Shown piece after piece: positions 1-64,000 of a DNA stretch of 64,000 bases. Where the stretch lies: positions 4,402,001-4,466,000 of the forward strand of contig OZ017746.1 of the NCBI GenBank assembly GCA_963969365.1, given 5' to 3'. The stretch is from Asterochloris sp. CNOR1 (Eukaryota; Chlorophyta; Trebouxiophyceae; Trebouxiales; Trebouxiaceae). Made by a program: the position numbers and the translations under genes. The notes beneath the pieces are model-generated. The model had not been told where the DNA came from. It searched no databases and saw only the letters and a list, made by a program, of their open reading frames with translations. Every line of letters starts with the position of its first letter. Position 1 is the stretch's first letter.

Positions 1-55
1 GCTGCTCCTCCGCCATCAGTGTGCTCTCCAGGGCCTGGTGGTACAGCTTGATGCC
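1..55 (-). CDS. Retinoblastoma-like protein, partial exon at window edge
   Basis: Reading the minus strand from a TGCAG acceptor at 56-60, the exon gives GIKLYHQALESTLMAEEQ and runs off the left edge. This resembles the A-box segment of retinoblastoma family proteins, where a conserved LYYRVLES/LYYRVMES helix is followed by an acidic stretch. RB proteins repress E2F/DP transcription and, in algae (MAT3), couple cell size to division. The 18 residues are the only evidence. A possible upstream exon ends at 490 with a GTGAGA donor and keeps the same phase (0), but I cannot align it to the family. The intron between them carries a CTG microsatellite. A chance resemblance is possible. Confidence 0.42.
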
Positions 56-85
56 CTGCAGCAGCAGCAGCAGCAGCAGCAGCAC
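56..85. repeat. CTG/CAG trinucleotide microsatellite
   Basis: A run of about nine GCA/CAG units sits directly upstream (in minus-strand sense) of the retinoblastoma-like exon and supplies part of its polypyrimidine/CTGCAG acceptor. Length variation here could affect splicing. Confidence 0.7.
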
Positions 86-1496
86 GCAACATGAGCTTGA
101 CAGCAGCTTGTTGATCAATGGCGAAAGCTCAGGTCAGCATTCGCTAAGCTGAGACTGGCATGACTGTTCTAGCCCCAACACCCCGCAACACGTCTTGAGG
201 CTCTGCTGCTGCAGCACCTGCAGTTTCTTGTGGTCCACCAGCACCCCTGTCCAGCTCCAAGCACCCCAGTGGTGATGCGTTGGCCTGCAGTTGGTCTACT
301 ATGATGGGGATGTCTGCTGGCTGTGGCCACAGCCAACAGACTGACCCAAAGTAAAGTCATGCAATCTGCAGGTGCACCAGCTGCAAGCCAGGCTGCATCT
401 CGGCAGCACCAACCCTGCAAACCAGTCCCATCAACTTGTTTCCACGCGTCAACATAGCATGCTGGCAGGTGGATCCACTGCAGTCTCACCTGGACTCCTC
501 CAGCACTCTCCTCATGCTGCAGGCCATCTGATGATGTGGGCAACCCCACCAGGCCGCTGCGTGATGTCACCCCGGAGGGCTGGGAGATGTGGTGCAAGGT
601 TGAAGCCAGCAGTTTAGAAACACATGCAGCAAACCTGTCCAGGATGGCTTGCAGGATCTGGGGTCTCATGTGGATCAAGCATGATGAGGCCCACATTGAG
701 AATAAGGAGAACACGTCGCCTTACTCTCAAGGGGGGACCCATCATCCTTTACGGACATGGTTCCCAAGATAGCACATGCTACCTTGGACAAGACCGATAC
801 ATTGATTCCAGGTCACTCAGTTCTACCGTCCACCCCGGCGTCCAGCCTGGAGTGGCCTCTATGTTGTGGAAGATTCAGCCTGTTGGCTCACCTCCCAATC
901 GGCTGGCAACAGCCTGTACACGCCGTCCTTATCGCAATGCTGCCTGCGCCATGCCAGCTGGCCGATGTGGACGGCAAAGTGCCTGGGCACTGGGGTTTTG
1001 CTCACAGCCTGTATGTGAGCCGCAAGTTGGTTGTGTGCCCCTTGCAGTGCGTGGCGGCGATTGTGGACAGCGCTGCTGTTGCAGTATGGCTGAAGCTGCT
1101 CTGTTTGTTGAGGCAGGTGCGCCGTCCTGGCCAGCTGGCGTCATTGTGCCCCCTGCCAGTCTCCACGTAGCACGGCTCAACCAGCCCACAGGTCTCCAGC
1201 AGGGTCCAAAGGGCGCTGATGCCACTGGTCAGCAGAAAACTCACCTTGCTGTGTCTGACAGGCCCAGAGGGGAGATGACCAGGAGTCTTCATCTCAGCAG
1301 CAAGGTCTGTTGCTGCTGCTGCACCGGCAGCAGCAGCAGCAGGCAAGATGTTGATAGGTTGATTGGTGCAGCCCTCTCGTGCAGCTCAACCTTTGGTAGC
1401 TCGCTCTGGGCCACATAAGGAGACTGACAAGCCAGAGAAGGGAGGCTCCTGATTTCTGGCAGAGAACTAGAGAGTCAAGCAGGTAGTCTGGGCGAG
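86..1496. other. No confident gene
   Basis: Open frames exist on both strands but none matches a family I recognise. One minus-strand segment (490 to about 600) ends in a good GTGAGA donor and could be an exon of the gene that continues past the left edge. A second CTG/CAG-rich patch lies at 1312-1341. Confidence 0.4.
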
Positions 1497-3255
1497 GGAT
1501 GACTTTTGAGTACCAGCCCTGACACAGGGGCCAGCGGCTGAAAGTGCACCAGCCGCTTGCACATGCACAAGCTGCAAGTCCTAGGACGTGCATTCCTAGC
1601 CTGACCAAGCAGGACAAAACAGAACCTGGGCTTTCTGTTTGACACTGAGCAGGCTGCAGGCAAGCTGTGTCCTGCTGCAGGTGCCACATAGGACTGGCTT
1701 GGATGCCAGAGCGCCTGAAAAGGGCAATCCAGTCAGGGGCACAACACACGGATTTGTGCCCATGCCTGGATTCCCCTCTTCAGGCGCTCTGGCATCCAAG
1801 CCAGGCAATACTGTGGGAAGGATGCCTTGAAAGACTTGATCCCCCACACCAGCATCTCCCTCACCTGCATCTGTCCCTGCAGATGAATGTGAGAGAGATG
1901 GTGGTCTGGGGGAGAGTGCAAGGGGCAGCTCATCCAGTGTCTGCTGGGGCAAGGGATAGGCAGCAGGGAGAACAGCAGGGGTGCAAGCTCACACAGTGCA
2001 GTGGCAGATCAACAGATAGGTCACCAACAGTGCAGCTGCAGCCACCTCTCTTGACTGCATAGCATGCAGCTCATCGGTACCAGAAACAGAGGCAGAAGCA
2101 GCATGAAGTGCTTGCTTCCTGCAGCACCAACCTGGACGGTACACCCTCCAGTGCCAACGCACAGCACAAGGTCCTGAGGCAGAGCTTCATGCAGTCTGAA
2201 CATGTCCAAGCCTCTGCAGCAGCGGCTATTGATGACCCTGTCTGCAGCGATGGGCTCCTTTGGAACATGCCTGGCAGCAGCAGAGCAGACTTGGCGCCAG
2301 CTCCATTCTCAACCTGCATCAGGCACAGCAGCTTGAACTGGCTGATGCGATTGACTGTTGAGAACTCAACACGCAAGCTCCCTAGCTGCCTGTCTCCTCA
2401 ACAACATCAAAAGCAGAGCATGATTGAGGAAAATGCAGCTGTATAAGAACATCGCGCATAGATTGCCGTGGTACACACACGCCGCAGACTGTGGCTCAGC
2501 AGCGCCCATCAGGGAAGAAATTCCTGGCACGCACTGCCCACCTAGGCACACCCGTATGTCCAGTGGATATATGAGTTTGCAATGGGCGGCCCAGCACGCC
2601 ACGCACGCCAGAAGCAGGGTTGCACAGCCCTGCAGGGCCAGCTTAGCAGTGGATGTTACACCTCGGTGTTGCACAGCCAGCACACGAATTTGGTGCCTTA
2701 GTCAGTCAACAAGGCACCATGGTGGACAAGACAGGCTCAGACTTGCTTGATGCAACCTGCTAATGTGGAGCCAGTTGCAGCAGGCCATCAGGACGACTCT
2801 CAGCAGCTCTCGGCACTGCTGCGGAATGCCTATGCCACCTGGTGCAAGGGCCAACTTCCAGGACAGAGCACCACACCTAGCAGGTGCGAGTCAAGCGCAG
2901 ATGTTGTGACAGTTCTGGCTGTCCTCACGCAGCAGGCCCTCCACCACTTTTACCATCATGGGAAGAGTGACAAAAAGCCCGCAGCCCGACAACAGCCCGA
3001 AGTCATGAGCACCTTCACCGCTGTGGGCATGTTACTAAGAAGGAGGGGGGCACTGCTTGCCTACCTGGTGTCCTGGAGACAGCAGCAGACATAGCCTGTC
3101 GACACACGGAGACAACGTGCACAGGCGTGGATGCTGAGAACGCACAGAGCATGGTGCTGTGTTGCACGCTGCTGTGCCAGAGGGAGGACATCGCCATGCA
3201 GGTGCTCAGCTCAAGGAGGCCAGCTGGCGCTTGGCATAGCATCTTGACACAGAGG
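1497..3255. repeat. Diverged large tandem duplication, copy A
   Basis: This stretch is matched segment by segment, in the same order and orientation, by 3713-5512. Shared blocks include the 'cagcggctga...gcaccagccgct' start, the 'accagaaaca(g/a)agg' block (2079 and 4309), the 'tcagcagcgcccatca' block (2494 and 4688), the 'acagttctggct' block (2909 and 5139) and the 'aagaaggaggggggcactgctt' block (3038 and 5280). Copy A also contains a perfect 24-bp inverted repeat (1696-1719 with 1779-1802). Neither copy keeps a long frame, so it is either an old mobile element or a duplicated dead gene. Confidence 0.75.
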
Positions 3256-3712
3256 TGGGCTGTTATGAAGTGCACCCACCCGCCGCTGCATGGCTCCACT
3301 GCTGTGGTCCCACTGATGGCCACTGAGGCTGCCTGTAAGCAACACATCCTGCAGGCATAGTCATGTCTGGGAAAGTGGAAGCAATGTAGGCAGGCCAGCA
3401 AGATGGCAATGTTTGCTGCCTCATGATCAGCTGCTACCCGGGCGTCGAACATTGGTCCTCCTCCTGCAGGTCCCCACCCCTGGAGGAGGCTGTTCAGGCC
3501 ATGACCCTAGAGCTTTGTCAAGAGCGGGATGATGACTGCGACAGGTGCCAGGTGGGCAGTGCCACCCGTCACCTGGCAGCACTGTCCAGCGCTTGGTCCA
3601 GCTCCAGGGTCATGGCCTGAACAGCTTCCTCCAGGTATGGGAGCCTGCAGGGGAAGGACCGACTCCAAGGCCCGGGGTGTAAAAGTGAAAATCAGAGTCC
3701 CATGCAGGCAGT

Positions 3713-5512
3713 CCTGGCAAGGGGCTGGCTTTGACTGCCGGCCCTAGCACAGGAGCCAGCGGCTGAGTGTGCACCAGCCGCTCATGCATGCATGACATGC
3801 GAGTCTAAAACGTGCATTCCTAGCCTGACGGAGCTCCAGGAGGGCATAGAAATCTGGGCATGTGTGAACTTGATGCAGAGTGCAGGGTGCAGGCCCAAGC
3901 TGTGTCCTGCTGCATGTGCCAGGGCACACATGCTAGAGTGCCTGAAGAGGGCATGGAGGCTATGTGGGCAGACAGACAGCTGCTGCGGCTACCTATGCCC
4001 ATGCCTTCGATTCCCCTCTTCAGGCGCTGTGACATCCCAGGCAGGGAATGCTTGGAAAGTGCATTCCCCAGGGCCTTGCTCCCCCACACCAGCACCTCCA
4101 GCACATACATCTGCAGGGACAGTGCAGGGGCAGCTCGTCAAGTCTCTGCTGGGGCAAGGGATGGGTCAGCAGGGAATACAGCAGGGGGTGCAAGTCAGCA
4201 CACTGCAGCGGCAGCCCATCAGAGCAGTCATCAACAGTGTGGTGCACTGTGACAGCAGCACAGCTGCAGCAACCCCGCCTGACTGCATAGCATGTACAGC
4301 TCATAAGTACCAGAAACAAAGGCCAGAAGCAGCAAAAAGTGCTTGCTTCCTGCAGCACCAATCTGAATGGCAAAGTCCCCAATGCCAACACCATATGGCG
4401 CAGCAGAAGGTCTTGAAAGAAGGAGCTGTAGATGACCATCTCTGCAGTGGTGTGCTTCTCGTGATACATGCCTGGCAGCAGCAGAGCAGCGACGCCTCAG
4501 CTCAATTCAACCTACATCAGGCACAGCAGCTTGAAATGGCTGATGCTCTTGACAAGAGCATCAGCCATTCAAGCTCCCTGGCTGCCTGTCTCCTCAACAA
4601 GATACAGCAGAGCATGACTGAGGAATTGCATTTGTGGGAGAACATTGCGCAAAGAAGGCCGTGGACCACATATTCTGCAGGCTGTGGCTCAGCAGCGCCC
4701 ATCAGCAAAGAACTCTTGGCACGCGCCGTCCCACCTAGGCAGAGAGTTGTGTGTTCAAGAGCAGGCCCACAACAGGGCCTTGTTGAGGGCCAGCATCTGA
4801 ACACACAAGTCAGCAACGAGGGAGCTCAGCACGCCACGCAGGCCAGAGACAAAATTACAGCCCAGCAGGGCCAGCACAGCAGTGAATCTTGCACCTTGGT
4901 TTTGCACAGCCAGCACAGGAAATCTGGTGGCCAAGTTAGTCAACAAGGCACCATGGTGCACGACGCAGGCTCAAACTTGCTTGATGCTACCTGCTGATGT
5001 GGAGCCAGCTGCAGCAGGCCATCAGGGCAGCTCTCAGCAGCTCTCAGCACTGTGAGGGAATGCCTGTGCCAGTTGGGTCAGGGGCCAACTTCCAGGACAG
5101 AGCACCACACCTAGCAGGTGCAAGGGCAGATGTCGTGACAGTTCTGGCTCTCCTCACGCAGCAGGCCCTCCACCACTCTTCCCATGATGTTGATCAACAT
5201 CATGGTAAAAGAAGTGGGTGGCCTGGTGCCTGAAGACAACTGGAACTCATGAGCACCTTCACCGCTTTGGACATGTTACCAAGAAGGAGGGGGGCACTGC
5301 TTGTCTACTGCACCATATTGTCCTGCAGGCAGCAGCAAACATATCTTGTTGGCACGCAGAAAAAACGGATTCTAACTGCAGTGTGATGCCGGCATAGAGC
5401 ATGTTGCTGTATTGCAGGCTGCTGTGCTGAACAGAGGGAGGATAGCATATTGCAGGTAATCAGCCCAAGAAGGCCAGCCGGCGCTTGCCATGGAAAGCAT
5501 CACAACACCCCA
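3713..5512. repeat. Diverged large tandem duplication, copy B
   Basis: Second copy of the unit at 1497-3255, with many substitutions and small indels. The inverted-repeat arms recognisable in copy A are degraded here (about 3930-4050). Minus-strand fragments such as SSLMGAAEPQ are shared with copy A, suggesting an ancestral coding segment, but frames are broken. The 457 bp between the copies (3256-3712) hold nothing I recognise. Confidence 0.75.
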
Positions 5513-6040
5513 GACACCTCTTGCACACCCACTGGCCTGTCTTTGGGAATTCAACACGTCGAGGCCAAGTAAGGCGTGTTGTATGTTTCCAGAGACCATC
5601 CAAAACTCACCTTGGCTACCAGATTATCAATGCAGCCATGTGCAGCCAGCAGGGCAGTTCAAGCCTGCGCCAGTCAGGTAGACCCATGCATGCAGCCTAC
5701 ATGTGGGCCGCCCTCAGCCAGCAGGGTGCTGGCTCCCAACTGCGAGCTACTTGGTAATCCTCGCGTCACCATTGCCTGCTCTGGGCTGCAAGGCAGGGGC
5801 AGAAGGTTCAGGCACATGGAGCCATACAGCTCATTGCTGATGTGAGTCCACCTGCGGAAGGCTGCACCGAAGGCTGCAACATGCTGCACCCCAAGATACT
5901 CTCTTGCTGCCATTCACGAGGCACCAAGCAAGCTGCGCACGGGCCAATGCACCCGCAGTTGTGACGGCAGCAGCAGCATGCACAGGTGTTGCGGCTGGAA
6001 CCTGGCCATGGCAAGGAATCTGGTGTCACTGCGCTGCTGG
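5513..6040. other. No confident gene
   Basis: Short open frames only. A minus-strand frame at 5674-5913 is open for 79 codons but shows no recognisable domain. Confidence 0.4.
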
Positions 6041-6139
6041 CGTGCAGGTCTTGCCGGTCGATGCAATGAGGTGAGATCTGAGGTGAGACTTCAAGTCTTG
6101 AAGTCTCAGCTCAGCGCATCGACTGTCAAGACCTGCACG
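6041..6139. repeat. Long imperfect hairpin (foldback), ~99 nt
   Basis: The left arm 6041-6064 (cgtgcaggtcttgc...) pairs with 6116-6139, and the interior 6077-6114 is itself nearly palindromic (tgagacttcaag / tcttgaagtctca). A transcript would fold into one rod-like hairpin. It could be a miniature foldback element or a small-RNA precursor; the sequence alone does not decide. Confidence 0.7.
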
Positions 6140-6483
6140 ACGTGGTGGGCCACCATCAGGCGGTCCCTGTCCTCCAGCAGCCACCCCTCCCTAGCAAATA
6201 CCTGCAGGCAGCAATGCCAGCGCCTTCACTCATTCAACTGTGAGGCATAGGGGCAGCCAGCCGCAAACAGGAAATTCAGAACACCTCAGGCGTCATGCAA
6301 GTGGGCGGAAGCCACATTTGCAGGTGTTGTTGCATAGGGGCTGCCTGCACAGTCTCGGCAGCAGCAGAGCCTTGTACGACCTATGGGTGGCAAGGCTATT
6401 GGGAACGCTGCAGTCCAGAGAGCAGCTGGCACCGGGTACATAAATCCTGACAGCCCAAGGGCTTATTAGACAGCCCAACAGCT

Positions 6484-6935
6484 TATTGGGCTAGCCGAGG
6501 CGCACAATGCCACTGACACCCAGCTGCGCATTGCCCCCGTGCGTGCGCTCACTCTGTTGATGGTGCCTGCCACCGCTGCCAGCTCGCAGTCCAACCCCTG
6601 TGTGCAATGAGCAGCTGGGTTGTCAGTGGCATGGTGCGCCTTGGCTAACCCAAATAAGACAGGGAAGCCACCTCAGACAGCGAGCTGGCAGCAATTCCAG
6701 GCGCCATCAACAGAGTGAGCACCCCTGACAGGTGCGCCCCTGACAGGTGTGCTGACTCTGAACATGTTGCCTGCCACTAGTGCCAGCTCATTGTCTGAGG
6801 TGGCTTCCCTGTCTTAGTAAGTTAGCCGAGGCGCACCATGCCACTCACAACCCAGCTGCTCACCGCACCCCTGTGTGTGCCCAACTTTGTCGATGGTGCC
6901 TGCCACCGTTGCCAGCTCGTTGTCTGAGGTGGCTT
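6484..6935. repeat. Direct plus inverted repeat cluster
   Basis: Three related copies of one motif family. Direct copies lie at 6484-6592 and 6826-6935 (both start tagccgaggcgcac). Between them an inverted copy gives two arms, 6604-6695 and 6779-6870, about 90 nt each and matching at nearly all positions. The loop is 6696-6778. The unit overlaps the 3' part of the minus-strand orphan ORF that ends at 6814. Confidence 0.75.
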
Positions 6936-7233
6936 TGCTGTCTTGGTTCGGCCCTTGCCAGTCCTGCAATTGCTCAACTGTGTGCAGGTCTGAGGGGGTA
7001 CCCGCCAGGATGGCCTCATCAGGTAAATGTTGCGGCTTCTGGGCTGCACCAAAAGTACTACAGATCTGCTGCAAGGGGCTAGCCAAGATGCCTTGGAATG
7101 CTGCATTGAGCTCAGTACACTGAGCTTGAGATGTACAGAGGCTCTGGGTAGCCTTGTCAAAGATCTGCCTCAATGCTTTACCCACCCCGCTTCCCAGGTG
7201 TCCATCGAGCTGCACTGTCGCTCTTTGATGCAC
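6814..7233 (-). CDS. Hypothetical ORF, possibly element-derived
   Basis: A 139-codon open frame read from 7233. I recognise no domain. The composition is that of a soluble, partly helical protein (e.g. GKALRQIFDKATQSLC), more protein-like than the surrounding shadow frames. Its C-terminal part overlaps the direct/inverted repeat cluster, where the peptide SDNELATVAGTIDKVG recurs in diverged form upstream in the repeat copies. This suggests coding sequence that has been locally duplicated and decayed. No introns or start context support it, so it could be non-coding. Confidence 0.28.
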   Translation of the reverse strand: MHQRATVQLDGHLGSGVGKALRQIFDKATQSLCTSQAQCTELNAAFQGILASPLQQICSTFGAAQKPQHLPDEAILAGTPSDLHTVEQLQDWQGPNQDSKATSDNELATVAGTIDKVGHTQGCGEQLGCEWHGAPRLTY

Positions 7234-7609
7234 AGATACCGCATCGCAGCGGCCAGGCAGTGCACCCGATCATGCTGTGTTGGGGCATAGGTCAAGCCAC
7301 AGCTGTGGCAAATCACATGCAGTCCCATTAGGCAGGAAACACCAGTAACAGTCCTGAAAGCTCCTTGCTAAGCTTGCAGAGCCTGCCCAGTTGGTGTCAC
7401 TGGCGACGATCTTGTTGGATGGGGAATGCAGCGCCACAAGATATTGTTCAGTGCTACAAGGCAGTGGGTGACGGCCAGGCAGGGTGTGGCTGAGAGGGAG
7501 ACAGGTAACATATTGAAAGCCCTTGCAGGTGGGGCCGTGCCCTCAGCTGTTGTGCTGTCCCTGCTGTGACTGCTCAAGCAAGCGCCTTGCACCCTGCCAC
7601 GTGCAGCAC

Positions 7610-8092
7610 TCACAGCAAGTGTGCTTGCATGCAGGGCTGTGGAAATCTGTAGGAGTGCACTTTGCATAGCAAGCACCTCACAAAGGCAGGCTGCACAGCA
7701 TCTGGGCACCTGGAAACAGGCTCAGTGCCACAGGTCTTCATGCAAGTTAGGCAGCAAGACCTTTTAAAGGAAGTGGCTGGGCCGATCACAACCACACCTC
7801 TCCTGCATACCTCTAGCCTGTCAAAGCAAACAGGCTGTGAGGTGGGCACCTGCAGCATGCAGCACGTGCATGGCACTTTCCCAGCAGCGCTCGCCACTTT
7901 GCTTGTTTGCAGCAGCAGTACAACTGCCAACAACACCTGGTCAGCTGTCCCACACATGACAGCAAAGGCTGAGTTTCTCAATCTGGGCGCCTCTGTCAAA
8001 TGCCGGATTGTGCTCTCGTTTAGGAACATGGCAATTGATGCTGGTAGCCTGGCGCTGGATGGCCCCACCACTGAGGGCATTACAGACGGCAC
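7610..8092 (-). CDS. Cysteine-rich hypothetical ORF
   Basis: A 160-codon open frame with clustered cysteines in pairs (CTCC, CCLTCMKTCG, CPDA..., CLLC), which suggests metal binding. The spacing resembles cysteine clusters that accompany some eukaryotic transposases, but I cannot assign a family. It lies in the repeat-rich part of the window, and other frames are open across 7941-8342, so a frameshifted element is a fair alternative. Confidence 0.3.
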   Translation of the reverse strand: MPSVMPSVVGPSSARLPASIAMFLNESTIRHLTEAPRLRNSAFAVMCGTADQVLLAVVLLLQTSKVASAAGKVPCTCCMLQVPTSQPVCFDRLEVCRRGVVVIGPATSFKRSCCLTCMKTCGTEPVSRCPDAVQPAFVRCLLCKVHSYRFPQPCMQAHLL

Positions 8093-8593
8093 ATCTTGCC
8101 CTCCTCATACATCCCCCCTCTTCTGGCTGGCACCTGGGCATGAAGCACATTGGCGTCAAACAGTTGTGGAAGAGGTGCGATGACCAAGACTGAGAAGCAC
8201 TGGTGGTGGAAGGAGCAAGGCATGGACACAGGGAAGCTTGCAACTGGCGTGTGGCAGCCGTAACTACATGAGACCACAAGGTTGTCAAGTTGCTAAGGTC
8301 AAGTTGCAGATGCCAAGCCTCTGCAGTCCAATCTGCTCTCATGTTTGGGCATCAATACACCACAGACGTCACCGACAGAACAGGTGAATAGTACCTGTAA
8401 CCTGGGTGATGAGACAACGCAGCCCACCATGATCGGGCAGGAGGTGGCGAGAGACGGCGCAATGGTTTGTGGATACAGAAGTCAAGAGGGGCTGTGAAGG
8501 CAACACTGGTGTGACTCCCCAAAATCGGGGTGTTCACTCACGAAGATGGCGCTGAAAGGCAGACGATGATTGTGCACTGACCACCATGGACTT

Positions 8594-8611
8594 CATACTT
8601 GAACAAGTATG
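8594..8611. other. Perfect 8-bp inverted repeat in the TPR-gene 3' region
   Basis: catacttg-aa-caagtatg lies about 33 bp beyond the TPR stop codon (minus-strand gene). It may form a small hairpin in the 3' UTR. Function unknown. Confidence 0.5.
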
Positions 8612-8643
8612 ATTAACAAATGCACCTGCAAGCTGTTGCTTTA

Positions 8644-11600
8644 CTATCCAAATATATGGGAAAAGCCACTGGATTCTGAGAAGCAAGGGCAGGAGGTGTT
8701 AAGTGGCTGATCGGCATGGGCCCAGGTGGCATCAAAGACAGCTTGCAACTTGTCTAATGAAGGGTCAGCAGCGTTTTGCTGCTGCTTAGCTGTGATGAGT
8801 CCCTTCAGGCTCCACCCATTTGAAGGGTGCTCTGCCAGATCCTCCTCATACACTTGTGCTGCTTCTGCCAACTTGCCCTGCTGAAGCAGCACATACCCCA
8901 AGCACTGGCGAACTGGCTGCAACACCCTGGGAGGCTCCTGCATAGGACAGTACATTGTGAGGGGCGTGTGTGCAAGGCCGTGTGGCGAGAAAGGATGAGT
9001 GGCTTATTCGGCATCTACCATGTAGGAACCCAGGTCCTCAATGCTTGCGCCCGTCCTCAGCTCAGCCTGCACAAGGGCAACACACCCGTCAGCCAACAGG
9101 CCAGTGTCACAGCCAACAGGCCGGTGTCACACTTGAGGAGGCAGCCCAGAAAGCAGACACCTCACCTCAGCTGTGGTAAAGTTCTTGCGGGCGAAGGCAA
9201 CGCGAGCCTTGGCCATGTGCACCATGACGCGTGTAAGGTTCTTGTAGTCACAGCCGTAGACGCCTGGCCAGCCACCAGGCACAGCTCCCTGCTCCTTCTC
9301 CATGTCACCCTCAAGTCGCTGCAGTTCAGGAGCCATATCAGCAGTTTGCCATGCACGACAGCTGCAACAACACCCAGCTGCAACAAATGATAGAAGCCTG
9401 CACTGCAACCTTGCCATAGCGCAGTGGCACAGGAGAGCTCTGCTTACCTGCAGCCGCCAGGCGTCTGTGTTGGACATGCTGTAGTAGTTGTCAACCCACT
9501 CTGGGTCGGCGCCATGGCTCACATGGGCGTCCCCCTTGGCAGCAAAGTACATGGCACGTGCAAAATGCCACACTGCCACGCTGTACTGATAGGCAAGCCC
9601 CGGGATGGGGCACATGCCCCTGGCATTCTTGGGGGGGTGGGGCAGCTTGTTCAGGGAAGTCCACTTGGCATGGCGCACTTGCACCAGAGGGAGCATGGCC
9701 CACTCCCTGCAGTGAAAAAGAGTTTCAGTAAACGCGATGATGGGGAACAATTGTCCACTCCCTGCAGTGAATGCCCATGGGAAAAGGGCTTGAAAAGGCC
9801 TTGGTGAGCAGTGTTGCCTGATACGGGTGTGCAATGCACCTCCTACAAGATGGCCATCATGTACGGGGCTTCTGTGCTGCTCAACTGCAGCAGCAGCGCC
9901 TGGGCCACAACAGTCCCTCTTGCCAGCAGTAACAACATATGACCCTCACCTGGAGCCGTCCCCATATGCAGCTGCAGGCATCAGCTCCTGCTCTTGCCTC
10001 AGGATCCTGGCATGGTCCTCAGCCATGAGGACCTGCAATGACGAGAGGGGTGAGGCCCAGAGTGAAGTCTGCTCTCACTTCTGCCAGGCTGGTTGTGACT
10101 GCCCTCAGAACTGGGCTGAGGCCTGAGTTACTGCCCATGAGGGGCATTGGCACCCAGGGTTGACTCAAGCAGGATGGGGGCCATACTCTTGGGGTGCTCA
10201 GGTCTGATGTTTAGTGTTGGGCTGACCAGTCAGGTGACCAGCCAATCTGCTGGTGCCATGACAACAGATATAAACCCTTCTCAGATAATGCTTCAGTGCT
10301 GATGAGCGGAGTTGCCATGCAAACAAGAGCTTGCAGCAGCTGCAGAGCACCCCGCACAGCCAATGTCAGGCAGTGCCAAGACTCACCTCACCAGCCATGC
10401 TTGCAGCATAGACCATCATCTGAGTGTTGTGCTCTGGCGCATATGGGGCGCGGCAGTGCTGGGTGTCGTTCATGTCCGCAACGTACGCGTGGTTGCTGCT
10501 GGAGACAGCATCGTGCCACCTGTAGCATAGGATCAGAAGACATGGTCAGTCAAGCACATCAACAAGCACCAAGATCCTGCAACAGCTGCTTGTGTTGGCA
10601 GAAGCAGCCTGCCTCGGCACAGGGAAACTCTGGACTTGCTGGAGCTGTCCAGCAAACTATTTGAAATCCAAAAAGAGCCACAGGCAAGCCCCTACCACAC
10701 CCAACACAGGAGAGGGTTGGCACCACCAACGCAGCTCAACAGGGAAGCTACTGGACCTTGCAACAGCTGGTGCACTCCACCTGCCCATGCGCACAAAGAG
10801 GTGGCTGGGCATGTGCAGAAGGTGCCCCTGAGCTTGCGGCAGCCGGCGCACTCACCTGCCGATGCGCACATACAGGTGGCTGGGCATGTGCAAAAGGTGC
10901 CCCTGGCTGTGCCAGCGCACTCACCTGCCGATGCGCACAAACAGGTGGCTGGGCATGTGCAGAAGGTGCCCCTGGCTGTGCCACCAGGACCCGGAGGTGA
11001 AGGTCATGTGCTCAGCTGAAGCCTCCGCCCGCGCAGCCGACATCTTGGCATCCCTGCAGGCACCAGAGACAGCAGGTGGCAGGCTTTCCTGCAGAAGCAG
11101 GGTTTTTGGTTGTGTGCAGTTAAAGAGGGCACACAAAGAGTGAGCCCACAGAGGGTTGCCAGATGGGTACGCCCCAACCTGACATACCATACACAGCCAG
11201 GCTGTAGGGCAGGCAGCAAGGCTGGAGACCACGACAAGCTGCCTTCGCCGCTGCTGAATGAGACTGGGTGATTTTCGCTTCAGCCACAGCAAAGTACGGC
11301 GTCTACATATGCCATCCATGTCAGCAAACGCGCTGCGGCTGACCTGAGGGGGCTGCCAGCCTCTGACAGGTGGATGTCCAGGTGCAGGGCCAGGGGCAGC
11401 AGAGGGTCAGCCTCCAGAGCTTCCCGGATGAGGGCGTAGGCCTTGGCGGCCTCGGCCCGCATGGAGCTGTCTGCCTGCAGGTGGTCAGGGGGACCCTTGA
11501 TTTCCAGACCCAAACGCCGTACACAGGGGCCTGCCTGCAGTGGCTCAAGAAGTGCTGAAACCACAAAAATGTGAACTGTAGGCACCTGCCTGTAGGGGTG

Positions 11601-14600
11601 CTGGGACCTGCAGAACAGCTGGGCCAGCCATAGATAAGTCTTCTGGGTGAAGATAGTCAAAGCAGGCCGCATGGAGCTGTGTGCCTGCAGGTGGTCAGGG
11701 GCACGATGAACGCTGCAGGACGTCCAGGCCACACACATGTGCCTGCCTGCAAGTGGCTAAGGGATGACGAACCTGCAGAATAGGTGGACCAGCCCTGAAC
11801 AAAGTCAAACGTGTTCAACTGCAGCCGGTCAAAGCGGGCCATTTGGAGACGCCTGCCTGCAGATGAGCAGGGTGTGCTTCGGCAGACCGCAGACACGCTA
11901 CATCTCAACATCTGCCTGCAGCCTGTCCAGCAAACGCTAGACCCTGCTGTGCATGTGGGCCGTATTTTCTCTGCTTGCCTTGCCCGCCTGCTTTTCTGGC
12001 TGCCTGCCAACCTGCCTGGTCCGCCTGCAAGGAAATGCAGTGTGTTGGCCCCACAATGTGCCCTAGTGCCTCTCCCTGCTGACGATGCCGTTGAAGGTGC
12101 CAGCTGGCTGGGCCTGTGACTCGGCCAGTCAGCCTGCTCGCTCCAGTTAGAGTGATCTTGCTGTCTGACAGCGCAATCTATAAATGCAGGTGCAGCCCGC
12201 CTCAATGTGCCCAGTGCCACCTGCTACACTCATGTTGCCAGAGCTCGCCAAGCTCCTTGTGCCGCCCGTCAGCAGCACTCTCTTAAACCGGGCTCAACAG
12301 CTTCATTGATGCAGGGGCCTCAGGAGCAGCAGCCGACAGCAGCTGGGAGTGCTCAACCTGGCTGAGTACCATTGAGCCTCAATGTACGGCGCTGCAGGTG
12401 ACATAGGTGCTGTCACCCCACCTGACACATTCCCAAGTGTTGCATGCTGGCAGTGCCTCAGCAGCTGAGGGCAGCAGGAAGGAAGCCAGCCATCTCACCA
12501 GGAGGGGAGATACCTCACCTAGCCTCGCTGATGCGCCTCCTGATCACAATACTGCGTTGACAGCCATTGCCAGCATGAAAAACCACTCTGTGTCACAAGA
12601 AGGCATCCATCTCTTGGGCATTGGTGCAGGAGGTCAATCTCCTCCATCTTGTTCAGTGTACTCCCAGTGATGTTGCTCTCTCAGCCTCTGTCAACAGCTG
12701 CTCAGACAGCAATTCCCTGGCAACTCCGTCCACCCCTGCGGTTTATGTACCTGCTGATGCAAGCTGGGAGCCCAACCTCTAAGCCTAAATCCCACAACCT
12801 CAAAGCTGAACACTACAGCTGCTCAGCCTCACCTGGTAGTAATCCCACTGGTGCAGGTTTGTGAGGGCCTCGGCAGCCATAGCCAGCAACTGAGGGTCAC
12901 TGTAGCGGTGGCCAAGATCCTCCAGAGTGACTGCGTAGGCCGCCTCCACAGAATCGCGCAGGGGGCGGGCATGGCTGCCATTCACAAATCGTGCAGCCAT
13001 TGCTCGCAGCAGTGCCAGCTCCTTCTGGGCCAACTGCAGCACAGAGGAGGCCATATGAGACAAGGTGCACAGTGAAAGAGGCAGCTGTGGATGTTCATTG
13101 AGGGCCGATGCGCGACAGGCAAACGGCAGTGCAAGAGCGGTTTGGGGAACTGGACACAGTTGCCACGCACAACAGCTGTGATCTCTGTGTGCTGGCCAGC
13201 AAGTGCAAGTAGCCAGCCCTGCCTGCAGCTTTGCCTCAACACCAGCAGGTGCAGCCATGCCACTAGTAGGACGAGCTGACAGCGTGCGTGACATGCACAG
13301 CCAAACATGCCATGAGATTGGCAGGATGCATTGATGCTGTGACGCGCTTCATATGTCTGGATATCAAGCTGAGCAAGCCATACAAGAGGGCATCAGCGTA
13401 AATATTGGACCCACTCTGCACAGTGTGAAAAGAGGTTGCACCACCTTAAAGGAGTGCTGGAGCATGCGTGCTGCGTCGCTTCGGCTTTTGAATGGCACCT
13501 CTGCTTTGTATGGATGCAGAGGCCGCGTACCTGTGAGTCTGGCTGCTGCTCAGCTGCAGCCCTGGCCCGCTGCAGCCCCTGCTGGGCAAATGCCTGGGCT
13601 GCGGCGTGATCCTCGGGCGCAAACGAAGGGAACGGGACGCGGGTCGGTGTCACATCCCTGCACGCAGCAGGAACAGCAAGCTCTGCGCCTGATGCTGTGC
13701 ATGCTGTGCACAGCTGGGACAGTGTAGGACGCGTGGCGGGGGTCCGCACATGATGCAACAGCCCACTAGCAGGCGCTGGCACAGTCCTGTAGGCAAGCAA
13801 GGCTGAACGCTGGTGCTCCAGTAGCAGTGGCGGCAGTGCTGGACGGAGGACTGACCAGCACCACTGCTGCGCCCAGCTGCCGCTGTTGCAGGAGTTGGTG
13901 TTTGATGCACTGCGGTCCCCCTCAGGCAGCTACTAAAGCTACAGCCATGTCCATCAGGCAGCCTGCAGCAGTCACCTGTTGGCGCCAGGACCCGTGGCAT
14001 AGGCCATGCCAAAGAAGGGCATGGCAGCCTCAGGGTCCTCCTGGAAGGCCAGTTCATGGGCACGCAGCGCCTCAGGTTGGTTGAAGTCAGACTCTAGGAG
14101 CAGGCCCTGCACAAGAACAGCAGCCATGAGCATCCCTCCGTGCGGACGGGGCAGCCTGTGCCCTGACAATGGTGTCAAACAGACGGCAGCCAGTGAGCCT
14201 CGCTGCTGTGTATTTGGCAGGAGCAGCGCCCAGCCTGACGCTGGTCACGCGCTCAGCTCCAAGTCAGTAGGCTTGGCAGCAGCGGCTCGTTGCTTGCCCG
14301 TACAGGGGGTGCATATGGTGGCACCACAGCACAGGCTTCACTGCCCGTGATGCTGCGGAGCACTGCTTATGACAAAGCCTTGCTCCAGGTCGCTGGTCAA
14401 GAGAATCTGCCCCACACTATTTGGAGGCCCCTCTCCCAGCAACTTCAACAGGCACCCTAGCACATCTGGTCACGATCTCTGCTCAGACTCCAATGCAGGG
14501 CTGCCCCATCCCATCACTGCAACATGTCAATTGCTGCACTGCAGGCTAGCATGCACCAGACGGTTGCAGCGCAGCCACATCAATGATAGATGTCACTTGC

Positions 14601-15670
14601 TGCACAGCAGGCCGCGCATGCATGCCACAGGGCATGCAGCGCACCACGTCAAAGAGCTGCTGCGCTGCTGGGGTCCTGGTGTTGATGGGGTAGTGGAACC
14701 CGCTGAGGCCACCACGCAGGGCCTTTATGCGCTCAGCCCCAGTGTGTGGCGAGCACAGGTAGGGTGATCCGCCTGTTCCCTTCAGCCCCATGGGCAGATT
14801 TAGTTTCCCTGCAGAGGGGACCTCATGCTGAAGGGGGACGCTTACGCATGTGGGGCCGAGTCGCCCAAGTCAGTGGCGTATGCTGGTGTTGATATGTGGC
14901 ACACTCTGCGCGGAAGCTCTGCACAGGTGACACGCTGAGACTGAGGGTTGGCATGCCATCCCGTGATGGCTAGTGCCAACATGTGGCAGTGGTGAGGTGT
15001 GCTCAAGCCCTGCACAGATTGTGTGAGCTCATGCATGCAGGTGACGAGCTGCGTCAGGGCTGCCTGCTGATGCTGAGAGGTAGCAGCAGCGGACTGCACT
15101 GCAATCCTGCACAGTTGGGGCGCTCATGCATGCAGGTGTCAGGCTGCAGTGGCACTGCCTGCTGGTACTGAGAGACCCCAGAGAGCTGCCCGGCTGTGTT
15201 ATGTCAGTTGCCACATCAGTTACCCTGAACTAGGGAACTGCTCCAGCAGTCGTTGCGCAAGACTTGGGAGGATTGCATGGTCAGCTGGCTCAACAGGATG
15301 CTGCATAGCATCAGAATCGCCCTGTGCTCACCTGACAGGCCAAGATACAGTGCTGTGCTGCCTGCGAGTGCAGCCACTAGGCCTAATAGGAGCCAGGCAC
15401 TGACACTGCCATACATGCTGACAACAGAGGCGTTGGCATCAGCCAGCAGCTTGTCGGTCTCCTCAGCATCCACACCATTTTCAGGCTCCTGCGGGGAGCC
15501 CAGCATGGGTTGCCCTGTCTCATGCTCTGACTTTGCAGGCAACGCAAGCAGCTTGCTTCTTTCTGTACCTGGCTGGGCTGAACCCTCCTCTGTCTCAGCT
15601 CCGATGCAGCCATACCGATGGCCGATGCCATGAGCCCCATCAATGCCCCGAAGATCAGAATGCTGAGCAT
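8644..15670 (-). CDS. Membrane-anchored TPR-superfamily protein, 14 exons, ~716 aa
   Basis: Exons in reading order: 15670-15569, 15530-15332, 14808-14648, 14106-13976, 13657-13531, 13033-12833, 11474-11344, 11053-10925, 10519-10387, 10032-9950, 9706-9448, 9318-9166, 9066-9019, 8937-8644. All phases agree and the sum is 717 codons. The first two exons give two hydrophobic segments (SILIFGALMGLMASAIGMAA; WLLLGLVAALAGSTALYLGL), so the protein is probably membrane-anchored. The rest matches a TPR protein family best known from bacteria: FHYPINTRTPAAQQLFD, ALRAHELAFQEDPEAAMPFF, LHQWDYY, LHLDIHLSEAG, GHLLHMPSHLFVRIGRWHDA, APYAPEHN and the C-terminal repeat GKLAEAAQVYEEDLAEHPSN. It ends with a TAG at 8644-8646. 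The biochemical role is unknown; TPRs imply protein binding. The acceptor at 9318 has an alternative slightly upstream. The start ATG at 15670 faces the FANCE gene across a shared promoter. Confidence 0.85.
10781..10990 (-). repeat. Triplicated exon end with donor site (TPR gene, exon 8)
   Basis: The segment encoding GHLLHMPSHLFVRIGR plus its GTGAGTGCGC donor is present three times: at 10925-10985 (the copy that joins in phase to exon 9), about 10857-10917 and about 10784-10850. Spacings of the shared core are 69 and 75 bp, multiples of three. Each copy reads into TGA in the donor if unspliced, so only one donor can be used per transcript. Confidence 0.85.
11661..11702 (-). repeat. Echo of TPR exon 7 acceptor region
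   Basis: Nearly identical to 11457-11500, which holds the acceptor and first codons of exon 7 (ADSSMR). The copy lies about 200 bp upstream in the preceding intron and includes a CCTGCAG-type acceptor, making it a decoy or alternative 3' splice site. Confidence 0.75.
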
Positions 15671-15928
15671 TATGGTGCGTGTCGGCCTAACCAACAACGA
15701 TGAGGGGGCAGAGGCCTAAGTTGGTCAAGGCCCTAGTTCCTTGACCAAGTTACAGAGGCACTCCAGCTTTGTAACTCTTCTTTGTAACTCTTCTACCCGC
15801 TTGAATGCAATTTCTGCAAGCAAGGTGTTGTGAGCAACGACCTCGCAATCCTACATGTGACTGCTAAACGCAACTAGAGGATCTTCGTCAGGACCATTGA
15901 AAGTGGTCTCTGACTGAGGCACTGCTGA
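15671..15928. promoter_or_regulatory. Bidirectional promoter, TPR gene / FANCE
   Basis: 258 bp separate the two divergent start codons. The region holds a perfect 10-bp inverted repeat, ttggtcaagg (15721-15730) with ccttgaccaa (15739-15748), and two abutting copies of a 13-mer, tttgtaactcttc (15768-15780 and 15781-15793). These are the obvious candidate binding sites. No TATA box is evident. Promoter function is inferred from gene layout. Confidence 0.6.
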
Positions 15929-18141
15929 ATGGCTGCGTACATTCATGTCCTTCTTAAGGTGGGAACTCATTGTACACCCCTATCAGCCATTTTACTATGG
16001 ATCTTGCCTGCACAGTTGACTTGGCTGCTGCAGGGCAGGCAGTTCACACAGCACACAGAATGGCTGACCTTTCTGCAGCAGCTGAGGCAGCAGCCTGGCA
16101 TCTTCGGCAGCCTGTCGCCGCTGCACCAGCTGCTCATCTTGGCACAGATCCGGCTGGCATGCACAAGGCAGCTGACAGCAGAGCAGGTGCCTCTGGGCCT
16201 TCTCAGACAGCAGAGTCATGCTGTCATCGCGGAGGCTGTGAGCGAGCTGCTCAGGTATATTCTGATTTGTCCTCTATGCACTGTCTGGAACCAGCACAAG
16301 TCTGCATGGCCGTTGCTTGCAGGTGGGCTATTTGCTGCTCCACATGCCGCGATGCTTTCGTAGTGTACTGCAGGCCTTTGGAGAAGCAGGTGACTTTGCA
16401 GACGGCGCAGCAGCCTCAGCATCAGCCACAGGCTGGACACCTGGCAGGCTTTTATCCCAGCAGACGGACCTCTCACAGATCTCACAGTCCGTCAGGCAGG
16501 GCACAGCCAGCGCAGTCAGCCCGGCAGGCAGTCCCTGGCCCAGGTCTGGCGGAGGATGTCCCTGCAGCAGATCATGACCCTGCTGACCCAGCCTGCAAGC
16601 GCATGCGATGGTCCCCACTCGGTCTGCAGCATATGGCTGTCCAGCCTGCTGGCGGCCAGGTGCAGCAGGAGCCGGAGCACTCAGCGCAGCACTTGCTGGG
16701 AGGGACAGCAGAGGAGCAGGCAGGGCCAGCTGTGCTCAGCCCTGAGGTACAGGCGGCAGGGGACACTGTGCAGCAATACCTGTCCAGTGCAGAGCAGGTG
16801 GGGATGCGTCTGTGAGTGGCCACGATGCCTACCAACCTGCGACATCAAACCCAGACGTTCCAGGCGTGTTGCCACATCAATAACCACACTTGTCATGCGT
16901 CCTCGCACAGGTCAGGTTGTAAGGTGTGCCTGAAGAGCTCTGCACCCCGGTGCATGTTCTCCCTGCCCCAGCAAGCCATCCTGTCTGCGCAGGATGACCC
17001 CACGCAGGGCTTCACAGCTCGGGCCCAGGCGGCGCTGGTCCGCTGCCTCACCGCGGCGCAGGAGGCTCAAGCCCACGGGGCGGTCCTCACCGCAGCGCTG
17101 GGCCCTGCATGGCGCCAGCCGGGGCAGGCTGTGCGCCTGTGCCTGGAGCTGCTGCCAGGGGGCGGGCCGGAGGAGGGGCTGCGGTGGGGCCTGAAAGCGC
17201 TGCTGCTGCCTGCCTGCCAGGCTGTGCAGGCGGCCCCCTGCAGGACGCTGATGGAGGGCCTCAAAGCCGCAGGTGGGGGGCCTGACCTGTCAAGGTGTGC
17301 AGACTGTGAAGAAGGGCCCAGAGGTCGCAGGTGGGGGGCTCAACCATCAGGCTGTGCAGGCGTGCCCCTGCAAGGCAAATGCAGGTGAGGAGCTGGCCTG
17401 AATGAGTCGAGCTCGATCCAGGAACAGATGGAAAGTCTTGCAGCTGCAAATGACCCGCAGACCCAAGGGAATAGGCGCTCGCTTAGACAACAGCCCCGCT
17501 CTCTGCAGCCCACTGCAGCACATCAGTGACGATACCATACATTTACTCTTCAGGGATGAAGCATGGAGATGCGGTGGCAGAGGCTGTGGTGGCCCCTCTG
17601 CTGCGGCAGTCAGCGCCCACAGCCGGGCAGGTGCAGCTGCTGGTGCACGCACTGAGGGACACCTTCCCCCTGGACAGCCTGCCCTGCCTGCTGACAGCAG
17701 CGGCTCAGGTGACCTGCTGGGACGAGGGTCACGTTGCAGTCCTGCAAGCCGTGCTGGGCCGACAGCCAGTGCTGTGCGAGGTGGGCCAGGGCATGACAGC
17801 AGCAGGGGTGTTAAGATGCATTACATCCACAAACAGAGATGAAGGTGCTGTTTTGTCAAGTCTGCTGCAACCTAAATGGAAACATCTGCAGTCTGCCAGA
17901 TGTCCCTTGTGCTCTGTCGCTACAGGAGCATCTCATTAGCGGCGTGATCAGGGGCATTGGAATAGCAGTGGAGGGTGGCCTCCAAAAATCAAGCAAGCTG
18001 ATGCAGCTGTTGAATGTGCTGGTGGCTCAGTATGGCCAGCAACTTGACCAACAGCAGCTGCAAGGCGTGCACCATGCTGCCACCTGCAGCAGCAGCTTCA
18101 TGGGCAAAGCTGTGCTCAGAACTGTGGCAAAGCTGCAGTAG
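15929..18141 (+). CDS. FANCE: Fanconi anaemia group E protein (FANCE), 5 exons, ~514 aa
   Basis: Exons 15929-16254, 16323-16797, 16972-17272, 17554-17780, 17926-18141, all in phase. FANCE links FANCC to FANCD2 in the nuclear Fanconi core complex that monoubiquitinates FANCD2-FANCI at DNA crosslinks. The call rests on the C-terminal helical domain: LVHALRDTFPLDSLPCLL, CWDEGHVAVLQAVLGRQPV, and the family's typical ending of a KLMQLLNVLVAQYG helix followed by SSFMGKAVLRTVAKL and stop. Exon 1 is a helical N-terminus (TEWLTFLQQL...), and exon 2 is a Gln/Pro/Ala-rich linker with a short basic patch (CKRMRW). A possible 75-bp in-frame intron (15959-16033) inside exon 1 has good splice sites and no stop, so the N-terminus is ambiguous. 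Intron 3 repeats the exon 3 end. Confidence 0.75.
17219..17395 (+). repeat. Echo of FANCE exon 3 end in intron 3
   Basis: The exon 3 end 'gccgcag|gtggggggcctg' (17266-17284) recurs as 'gtcgcag gtggggggctca' (17324-17343), and 'ggctgtgcaggcggcccc' (17220) recurs as 'ggctgtgcaggcgtgccc' (17350). Both echoes carry potential GT donors. Confidence 0.7.
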
Positions 18142-19300
18142 TTCTTGTCATGCTCCAAGCCATGTCAGACCAACCCTTTCAGATGGAGTCATCACTCATG
18201 AATTTGGAATGTAACGTATCTTACCACCATGCAACATGCAGCTGGAGACCTTCACCCAGATGCTGGCCATTGCAAGCTGCACCTGTTTTGAAACCCAGGC
18301 TGTCCGCAATGGAAAGCGTTTGATGCTTCTCACAATCTGTAAGATGAGGCCATGGTTTGCATATGAATGCCAACAATGTGTGGCTTGATGGCAGGCAGGC
18401 TGCATGGGCTGACCATACTTGGAGTGCAGGCGGTCCAGGGGGCTGGCCTGGTCCTCAGACAGGCCTGCAAAGAGAGCAGGTGCTGTGCTGATGTGCTCAG
18501 GCAGCAGATGATCCTCGATGACAGGACTGCAGCACCAGGTGTGCTTGCCTCGAGTGCAACCGATCGGTCTCTGCATGGCTTTGGTCGGGGTGGCTGTAAG
18601 GAACAGGCTTCGCTGCAGAGTTGGCAGGTTGGGTGCTAGGTGTCTCATGCATGACCTTGGCAACACCACTGGGATGCGATACCTCCAGCACGACCTGGTG
18701 GCATCCAGCATCGCAGCTGAAGGTGCCCTGATCTGGTGATGATTGTTTCTGTAAGAGGGCAGCATGGACCCACAGCTGTGGGCTTGTAACCTCATCGTCA
18801 TGCACAGCCCAGCAAGCCTTCTTTGCTGTTGTGTTTGTCTGTGCGCCCGCAAGCAGGCATTCTCAAGAGCATTGGCTGCTTCAGTTATTCATCTTCCGAA
18901 AGCAGAGACCAGTGGCCAGCTTCCTATGCAAGTACACTGTGGCTCAGCAGGCGCCGCTGTGTGAAGCTGCTGCGTTAGGGCAGTCCCATCATTGGCTGAA
19001 GGAACAGTTGTACAGATTCTGAAGTGTGCAACTAGCTAGATTGCATCTTGCGACAGCCCTGTAGCACTGCAGCTGACAGCAGGTGTGGGACACACCTGCT
19101 GTGACACATCTGCTGTCACCGTGTGTCCAGAATGTACGGCCTGTTGCCACCAGACACTGTCAAAGCTGTGCAGGTAATTGTGCCCTGGACAGACAAAGCA
19201 GGCAAACAAGCTCAGCCTTGAAGCACAGCAGCAGCGCAGGGGCAGGCAAGGAAGAGCACAGGATTGGCAAGTCAGATGGGGAGGGAGAGGGGTTTCAGCT
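18142..19300. other. Intergenic, no confident gene
   Basis: A 218-codon minus-strand frame (18196-18852) and an overlapping second frame are open, but neither shows a recognisable domain. A short plus-strand frame from 18235 (MQLETFTQMLAIASC...) looks protein-like but is only about 50 codons. A perfect 11-bp inverted repeat with a 3-nt loop lies at 19077-19101 (cagcaggtgtg / cacacctgctg). Confidence 0.4.
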
Positions 19301-19559
19301 GTGCTAGCGGATGCCTGTTGAGCTGATGCTGGTGGCCCAAGCGGCTGCTCTGCCATCTGAGGAGAGTGACTTTGCAGCCCTGTGTAAAGGCAAAAGATCA
19401 TCTGCCTGCGCATGTACGACCTGTCGCCTGGGAACCACTGGGGGGCTCGCCCAGAAGCATGGCTGGATCTTACCCCAGAGCTGCTTCTGTGCAAACAGGA
19501 CTCATGCCATGGGCAGCTGATCTGCCTGGCCAACCGCGACACCTTGTCCAGCTGCAGGT

Positions 19560-20560
19560 GTCTACTTGTCCCACTAAGCGCCAGCGCAGGCGTCTGCACT
19601 CAAGCAAGCCTTATGTATGCAGGCCCGCTGCAGGACGACTACTTGGCCTCCTTGGGCTTGTTGGGTGGCTGCGCATCTGCAACAGGAGTGGGACCATGCG
19701 GCCAACGCCCATCTGGGCAGCATCATCATCGCACCCCACAGCAACAGGAAGGTCTGGTGGAGGAGTGGCATGTGCAAGACTGGCCAGCCTCACAGGTGGC
19801 AGGCAAGAGTCAACAATCGCTCAACAGGAAGAGCTGCCCCTACAAGACTGGCAGAGCAGTCTGCCCCTGCAACGACCTGGCCCACAACCACCCAGAGGTG
19901 ACCGCGGAGTGGGACTGGGAGGCCAATGGGGATAGGACACCGGAGAATGTCACTGCAAGCAGCGGCACCGCCGCAGCCTGGAGGTGTGGCCCCTGTGGGC
20001 ACAGATGGAGCGCATTTGTGTCTGACAGGACACATCTTGAGACTGGATGCCCCCAGTGTGCCTGTGAGGCCCGCCGCAGTAAGACAAGGCAGCCCAGCAT
20101 CAGCAATGGAGCACCACACCTGCTGGCTGAGTGGGACTGGGAAGCCAATGCAAGACGTGGCTGGCATCCAGACAGGGTCACTCTGGGCTCAATCAAGAAG
20201 GTGCACTGGGTCGTGCAAGACGAGTGCAAGCTGGGCCTGGTGCACAATTGGCAAGCCTCACCAAATAGTCGCGCTAGGAATAATAGAAGCTCCCCATTCC
20301 CACCTGGCCATAGTGTGTGTGCCTGCAACTCCTTGGCTGTGCAATGCCCAGAGGGAGCCAGAGGGAGCAAGCCTGTGGGATCCTCGGCTGAACGGGGTCT
20401 TAAAACCTCATGACGTGACCTCGCAATCGACACAAGAGGTGTGCTGGAAGAGTCCAGACGGTAGGCAGTGGCATCAGAGAGTTCATCAAGTTGTCAACAG
20501 TGTCAGGAGACATGAAGCAAAAAGGAATGCATAGCTTGCTCAGTACAGCGCCAAGCTGGA
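19560..20560 (+). pseudogene. Probable zinc-ribbon repeat gene (DUF4379-like), frameshifted
   Basis: The plus strand encodes at least three copies of a repeat with the pattern EWD..N...P..V..S...V.W.C..CGH.W...V..R....GCP.C. The clearest is VTAEWDWEANGDRTPENVTA with CGPCGHRWSAFVSDRT and GCPQC (about 19895-20070). A second (LLAEWDWEANARRG...SIKKVHWV) follows in frame. An earlier copy (LQQEWDHAANAHLGS, KVWWRSGMC, about 19660-19790) is in another frame, and a later one (LWDPRLNGVLKPHDVTSQST, about 20380-20500) in a third. This matches the probable zinc-ribbon family DUF4379 (treble-clef type), which is repeated in tandem in algal and some viral proteins. No splice sites join the frames convincingly, so I call a decayed copy; an unusual intron arrangement is the alternative. 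Confidence 0.6.
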
Positions 20561-20838
20561 GATCTTATCTAGTAAGAACAAAACATGCTGTTGTCTTTGC
20601 CAGGATGAGGCGCATCAACTCCTTTTTCTTGTGCGCGACGTGTCTGCCTGTCATAGATAGAGGCAGGCTCACCCTTCCCCTCTGGCATAACGGTGTGTGC
20701 CTGCAATGTGCTGACATCAAGGCATGAGGTACAGCTTCCTTGAGGACAGAAGACTTTGCAATTGCCTCTGATGGCCTGAGCTGCGGACCACACGACAAGT
20801 GTAGCTCTGCCACGAGCTCAACCATCATTATGAATTAG

Positions 20839-20988
20839 CTACTTCATGCTGTGTCCAACCACATCCCTCAGAGCCGCCACGCTCTGCCGTGAGACTTGAG
20901 GCAGCTGGTCTTCATTGAGGGTGATGTGGTTGACATCCATCCCAAAATTGCACTGTTGCCTCTTGCCGCTGCCTGCCTTAGACTTCAT
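20839..20988 (-). CDS. Small hypothetical ORF, 49 aa
   Basis: A complete ATG-to-TAG frame with a basic start (MKSKAGSGKRQQ) and a helical second half (LPQVSRQSVAALRDVVGHSM). It begins 125 bp from the RMT2 start on the opposite strand, so the two would share a promoter. No family recognised. It could be the only or last exon of an unseen gene, or chance. Confidence 0.35.
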   Translation of the reverse strand: MKSKAGSGKRQQCNFGMDVNHITLNEDQLPQVSRQSVAALRDVVGHSMK

Positions 20989-21113
20989 GCTAGCCTGCTT
21001 ACTATGGAGTGACATTGAAAAGCTCTAAGTAGGTACCCAATCCTACAAAAGCTCATTAATGTTTCATGAGGAACTCCAAATTTTTAAATTTTCTCTCGCA
21101 TATATCTTCAAGT

Positions 21114-24100
21114 ATGGACGAGCAGGCAGCATCTCTCAGGCTGTTCAAGGCAGCTGCTGAAGCAGATCAGTCTGCAGAGGTGAGGTTGTGATACGAGACA
21201 GATTGCAGTGCCAAGTAACATGCATGCAGTGCCAAGTAATGTGTCATGCAGAGCTCTCGATGCAGGTGGAACAGCTGCTGCAGCAGGGCGCGGATGCAGC
21301 CTACCAGGATGAGGAGACAGGCTGCAGCTGCCTCATGCAAGCTGCCAAGCACGGCTGCCTGAGCAATGTGAAGCAGCTCCTGGCGGCTAGGGCTCCCTGG
21401 AATGCTGTGGATCGGCAGGGCCTCTGCGCTGGCGACCACGCCATTGCAGGGTTCCATGAGGACACTGCAACAGCCCTGCTAGATGCAGGTGAGCACAACC
21501 GCCTCCCATGCTATGCTCCTTCTCGCACTAGTGCCCTGGACATGCAGCATGTGTCATGTGGAGGGTTCTGCTCTGGACTGCAAGGGACAAGCCCAAGGTT
21601 GAGCCTTCAAAGTGCTCGGGAGTAGATGGCTGCACCTCTCTGCACCTGCGTGCAGCCTCCAGCCGCGAAGGCTAACAGTTCTGCAGGCCGTCTTTGTGAG
21701 TTGCGCTGGACAGGCAGCTCCCCATTCGTGGGACTAGCAGGGGTTCCCGGGTGCAGCCGTGCAGGCTCAGTTTCCATCTGGGAGCAGCGACAGCACTTTG
21801 ACAGCAGTCAAGTCAGTGACGTCTACATGAACCCTTAAAGTTACACCATGACACTTCAGGTTCATGACTTGCAGGCAAGCCAAACAGCAGGCGGAGCTGC
21901 TTCTGCTGCTCAGTGGCAGGAAGCTCACAGATGCCTGCTGCCTTCTGTGGGGTGCAGAGGACACCACAGGCACACAAGCCTTGCCCAGGATGCCTTGGAC
22001 ACCACCACTCTCTGTCCCTGCTGCAGGCGTGTTGCAGCGGCGCGCATGCAACTCCACCGCTCAGGTACGCTAGATTGTCAGGCAACCCTGAAGCCTTGAG
22101 GCGCTGGAGCCTGCAGGGCTATTAACTTCATGGCCAGGGTGCCTCCCAAGGGGTGTTTCAGATGGCAGCAGACTCTGCCTTGGTGCAGGCGTGGAGGCAG
22201 GCAGCATTGCGGCTGCCCTGGAGCCGCTGGAGAGCATGGCAATGGCTCCTGCTGCGGGCACTTGCGGGGCAGCGGATGCCGGAGCTTGGTCTGGCCTCGC
22301 TGCAACTGGCACACACCTGCAGGCAGCCTTGACAGTTCTTGGACATTCCCCAGAGTCAACCTCCACACCTGCAGGCAGCAAGATGCACTTCCTACAGGTG
22401 TTGAGGCTGACACTGGGGGATGCTCCGAGCTGTGAAGTCCTCTGCTCTGTTTGCAGGCGTCAAGGCTCAGCTGCCTTCTTTTTGGGGTGCAGGAGAGGAC
22501 AGCATGTATCTGGCGCAGGTGTGCCAATCTAGGCCCTACAGGGTCCACATGCAGCAAGCGTGCTGCACGACGCAAACAGACTTTGCCCTGCTGCAGGCGT
22601 GCAGGCTGAGCTGATCCTGGGGGCGCTGGAGCGGCGCCAGCGCTCGACGGCAGACCGCGCCAGCGGCTACCTGGCGCAGCGCGTGCACTATGAGGGGGAG
22701 GAGCGCCTGATGGACGAGGAGGGCCGGGGAGTCATGATGGCCTGGGAGGCCCCCCTCATGGAGGCACATGCCAAGGTGAGGCAGAGACGTTCACAGTGTG
22801 CAGTGCTTTGCAGTCCTGGCAGTGACAGAAGCTGGGAAGGAGTGGTGGCGGGAGGGGCCTCCTGGAGGGCCATGCAGGGTGACAGCTTGGCGCCATGCAG
22901 TTGCTCACCAGCCAGGCCAGGCTGCACCATATGAGCACCCTAGCATAATCGACGTTGCAGGGAACATTCGGTTGCTGTTGTCCAGCGGACTCCTCAGCAG
23001 GCTCACAGGGCCAGACAGCATTTGTGGCACCACCTTTAAGAGGATGACCTTGCGCAAGCTGCGTGGTTTAGGGAGTGGCGTGGCCCCATGCATTGCCTGA
23101 AGGTGTCCAGCGGCCACTGTGGGCCCGTCAATACACTGCTGCTGCCGGCTGAGGCTTGCTTGTCTTGTTTCTGAGGGCCTGCAGTCTTGGATCCTCCAGG
23201 CCATCTGCTCTGCGGGTGGAGGCCATGGCGACGTGCTCAACGTTGGCTTTGGCATGGGCATGGTCGACAGAGCGATCCAGAGGAATCAGCCCAGGAGTCA
23301 CACCATCATTGAGGCTCACCCCGATGTCCACAAGCAGGTCAGCCACACCATCACCAAGGCTCACCCCGATGTCCACAAGCAGGATGTCCACAGGCAGGTG
23401 CAAAGCCATGGGTGCAGTTCAGGCCTGATGGCCCCTGCTGGAGCTGGCTTTCACATTCTCTGCCAGTACTCTGCTGGTTTCCAGCCGAAGTGCTGTGCAT
23501 GCTCTGCTGCCATGGGGCATCATGCGCAGCACAGCAATGCCACTGCGCTGCCAGGCATGGCTCACTCCTGCCCATGCATGAATAGCATGCCCTGAGCACA
23601 GTCCACTGCCTGGCTTGGCAGGACCCATCCGCCTGCACCCAGCTCCCGTGCATGAAAAGCATGCTCTGGGCGCTGCTCTTGTGCCTGATGCAGGCAAATG
23701 TGTCCTGGTTGCAGTGCCCCGCCACATAAATCAGCAAGCCTCATGTTCGCTTTCTCTGGCTCCTGCATGGAGCTGGGGCGCCCTGCTGCTTGCCTGTGCT
23801 CACTCTGCTCTTTTCTGTGGCCATCAAGCTTCTGCAACCAGAGGGATCCTTATAGCATGCTGCCACCCCATGCTTTCCATCTGTGTCCCTGCAGATGCTG
23901 CGAGATGGTTGGGATAAGAGGCCTGGGGTTCGCATCCTGTTTGGGCGCTGGCAGGATGTCCTGCCTCAGCTAGCCCAGTACGATGGAATCTTCTGGGACA
24001 CATTTGGAGAGGACTACAATGAGGCACAGCGGGACTTTCATGAGCACCTGCCCAAGCTGCTCAAGCCTGGGGGGATCTACAGCTTTTTCAATGGCCTGGC

Positions 24101-24314
24101 AGCAGACAACGCCTTCTTCCATCAGGTGTGCTGCCAGGTGGCTCAGTGTGAACTTGCCCATCTGGGCTTTGACGTCCAGTACATTGGCCTCCCCATAAAT
24201 GCTTCAGACCCCACGATCTGGGACGGGGTGGGCAACCGCTATTGGCAATTGGACCATTACTTTTTGCCAATCGTGCAATTTGAAGACAGTGGGACCGAGC
24301 AATCAAATGAATGA
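21114..24314 (+). CDS. RMT2: Protein arginine N-methyltransferase 2 (RMT2-like), ankyrin + methyltransferase, ~341 aa
   Basis: Exons 21114-21179, 21266-21488, 22597-22775, 23200-23337, 23895-24314; phases agree. RMT2 methylates the delta nitrogen of arginine using S-adenosylmethionine; the known yeast substrate is ribosomal protein L12. Residues about 23-97 are ankyrin repeats (VEQLLQQGADAAYQDEETG, VKQLLAARAPWNAVD). The methyltransferase part has GVMMAWEAPLMEAHAK, the SAM-binding DVLNVGFGMGMVDRAI (about 167-182), the acidic-loop IIEAHPDVHKQ (about 192-202), then GRWQDVLPQLAQYDGIFWDT and KPGGIYSFFNG. The order and length fit fungal and plant RMT2. Exon 4's end is tandemly duplicated in frame, giving an alternative donor (see separate entry). 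The start at 21114 is the first ATG in frame with the ankyrin helix. Confidence 0.88.
22015..22596 (+). repeat. Repeated acceptor-like echoes in RMT2 intron 2
   Basis: The true exon 3 acceptor (ctgctgcag|gcgtgcaggctgagctg at 22588-22612) is preceded in the same intron by look-alikes at about 22018 (ctgctgcaggcgtgttgcag), 22180 (ttggtgcaggcgtggaggc) and 22449 (tttgcaggcgtcaaggctcagctg). Each would be a valid AG acceptor with the same phase. Confidence 0.7.
23299..23397 (+). repeat. In-frame tandem duplication of RMT2 exon 4 end
   Basis: A 45-bp unit encoding SHTIIEAHPDVHKQ (23296-23337) is followed by a second copy (SHTITKAHPDVHKQ) and a partial third (DVHRQ). Donors exist after the first copy (CAG|GTCAGC, 23337) and the partial third (CAG|GTGCAA, 23397). 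Use of the second adds exactly 20 residues without changing frame. Confidence 0.8.
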
Positions 24315-24356
24315 GCCGAAATAGGCGCAGGACTATGCACCACCTCCAGGGTGCTG
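24315..24356. other. 42-bp gap between convergent stop codons (RMT2 / apyrase)
   Basis: RMT2 ends with TGA at 24312-24314 on the plus strand and the apyrase ends with TGA at 24357-24359 on the minus strand. The two 3' UTRs must overlap, so each polyadenylation signal lies within or opposite the other gene's coding sequence. Confidence 0.8.
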
Positions 24357-27300
24357 TCATGAATTCAGTAAATCGATTGCAGCCCCAAGTGGCCATGCGG
24401 CCTCGACCTCCTGTTCCTTGTACTTTATTCTCTTGACTAGGGTGACGTCTGTGTCTGACGCCACCTTGAACCCTTGTGTGAGCAAGGTATGGCAGAAGGA
24501 GAGGTCCAGACACATGAAGGGCGCCTGCTCGTCGCTTGCCTGCATGAGGGGCAGGGAACGCCAGCAAAAGTCAGGTGAAGCAGGGTGGAAGCAGCAGGAC
24601 AGGAGCCAGAGAGCACAAGCAGGTGTGTGACATCAGCTGGGGGCAAGAGCTCAGCAAAATACAGCTGGCCTCACATCTGGGAAGAGAGCCTTCAGCTCCT
24701 TTAGAGATGCTTTGCATGCCTTGTCTGCAGCTTCCTTCAGGTCGTCTGCAGTCAGCTTCCAGGAGACTGCGTTGTCGTCAGTGATGATCTCTGCAGGGCA
24801 GAGATGACACCTCTCGGTGAGGGCTGGTTCAGCATATCTGTGTTGGGGGATCCTGGACAAAGGTACACGTTTGTGTCAAACAAAGCAAAGTTCAAAGGAA
24901 ACATCCTAAGACACCTTGTTTGACAAGCCCACAGAAGCAGTCTGGTTGCAGAGCTGATGGGCCAACTACACAGCGCCCTTCCCCGCAAGACTGCAAAGCT
25001 TGCAGGCCAGGCTAAAGCCTACTGAGCTGGTGAGCCCACCTGCTTCCAGGGCTCTGTCCCAGAAGTAGGAGCTGACGTAGAAGGCCTTGGGCAGTTGGCC
25101 TCCACCCCAGGCACCCGCAAAGCTACAGCTCGTCTGCAAGGGCACCAAGACAACAATGTCAATGCCCTGCTGTCGCATGGCAGCATGCAGGAGGCAGAGG
25201 CTGCCCTGGACACCTCTGGCTATGCTCGCAGCAAATGACATGCTGCACAGCCATGCACTGTTTGCTGTGACGCTTGGCTGCAGGTGCCTCCAAGGGACAG
25301 CTACAGTGCAGCGCTAATAGAACCAGCAGCATGCAGGCTGACAGCTGCGCAGCCCTGCCACCTCTCATTATGTTCAGCAGATGACAGAATGCAGCGTTCC
25401 TCCTGGGGTATCGGCAACCACACAGGCAGGCAGCTGCATGGCCCTGGTTTTACCTCTGGCTGCATTCAGCAGATGGCTGGATGTTAGCAAGGCACAATAC
25501 CCTGGCGCAGGCACTGCTGGCCTGACACATGCGCCCATAGATGCATGCCCATGCACTGGCAGCTGCGATAAGTATTGCTACCTGGGAGGCTCATACTCCA
25601 GGACTTGTTTTGCGCACAGGCGTAGGCACCTGACAGGGCAGCCATGGTAATGCTACACGGGCTCATCTGCACACAGCTTTGCATATGCTGGCTGACAGGG
25701 CACTTCTAGGATTCAGATGGTTCTGACCACCCATCAAAAGCTTCTGATTACCCACAGACAGCAGGTCGAGCACTGAGATTCCCAGGAGCAGCATGGCTCC
25801 CCCAGGTCTGGTTACAGTGGGCCAGCTGCAGGCTGTGACAGGGAATGTGGTTTCAGTATGTCTGGCCTGGCTGCCCTTGCCTGGACGCCAGCCACACTCA
25901 TGAAGGACAGGACTGGCAGCTGCAGGCCGTGACAGGGGATGCATGGCCTCAGTGCCTCTGGGCTGGGCGCCTTCGCCTGAAGGCGACTTAGACCAGCACA
26001 GAACAGTACAGGACAGAAGTCGGTGGCAGGCTCGGCAGCTGACAGCAGGCGCCAGCACCCCATCACCCCGTACACAACAGCTGACAGCTACAGCAGCAAA
26101 CTGTTCAGGCTCCATGCTAGCAGAGACTGTTCAGTGCCGATCAGCGCACCTGCTCAGCGCCACAGGGCTCGTTCTGCTTGAGCACCAGCTTCATGAGGCG
26201 CTCGCAGCCCTCGGACGAGGCCCCCGTGGGGGCAGGGACCAGCTCGTGCTTGACACCGCCGTACTCAAAGATGCCCTGCACCACAAGCGGCAGGAGTTTC
26301 ACGGCAGACACCCACTGATGTTGTTCAGCTCGTGCACAATGCCAACACACTCACAGATGCCCTGCACAATGTAGCTTTCCTCTCTGGTGTCCGTTGATTG
26401 TGCTTTAAGATTGCCTGTGCATGCCTCACGCTGGACTCTGCACCATTGACAACGTCAGGGCCAATTGAGTCGTCTGCCAGTCTGCTGAAAGCTGCTCCAG
26501 ATGTGCGCGAGGTAAACACCGCAAGGCCCCGAAATTCAGGCAAGATTGAGTGGCCCATCTGCTGTTTGTAGCGGGTGCAGGCTCTGGAGAGGTGCAGTTC
26601 ATGACTGCAGCACTCCTCAGGCACTCACTGAGTGGTCTGTCGGTATGCAGGGGTTGGCCTGCCGCGTCTCCTCCCAAGCCAGTACAGCCGCCCGCCCTGC
26701 CATCAAGCCGTAGCCCAGGTAACTGCAGAGCAGGGTTTGTGTCAGGCCTCACCAAGTGGCTCAGCAGGGGCCTGCCAGCAGGATCACCAGCACAGCCACT
26801 GCTCAGCCACCAGGCCATACATCAACGGCTGCAGGGCAGGGCAGGGTTCTGTCTGGGCTGCACAGCTCAGGCTGCAGGCCGCCAGAAGCAATGCGTGACT
26901 GCAGAGATGGATGGGGTGTCGCCATTGGCAGGACCACACGTCTAACTGTGTGGGCGGCAGCTAATTGAGCGCTGCATGCTCTGGCTGCCTCATGCCAGAT
27001 GGCCTGGCAGGGCGGCCTTGCCGGCCACAGGCAGGGCAGCACGAGCTCACGGATTGACAAGGGCAACAGCGCTTGTCCCAAAATGTGGACAGCTCATGAT
27101 TCAGGTGCCAACCGAAGTTCTCAGCCTCGCTTGTTGATTGCAGAGGGCAACAGTTGTTGTCCTACGGCGCAAACAGCTCACAAGCCCAAATGCGGAATGA
27201 AGCGGTCAGCCTCGCCATAGCTTCCAAGGGACTTCTGTGCCTGCCCCAGGGGCTGCACAGGGCTAGAGGCAGCTGCACTATCAGCCGTAGGGCACACTGG

Positions 27301-30300
27301 CTGACCCTCAGCTCACAGCTGGCACCGCTTGTGCAGCAGGGCGCTCAGCCTCGCACCTGTGCACATAGACATGGTAGGAGCGCCCGCCGCCGCTGAGGCT
27401 GGTCACGTACAGTGGATCGGGGGCAGCCTTGGCCTGGGCGTCAGATAGGGCGAACGCTTCCTGCACCGAGCCCCCGCCGAGGTCGATGGCGGCCATGGTC
27501 TGGCTCTCTGGCTTGCCCAGGTGCCCCAGGAGGTAGTTCAGGGTCAGCCATGCGAAGGCGCCCTCCGCAGAGCCTGCAGGGGCACGAAGAAGATGTGGAG
27601 GAGCCAGTACATTAGCCGGGAGACTTGTCCTCTGCAGACTCTGCAGAGGCTGAGCAGGTGGTGCTCAGGGCAGGCAGTTCTGGGCCAGCATTTGGTGGCA
27701 AGCCCTGCAGGTAGCACAAGGGGTTCAGAGGGACCGCAGAGGCAGGATGCTGGTGCAGGAAGAGGTGCGCTGGAGCAACTGTTGTGCACCTCTGGGTCTC
27801 TGTGCCAGGCACACGGGTGTCCGCCGGGGCCCAGGTCATATTGATGGCCCAGCAAACTGCAGTGCCTGCTGCTCGAGGCCTTAGTTGCTGACATAGTTGC
27901 TGCCTGCAATGGCAGCCGCCACGTCAATACCCAGCCAGAACGGGCACTGCTCCTACTTCTGCCCAGCAATGTGTGGCAAATAGACAGCCATTTGGCAGCC
28001 ATTAGTGTGACGCGATCGCACCGTCCAGAATGGTCACCCCTGACTTTTTGTCCAGGTTGAAGGCAAATTGGCCCAGCCACTTTCTGACAGCATCCAGGAT
28101 CTTGTCAGCCTTGCCCTCTGGCAGCAGGCGTAGGCCCGCGGTCGCTCCAAGCATGATGGGGGTGGTGGCCTGCAGGGGATGTAAAGCAGCAGCCTCAGCC
28201 GATGCTGCAGATTCCTCATGTGGGCAGTCTACTTTAAGACCCTGCTTGGTGGGCCACTCGAAGATTCTAGCAGCGTCAGCTAGAGCTGCCCCACTTGTAA
28301 CATTTTTATTGCCACATGCAGAGGCTGTGTGGCAGACCCGCAAGCTGAGGCAGTTGTCCTTGCGCACAGCAGCAGCCTTCAAGACAGACACAGCACATCC
28401 CTCACGGTGCAGGCACCAGGAGTCCTGCTGCAGTGCTGTGGTGCTGCAGCATTGTTGTGTCACCCAGGACAGGCTGCTTGCAGCCTCTGCATGGAGACAC
28501 TTTTGCAGCTGGCCGACTGTGCAGCACCTGTGCGCTGGGCTGAGGCGTGAGCAGCAGGGCATCGCTGAGCCCTCCCATGAGCTGCAGGCATTGCAACACT
28601 CGCCACAACCATGTTTGTTTTGTGCACAGCTTTAAATCGCTAAATGTGTAAAAGAATCCATCAAGCAGTGCCTGGCAAATAACAGTGTACACATCTGTAC
28701 TCATGCGAGCATGGCCAAGAGGTGTTTCTTTGCACCCATGCGGTCATCGCATGGTGCCCCATGGTGCCTCAAGCCATTGGTCGCCGCCCAGCCCCGGTCA
28801 AGCACGGCTATCTGCTCCTGGCCAGCCAGAACTTGCAGGGTAAGCACTAAAGGAAGTAGCCTACCTGCAGGCTGGCAGGCACTGTGGCCAGTGCCTTGTC
28901 CAGCAGGGGCTGAAGGCTCTCAGCTGCCTTCTGGGGGTCATCAGGGTAGCTGCTGAGTCCAGGCTTAAGCTGCAAAGGGTGAGCAATGATGTAAGTGCTG
29001 CAGCCTGGCTAAGCTTGTGCAGAATCAGCACTGAGGCAGAGCTGGGGGCATGCAGAGGGGCGCCCAGGCCATTTATACAGCTGTCGCCGCAGTAGATGAG
29101 CAACAGCGCGAGACTGCTCACACTGATGCACCGCCAGCGTCAGGGCAGGAAGACGCACCAGGATGACACCCTGGCAGTTGCCGAAGGCAAGCAGTGGGAG
29201 CTGTCCCGACCGCACAGCGACGGCACCCCTGCCCCGCCCTGACGTGCAGCCCACCTGCTTTACACTATTGCTCTGCAGCATCAGCACTTACCAGGCTCTC
29301 CTGCTGTCTTGACCTGCCCACTCGCACTCGCTATGCTCACCTGCCCAAAAAGGGCGACCATCAGCAACACAGCTCTCAGACTGCAGCTGCCCCCAGGTCT
29401 GCAAAATGGCCCCAGAGGGAGATCTCCTGAGGGCCCCACAGCTGAAAGGGCCCCAGCTGAAGGGTCTCCAGCTGAAAGGGCCCCTGTGAAGCAATCCGCC
29501 GCTTGAGTGCCCTGCCTGGGCTCTGCAACACAATTTGCCCTCACCTCTGCCCTGCCATGCATTGCCCCTGCACCACTGCCTCAAGGTGACTACCAGTAGC
29601 AGCTCTACAGACCACAGCCGCTCCTCGGCTGGGGCTCGACCCCAGCCTGACCCCTCAGCACAGCAGCGCCTCTCTCAGCAATGCCCTGCCCAAGTGCATT
29701 GGTGCCCATACATGATGGGGCTGCTGTGCACCTGCGGACACCGCGGGTGCTCACGGAGGGCTTCAGGCAGCACCTGGAAACATGGTAGCGGCGCGACTCT
29801 GGCGGGTCGACTGGCGCCCTGCCATAAAGCTGGGGTAACATTGTCATGTGCAGAAGATGCTGCTAGCCAGCTGATGTGCAGGAGGTGCTGCTCGCCAGCT
29901 CCAGAAAAAAGTGGATCCCCTGTCTAGCTTGGCCCCTGTCCTACCTGTATTGCACTGGCGCCGCGCACCTGATAAAAGGTGTCGCTCTGCAGACCAGACG
30001 GCGACCCCAGCACACCTGCTCCCCTTGTGCCTGCTCTAGGGTCATTGCAGCTCCAGCGCGTCAGCGTTCTGTGAGCCCTGCCTGTCAGGTGTCGCCCTTA
30101 GGCACCCGATTGTGTTTCTCCAAACAGGACTTGCTAAGCACTGCCCTGTCCCGGCACTGCCTGCCTGCCAAGCACCACCCCTGGGCACCTGCTCAAAGGT
30201 GTCGCTCTGCAGCTCCAGCACGCCGTCATTCTCCAGAAACTTGTACACATGCACGCGGCTGCCCGTGCTGCCAGCGTCCATGACCACTGCATACTTCTCA

Positions 30301-30431
30301 GAGCCCTCTCCGTCGGGCACAGGGTTGTTCTCCTGGGCCCGCGCCACCAGCTCGCTGGTGTCGGCTGTGCTGGTGTAGCTGTCGGGAGAGGAGCGGGGCA
30401 TGACAAAGAATATGAGGGCCACCAGGAGCAC
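24357..30431 (-). CDS. Apyrase / GDA1-CD39 nucleoside phosphatase (5' end unresolved)
   Basis: Exons in reading order: 30431-30189, 28969-28865, 28169-28022, 27573-27357, 26722-26629, 26275-26150, 25133-25040, 24790-24675, 24539-24357; phases agree and give 441 residues. The family hydrolyses nucleoside tri- and diphosphates, usually in the Golgi lumen or outside the cell. All apyrase conserved regions are present: ACR1 [20 protein letters not shown]2 [15 protein letters not shown]3 [18 protein letters not shown]4 [15 protein letters not shown], then [33 protein letters not shown] and C-terminal [12 protein letters not shown]. The first exon found opens with a hydrophobic stretch ([10 protein letters not shown]), a likely signal anchor. 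It begins in phase 0, so at least one upstream exon with the start codon is missing from the model. Three copies of the anchor-exon start lie upstream, which obscures the 5' end. Confidence 0.88.
25821..25980. repeat. ~95-bp tandem duplication in an apyrase intron
   Basis: Two copies of 'gccagctgcaggctgtgacaggg...cctcagt..gtctgg' start near 25821 and 25915, moderately diverged. Another weaker pair is at about 25370 and 25460 ('ttcagcagatg'). Confidence 0.6.
26350..26375 (-). repeat. Echo of apyrase exon 6 acceptor
   Basis: The acceptor and first codons of exon 6 (gtgcag|ggcatcttt, minus strand near 26275) are repeated about 88 bp upstream as gtgcagggcatctgt, followed by a GTGAGT donor-like string. 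Confidence 0.55.
29963..30110 (-). repeat. Echoes of apyrase ACR1-exon end
   Basis: The real exon end (ctgcagagcgacacctttgagcag|gtgcc at 30189-30212) is echoed at 29963-29992 (ctgcagagcgacaccttttatcag|gtgcg) and, more weakly, at about 30083-30110. Both lie downstream, in the intron. Confidence 0.65.
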
Positions 30432-30499
30432 CTGCACAGATTCTGAACAGGCTGAGGGTGGCACACCTCCTGTATTTGAAAGGTTAGGGCCTGTTTGGG

Positions 30500-30650
30500 G
30501 CTGGACCATAAACACCAGGACGACCTGCAGGCACTGCACAGGTGTTGAGGGATGGCCTCATTGAACTACGTCTATAGCTACACTTCTGGGTCTTTGGGCA
30601 TGCTAAAGAACATGGGAAGAGCGTGAGAGCCACCAGCAGGACCTGCACAG
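30500..30650 (-). repeat. Two upstream echoes of the apyrase anchor exon start
   Basis: The exon start GCAG|GTGCTCCTGGTGGCC (30434-30420) is repeated upstream at about 30528-30505 (gcaggtcgtcctggtgttt) and 30645-30598 (gcaggtcctgctggtggctctcac...). All three have acceptor-like CTGCAG or TGCAG and encode a short hydrophobic peptide of the form V(V/L)LV. Confidence 0.7.
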
Positions 30651-30810
30651 CAAGGGGGGGGGGGCAGCGTGATTGACTCTTGTACATCTCTGCCAGGCAC
30701 AAGGTGGACGCTGCATGAGCTGACGTGGTGCGGTGCTTGGGTTTGCGTGCTTAGCACAATGACAGTGACAGGCAGGAAGCCCCGATGGTGCAGCTGCTTG
30801 AACAGCTGCA

Positions 30811-31401
30811 ATGTATCACACAACATCCCGTCTTTTCCAGGCAGCTGTGCATATACGACAGAGCGGTAGCTGCAGGTGCAGCGGGATGCTGTTTGCTGGT
30901 GCTGAGCGTCAGCAGCAGGCCACTGGAAATTTGCCGGCTGAGCACCAGCAGATTGTCCCGGCGCACGCAACAACTGCATCAAAGCAATCTTCAGGAGCAG
31001 GCAGAGAGGGGCTCACAGGGATCGTGACCAAGGTAAGGACCCCTCGGTACCTGCAAAACAGAAGAGCACCATGGTCCACTTCAAGCTGCAGCTGCTGATG
31101 CACGTGACCTCCTCTGAGCTGCTGCTTACTTGTGCACCTTCTCCATCATGCCCTCCTGCTTGCGCCTCATTCTGCGTGCCTCTTAGGCAAGATCAGAAGA
31201 TCTACCCGTCAACCACTATCAGGACAGTCTTCCAGGGTCTTGAGCTTGGTCAATCTAGTCAGGGCAGGATTCAAACGTGTAGGAGTTTTTGTTAACTACT
31301 TTCGAGAGAAGCCCTATTTCACTCCTGGAATGCAGATGCTAGTCTCTGGGCCAGCTGGACAGCCAGAAGATATGATCACTCACATTAATAAGTCTCTTTG
31401 A
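30811..31401 (+). CDS. Hypothetical protein, two-exon model, ~143 aa
   Basis: Exon 30811-31032 opens with ATG and ends at a good AAG|GTAAGG donor; exon 31192-31401 joins in phase 0 and ends in TGA. The second exon reads like real protein (VGVFVNYFREKPYFTPGMQM, EDMITHINKSL). The first part is Gln/Ala/Ser-rich. I recognise no family. It overlaps, on the opposite strand, the stretch where the missing first exon of the apyrase should lie, so either the models conflict or the genes overlap. The acceptor (CAAG) is weak. Confidence 0.33.
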
Positions 31402-32284
31402 GATCGTCACTGCAGTTCACGGGCTGAGGAGACAGCCCCTTGCAAGCAAAGTCGGATCAGCTGTGATGCAGGCGCTCCTGGCAGGAGCTGCAGCTCAGTG
31501 AGGTCAGAGACCCTGGCAAGATCTGCAGACCAGCCTCTGATGCTGCAGCAGCCTGGCTGCACTTGAAGGTGAGGGCGCGCTGGACTGGCATGCTCTTACA
31601 GCACAAGACTGCGCGGGTGCCCAGGGGGTGCAGCGGCTGGCCTGCAGAATTTTGCAACAAATACTACAAAATGAACCAGGTGCGGGGGAGGCATGCTGCC
31701 CAATAGCTCAGGTGCAGTCGTGACTCAGGCATCCTCCATACGTAAGTAAGTAGTGGGTGACGCCGTCACATGAGGCTCAGCTATATTGCTCTGCTGAGTG
31801 ACGCTCTGCTCAGGCGGCAGTGGTGTTTTGTCAGCTGCAGGCATGCTCGGGCACAGCACCTGCCTGAGCTGCGTGGTTGTCCTGCAGGCCCAGCTTGTCT
31901 CTGCTGCAGGTGAAGGCTGATAATGACTGTCCTCTGACGCTTCAAAGCACATGCATACAGGCCGGGTCATGCCCAGCAAACCCACAGCCATTGAGTAACA
32001 CGGACAGCGTGCACAATGAACGGCAGGCCAGCTGCAGTGGAAGTCCAGAGTCAGCCCTGCAACAGATGTGTGGGTCCCTGCACTTCTGTCGAATTTGTCA
32101 CTATCGCAATCTGGTGACCAGACCTGCCAGGCACCAGATATATGCTCCACATGGATGTCAATGAGTCATACGCTTCTGCTGGGCGCTCAGAACCCGACAC
32201 GACAGCCCGCTGAGTATTATCTGTATTTATTTCCAATGCCCAGAATTGATGACAGCTAATGACAGCTCTGCCCCGAGGGACAGC
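31402..32284. other. Upstream region of the opsin-cyclase gene; no gene seen
   Basis: No protein-like frame. This stretch must contain the promoter and 5' UTR of the opsin-cyclase, but I see no diagnostic element. Confidence 0.4.
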
Positions 32285-34918
32285 ATGAAGGAAGGAACGA
32301 GAGGATGGCCTATAACCCTGGTGGTCGCTGGGTGAGTGTGGCATGCGGGTCTTCTAGTAACCCGACCATCAACAATCAAGCAATTGAGCTCTCCATGCAG
32401 GGCCTCCGTGGGTGCCTACTATGGCTTGAACCAGCTGTGTCTCAAATGGGGAGCCAATGATAAAGCAGCTTCTGCCGCTCTCTTCAAGGAGGTGGGGCTT
32501 TGCTCCTAGTCACTTCAATACGTGGTTGTGCCTAGTAACTGCTGCGCCCCCTTCGTAAGACATACCAAGCAAGTTGAGCCCTGCAGGTGCCACAAATAGC
32601 CTTCCAAAGGAGTGGCGATGCATTCTTTGCCTGCTTTGCCCTGCACATCCTCAATATTGCCTATGAGAACACCAACACCAAGCGGCAGGTAGGCCACAGT
32701 GTTGCAAGCAGTTCATCATGCTTTACATCAACGACGGGACATTGTAGTAGGTTGCAGCCCACCGCAGCTTCACTTCGAACTCTTCATGAAAGCAGGGGTG
32801 CCTGTGCTATCCGCTCTGGCCCGCCGCTGCACTGGCACTCTGTTCTGGGCCTGTGACACTCCCTGCTTTCTCTGCAGCTGGCGCTGCTGGCTGCTGTGAT
32901 CAAGGGCATAGCAGGTGAGGCTGGTGCTTCACCCAACAGCAGAGCTGCACTTTGCAGCTCATCACGTGCCTTCGCCCTTTGCTTGACTGCCTGTCTGTGG
33001 ATTGACTTGATGTGCAACTGATTGGCCCTTACTGCCAGCCATTAGCCACCACACTTGGTGAGCGGCGTGCCAGCCCACAGCAGCGCTGCGGTGCTGTCAT
33101 GGAATCTCAATCAGAAGTGTCCCTCTGTCAAGATGTATCGCATGCAGCCCCTTACCCGATGCTGTCTGCAGGCTGGGTGGACTGGCAGATTGCAGCAGAT
33201 GGCGGAGGCATTATATTTGACTCATCTGGCTACCGCCCGTGAGACTCTCTTGTGCTGCAGCTCTGCATGCACAGCGCCGCCCCTCGTGCATTGCAGCTTC
33301 ACAAACCTTGCCAGCCAGCACTGCACAACTGCCCTGAGGTGACTAACTTGTTGGGGCTGAGGTAAACATGATGCCATGCTGCCTACTGGGTGCCTTCCCT
33401 CCTCCTGCAGGCTGGTGATCAGGCGTTTCCTGAACTATGCCATCACCACCCCCATCATTGTTTACCTGGTCTCGTGCGTCTCAGACTTTAGTGGGTGGCG
33501 GGTAAGTCACGCAACAAGCCTGCCAGCCTGCTGTGTTCCAGACTGGACTGCATTGTGCCCCAATGCGGGCGCCTTGGCATTCACGTGCCCACCGCCGGTC
33601 TTCTCTTGATTAGCAGGCCTGCTAAGCACCTTTGCTGGGGCAGCTCCAGCATGTGATGGAGGACCTCCAATTGCCATTCAAAGCAACTTGTTTGGTTGCT
33701 CTTCCAAGGCTGCTGTTGTGTTGCAGGTTGCTGGTGTTGCAGCGATGCAGGCAGGCGTGATCGCCTTTGGAGTGGCAGCCTCGCTGCTGCCATCACCCTG
33801 GAAATGTGAGCTAGCGTCCCTGAGACCGCACGCACAACACTCCTCTCAACCTGAATGGCAGTTGGCTGCCGGGACTGCCGGCTGTTGTGGTGCCGCGCCA
33901 ACGCCGCCAATGATTCCCCTCCCTTGCTGCCCATGCTCCTGCCTGGGTGCATGCAGTGTCCTGAACGTCTGCTAGCATTGCACGACAGTCAGTTCTGCTG
34001 TGTGCCATGAGTGCATGGCTACACCGCTTGAGCAGATGTCAGTCAAGGGCCTTACAACTCTCAAGTCTGCACGACACCGCTTCATGTGCCTGCAGGGTTT
34101 GTTGTGAGCATGTCCGTCTTTCTGTACGTAACAGTGCTGCGCAACATTCGCCACATGGTGGGCAGCGCACTGGCTGTCAGGTCTGGGGCCAACAGAGAGA
34201 ACGGCGGCCTGCAGTTCATCTTCATTTACACTGGTGAGTGCACCTCATGCTGATCATGGATGCCCAAGTCTGGCTTACTGGCAAACTCAAGGCTGTCTGG
34301 GGTGGTGTGACATGCTGGCAGCTCAGTCTTGGCATGTCTCAGCCAGATATCTGGTACATTGTCAATTGTACAAATGTCTCCACTTTTCTTGGCCAGCCGC
34401 GCAGACCAACAGCAAGAGTGCGCTGCCACCTGCAGTTGTCCTTTGGTCGGTGTTCCCTGCAACATGGTTTGCCACACAGCTCAACCTGATCGGCACACGC
34501 AACTCAGAGATTATATCTATGGTGGCCAACTGGGTCGCAAAGGTGAGCGGGCATGCTTGCGGGCATGGCTGCAGCCTGGTGCAGCAGACAATCCCTTATC
34601 TGCCCAACAGCAGCTTCAGCACAAAAGAGTCTGCCCCCCTATCACTATGATATGCTGCTGCTTCACATGGATTGCCATTGGCCGGAATGCAGTGGGCTGT
34701 CTTCTGCAGCCATTCTGGGTTTGCCATGCTCCAGCTGTGCTCAAGTGCCCCTGGAGTGACTTCCTCTCAACTTGCTGCAGTTTGCAAAATAAGTTCTCCT
34801 ACCTGTGCAGGTGGTCTACTCCAGCAATATCATGTTCTCGTCCTTTGTGACCATCTCTGAGAGGAAGGCTGACGCTCAGGCAGTGGCTGAGCAGGAGGAG
34901 CGCGTCCACATGATAAAG
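32285..34918 (+). other. Opsin-cyclase: rhodopsin module (exons 1-10)
   Basis: Exons 32285-32331, 32401-32491, 32587-32688, 32878-32914, 33172-33238, 33411-33501, 33727-33805, 34096-34233, 34436-34542, 34811-34918. Helix C is [17 protein letters not shown], aligning with the bacteriorhodopsin R82...D85...TTP segment: R120 is kept and the D85 site is N123. Helix F has WSVFPATWF. Helix G is [10 protein letters not shown] with K253 as the retinal-binding lysine; the D212 site is N249. The lysine codon is the last of exon 9. An alternative acceptor at 34396 would insert 13 residues into helix F and is unlikely. A charged helix ([18 protein letters not shown]) leads to the kinase. Confidence 0.88.
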
Positions 34919-37900
34919 GTCAGGCTCAGCATGCCCCATAAAGCCCAGACCTTGCATGGGCGGCCCTCTGATGTGTAACCATTGCGGGGTGCAATCAGCT
35001 CAATGGGGCACATGCTGAGATCACGGCAGCCTGCCATGGAGGTGGGCGTTGATCACCAGGCACAGGGCTGGCACTGTTCTGGGGCTCCCAATCTGCCATC
35101 CTGTCGCAGGCATCTGTCACTGGCAAGAGGCCATACACATTGCGCCTGGCATGACAGGCAAAGGTCGCTGGCTTGCCGGCAATGGCCACACGACCTACAT
35201 GCAGTGGCGGACGTTGCTGGCCTGGCTGCACTTGGCTCTGGTGCCAAGTACACAGGCTGCCGGCCTTTTGCACAGGGCACATTTTGGTAGTTGCAGCGGC
35301 AGCTGTACCTTAAATCCCATGGAAGATGCAGAGGCTCCTGGTGCCGCATTGCAGGACCTTAAAGAAGCCATGGATCACAAGGACAGCTTCCTGTCTGTTA
35401 TGAGCCATGAGCTGCGCACACCCATTAATGGTATCATGGGTGAGCTTGGTCTGCATGCCGAGGGTGTGTGCCAGACTGGCTGTCAAACCCAGATCCCTAG
35501 CACAACAGCTATCACGAACACAGCTGTTTGCTTGCCCCTAGGGCTTCTTCTGCCTGCACACAGCAGACCTGAGGGTTTCCTGAGCCATGGCGCCCTATCA
35601 AGCAGACATCAGCCACTTCAGCACCAGGGCAGCAACTCTCACAGCCTTGAGGCCAGTCATCAGCCAGCAGCAATCTGGACCCCGTCAATGTGGGACGCCC
35701 TGCACTGCTGCAGCACATACAACAGTCTTATCTCTTCATGTGCAGGCCTCTCAGATGCGCTTGTGCGAGGGACTGGGGGGAAGCTGAATGAAAAGGGGCA
35801 GCAGTTCTTGGTCACCATCAACAACTCTGCCCACCACCTCTTAAACTTGTAAGTTGCTTCCTGCCTGCCCAACTGCGCCCAGGAGTTCCTGATACTGGTG
35901 TCTGCCTTCATCAGCTTCTGGGAGGTGTCATAAGATGCCGTCCCTGCACGCTTCTGCAAAGCTGATCTGGTCTGCTGATTTACGGTTCAGCAGCCCCAAC
36001 TTCAAGTGTACTATGTGCTCATACCACGCTGCGAAGAAAGCACCCAAACAAAGGGGTGCTGCACTTGCAGGGTCAATGACATTCTGGACGCTGCTGCCTT
36101 TAAGCATGGCAAGCTGAAGCTGAAGGTGGAGGAGGTGGGTGCAGTATTGCCTGTTCTAAATGTCTCCAGGTCTCACAGGCGCCGACTGGAGAGAAGTCTG
36201 CAGAGCAGGCTGAGATGGTGCTGCTGCTGCTGGAGGCCAGCGCGTCCCCTCATTCACAACGCTGTGACGGCTGCTGGGACCGCGTGCCCAGCTGCCTTGC
36301 AGGAGTGGCAGCAGGCTGCTGTGCAGCGCTCCCCATGCGCTCCTGATGCAGGGCATGCATTGTAACTGTATGTCCCTCCAGCAGCTGCCAGCAGCAGCTG
36401 TATCCCAAAGACTTCTGGGCTGTAGCACAGGAGGCACCTGCTCGGCAGGCAGGCACCCCTCAGAATGCTGGTGGGCTGCGCTGCAGGTGGTCCACCAGGC
36501 ACTGTTCTCACTGCGCTGGGATGTGCTGCAGGTGGACATCCACAAGGTGGTGGCCCAGGTGTTCTCCACGCTGTCCACGCTGAAGAAAGGCGATGTGCAG
36601 ATGTGGAATGACATTGATGACTCCACTCCCAACATCATGGCAGACAGTGGGCGGGTGGTGCAGGTGCGCTGCATTGGATATCGGCGCGCAGTACTCTGCC
36701 ACTTGGCAGGCTGCAGAGGTGCTGTCTTGAGACTGCTCTGTGGCAAGCAACAAACATTCCGGGTACTTTACCATACCTTGGAAGATCTCTGTGCCTGTCA
36801 GAGTGAGAGGTTGCACAGCAGCAGTTGTGGTGTTTGTCAGATCCTGCTTGCTGTGTGGCAAGTCTCGCTGGCGCAGGTGCTCACCAACATGCTGCACGCA
36901 CTTGCGAGGCTGGCAACTCTTCTGCGTGATAGTAGACAGCGGGAGCCAGCCCGTTGCCTGCCGGCCCTGCATGCAGCAATTTACATCTTGGCAGCCAACA
37001 GGCTGCCAGCGGCGTCCAAGTGTCTCCATGCAGCCTCATCATCCAGCAGTTATCAGCCCTCCTGCAGCCATCAAGCAAGCCCAGCCCAGCTCAAGCAAGC
37101 CAGCCACACACATTCTCAACACTGCGGCACCCAGCTGGCCTACTGTCACACACGATGCCAGAATTGCTGAGCCTCAATGCACAAGTAGATAGAGGCAGAA
37201 TGGGGGAAGGGGCTCTGCACAGGCTGTCCAGTATGCTTGCACATGCTTCCAGGTGCTGCACAATTTCTGCAGGTGCTGTACAACCTGCTGGGGAACAGTC
37301 TCAAATTCACCTCCAAAGGCAGCGTGGGGCTCCATGTGGTGCCCTCAGACGACAAGAAGGATGTGCTGTTCAAGGTGAGCCAACTGTGGCAGCAGCAACC
37401 ATTTGCTTGCGGCGGCAGCCTTTTTACTCGCATGGTTGGCACCATTGAAAGCAGGGCTTACATTGACTGCACGGTCAGCAGAAGTGTGCATCTCAGAACT
37501 CAGCAGTGCGCTCTGGAGCGTCGCTGTCATGCATTCAGCCTTGGCACACATGTGGCCCAGTACACATGTAACATATATGACGCTGGATGCGCTTGTACTG
37601 GCACGCTCAACTTGACACCAGCAGAGGCGCATGACATCATTGGGCTCATCATAAGCGGGCCTGAGCTGCACTGCAGGTGCAAGACACTGGCATCGGCATT
37701 GCAGAGGACAAGCTGCAGAGCATCTTCGTTCCTTTTGAGCAGGTGAGCAGGCTGCACAGGACAGTGTCTGAGCAGCTACTAGTCAAGTCTTATTAGCGCC
37801 GGAATGCACCAGGATGTGTTGAGCAGGTGAGGGGTGTTCCACAACACAGTGTCCTGCTTGTCATGGCATTTTCTTTTGTCGTCTAAATTGGCATTGAAAT

Positions 37901-40900
37901 GCCCTGCACCCGTGTCGTGTACACCATCTAGTTGCCAGTTATTACAAGACATGACTACAAAGCTAGCAAGGCAAAGGGGAGCTGGCTTGCCATTTCACTT
38001 GAGGCAAGCACTTCCTCTTACAGGCAGGCCTGCATTGGCTCCTTCACTGGCACTGATTTGGGGAGCCCCATGCTGTGCTGAAGTTGTCGCAGAACATTGC
38101 ACCAGATCCATGAAGAGTTGGCTTCAAGCTGCTGTGCCATGCTGGCTCGCTTTCCTGCTGCTGGTAGCGGTACACCCTGCTGACTGCAATCCATCGAGTC
38201 TTGCACTTACAGATCCATCAAGCCGAGACAACGACCATGCGATCTGGCTAGCCCCAGCACGTGCCTGCTGCTGACGCACCCTTGCTTCAAGCCTCACCTG
38301 TCTTGCCCTGCATGCAGACACAGCGTCCATGTGCAGGGATGAGGGTCTGAATCTGGGAGCTGGTATGTGCTGCAATGCCTCTATATTGACCTGCAGGCAG
38401 ACATGACGACCACACGCAAGTATGGCGGCACAGGCTTGGGCCTCAGCATCTGTAAGGTGCTGGCGGAGGCCCATGGCGGCCAGATCGAGGTCACCTCAAC
38501 CCCAGGGCTTGGCTCCACCTTCACTGTGCGCCTGCCCATCTTCCCGCGTCAGGTCAAGGACGCGGCACCCCCGCCGACAGGCGCCGTAGTGGCGCCCCCG
38601 CAGACAAGCCCCGTTCTGAAGGTGTACACTCTCGACAATGTGCACTCCTGCATGCACACAGTGGCGTGCCGGTGCTGCTGTGCCTGCTGACCTTGGGCCT
38701 CTGCATGAACCGTGTGTATCCGGTTGCTGCTGAGATAGCTGCCTCTGCAGCGGTGAATTAACAGCCAGCCTTGGTGTCCTGCAGATAGAGTCCGCCAGCC
38801 CTGCGGCTGCTGAGAAGCAGCCTCTGCTGGCGGTGCCTGAGACCCCCAGAGGGGAGAAGTCCCACAAGCTGAGCTTTGCAGAGGCGCCAGGGGTGACACC
38901 TCCACGAAGCTTCGACAGGCAGCGGCCGGAGATGTTCACCGTGGAGGACCAGACGCTGCCCCAGCCTGTAGAGCAGTCGCCGCCCCCGCCTGTAGAGCAG
39001 ACGCTGCAAACGGCAGGTGAAGGCCTGCATGAGCCCAGGGTGCCTCAGCGCTGCACAGTCCACTACGGGGTTAAGGTTTAGGGCACTGTCCAGGGTGCGG
39101 AACCCCTCGCACGGCGTGTCACATGTATCACGTGTCAGCTGAGCTTTGCTCTCTGCTGCTCAGTGCTTGTCTACACTCTGTCCTAGCATGGCGGCAGCTG
39201 GAGTCACTGCTGCTGCCAAAGGCTCAGTGAAGGATGCTTGGGGCTTCCCACAGGAGTCCGTCCCGGTTGGCAGGCTTCCGCCTCTGCCTGGGGCTGAGCT
39301 GCGTGTTGTGATGACGCTGGGACTTTCAGGTCATCCCTGACATTGCCTCAACACCTCCTCAACAAACATTACTGGGTGCTACAGTCAGCAGTGCCCAGCA
39401 GCTCCTTTATGGAGCCGTTTAATCCAGGAACCTCTTCAAAGCGTGCCTAGACCTTGTTGCAGGTCCTCAGCTGCCTGCTGTGAAGACAAAGGGGGCCAGG
39501 GATCGGACTGTGTCGCGTTCAGCCTCTTTCAAGGGAACCAGCACGCCCACCACACGCACACCCACCTACACCCTGCAAGATGTGAAGCCTACCCACCAGG
39601 ACGAGCTTGGCACTATACTTGTGCTCAGCGTGGACGGTCAGCCGCTCTGCACTGTGCTGAAATCATTGTTGAGCCCAATGCTTGCATGTGCGATGTCTGG
39701 TTGCATCAGCACTGTTGTCACTCTCCGCAGAGCAAAAGCTGCAGCCAACAAGGCCAGATGGTGATCTGCGTGGGCAGCCAGCCTCCTGACCCTGTAGCCA
39801 ATGTAACACATCAGCACAGAGATTACCACTGCTGCTGCAGATGATCCCGTAGCTCACATGGTATTGGCTGAGATTCTGGAGGTAGGTGTTTTGGCAGCCC
39901 TGCCAATGTATATACTGAAGTGAGATTGCGCTCTCTGCCTGAGCAGATGCAGGCAGGCTCAGCCCACCATGCAGCTGTTTGCTATGCTGCCGTGCCTGCT
40001 GATGCAGCCCCGCCTGAGCAGCAGGAGTCAGGTTTTGACCTGCATACTGCGCTCAGGGGCGCCGCTCACCATGCATTTCCTTGCCTTGCAGCCCATGGGA
40101 TATAAGCTGCATTGCGAGACTGACCCAGAGAAGGCCCTGAAGTGGGTGAATGAGTCTGTGGTGCTGCCAGACATAGGTGAGCTGGCAGCAAGCTGTGCCT
40201 ACTGGGAGCACATACCACTTGAATTCCCAACATGGTCACTTTGCCAGCGCCATGCTGCATCCGCAATGCAGCATGGCCGGCATTGGTGCATGGCAAAGCC
40301 AACCACACTGCTCACTGACAATGTTGGCTGCTGCCTGCAGTGCTGCTAGATTGCATGATGGTGAGTCATATGGCTGAGCTCTGCCTGAATCATCTTGCAG
40401 TGCTCTGAGGAGTGCCCCGCTACGCCTTGGAGCGTGAGGCTGATCGCATCTAGAACCTCAATGCCTGTCACATGGCCCTCTTGCCCATGCTGCTGAGTCA
40501 CAGACACTGAGTAGCTGCCGTCTCCCTGCAGCCCAAGATGAATGGCCACCAGTTCTGTGCCAAGTTCCGGGAGACTGTGCCCAGGTCAATGGTTCCTGTG
40601 ATCATGGTGAGCCATGCAGCTACAGATTCGAGACAGCCAGACACCCAAGGTGGCTCATGATGGTGCCAGCCCTGCCTTTGGGGTGCTTGTGGTACCCCTG
40701 GGTGCCAGCCATGAACTCTTCAAGTGTGCTAAGCATCTTGTTCTTGAACTGCTCAGACATATGTCTTTTCCACCATGCAGAAGGGTGCATGTTGTGCAGT
40801 GGGGCTGAAGTTGCTTTGTCCTGCAGGTGTCTGCCAAGACTGGGGAGGCCAATGTGGTGGAGGGGCTGCGAAACGGGTGCAATGACTTCCTCAGGTAAGA

Positions 40901-43900
40901 CCCTGTCATGTCAGCACATTTCAGAGCTTCCGTGAGCCTGCCAGCCTGTGCACAGTCACTTTGCAGTGGCCTGCAGAAGTTGTTCAGGAACACCTTTCTG
41001 GAAGGAGATGCACTTTGTTCATGCCGCTGACAGTTTGTGCTGTGTGGTGAAGCAAGCCTGTACATCGTGACGAGCTGCTGGCGCGGATGGAGACACACCT
41101 TCACGTGAAGCAGGATGCCAGGTGGGTCTCAGTAACACCGGCAGCCACAGCAACCCATCCAGCTAGCTGCAACAACCCACTGATGTCAGCTGCATCACCA
41201 CATATGGCTCAGGCTGCTGGCAGGGCCCCTGGTGCTTTGTTCTGCTTGCAGTGACTGCACATTGGCAGGTGCAGACATGGTGGTGTGTCTGCCTGCAGCT
41301 GGATGACGCACCTGATCAACAGTGGGTGCAGCAAGGTGGACAATGAGGCCATGCAGCTGCTGAAGAGCATTCTGCCAGACAAGATCATTGCCAGAATCCA
41401 AGGGGTAAGCTGGCGTCAGCAAGCAAGCAAGCACACAAGGGAACCTGCTGTGACCCTGACTCACCTCAGGAAGCATTCAATGCGTACTTGCAATGGTGTG
41501 TCCTCATGCTTTTCACAACGACTTAGCTTTTCAAAGCCCCATGGAGGGGCCTACCTTGACTGCTCTCTGCAGGGCCAGAAGTTCATTGCTGACTCACACC
41601 AGCGTGTGACTGTGATGTTCTCAGGTGAGGACTTCTGGGGGCATTTGCATCATGTTGCTGCAGCACAACTCGCCCATGACGCCGCTCTGTCAGCTTGGGT
41701 TGCTTGTGCACAGCAGCGCGTTGTTTGCTGGCCTTCCTCCCGGCATCCATCTCCATATTATAAACAGGTTCTCGATGCTGCCGGTTCAACAAATGGGCTG
41801 CAGCTGGTGCCGTGTCTCACAAGCTTGTTCCTGTTGCAGACATTGTTGGTTTCACCCCACTCAGCTCCAGTCTTCCCACAGCTGAGGTGTTCATGCTACT
41901 GTCCAACATGTTCAACACCTTTGATCGCCTGACTGACCAGTATGGAGTGTACAAGGTGGGCAGCCCTCTGTCAAGTGTCCCCGTCGTTGCTGGCCACATC
42001 GTGCGCCAGCTCCTGATTTGCACACAGCCAACTTGGTGCTGCTGGCTTGCGCATGCATGACCACAGCAAGCTTGAAGCCCTCCTGTGCCGCACATCTGCA
42101 CATTGCAGCACTTCAGTCGGCACCCTTGTGATGCAGGTTGAGACCATTGGAGACGCGTATATGGTTGTGGCAGGCAAGCCCTGTCCTCGTACTGCGCCAA
42201 TCATGCCGCAGCGCCCCAAGATGTTTGCCGGGCCTTTGCTGTGTTGGTGAAGGCACCTGGGCTGCCTGACACAGTCATGAGACTAGTGGTCAGACCCTGA
42301 CTGATGGTGCATCTGCCCTTGACTGATGATGCATCTCCACAACTTGCCTCAACTCTGCTGGGCCGCCTCAGATGCTCTTCGACCGCCTGCAATTGCTTGA
42401 AGATGGAGCAGCCTGGCGACTCACCTCAACCCTGCAGGGCATGATGAGGATGATATGAAGCGCTCCCTGGGGACGCCGGCACAGAGGGTGCTCAACATGG
42501 CCACTGCCATGATTGACATGGTCAAGGCGCTGACGCTGCCCAATGGGGACTTTGTGCGCATCCGACTGGGTGGGTGCCTTGCAACTTTGTTTCCACATGG
42601 AGCTTGCAATGCAGGTACCTTTGGCAGGTTTTAGGCAGCTGCAAGCTGAGATTCCAGTGGCCTGCTTGTGAGTGTTCACTTGCTGTGCTGCCAGCAAAGA
42701 GAGATCAGTATCTGTTGACAGGAGCAAGGTGTCTTGGGTGCGACTGGGTTATGAGGAGTGCAGGATGTCAAGTGCTTTGACCGCTTGCTGCCGCAGAGGC
42801 GCCTTTCAAGGACAGCTAGCACTTTTGCACTTGAATGAGGACATGCCACATGTAGCTGTTGACGCTCAGCCTGCTGCCCTGGTACAGGCATGCACTCAGG
42901 GCCAGCGTATGCAGGAGTGATTGGCCAGAAGGTGCGTGCTGCAGTTGCCCAGAAGCCATCTGCAGACTGCTGCATGGGCAGGCATCCCTGGCTGTCAACG
43001 GACTGCCCTGCCTGTTGACAATGCACAAGCTGCAGCTGGCGCATGTTGCTGCTGCTGCACAAGGCACACAGGCTGCTTTGACGTCCCGTTTGCTGGGGTG
43101 CAGTGCCCTCGTTACTGCTTCCTGGGAGACACTGTCAACACGGCCTCTCGTATGGTGAGTGTGGATTGGCTTCCCTGCTGCCTAATCGGCAGGCCTGATA
43201 AATTCACGGCCGGTCTTCTGGCTGTTGTGAAGCGCCACATGCATGCCTTGGTCATTGCGGCTGCCGTGTTGTGTCATCTGGCCTGGAACAAGCACAGCTG
43301 GCGATGCACTGCGCTTCATGTAGTTTGCCCTGTTATGTGCAATCCGTAAACGGCAGCAGCCTGACAGAGCACAACATCGAGCACCCTGATCACCAGATGC
43401 TACAGCACCCTGTAGTCACATCCCGCTAGCATCCCTGCCGGAACGCCTGAAGAGAGAAGAGGCTGCCCTGCAGGAGAGCAACGGCTTCCCCATGACCATC
43501 CACCTGTCTGAGGCAGCCCACAAGGAGCTGGTCCCTGTCTTGGGGGATGACTATTTTGTCAGCGTGGGCAAGCGCAACATCAAGGGCAAGGGCACACTGC
43601 AGACCTACCTGGCGAAGGTGACCTGTGGAAGTGCTATACGGCAACTCAGTCGCTGTGCACAGAGTCAGAAGCAAGCGCACTGACATACTGGCCAATGATT
43701 GGGGACAGGCTGGGTGGCTCATGTGGGCTCCATTCTGCAGTCTGCTTAGGTGCAGGGGGGCATGTGGGACACTGCGATGCAGGTCATTACAGAGCAGTGC
43801 CATGAGGCACTCATGATCTGGCAGTGCAGCTGCGAGAGCGTCTGTGAAGAGGCATGCTTCTCACAGCCTGATTGAACTTCGTCTCAAAGGGCAGCCTGAA

Positions 43901-46900
43901 AGGGAATGATGGAGGCCATTGCAAGCAGGCAGCGAGCACGGTGGCAATGGCATGCATCTCAGATCCTGATTGTACTTGGTGCAGGAGGGGATGTGGGAGG
44001 AGGCGATGCAGGCCATCAAGGAGCATGGCCAGGAGGCAGCCAGCGTGGTGGAGGTGGCGACCCCCCGCCGCCTGAGCAGCCGCACAATGACCATGTCGCG
44101 GCACCAGCTGCAGGTGGCCGCGCTGGAGGACGCGCTGAGCACCATGCGGGCAGCTCTGGAGACGGAGCAGGTCAGTCAGTCAGGGCTCTCACTGCTGTGC
44201 AGTGGGCAGTGGTATACCTGCAAGTGGTCCCTGCTGAGCACCACAAGGCAGCTTTCAATGTGGAGCAGGTGAATTGCACCGGACTGTGTGGCAGGCAGCA
44301 GTCCTGTGGATAGCTTGTCCAAACAAGGTGCAGGCCTGGATGACTACCATGTGCGTAGCCTAGAAGGCAGAGTGTATCTGTTACTGGTGACTGCTGTCCA
44401 GCAAGCACCTCTGAAAGCCTCGATGGTGTTGCCTGTTGGCAGCACATGCCAGCTAGGCATCGTGCGTGCAACGCTGGGGCACAGATCAGGTAGCGCAACA
44501 CATTGAGTGATGCGGCAACTGATCAGCTGCAGCTTGCTCTGCTGTGAGGTCCTCACATGCACCATGGCGTCATCTGATTTGGCATCTTACACTGTCTCTG
44601 TTGATGGCTGGCAAAAACTGACATTTGAGAGACAAGGTTTTGTCTGCTTCCCCAAGCAGCAAGGAGTGACCTGTGGGAAATGGTGCAAGCTGTGTGCAGC
44701 AAAAGGACCTGAATGCTTGACACTGCCTTGGCTAGGCCTGCACCAGCACAGGAACCACTGCAGGGTTCCATGCCAAGATGAGGAACCTGTCATTTGCAGG
44801 CTCAGCACCTGGAGAGCCAGGCTTCTATCAGGCAGGCGCAGGAAACCATTGCAGCCATGCAGGCACAGGCTGCAGGCCAAGAGGAGAATGCAAAGGAGCA
44901 GGCTGCCAAGCTGGCGCTGTTGCAGGTGGGATTGCTGCAAGGCTGCTGCTGCTTGAGTGCATCTAGCTACTGCTTGAGTGCTGTGCGTTCTGTACCGTTG
45001 CTGCCAAAAGGCACTGCAAAATCAGTTCTGCTGGGGATGAGCCTGGCCGCTCCTGCCAGAGCATGATGCTGACTGCCAGGATGGGTATCAGTCAAAGACG
45101 GCAGAGCCACGGAAACTCAGTGAGGCCAATCCGTAATGTGGCACAATTGCCACTCCCCTGTCTCTGCAAAGGGCTTTCACCCATCTGGGCAAGTATTAAT
45201 CTCAGCAGGCAGCAGTCAGCAGCCACCTTGCTGCAGGCCAACCTTGAGGCCAAGCAGCAGGAGCTCAAGACCTGCGAGGCGCGTCTGGAGACGGCGGCCG
45301 AGAAGGTGGGCGCACCTTGCCCATGGAAGTGACCAGTAATGCCGCCCTGCATCTTGACGTCTGGCTGGGCTGCGTTGAGGGCAGTTGCTGGGCACCGTGA
45401 CACTTCGACGGCACCTCCCAGGCAGGCAAGTGCCTGTTGACAGTGAGCGCTGCGCGGGACTGGGATCTGCTCCGATCTGCCAGCCATGGCTCTCGTGATC
45501 AAGTCTGCGTCAGGCTTGACTGCTTGCAGCAGACAATGGTCCATGAAGCCAGGTATGTGCACTGGCTGCCTCGAACCAGATCATCTTCAGAGGTCCACTG
45601 CCCCATGTACACATGGTATGTGGCCCCTGGTGGCTAAAGTAACTCGCATACTGTGCTGGAAGGTTTGGTATGTCTGTGCAGGTGCGCCGCATGGAAGCCG
45701 AGCTGGAGATGGCCCAGCGGAAGGTGGAGGAGGCACAGAAGCAGGTGCAGGATGCGCACAAGGACGCGGAGGAGAGGCAGGGCGAGCTGCTGCGCCTCAA
45801 GAATGCGGCGGCGGAGGTTGAGATTGAGGAAGTGGAGCCAGCAGAGGAGCCTGCTGTCCCGGAGAGGCGCGCAGCCAAGGTGGGGGTGGTTCAGCCATCG
45901 CCTGCTGGGTGAAGGACCGCTTTGCTGGGTTCAAAGGCATAGCTCAAAGCCTGAGTGAGAAAACAGCTGTTGTCAGGAACTGCCTCTTGGGTGCGAGAAT
46001 GATTGCATATTTACGAAGCATGGGTGCAGGTAGGGCGCCATCCCTTTATTTGTCGCAGCATGCCAGTGTTGCACTGCAGACTGTCATTGTATGTGAGTCT
46101 ATGGGGGTGCGGCGACACCGGGCGGCAATGTAAGGGCGGGAAACGCACCTCCACTGTCTGTCAGCAGCAGTGTATCAAGGCGCGGGCTGCGCGGCTTGCA
46201 GGCTGACGGCCAGCGCCAGCGCGCAGCCCAGTTCCCCAGCAGGGATCCCCCCGGGCAGCCCCAGGAGCGCCCGCGGAGCCTCAGCAGGCCCCCGGCACGG
46301 GATGAGGAGGGGTACTTGGACGATGAGGGAGGCGAGGACGGTCACCCCCCAAGGCGCTTCCAGGAGGAGAGCAGCCCGCCGCGTAACGCCCGGGCCATGT
46401 AAGCATGATGTTGACCACGTCGACCAGCAAGCAGGTGCTGGCCGTGGCAGGTGCTCAGCAGGGGCCCACTGAAGGGGAGCAGCTTTTCATGGTCATGGTG
46501 ACCATGCCGTTGGGTTTGCCAGCAGACAGGGGCCGTCAGCCACCAGGGGAGACCCTAAACCCAAAAACACAGGGCGGAGACTTTGGCGCCATGAGCAGAC
46601 CAGCAGCCTCCAGTGTGTCGCAGCTGGGCAGACGTGAGCATGCTTGCGTGCCAGCAGTGCTTCAGACAAAGAAGCACCATCCACAAGGGCTTGCAGCTCT
46701 GTGGTGATTCAGAACGTCATGCCAAGGACACCCGCAGCCGCAGCGTTGGACTTGGCACCGCCACGCAGCATTGGCCAGAGCCACTTGCTGTGCCTCCAGG
46801 TTGACATGCTGGCTTTGGCCGCCTCAGCTCTGTCAGCCCGCTCTGCATGGCAGATGCACTTGGGCCAATAGCAGCTGTGTGCTGCGTGACCCTACCTCTT

Positions 46901-48887
46901 AGCAGCACCACACAGGCATTGGAGGGCATGCTGTTGCGACAGCAGCTGCATCCAACCTTATGCTGCCTCACAGCCGCAGCAGTACGTAGCAGCGACATGC
47001 TCCGTGCAGCTGATGAGACCAGCTGCCTTCTGAGTGCGTTGCGGCGTCTCCTGTACACTCTGATGCCAGTGCAGCAAGCGCAGTGCGGCAGTACGCCGGC
47101 TGCTGCCTGTGAGAGTGCTGCCCGGAAGCCATGCCGCAGCGCCCACCTCCCCTGCCGCAAGCCAACTCCTGCTAGCATCCCTTCTCCGGCCACTAGACGT
47201 CAGGCTTATTGCATGCTGCAGCTGGACAGTGCCCCCAGCTGCCACAGGCCTCGCACAGATGCCACCCACCCCGTCTCAGTAACAGAGCTGGAGGTTCTGC
47301 AAGTGGTTCTGGCCATACCACCCCAAGCTGCTGACACTCACATCGGCCCTGCAGGTCAGTCACCCCGCCCATGTCAGTGACAGAGTGGGATGACCAGCCC
47401 CAGGAGTGGGACGGGCCTGCCACCATCCCGGCGCGTCGCCCCGGGCACGGCGAGTCTCCGATGCAGGACTACCTTGGAGAGCACTCTGCCCTGCTGCAGG
47501 AGGTGCAGCGCAAACGCATGCAGCGCCAGGGCGAAGGTACGCACCTGCCTGCTCATAGATGCTCTCGGGTGCAGAGAGGGAGGCTCGCCGTGCTCAAAAT
47601 TCACAGTGTCACTTTGGAGGTGCAGATGCCAGTGCAAGGGCAAAGATGCAGTCCTACCTGCATCATGTGCCCACTGTGGCCTGATGTAGATGGCGACCTG
47701 CAGTTAGAAGTCCTGCTGAGCAAGCAGTGCAGGCATCAAGGGACATGCCTATCTCTTGAGCCTGGTGGCAGCAGCAGCACATACATGCACACCTATGCCT
47801 ATGGCAGGCATCAACTCCTGGCCTGCAGGCTATGGCGCCTATGCCTCGTCCCAGCCTGGCAACGGCGGCAGTGTCAGCCCCTGGGGAGGCAAATCCAACT
47901 ACACGTCTGCCTCTGCCGATGAACACCTGCGGGGCACGTTCAGGGCCGCATGCGACATGGCCCCCACCAGGCACAGCCCTGAGGGATATGGGTGGGAGGA
48001 TGCCGACCATGAGAGGGGGCCCAGCCCCCGCAGGCGGGGGGGTCCCAGGCCTCTGGATACCATGTACGACAGGTGGGTCTGCAAGGCTGATACATCAGCC
48101 CAAAGTGTGGGGCTATACTGTGTTAATGAGAGATACCGGCAGGTGCGCAGGCTCCAGGCCTCTGGGTGCATTGTATGGAGGTGGGGTCTGTATGGCTGAG
48201 CTCATCAGTGGACCACCTCACAAGGTTGCATCAGAAGCAGGTGGGCCAGCTTCAGATCGCTGGACGCCACATGTGGAGGTTGCAACACCAATTTGACAGC
48301 TGTGCATCATGGATTGCGAGAAGTCAGGACAGGGTAGAAGGCAGGCGTCAGGCCTCTGAAATGCCATAAAACAAGAGCTGGGTTGTTAAGGCTGGGTTGC
48401 GTGGTTGCCACTTGACTTTTGAGGTTGTCAGGGTCCAGGCCTCTGAATGCAATGCATGACTTGCTGTCTTGTTAGCCTGGCAGACATGTAGTGCGCTCAT
48501 GCACACATGAGCAGCCGAATTGCTCAAGCAGGCAGGATCCGGCTGTGGTGTCACAGTTACAAGCACCCTGAATGCTTTGGCCTATGGACATCTACTGTGC
48601 AGACAAGCAACAAAGCCTGCTGAGGCACAGCTCCTTGCCGTCTACGTGAATCCTTCATTGTACGAGATCTGCAGAGACGATCCCCATACTGCTTCTGGTG
48701 CAGTATTGACCCAAGGGGCTACAGGAGCCCTGGGTACCGCTCAGCTGTGGATGGGAATGCTGGCAGCTACTCCCCCGACGGGTTCCCAGCCAAGGCTGCC
48801 AGGGGCCGCCCCACATCAGCTCGCAGCCACCCGCGCACACCCAGCTCGCCTCAGCGTGACCGCAGCGGGTGGGGTCCCGCCTACTAG
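32285..48887 (+). CDS. Two-component cyclase opsin (rhodopsin-histidine kinase-receiver-guanylyl cyclase), 42 exons, ~1506 aa
   Basis: All 42 exons join in phase and give one 1507-codon frame; coordinates are listed in the five domain entries. Order: microbial-type rhodopsin (about 1-289), HisKA/HATPase histidine kinase (about 290-570), linker, receiver (about 690-825), class III nucleotide cyclase (about 826-1052), coiled coils and a low-complexity tail to 1506. This is the architecture of green-algal 2c-Cyclop/HKR proteins, for which light-inhibited, ATP-dependent guanylyl cyclase activity is established in Chlamydomonas and Volvox: the kinase phosphorylates the receiver, and light acting on the opsin changes cGMP output. 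Catalytic residues of every module are visible, so all should be active. The start at 32285 was chosen because it gives the phase needed for exon 2; an ATG at 32305 does not. The gene converges on PWD, 720 bp away. Intron 30 is GC-AG. Confidence 0.9.
34999..38621 (+). other. Opsin-cyclase: histidine kinase module (exons 11-18)
   Basis: Exons 34999-35041, 35332-35439, 35746-35848, 36071-36134, 36532-36663, 37273-37374, 37677-37742, 38397-38621. The phosphoacceptor H-box is [18 protein letters not shown] with His329. The ATP-binding domain has all boxes: [15 protein letters not shown]1 [19 protein letters not shown]2 [11 protein letters not shown], ending [11 protein letters not shown]. Intron 15 carries extra copies of the N-box exon start near 36868 and 37248, and a look-alike of the exon 15 acceptor lies at 36481. 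Confidence 0.9.
38785..41121 (+). other. Opsin-cyclase: linker and response-regulator receiver (exons 19-26)
   Basis: Exons 38785-39016 and 39463-39636 give a Pro/Ser/Thr-rich linker (including [11 protein letters not shown]), then the receiver starts with TILVLSVDD. Further exons: 39841-39881 ([13 protein letters not shown]), 40092-40176, 40341-40360, 40532-40606, 40827-40894, 41053-41121. The phosphoacceptor is Asp751 in IVLLDCMMPKMNG, encoded by a 20-nt microexon. The conserved Thr/Ser (VIMVSAKTGE) and Lys ([12 protein letters not shown]) are present. Confidence 0.87.
41299..43617 (+). other. Opsin-cyclase: class III guanylyl cyclase module (exons 27-34)
   Basis: Exons 41299-41404, 41573-41624, 41840-41955, 42137-42173, 42438-42569, 42888-42931, 43104-43154, 43474-43617. 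Metal-binding aspartates are D878 (VMFSDIVGFT) and D922 ([11 protein letters not shown]). Guanine-selecting residues are E918 (KVETIGD) and C992 ([15 protein letters not shown]); transition-state N999 and R1003 are present. The helix before the core, [15 protein letters not shown], matches the usual cyclase transducer/coiled coil. With every residue in place a homodimer should be active. The acceptor of exon 34 was chosen at 43473 because it gives the conserved [19 protein letters not shown]. Confidence 0.9.
43985..48887 (+). other. Opsin-cyclase: C-terminal coiled-coil and low-complexity tail (exons 35-42)
   Basis: Exons 43985-44170, 44800-44925, 45237-45305, 45682-45879, 46202-46398, 47355-47536, 47829-48072, 48725-48887; about 450 residues. 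Exons 35-38 are heptad-like ([54 protein letters not shown]), ending in an acidic run ([12 protein letters not shown]). Exons 39-42 are rich in Pro, Arg, Ser and Gly with several SP/TP and RS sites, ending [14 protein letters not shown]. The coiled coil may aid dimerisation or targeting; that is inference. Exon 41 has an alternative acceptor (47808) adding seven residues. Confidence 0.8.
48048..48455 (+). repeat. Echoes of opsin-cyclase exon 41 end in intron 41
   Basis: The exon end 'aggcctctggataccatgta...cag|gtgggtctg' (48048-48079) is followed by degraded copies at about 48152 (aggcctctgggtgcattgta), 48347 (aggcctctgaaatgcca) and 48434 (aggcctctgaatgcaatgca). Confidence 0.65.
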
Positions 48888-49606
48888 GCAGGCCTTGCCT
48901 GGCCTCAGCCAGAACAGCCCACTCTGTAATCCAGGAGACCGCTGCAGTCGATCACAGCATGTAACCCCAGCACAACACCAGGTGGACCCAGCCACAAATG
49001 CAAGCCCATTGTGCTGTGTGGAAGTACATCGATGGTGCTGCTGTGTGAGGTCAGCCATGATTTCCTATCCGATCACTCCATCTAGTCTTGGTCGAAACCA
49101 AGACCGTATCAAGTGGACCTAGCCACAAACGCAGGCCCCATCGGGCTGTGTGGAGGTACATTGACAGTACTGCTGTGTGAGGTCAGCCACAATTTCCTAC
49201 TTGATCACTCCATCAAGTTTTTCTGAACCCAAACCCGCACATGTGTGCCAGGTTTACATCACTTTGGACCTTGGGCCAACTAAACCTGCACAATGCAGCC
49301 TTCTGTCCTCCCTTCACCCGCTTTCAGGTCAGTGCCCTTCCTTTGTATGGGATGCAAGGCCCGGCAAACCTGCTAAAACTTGGTCAGTCAACCTGGTGAA
49401 ATATATGAATCAGGCGTCTCCTTTGGCTGCACATATTTGGTACTGTAAGACTGTGTCTTGGTGGTTACGACTGATGTGGTGCAGGGCGACTGTCAGTGCT
49501 CAAAATAGTGCTCCAATGGTGCTCAGATTGATTGAGTTGGGGGTATCCTAAGATCAGTCAGTCGAGGACAAGACAGGCGGGATGGCAATCACTCAAGGGC
49601 GCAGTG
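48888..49606. other. Convergent intergenic region with a ~130-bp tandem repeat
   Basis: Lies between the opsin-cyclase and PWD stop codons. It contains two copies of a unit (48981-49083 and 49111-49217) sharing 'gctgctgtgtgaggtcagcca' and 'gatcactccatc'. No gene seen. Confidence 0.6.
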
Positions 49607-52600
49607 TCACAGGGGCTGCGGGCGGGTCTGAACAATGAAGAGCTGCTCGCTGTCCAGCGCTCCCTCCACGTCCTGGGGGCAGCCAAACTCCTTCTCCAGG
49701 AGCTTGCCGGCCTCACACAGGCGCACACCCAGCTGCAGCACCAGGAAATGTGCTCAGATGCCATCAGCCACAGCAAGCCGCTGCTGGCTCAGCATGCAGG
49801 GGGTGGGTAGTGGCATGCATTGGGACACACTCTGCTGCAGGGGTTGGGTAGCGGCATGCACTGGAACACACTCAGCTGCAGGGGGTGGGTAGCGGCATGC
49901 ACTGCAACACACTCATCTGCAGGGGAAGGGCACGCATCACGGCACAGGGAGCACAGCAATGAGTCCAGTCAGCACACACCAGGCACAGCACCAGGCACCA
50001 GTCCCCCTGGCAGCCTGGCGCATCCAGTGTCAGCAGAGGAAGACAAGCCAGTCACCCAAGGACGTGCCTTGCCGCAGAGGGTGCTCTTAGTGGCCCTCGT
50101 GCCACACGAGCAGCCCCTGGGGTCCGCACAAGGCAGATCGCACATGCTGGAGTGGCTATATACACAACAGAGAACAGGGCTGCTGATGCATTGCTGGTCG
50201 CCACCGCAATGTGAAACTCGCAAAGGGTGCCTGACACTTGAAAAGTGCTGGCATACGCACACTGCATTGCGGACCCTGCCATACAAGACGTGCAATCACC
50301 TGACTACGGGCATGCTCGCTCTGGGAGAGGGCTTGGCGGCTGTAGTCAATCACTGTACTGTCCGCTCCAGACTTGCCAGTGGTGCCCTGAAGGGCCCGGC
50401 TGAAGTTGGCAAACGCCAGCACATCCACTTTGCCTGCAGGGCAGCCACCAACACAGTCTGAGCACTTAGCACGGCAACAGCTAAGAAAGCTGCAGCTTGG
50501 CAGCTGATGGGCTCAGGGTCACACTGAATGGGCTGTGCACCTGATTACCCGTGCCTCGCAAATACAGCCGCTTCACAAACACAGCTATCTAAGCACAAGT
50601 CCGTAAAGGTGCCCACAGTGCAGCCAAGCACACCAACTGGACTCAGCATCACAGGCGGCGCTTTCATGCCTGTCCGCAGACAGGCGCCAGGATGGCCACC
50701 TGGACTGATTGCTCTGCTGTCAGCACACCCTTTGAAGCAGGCCTCAGCCCGCAAAATGTATGCTTGATAACAGCAGGCACATAGCAGGCAAATTTTGGCA
50801 AGGTAATGAGGGTACAGTGCATCAGCACTTCAAGCGGACCTGCCTGCGTGTTAGCTGAGAGGCGGCAGCAGAGGGCACCAGGGCTATCGGCTTTCTTGCT
50901 CTCTGCACCAAATTATGCAGCAACCAGGCTGCACATGTTTGTTGCAATACCAGGCATACCAAATGCACCTCCCCTGCTGGGGCTGAGAGCACTCCCCAAG
51001 GCTGCCCTGCCTGCAATCCAGCCCTTTGGCTGTTGGAGGCAGCGAGCGCTCCACGCCGGCCGCCACATCCTTCACATCACATCCCCTTTGGCGAGGCACA
51101 CAGCATGGCAACATGGCCACGACGATGCCTGACAGGTGGCAAACACTACTGTGCCAGCTTCTCCATCGAGAAGCGCCTGGGAAGGTCCCCTGAGCTGTCT
51201 GCTGTTCTGAGTTCAGCACCTTGTCAGCGCACGTCTGCCCAGGAACACCAGCCACACAGCAGGCAAAACCTACATGCCGAGGCGTCAAGAGCACAGCTGT
51301 ACTGCAGTGAATGTGCACCTGTCTGCTTGTCCACCGAGAAGCGCCAGGGGGACCCGCGGGTGCCTGAGGCCAAGGTCTCCCCCAGGCCAGCTGCCACCTC
51401 AGCCGTGAGGGTGCCCGAGTCCCCGCCCAGGGCGCTGGCGGTGTGCAGCACAAAGCTGACCTGGGGGGCAACCTGCTCCTGGACGAGGACGGCCATGCTG
51501 GCATCTGCCTGGCTCACTCCTGCAGTGGGGTGCAGCAGTGGGTGCTCACATAGCTGCGTGGGAGGGAGGCCCCTCTCCCTGTGGGTGCATGGCAGTGAGT
51601 AAAGGCGTCACTGTGCAGGGAGGCAGGGACCTTCTCCAGTGCTTCCCACCAATAAAATTACAGTAGTGAGTGACAGCATAGCTGCACAGGGAGGCATAGC
51701 ACTTTCCACAGGCTTTGCAGCATTGCAAAGCGTTGAGAGCAAAGCCCAGCAAGGGCAGACTTACAGCACCTGGCAGCCGTCCTTGTGCTGCAATCAGCAG
51801 CTGGTCAAGGCATGCCCTTTACCCATAGTTCTGGCCCAGCAAACCCACAGCAGCCCAGTGGGTGCAACTCCCTTTGCCAGCCGCGCTGCAACAAACAACA
51901 GCATTTGGCCCAACAGCCTGGGTGTGACATCAGGCACCATCTGCTGGAGAGACGTAGCTTCAAGTCATCATTGGCAGCAACTCATCACCACCTCCCCCAG
52001 GTGGCTGCAGCTCTGTACCACCTCTTTTTGGACTTTTTTACCTTGGCACCTCCTTGGTACCCTCTCAGCGCCTTGACCTGCTTGCAGAGCGCCATCTGAG
52101 CGTCATCTCCCCTAGATGAGCAACCTTTTATCACCTCGTCCTGCACCCACATCGCCATCCAAACATCTCGCCACCATCACAGCACCTCACCCTGCCACCA
52201 GTGCATTGGCTCAGCATCTTCTTTCTTCACCAGATGGTGCAACACTTAGACACTGAAGTATCGCACCTGCAGCCCGCCGGCTCAGCACCGCCCGCCGCGT
52301 GAACAGGGAGGCCCATACTTGGGCCACCGCTGTGCCCAGGGCTTTTGTGTCCCCTGCCGGGATGTTGGGGATTGAGTCGTACAGGCCAGCCCCCGACATG
52401 CCGGCGATATCCTCCACATTGGCACTGCTGCGGACAATGACTGTCTTCCCACCCAGAGCCTTGCCTGTAAGAACATGTGGTGTTAACTTGCCCTTTGACA
52501 TTGATGCTGTGGCGCCTGCCTTTCTGAGCGCCTTGCCTGCAGGAAGCTGGAATGTCGAGCTGCAACTACTGTGAGTGCTGCAACTGCTGTTTGGCCATGG

Positions 52601-53515
52601 CAACAGCATTTGCTCTGCTGCAGCATTCAGCACTCCCTCTGCAGGCTGCAGCCGTGAATTCACACATGTCGCAGCCAGCGCACTGACCTGCGTCCCATGA
52701 GCTAGTTGAGCGCCTGCTGCAGCGCTGCAGTGCAGCTGCTGCCCAGCCTATCGACAGCAGCAATACCATGCAGATTGCTTGCATCTCTAGGAAGGCATCT
52801 GCGAGGGTGAAGCCATACGCCATGCGTGTTGCAGGCAACCCCTAAATTGTAACTTCAGCTGGCTGCTTGCACTCTGCACCACCAGAAGTGCTGTACATTT
52901 GCAGGCAATAGAGTATCACTGACCAGAGAGCGTCCCTGTTGCTGACCTGCATCTTTCAGTAGGCCGGCCGCAGGCCGCAGCTGCGACACCAGCTCCTGCA
53001 GCTGGTTGCAGGCCTTGTTCAGTGCACTGCCCTCAAGCTGTGCGGTCTCCACCTCGCTCAGCAGCGCCTCAAAGTCCTCTGCCTTGCCAGCAGCCTGCAA
53101 AAAAGGCAAATGTTGGTGGGGACGGCTGACGGGAATCTAGCAGTCTGCACCTAAAAAAAGGTTGGAGCATTGCAAGCTGGGACTTGAGAGCAGGCTGTGC
53201 CCGAGTTGACAGGTCGGGGTTATGAGCAAGCTGAACTGGAGAGCGGCGTCCGTTAGGGTTTAGGGTTTGGAAGCAACACTCTGGCAGGCGCTGCTTCACC
53301 TACCACTGCAACTGCAGCCCAGGTGTCAAGCACACAATGAAGCTGACCTGGAGAGCAGCGTCCATGGTTCCAAAGGGCAGCACCACTCCGGCAGGGGCAG
53401 AAAACTTCCTGCCGCTGGCCTCTGCCAGGCGAGCGAGCTCTGCACAGGCGGCGGCCTTAGCCCCAGACGTGCTGGCCTTGGCCTCCGCCAGCTTCAGCAG
53501 CTTGGGTTTCTTTGC
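49607..53515 (-). other. PWD: C-terminal ATP-binding (PPDK-type) domain (exons 19-24)
   Basis: Exons 53515-53348, 53094-52947, 52464-52267, 51519-51319, 50433-50300, 49732-49607. [20 protein letters not shown] leads to [19 protein letters not shown], then [81 protein letters not shown] and VQTRPQPL before TGA. No exon is needed between 52947 and 52464: the direct join keeps the family length. Confidence 0.92.
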
Positions 53516-56500
53516 CTGCGCGGTGTACAAGCAGACTGGCTTCACACAAATGTCCAGGTGGCGACGTCCTGTTCTGCATGTCGGACGCTATGCTCAGCTG
53601 AGCCAGCGCTGACAAGACATATGGCAATGAAGCGACATGCTATATGATATCTGAGAAACGTAAACATTCAGGTGGCTATCTGCAGGTGCTTGCGATGAGT
53701 TGTAGCCAAGAGTGTGCCAAAGGCAGCAACAGACATCTGCCCGATGGACTCAAAGGCTGCTCTCCCTGTCTTGGCGACTGCAGCACTTGCTGACTTCCGC
53801 CTGGTCGCAAACAGGGAATTCAACCGTCCCAGGCACAGCCCACCTGGTGGCAACACTGTCATCTACCTCAGACATGTGTCTGCTCCCAGGTGTTGCCAGA
53901 ACAAAGCCTAGGCACAGCTCACCTAATCAATGGCAGCCAGGATGGCATCCATTGTGTTGTCAAGTGGGAAGCGACATGCCGACCTTACTGGTCCCAATGG
54001 CATCCAGGGGGACATCTCTATTGTAGAGTAGAGCTGCAAGCACACCTCACCTTCTCACAGGGCTCTAGGGTGGCATTCGGTGAGTCTGCAGCCGCCGCCT
54101 TGGAGGTGCCGCCTGCAGATGGTGCGTTGCCTGTCTGGGCATTGGCAGGACCGCAGGTCACCCCTTCCAAGCTGGCTGACAGCTGCACCGGTTTGCCTGC
54201 AGGTGGTGGCACGCTGATGCTCAGCTTGGTCCCCACACTGTGGCTGGTGTAGGCTAGCAAAAGAACCTCAAAGCAGCCAAGGTGACCGAGCTGCTGCAGG
54301 AAAGAATGCAACCCATCGCACATGTGGAGGACCATTTGCTGCCTGTTGCGCAGCACATGCACAGCCTCGTGTAAAACATGCTCACAGGCGCTCTCTTTGG
54401 CCCAGGTCTTTCATTGACCTACTGACAAGCTTCAGAGCCGCTGAAGGCCCGCCTCAGCAATCTTCTCTGCTATGACACACCAGCAAGCCCACCCTGCCGC
54501 CAGCCCCGATAAGCAGCATGCATAGCTCCTCACAACCATCTCCTTTGTGCTCATCCGCAATGTCTCAACACCAAGCAAACTTGACGCCAGCACCAAGCAC
54601 CGCCCCAGTCTCACCCAGCAGGGGGTGCACCTCCTCACGCAGGGTGTCCTCATCCTCGCAGCACACAAACACCACCTTCTCCTGACGAGCCCGCACACCT
54701 GCAGCACAACATGAGAGTGAGCAGCGCTGAAGGTGACTCAAGACGTGGCTAGCAACACCTGTTGTTTGTCTAGGCGCTTCAGGTGGGGCAGCGAGTACGT
54801 CCACAATCACCCCACCCAGCAATATGAAGGACAACACAGGGCAGAACATGCCTGCCACATGAAGCCACAGCCACATGTTGCAGGTGGGGCAGCAAAGGGC
54901 ACCAGGAGGGCCCCATCGGCAGGAGGCAGGCCAGGCCAGTGCTGCCAAACTCACCTAGGTGGCTCAGGTGGGGCAGCGAGTGCGCCAGGATCACTCCGCG
55001 CAGGCGCAGCCCTGTGGCCCCCACCTCCTCGTCCCCGCTGGCCTCCTTCACCAGCAGCACCACATCCTCATCGGGAGCGGCCCCCTCGAGTGCACCGGGC
55101 TGGATGCGGTCCACCTGGTGCAGGGTGCCAGTGGCAGTGCCTGCAGGCCAGACAGAAACAGGTATCTGTGACAGCACAGGCACAATGCGCTGCACCTGAT
55201 GTTGTATTGTATTGGCACTGTCTGCATGCGGGCACGGCACAGGGGGTGAGATGCGGCCGTGGCGGCCTGATGCAGAACTCCCTAGTGCATGACACCCTTA
55301 GCATTTGCTTGCCAGTAAGGCCCATGCCACCCTTGTCGCCATGCATGACTGGGAAGGGCCCAGAGGAAAAGCGCACGCCTGCTCACAAGCAGCCAGGACA
55401 TCTGAGAGGTCTCGCAAGAGCCCTGTGCTGCTGGGCGCAGGTTGGCTTGCTGCTAACAAGCCTGGACGAACATCCTGCAGGCAGTGCCTGCCACACAGGC
55501 AAGTCATATTAGCCATGCCATGATGCTATAGAGACGTTCGACGTGCAGCACAGATAGCAGCTGACCTGCTACCAGAGCATCCCAGGCACCGCCCCCCGTG
55601 GTCAGCCGTGTGGCCTTCAGCAGCAGGCTGCACAGCTTGCTCAGCTGAAACACCACGCTTGCTCGCACCTCCGACTCTGTGAATACCTGCAGGGTAATAC
55701 CGCAGCTGGTGACAAGGAGCTATGGCAAAGCATCCAGGAGCTGATCAGTGTGTAGGCGTACAAGCCTGTGAATCCTGACCTGCTGAATGCAACTTACTGT
55801 TGTCACTTGCCTTCCTTCAGGGCCATGCCCCTGAGTTAGCATGAACCTAGGATCCCACCTGAATGCACTCCTGATGGCCTGTCAGTCCATCCCCATGGTG
55901 GTTTGGCAAAAGTGGCTTTGGAGAGACATTGGACATCAAGACCCCACCTGAATGCGTTCCTGTTGAATGCCCAGGCCCCGGCCCAGTGCGTTGACGCACT
56001 CAGGGAAGACGCCCAGCAACAGTTCCGTGTAGGCATGAGTCATGCGCTGCACACGCTCCAGGCTAGCCTTCAGTCTGCAGGCAGAGTGGGCTCTGAGGAA
56101 GCTGCCTCTGCAGCAAGGTTGGCCATGCAGGAGCTCCGCAATGCAGGCGCTTAGAGATGGCCTGCAGCTTGCAACTGGCAGCAACAGTGCAAATGAAGGC
56201 ATTGTTCGCAGGGTACTGGCAGTGTGATGGGCAGACATAAGGCTGGTCTTCTGCCTGTAAGAAGGGAGTCGCAGTGACCCAGGCCGCTGCAGGCTGTGCT
56301 TCAGCCTGTAGTGAGGTGTGCCCTGCTGCAAGGTGGCGCTGCTACCAGCACAGCAATGTGACACAGTTGGCCGGGGTGGCAAGCAGTGTCGACTTGCTGG
56401 TGACAGGCAAAGGAAGCTGCTGCCAATATGTGATGGCCCACAGGGCACAAATGCCAGCTTCTGGTGTTCCACAGTCTCTATTGACAAACACACGGGATAT

Positions 56501-59500
56501 TGCCGCCTGCAGGGTTGGCATGCATCACAGCAAGCTCCAGAACTCATATGTGGTAAACAGTGGCCCACGTAGGCACCAGAGCTTGGGCTGCTTGCAATGC
56601 CGGCTTCTGAACATCCCAGATCCAGACCCACCTAAGGATGTGCGTCTTGCTGGCAGCTTGTCAGCCTTTGTCATGCCTGACCTTGGCAAGTGCATCAACG
56701 AATTTAGGCTGCTCCTCTGCAGTGTCTGCTCTCTTCCCACCCAAACCCAGGACCCACCTGAGAGCGTGCTCCTTGCCACCAAGCTGCAGGACTCCTGCAG
56801 GGCTCTGATGGCAACTGAACAGCAAAGTGTGCATTGCCCCTTGCTCCTCTGGGCATCAACAACACAGCCAGGCTTGCAGTACTCCTGCACCAGCACGCAG
56901 TGCTCCTGCACCTCATCTGGACTGTAGCTTAGGCTGTTGACACACTTGACCCAGGACCCACCTGAGGGCATGCTCCTTGCTGGCAAAGTTGCCAGCCTGC
57001 TGCCAGGCTGTCAGCTCGTTCTCCACAGCCGTGCACTCTGCCGGCTCCCAGCCGCTCATGCCCATGTGGCGGATGCCCAGCACAGCAGCCCCAATTGGCT
57101 GGGCCCACCCTGCATCTGTGGCCCCTGCCAGCCCCTCTGCGCCGCCCTGCAAGCACAAAATGCAACTGCACACTACAGTCTGCAGGGGGCTCTATGTGGT
57201 TGGGGTGAGTGGCGCCTGTCTGCCCTGCTGCGGCTGTGCACACAAGAAACAAACGGTCTGAGAACCTTATCTAGGGACAATTAATTGCATTTTTGCGTGT
57301 TTATATCCCAGGCATGCCTTGGCTGACTGACAGTTGTACTGGCCAGATTTGCAAGGAAGGACTGCTGTGCATGTACATGTTCTGCGGCTGGGGCAAACAG
57401 CAGCTGCCTGTGGCACACAAGCTGGCCTCCTGACATCTCTGCCTCATGCACCAACAGCATGGCCTCTTGCTGCGCTCCAGAGATTGTGAGCACGATTGCT
57501 GACGCGTGATCATCCTCAAAGCAACCTGGCAGCAGGTAAGCGTCATTCCAGTGCCGTTGGCAGCAGGCAGGGACCATTCAGGTATGCAAGGGGCAGTACA
57601 GGTCTGCAGCACCCTCCTTTGTCATGCCAAAACGAAGCATACAGCTCAGGACGTCCTGCTGTTTTGTTGGTTGATTTACATGCATGAGCAACCCACCTGC
57701 CCATCAATGATGTTCTGCATTTGAGACAGCAGCACAAATGCATAGTCCTCCGCCCGGATCTCTGCCAGGCGGAAGCGCTGTCGCATGGCCAGGGCGTTGT
57801 CAGGGGCGTCATTTCGCAGCCCTGCAGCAAGTCAGTGGAGGTTGTGAAGGCACTACAGAGACGAGCAGTGGGGCACATGCTGCCTGGCCCCAAGCCAGCA
57901 GCTGCTGGTCGGGGCAACTGCTCTCCTTGCGGCACCCCACAAGTGTGCACCGCATGGCATGAGCACAAGTATCTGCAGCAGCTCCTTTCCAAGGCCAGCA
58001 AATAGAAGCCTAACAACTTTGCAGGTTGGTGCGGCTCCACTGCATGGGCAGATGTCCACAGCTGACAAAAGCAGGCAACGTTTTGCCTGCACAAACATAA
58101 AGGCTGCCCAGTACAAAGCACAAGTGGGTGGCCTGGTACACTCACCGCTGGACAGCTTGGCCCCCAGCACCGCCCTCACAGTGGTCAGCTGGTGCAGCGC
58201 CTCCATCACGTCATTCATGCTTGCACTTGAGGAGTCCAGGCGGGCCTTAGCGCCCGCAAAGCGGTCCAGCACCTGCACAGAAGGTGCCAATGTCAACTTG
58301 AAGAGCAGCTGACTTGTGGAACGTTGTGGCCTGGGTGCACCCTGTCACCTGCAAAGATGGTCAGGACTTGCAGCCAAGACGTTAGTGATACAGATCGAGG
58401 TGCGCAGCGTGGTCCACCACAAGCGCTAGCAGCATCAGGCAGGCTGGGAGAATGCTAGCGCTCTGTCTCAACCAGGCGCCATGCTGCTAGCATATCCCGG
58501 GCAGTGTCAGATGATGTCCAAACTTGGGTTGACTGGCTGCGCAGGCTGCTGATTCCCGCTCACCTGGGCGTCAGGGTCGTCCAGGGCCGGCTTGATGCCT
58601 GCTAGCATGTCGGCAAAGGAGCTGGCATTGAAGAAATCCCTCAGCTCCTGGGTGAACACCTTGAACTCCTGTACATAGCAGTCTGAAGCTTTGCCTTACG
58701 GTCGCACAGAGTGGGTAAAGCACAGCAGGACTCCCCAGACAGACATGACAGGCAGGTCGCAACAGCATCCTGGCCAGATAGGCGGGTCACAGCAGGACCT
58801 TTAATAGACAAGAAGGCAGAACTGGCAGCCCACAGAAAGGACTTATGCCAGACAGGTGAAATAGGCTGGTCAGTAGACTCTTTGCCGGGCAGTTGCATAA
58901 CATGTAGACCTAGTGCAAAGGCACATGGGGGACGTGACAAGTGTTCAGCGCTTGTCCAGACTGGCTGACAGGACACACGCGCTTACCTGCACAAATGCCT
59001 GACTGTAGTCTGTCCCGGGCGCAGTGATGCGTTGCAGCATGGCCTCGGTGGCCACTAGATCCTCTGGCCCAGCATTGCGGTGCAGCTTGTTCTGCAGGCA
59101 GGGCACAGCATGTCATGCCAAGCCAGAGTGGTGCAGGCAGGGCAAAGGATGGACTTGCAGGAGGAAGCTGGCCACCAAGGCCCATGTTGTTTGTTCAGCA
59201 GCAGGCCCGGGGGGGGGGGGGGGGGGGGGGGGGGTTCTTGCAGGAGACAGAGGGTGTTGCAAAGTGACATTGAGATCAGCAAAAGAGGCCGTTATGCAGG
59301 CTTCCTGCAGCATGCTCTGCAGACGGTACTACCCTTTGTGTTTATGTTGAGAGCTTTACAAATGCCAAGGGAGCTGATGACAGCTTGCTTCTGACCCCCG
59401 TCGGGTATCACAGGGCACACACAAGGTGCTGACTCAGACCTTGAGTTTGCCGCCCAGCAAGGTCCAGAGGAAGCTGAGCCACAGACATCTGGCAAAGCGA

Positions 59501-61601
59501 TGCCATTCCTGCTGCTCTGTGGACTCTAGAGAGAGCTGCACATGGCAGCCTGTGCAGGCTGTCGATTGGAATCTACACTGAGCCTGCTGCCCTGCATCGA
59601 GAGAAGCATGTGAGAGGCCTCCCCACCTGGATGGTGTGTTTGATCTCCTTCTTGATGTCGTGGGGTATGTCGTTGCGATGCGCGATGTCGCGAATGCGCG
59701 TCAGGGGCTCCTTGGCCTGGAATTTGTCTGTGAAGCTGGGCAGCCTGCAGAGGGGCAGGGCAGCTGCAGACCCATACCAGTGATGCATCATAAAATGAAG
59801 CTGGGCGACTTGTTGGAGGGGGCCAGGAGAGCCCAGGTCTACAGGTGTGACATCTTGGGCCTTGTGTTAGAGGCAGGGCAGCTGGATTGGGGGCCACGGC
59901 CGCCTGAGCCTGCAGAAGGGGGATCCAGCAGGAGCAGCAGCCTGTGGCACGTAACAACAGGTGCCAGCCTGCAGCAGCACCATGAAGGACGGACAACGGT
60001 GTGAGTGTACGTTCAAAGTGACATGAGAATGTAGTTTCAGATCCAGATGATGTGTGCAGCACGATTTGTGTGATAGCAGTCGCCTGACTGGACACAGCGG
60101 CAAAGATTGCAAACTGCAGCCTGGACGAGCGCAGAGAAGAGGGGAGGGCATTGCTTGGGACGGCCTGCGGCGGTGTTACGTGGCGATACGCATGACAATG
60201 AGCAGCCTTGTCGCACAGCAACCACCAGCATGAAGCTCCACCTGAAGCTGAGCCCACAGAAGAAAGAGATAAACCCTGTGCGCTCCCCTGTCTAGCAGCT
60301 TGCCTGGCTACAGGCTGTTCTCTGTCAGTCTCCAAAAGCAGGCAGCTACAAGCATGCACTGCCAAGTCACTGACTCACTTGGTCTGCAGCTTACGCGCCA
60401 CCAGGAGAGCCTCACGCTCGCTGTTTGGGTCGCCGATGACCCACTCTAGAGACCGGAAGATGACAGCTGCCTGCTCCGCGTGGTGGTTGGGCCTGAAGTG
60501 GCCCCCACCCTCTACGCAGGGGATGGCGCCTGTGTTGATCCACTGCAGCAGACTGGCAGCCATGTTTGACACAGGGTGCAATGACTTTGCAGAATGCACT
60601 GCACGTGGATGCTCCTGAGAGGTGTGCAGCCTCGTTACGCGAAATGGCCTGAGAATCTTGATGCTCACGAATTTGACCAATGCTGAAGGCTCACACCAGC
60701 ATCAAGCTGTGTATCAAGCACACCTTGGCCTGCCCTGCTTCAGCAAGTCAAGTACAGCACAACCCTGGCACCAGCAGGCGGCGCATGACCATCAAACACA
60801 TGAGTCTTAGTTTGGGCTGAGCACCTGGAGGTAGATGTAGGCATTGGCCAACGCGTCCAGCTGGGGCCTCTTATTGGGGGCGTCGTCAACAAGCAGCTGC
60901 TTCACATGCTTCATCTTGCCCAACCAGCTGCAGGCAGGGCACAGCAAGGTGAGTTTAGTGACTAGCAGCGGACTGGGAGCGGCTTTTGCTGCTGTGTGAC
61001 AACAGGAGGACCTGTACAGCATCTTGGCCAGCTAGCTGGAAGCAGGGCAGCAGCTTGTCAGGAAGTGATAGACCACTGCAGATTCATGGCCCCTGCTGTC
61101 CCCATAACGCGAGGAGGACAATGCAGACAGAATTTGATCATGCAAGCGCTGGACTGGCCAGCAGCGGACTGAAGGCAGTACGAGGTTATAGCCCGTGTTG
61201 CTGCACCAGGGGTTGGGTGCTGTGGCGTGAACCAGGCCAGTTGGAGGCATGGCAGCTATTCTTGAAGACTTGCTGCGTACCAGGATTCCAGAGCGAGCTC
61301 AGATGCCTCCGCAAAACCCCATGATCCATGGTGCATGAGCATGTCAGAAGTGCATTCACCTCAGCAGTTGACCTGCAAATCAGCGCTGGATGCCCATCTC
61401 TTGTCCCCTCAACTCACCTGCCATCCTTCTGGTCCCCCTGCACCAGCGCAAGGGCAGCTCCCTTCAGCCCCTCGGTGCTCCATTGCCCCTGGCGATCGCG
61501 CTGGTGGTCATTTCCCTGCATCCACCTGGTCTCCTGCCCCTGCCACTGCTGGTGGGGTAGCCTGTCGCCGTCTCCGCCGGCTGTGTGAAGTGGCGGGGGC
61601 G

Positions 61602-61639
<38 letters not shown>

Positions 61640-62889
61640 TCCTGCAATAGATGAGCTGATCATGGAGCATGGCCAGCCAATTTGATGTGCAGGCAGCAGG
61701 GCAGGGCCTCCTGCTGCTGTACTGCCCCTGCAGCAGAGCTGGTGCTGAGGGGTAGTGTGATTGCTCACCGAGGGGCAGGCCGGACACGTCACGGTGTGTC
61801 AGTGAGCATGGACAGAGGCTGATGGCTGAGTGGCAGCATTGTCAGTCTTTGCTGCTGTGCCTTGGCGTAGCGCTCGGCCATGCAGAGGCTCCTCATCAGC
61901 ACCGACACAAAGGTTGCACATCGCACCTGACCCTGCTCCTGTGGGGGACTGGCGCTGCCGCTACTAAGGCTGGGTGTCTTTCCATTCTGTGTGACCTCAA
62001 ACTGTAGCTGGTCCGTGCCCCAGTCAAAGCCGACCACTGCAGCTCTGGTGCCGTCTGGGACCTGCAGAGAAAGTTTGGTGCTGAGTGCTAGATGTGACAC
62101 AGGCATCTTCCATCCAAATGATTACGTGCAGCCAGTGCACGCTGGAGACGTCCCAGGCAACATCTAGGGGCACTACAGGAATTGATAGACTGCTGCAGGC
62201 AGTGTCTGCAGCAAATCTGATGGCTTAAGCAGACTGGACACTGTGAAGCAGACCTGCAAGCCCTCTGGGTTGCATGCCAGCGCACTGCCTCACCTTGATG
62301 TGGTGGTTGTTGCCCTGCTCCCACTCCACGCCGTGCTCAGTCACCTTGACGCACTGCGGGCACCAGAAGCCCATTGCCGCGCAGAATGGCCAGGGACAAC
62401 AGCACCTTGCCAAAACATGTCATGAGTAGCTCTTGCTGGTGTGCAGCCAGCTTGTTGATTAAGAGAGTGTATGTCGGCAGCTGACCACCTTGAATTCCAC
62501 TTCTGCGCCCACGGGCAGCTGGATGTCCACTGTCCACACATTGCCATCGCTCCAGTTCATGGCAGGGGCACTGCCCACATCCCAGTTGCCCAGGGCAGGA
62601 TGCCCCCCCACCAGCTTATGGGTCTCCCCAAAGCCCACCTGCCGCTTGGTAGAGACTTGCAGGGTGGCATCGCCTGCAACACACTGCATTGGCCGATGGG
62701 AAGGAGTCAGCTTGCAGCCAGATGTGCCCATGGGAGCTGATTGCCAATTTGCACTACCTGCAGAGCTGAGCGCCCTCTGGCTCTGCAGGCCTGCTGGCTG
62801 AAGAGAGTTGGGGGCAGCCCTCCAAATCTCTTGGGAAGCCGGCTAGGATTGAGCTTGTAATGCGCTGAGCCTGCGTTGGGAAGCTGCAT
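49607..62889 (-). CDS. PWD: Phosphoglucan, water dikinase (PWD/GWD3), 24 exons, ~1137 aa
   Basis: All 24 exons join in phase (coordinates in the four segment entries). PWD transfers the beta-phosphate of ATP to the C3 of glucosyl residues in starch already phosphorylated by GWD, releasing AMP and phosphate. This opens the granule surface for degradation in the chloroplast. The order matches the family: transit-like N-terminus, CBM20 starch-binding domain, long central region ([29 protein letters not shown]), catalytic histidine segment [19 protein letters not shown] with His735, and C-terminal nucleotide-binding domain ([45 protein letters not shown] stop). Length is close to Arabidopsis PWD (about 1200). 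LSHLGVRARQ and the CBM20 distinguish it from GWD1. A CAG tract in exon 5 adds a polyglutamine run. Confidence 0.93.
53228..53268. repeat. Echo of PWD exon 19 end, joined to a telomere-like motif
   Basis: ctggagagcggcgtcc (53235-53250) echoes the exon 19 end ctggagagcagcgtcc (53349-53364). Directly beside it is TTAGGGTTTAGGGTTT (53253-53268), two units of the plant-type telomere repeat, read as AAACCCTAAACCCTAA on the gene strand. Confidence 0.65.
54051..55686 (-). other. PWD: catalytic-histidine segment (exons 15-18)
   Basis: Exons 55686-55566 ([20 protein letters not shown]), 55140-54955 ([28 protein letters not shown]), 54698-54615 ([17 protein letters not shown]), 54196-54051. His735 in SHLGVRARQ is the phosphohistidine that carries the phosphate between ATP and glucan. 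It falls at the very end of exon 16, and the same exon end is echoed twice in the following intron. Confidence 0.9.
54774..54905 (-). repeat. Echoes of PWD exon 16 (catalytic-His) end
   Basis: The exon end gtgatcctggcg...ctcgctgccccacctgagccacctag (54955-55010) is echoed at 54774-54823 (gtgattgtggac...ctcgctgccccacctgaagcgcctag) and, shorter, at 54882-54905. The echoes lie in the downstream intron. Confidence 0.75.
55850..55880 (-). repeat. Echo of PWD exon 14 end
   Basis: The donor region of exon 14 (cgcattcag|gtgggg, near 55948) is repeated about 90 bp downstream as tgcattcag gtggga. Confidence 0.6.
56620..56783 (-). repeat. Two echoes of PWD exon 13 end
   Basis: The exon end gccagcaaggagcatgccctcag|gtgggtcctggg (56950-56984) recurs in the downstream intron at 56748-56780 (gcaaggagcacgctctcag gtgggtcctggg) and 56622-56655 (gccagcaagacgcacatccttag gtgggtctgg). 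Both retain the GTGGGT donor. Confidence 0.78.
59209..59234. repeat. Poly-G run of 26 nt in PWD intron 8
   Basis: An uninterrupted run of 26 G on the plus strand (C in the PWD transcript), preceded by ccc. It can form a G-quadruplex on the plus strand, and the exact length should be treated as uncertain. Confidence 0.85.
61604..61638 (-). repeat. CAG tract coding for polyglutamine in PWD exon 5
   Basis: GAGGAG followed by eleven CAG codons at the very start of exon 5, right after the acceptor. Being CAG-rich beside a splice acceptor, it may vary in length and offers extra AG acceptors three bases apart. Confidence 0.8.
61927..62889 (-). other. PWD: transit-like N-terminus and CBM20 starch-binding domain (exons 1-4)
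   Basis: Exons 62889-62758, 62683-62489, 62353-62294, 62061-61927. The first 44 residues are rich in basic, Ala and Ser residues with few acids, as in a plastid transit peptide. The CBM20 follows: [20 protein letters not shown], then [19 protein letters not shown] and [11 protein letters not shown], including the tryptophans that stack on glucan. The exon 2 acceptor at 62684 was chosen because only it keeps phase with exon 1. Confidence 0.88.
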
Positions 62890-64000
62890 GGTGACTGATG
62901 AAAAGATCAGAGTCTATAAAGGTTGATTGTCAGAACTGTTGGCTACACACATCTGGCATCATCAAGTCACTGAAATCAGGTATGATCGGCGGTCATTAGG
63001 GTAGGCCTCAATGAGTGCACTTCGGACCGGACAGATGAGACAGCCAGCACTGCACTGGTTTGATCAGACACAGATGCAAAGTCTCCAACAGGCGAATGGA
63101 AAGCTGGCCAAGTGACACTGGCCAAGTGACACAGGCCAGCCAGCAGTCATGTTGCACACCTTTGTTGTCAGTGGCTTCATGTCATGCAGCAGCTGGGGAC
63201 ACATCTCATGCCCATGCAGGCCGTCCAGAGCCTTGCACCACCCAGCCAGCTTGCACAGCCCCACAGAGCTACTGAATGCACCAGTGCACAGTACTGGCAG
63301 GCTCACTTCCAGTGACACAGCAAGGCCAATTCCGTGCCACAGAGCTTCCCACCAGCCCCAACAAGCCTGCCCCTACAGCTCTTCCTGCACCCCATCAGCG
63401 CACCACCGCACCACCACAGCCAAGGCCAGCACCAGTGTCACCACCTGCACAGCGAGGCTTGTGCTGCGCCGCAGCATGGAGACTCACCATGTACGCCAAA
63501 TGGAGACGCACTCTGTGCGCCAAGTGCACACGCTGCCATTTACAAGACCGCCTTGGCTGTCATGCCCATGACTGGTCGCAAGACTGCCTGCTCTCAGCTG
63601 CAAACTTTGCTTGTGGTTGCGCAAGCAGCTCCAGCGTTGCCAAACTGACTTGGCAGTGGTGAGCCATGGACCTGGGTGGAGCGAAAGGCTGAGCCAGAGG
63701 CCAGGAAGCAGGCACGGTTGCATGGCTTGATGCACGACAGCATGACCATGGCTGGCTGTGAAGACTGAGCTGTGCAAGTGCCATTGGTGCCACCTCAATT
63801 GAGAGTCCCACATGCAGAGACATCAAGTTTGTGTGCAGCTGATTACCAATTTAAGCAAGAAAGCCTTGCAAAAACGCACCGCTGGTGTATGAAGTCACTC
63901 AGCTGTGCATTTACATTCCTGTGTTCGATTGAGAACGGCAGTGAGCCCAGTCTAGCATGTGCATTGAGAACAAAAGCACCATTACAACCGACATCTGCAG
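62890..64000. other. PWD upstream region and right edge; no confident gene
   Basis: Contains the presumed PWD promoter. Overlapping plus-strand frames at 63149-63662 are open, one Pro/Ala-rich then Cys-containing, but I recognise no family and see no convincing splice signals. A short duplication (ggccaagtgacac twice, from 63106) is present. Confidence 0.4.

Follow-up and report, generated by a model that had tools for sequence, protein, structure and literature searches.

Do the introns of an alga carry copies of the exon edges that they adjoin, and if so, how could such copies have arisen and persisted? The question is raised by a 64,000-nt stretch of Asterochloris sp. CNOR1 contig OZ017746.1 (the window; position 1 is its first letter, and window coordinates are used throughout), for which it had been proposed that introns contain degenerate copies of neighbouring exon ends or starts, splice site included. 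Here we show that, for roughly one in ten sampled splice sites, the adjoining intron holds a degraded second version of the site together with part of its exon. These exon-edge echoes are confirmed in the window as well as in an independent stretch of 200 kb (C2:1.0-1.2 Mb).

Exon models for the edge tests were taken from a gene finder trained without echoes, and its training revealed a very strict acceptor motif, TGCAG|G, in the sampled genes. From 739 predicted exons, 489 were retained at a coding score above 8 and a length of at least 45, after which longer length limits and contig margins were applied test by test. One locus (L009) overlaps another (L031) and was left out of later tests; it is still counted in the 489-exon filter, in the 30-bp edge counts (452 acceptors, 442 donors) and in the comparison of match length with lag (n=123). 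The edge-window test used 30-bp windows (25 bp for exon middles), a score of at least 14 and a search range of 300 bp. The motif-free test used the first or last 30 coding bases of 381 internal exons as windows, with one search space and a score of at least 13.

Local direct repeats, taken as ungapped HSPs scoring at least 16 at lags of 12-400, came to 64; one block-wise dinucleotide shuffle gave 3, and an equally large set of lags at 10-10.8 kb gave 1. In the edge-window test the excess was directional. Upstream copies accompanied 32 of 452 acceptor edges (other-locus expectation 1.5) and downstream copies 4 (1.3 expected); 20 of 442 donor edges had a downstream copy (other-locus expectation 0.5) and 2 an upstream one (0.8 expected), and exon middles gave 1/413 on each side. 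When the motif was kept out, the first 30 coding bases found 27 matches in the upstream intron and 4 downstream, and the last 30 found 31 in the downstream intron and 1 upstream. Exon middles yielded 3 upstream and 6 downstream, shuffling the exons' own introns left 0-3 matches per cell, and 1.7-3.7 were expected from introns of other loci, so that the edges stand apart from shuffled introns and from non-boundary exon windows alike. Taken by itself, the window (64 exons) gave motif-free upstream/downstream counts of 7/0 on the acceptor side, 0/9 on the donor side and 1/1 at middles, and C2:1.0-1.2 Mb (273 exons) gave 16/3, 1/17 and 2/4. The peak is limited to about -25..+45 relative to the edge, where the excess over intron interior is 3.4-fold. 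At a score of at least 13 and lags of 60-350, an echo accompanies 99 of 849 edges across the whole sample and 25 of 153 in the window; the original prediction was thus right about the presence of echoes but too generous in placing them throughout the window.

HSPs were recovered at all the places it had named (TPR exon 8, the RMT2 acceptor, the apyrase anchor exon, the PWD donors, the cyclase gene and FANCE). Its gene names were upheld by Pfam for apyrase, opsin-kinase-cyclase and a PWD-like gene; a Pfam search with the “TPR” protein returned no family, and FANCE and RMT2, merged into one model by the gene finder, had no FANCE or methyltransferase match, leaving these three names unconfirmed. 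On the reverse strand, the modelled exon called TPR exon 8 (11344..11474) has its acceptor edge at 11474, with echoes at 11663..11704 (lag 210, 42 bp at 0.905 identity) and 11740..11763 (lag 272, 24 bp at 0.79), both from HSPs and the edge test, and at 11835..11872 (lag 382, 38 bp at 0.74; HSP list). The clearest young full-length tandem case is a three-copy 69-bp array on the same strand (10772..10983), which includes the donor edge of exon 10925-11053 at lags of 69 and 144. On the forward strand, a FANCE-region donor edge and its echo lie within 17244..17339 (17244-17281 to 17302-17339, lag 58); this pair comes from the HSP list only, the FANCE exon being too short in the gene model for edge tests. 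The acceptor edge of the modelled RMT2-region exon 22605..22775, also forward, is echoed at 22452..22473 (lag 140; HSP and edge test) and 22167..22227 (lag 408, 61 bp at 0.705; HSP list), and the donor edge of exon 23185-23337 at 23341..23392 (lag 45; HSP and edge test).

The apyrase anchor exon (30189..30431, reverse strand), in a gene model whose protein matches GDA1_CD39 in Pfam, is echoed on both sides according to HSPs and the edge test, its acceptor edge at 30617..30650 (lag 211) and its donor edge at 29940..29992 (lag 220, 53 bp at 0.755). In the cyclase gene on the forward strand, a model supported by its domains, the acceptor edge of exon 43985..44170 recurs at 43747..43809 (lag 229, 63 bp at 0.78); on the same strand, the donor edge of exon 47829-48072 recurs at 48136..48199 (lag 109; HSP and edge test). 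PWD exon 56962..57146 (reverse strand; gene model and domains) has two donor-edge echoes, at 56745..56776 (lag 204, 32 bp at 0.94) and 56622..56655 (lag 330; HSP list). Further PWD donor echoes, all reverse and seen in both HSPs and the edge test, lie at 55849..55876 (exon 55948-56074, lag 89) and, with GT lost, at 54770..54799 (exon 54955-55140, lag 185), 53228..53251 (exon 53348-53515, lag 112) and 51152..51181 (exon 51319-51519, lag 168); an acceptor echo of PWD exon 60825-60927, on the same strand and with the same evidence, lies at 61020..61049 (lag 108). Two short exons called by the gene finder, 43756-43782 and 56758-56783, fall on the echoes 43747-43809 and 56745-56776.

The echoes evolve like non-coding DNA. 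Mismatches per codon position (0.38/0.375/0.42) form no strong third-position pattern, and lags modulo 3 (31/37/31) are not biased to multiples of three. Of 38 donor echoes, 19 retain GT, matching the 0.50 expected from flank identity, and of 61 acceptor echoes, 37 retain AG (0.61 vs 0.47 expected, part of the difference stemming from a search window that included AG); the idea that echoes form a reserve of alternative splice sites finds no support in these values. Only 3 of 99 echoes score at least 24 of 30, against 29-38% under simulated constant-rate duplication and 0% when the simulated process had stopped about 0.2 substitutions per site ago. Near-identical copies being this scarce, duplication does not look ongoing, contrary to what had been supposed, and most of the visible events are old.

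Echo-bearing introns have a median length of 446 bp (69 echoes within the same intron) vs 243 bp for the 682 predicted introns, a contrast partly open to the reading that longer introns offer more room for an echo. Along with direction and direct orientation, it favours the proposal that small boundary-spanning duplications enlarge introns, although longer matches would be predicted from simple tandem duplication. The further proposal, that they may create new introns, was not borne out: the donor and acceptor edges of one intron reach a score of 12 in 0 of 339 introns (1.1 expected), and intron birth via AGGT duplication thus leaves no signal. The splice motif was likewise rejected as a driver, TGCAGG decoys in introns not being parents of upstream copies (motif-free side, 0.012-0.023 vs 0.016 at random intron sites). 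Insertions polarised among eight zinc-ribbon paralogues comprised four inserts, none of them a local copy above its shuffle limit, and a paralogue search within the sample found only the repeats lying 1.5-5.5 kb and 6.6-6.9 kb into the window.

As the origin of the echoes, we lean towards small head-to-tail duplications across exon-intron boundaries that persisted only if their outer copy came to lie in the intron. Where such a duplication, of about 80-300 bp, spans an acceptor, use of the downstream copy in splicing would give back the original mRNA, and the upstream copy would turn into intron; a duplicated donor would give the mirror arrangement. If only these arrangements survive, echoes are to be expected on the upstream side of acceptors and the downstream side of donors, with almost none at exon middles. 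Protein selection would hold the exonic copy while the intronic one decays, and exon-anchored pairs would therefore remain recognisable after intron-only duplicates have faded. Very short boundary duplications seem to be lost, presumably through competition between two near splice sites. We counted in favour of tandem duplication the direction and edge specificity, the direct orientation, the non-coding decay, the flank similarity below 200 bp, some full-length young cases, the deficits of short residual introns and of boundary echoes at lags of 50-80 (both given below), the single genomic place of each of two echo regions and the failure of intron decoys to act as parents, and against it the short matches, the lack of a length-lag relation, the weak flanks, the lack of copies at twice the lag and the simulation mismatches.

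Several of the latter bear on an alternative that we consider unlikely, namely that short local copy events carried patches of ~30-60 bp round the splice site, not whole lag-length segments, into the intron. Such copying would suit the narrow peak and the independence of match length from lag (Spearman 0.007, n=123, one locus counted twice); the median match extends 40 bp into the exon and 12 bp into the intron (82 echoes). It would also suit near-identical HSPs (identity at least 0.9, length at least 22, lag above 50), 10 of 12 of which span less than 70% of their lag, and the weak flanks. Similarity over the whole lag is seen in a few cases (10772-10983), being weak below 200 bp and absent or nearly so above. 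At lags below 200 bp, right-register similarity does extend beyond the core (5 of 14 tests in two lag classes with t 2.1-2.3; t = 3.3 at exon +35..+75 and 3.1 at intron -110..-60), and above 200 bp none is clear except in one test (t 2.0). Yet patches should also have reached exon middles and both introns, and the motif-free test shows neither. Templated insertion should moreover yield inverted copies, and we counted 59 direct vs 4 inverted (421 exons, score at least 14, both edges and sides summed; no chance control for the inverted count), on which ground local templated copying with inversions was rejected.

Simulations set limits on tandem duplication as well. The score gain at exon +35..+75 was 0.6-1.9 as observed, mostly 4-19 under simulated tandem duplication and 0.9-3.9 only with frequent indels. 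A steady-state simulation gave an edge excess of ~2-fold vs the 3.4-fold observed, and no simulation matched the echo frequency (0.117 observed vs 0.011-0.061 across all of them); simple steady-state tandem duplication was rejected, both the shape of the score distribution and the flanks being wrong. Regular arrays were also rejected as a general pattern, further copies at twice the lag showing no excess (3 of 78 at a score of at least 12, vs 2 and 1 at 1.5x and 1.7x). Individual edges do have lag pairs of 68/136 or 96/192.

Spacing introduces a further reading. Echoes at a distance of 80-300 bp number 102 of 151, for which the ratio to the spacing-test permutation (6 hits) is overstated, since the permutation used a single window of the pair from which the 151 echoes came. 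Boundary echoes number 11 at lags of 50-80 vs 33 at 80-110, compared with 37 vs 39 for intron-intron pairs (Fisher p 0.012, post hoc), and residual introns (intron length less the lag) shorter than 75 bp occur 5 times among 82, with 17 expected under uniform lags; both patterns were noticed first and then tested on the same data. Under tandem duplication, the residual deficit looks as if the duplicate joined an already workable intron. Alternatively, echoes might be former working splice sites, boundary duplication having split the intron (mini-exon or two-step removal) and the sites later falling silent or still being used. We regard this as improbable. The lower limits of spacing (rise at 80 bp) and of residual intron both come close to the size of the smallest introns (70 bp at the 1st percentile), and short exons were called on echoes (the two above and 10856-10879), but both limits have simpler readings, splice dinucleotides, which a recursive splice site should retain, are kept like their flanks, with AG only slightly better, and a frame signal is absent. 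The broader claim that boundary duplication is a main route of intron growth in the lineage, passing through a phase of splicing at the copied edge itself, is hardly more probable; it draws on the spacing and the remaining intron both exceeding the smallest workable intron (about 70-80 bp). If it were true, each echo-bearing intron would be two introns fused where a mini-exon was lost, and the size limits of the spliceosome would be reflected in the spacing spectrum.

That echoes are alternative or mutually exclusive exons under selection is very improbable: the called short exons fit it, but it is weakened by the nearly equal codon-position mismatches, by lags that ignore frame and by the many donor echoes without GT. 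Chance, composition or shared splice motifs can scarcely be the source, for although the strict acceptor motif raises the scores of windows that contain it, the signal persists in motif-free coding windows and is absent from shuffled introns and other loci, which refutes this reading at the level of the sample. A dispersed element (introner or transposon) is just as implausible a source: introners are described from a green alga, but echoes match their own locus only, other-locus controls are flat, and the RMT2 and PWD echo regions, the two searched genome-wide, each occur at one place in 56 Mb and lack the introner mark of near-identical copies in many introns.

Boundary-crossing duplications have precedents. 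In the potato RdRp gene, as described in PMC4974935, a tandem duplication over an intron 3' end and exon start took the acceptor along, as we propose for the echoes; a new intron was gained there, whereas here the extra copy lies inside one longer intron, at about one sampled splice site in ten. Rogers-type gain, the tandem genomic duplication of AGGT outlined in a review (PMC3443670) and for Drosophila (PMC2891723), likewise combines small local tandem duplications with splicing selection, but its mark, donor-acceptor edge likeness within an intron, is absent here. The ubiquitous internal gene duplications of Gao and Lynch 2009, introns and boundaries included (as cited in PMC3443670, PMC4974935 and PMC2809761), similarly arise inside genes and take boundaries along. 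Introners, according to PMC9860276, are dispersed DNA copies; they enlarge intron content as echoes do, and echoes are private to their locus.

For annotation the finding is a warning, spurious short exons having been placed on some echoes by the gene finder. Most likely, the echo duplications were old and small, and made introns longer while leaving the protein as it was. Intron growth, which as a rule is deduced from comparisons of length, becomes countable within one genome, since each echo is a local relic to which a parent, a direction, a spacing and an age belong. Given a sequenced relative, the episode would become datable from the rarity of young copies, and the strict directionality shows that duplications are filtered by splicing.

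Decayed copies of exon edges, splice site included, were found within neighbouring introns of Asterochloris sp. CNOR1, and are referred to here as echoes. They were first noticed in six genes, and the original proposal attributed them to small tandem duplications, still occurring, through which introns would grow or arise and splice sites would be held in reserve. Direct local matches in the window showed a large excess over both block shuffles and far lags (lag being the distance from a copy to its parent edge), and many of them contained CTGCAG or CAGGTG; inverted matches in the same first scan showed a smaller excess than direct ones. The signal is concentrated at exon edges. In a depth profile of 869 edges (25-bp windows, score of at least 13, values expressed as the excess over other loci), the intron interior from -150 to -35 gave 1.2-1.6%, the edge itself 7.3% at -12, 5.1% at 0 and 4.0% at +12, and the exon 2.8% at +20, 2.0% at +30 and about 1% past +40. 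Decoy TGCAGG motifs within introns resembled the sequence downstream of them, a pattern expected of echoes, and lacked comparable upstream copies on their exon-like side.

The gene models were built without echo information, using a two-strand hidden Markov gene finder trained on 40 WD40 and helicase seeds, 37 of which it recovered. Across the sampled loci it returned 57 genes and 682 introns, with a donor consensus of CAG|GTGAGC and an acceptor consensus of (C)TGCAG|G. Acceptors among these 682 predicted introns appear unusually strict (T 0.93, G 0.95 and C 0.98 ahead of AG, and C at 0.63 ahead of the T-G-C positions), in part a self-training effect of the gene finder. The assembly comprises 56.4 Mb on 21 contigs, with the window at positions 4402001-4466000 of contig C1 and a G+C content of 0.55-0.62 in its 2-kb windows. 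Size, G+C and the abundance of introns are similar to those given for Asterochloris glomerata, whose genome is described as 56 Mb, with 56-62% G+C and 9 introns per gene (PMC6652019). Proteins predicted from the window matched the Pfam domains GDA1_CD39 (2e-80), Guanylate_cyc, HATPase_c, HisKA, Response_reg, Bac_rhodopsin, PPDK_N, GWD1_pHisD and CBM_20, and the domain matches extend over many exons. A predicted 41-exon gene at 32285-48887 combines Bac_rhodopsin, HisKA, HATPase_c, Response_reg and Guanylate_cyc domains. No family match was returned by Pfam for the protein provisionally named TPR, and the candidates named FANCE and RMT2 were fused into a single model, for which the only Pfam matches were ankyrin and DUF4379.

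Echoes are in direct orientation, each echo region tested is unique to its own locus, and 69 of 99 echoes share a predicted intron with their parent edge. Among the 151 echoes counted at lags of 31-600 bp, 14 had a lag below 80 bp, 102 one of 80-300 bp and 35 one above 300 bp. A broader count of ungapped local match pairs gave 5, 4 and 6 boundary pairs per 10-bp lag bin between 50 and 80 bp, versus 17, 18 and 19 between 80 and 110 bp; the corresponding counts for intron-intron pairs were 14, 13 and 10 versus 13, 16 and 10. Intron length exceeded lag by less than 75 bp for 5 of 82 echoes, against 17 expected.

Other repeats also occur in the window. Two repeat-like features are separate from the echoes: a direct repeat of about 1.8 kb (1471-3237 and 3694-5491, 72% identical), and clustered repeats in both direct and inverted orientation at 6486-6951, among them a 268-bp inverted self-match. 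A zinc-ribbon (DUF4379-like) segment at 20000-20400 has at least 40 genomic matches besides itself at 78-85% identity; among the matches listed, most lie on contig C12 and others on C1, C17, C11 and C4. A run of 26 G occupies 59209-59234.

The majority of visible echoes are old, as judged by comparing their scores with simulated constant-rate and silent processes. The observed fractions scoring at least 14, 16, 18, 20 and 24 were 0.76, 0.48, 0.26, 0.10 and 0.03, versus 0.90-0.92, 0.74-0.77, 0.60-0.66, 0.48-0.51 and 0.29-0.38 in constant-rate simulations, and 0.79, 0.45, 0.32, 0.11 and 0.00 in a simulation silent over the last 0.2 substitutions per site. The original proposal that small tandem duplications are ongoing finds no support in the score distribution, although a 69-bp array at 10772-10983 is young. 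After an old episode of duplication, intron-only pairs, in which both copies drift, would largely have been lost while exon-anchored pairs persisted, and such a history can account for the concentration of echoes at exon edges. Simulations produced at most about half of the observed echo frequency.

Local copying of patches into introns, in place of duplication of the full lag length, is kept as a live rival because echo matches are short relative to lag, their flank similarity is below that in most simulations, and echoes at lags above 200 bp have almost no flank similarity. Flank significance reached z values of 3.4-7.0 with the other-locus null, and was lower with a stricter wrong-register null.

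Two consequences proposed for these duplications were not supported. A sequence test lent no support to the creation of introns by them; intron gain through tandem duplication has been discussed for Drosophila and in reviews (PMC2891723, PMC2809761, PMC3443670), and in potato one gene is described with a tandem duplication crossing an exon-intron boundary (PMC4974935). A limited literature search found no genome-scale count of directional splice-edge copies inside introns. Nor did the sequence favour a standing reserve of splice sites, since echoes decay as non-coding DNA with no frame preserved. Individual echoes may still be used, because the gene finder set short exons on a few of them (10856-10879, 43756-43782 and 56758-56783).

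The array at 10772-10983 consists of three 69-bp copies (23 codons), donor site included. One copy was taken as a 24-bp exon by the gene finder, and would repeat SHLYVRIG in frame. Being young, the array offers a natural experiment on how splice sites are chosen.
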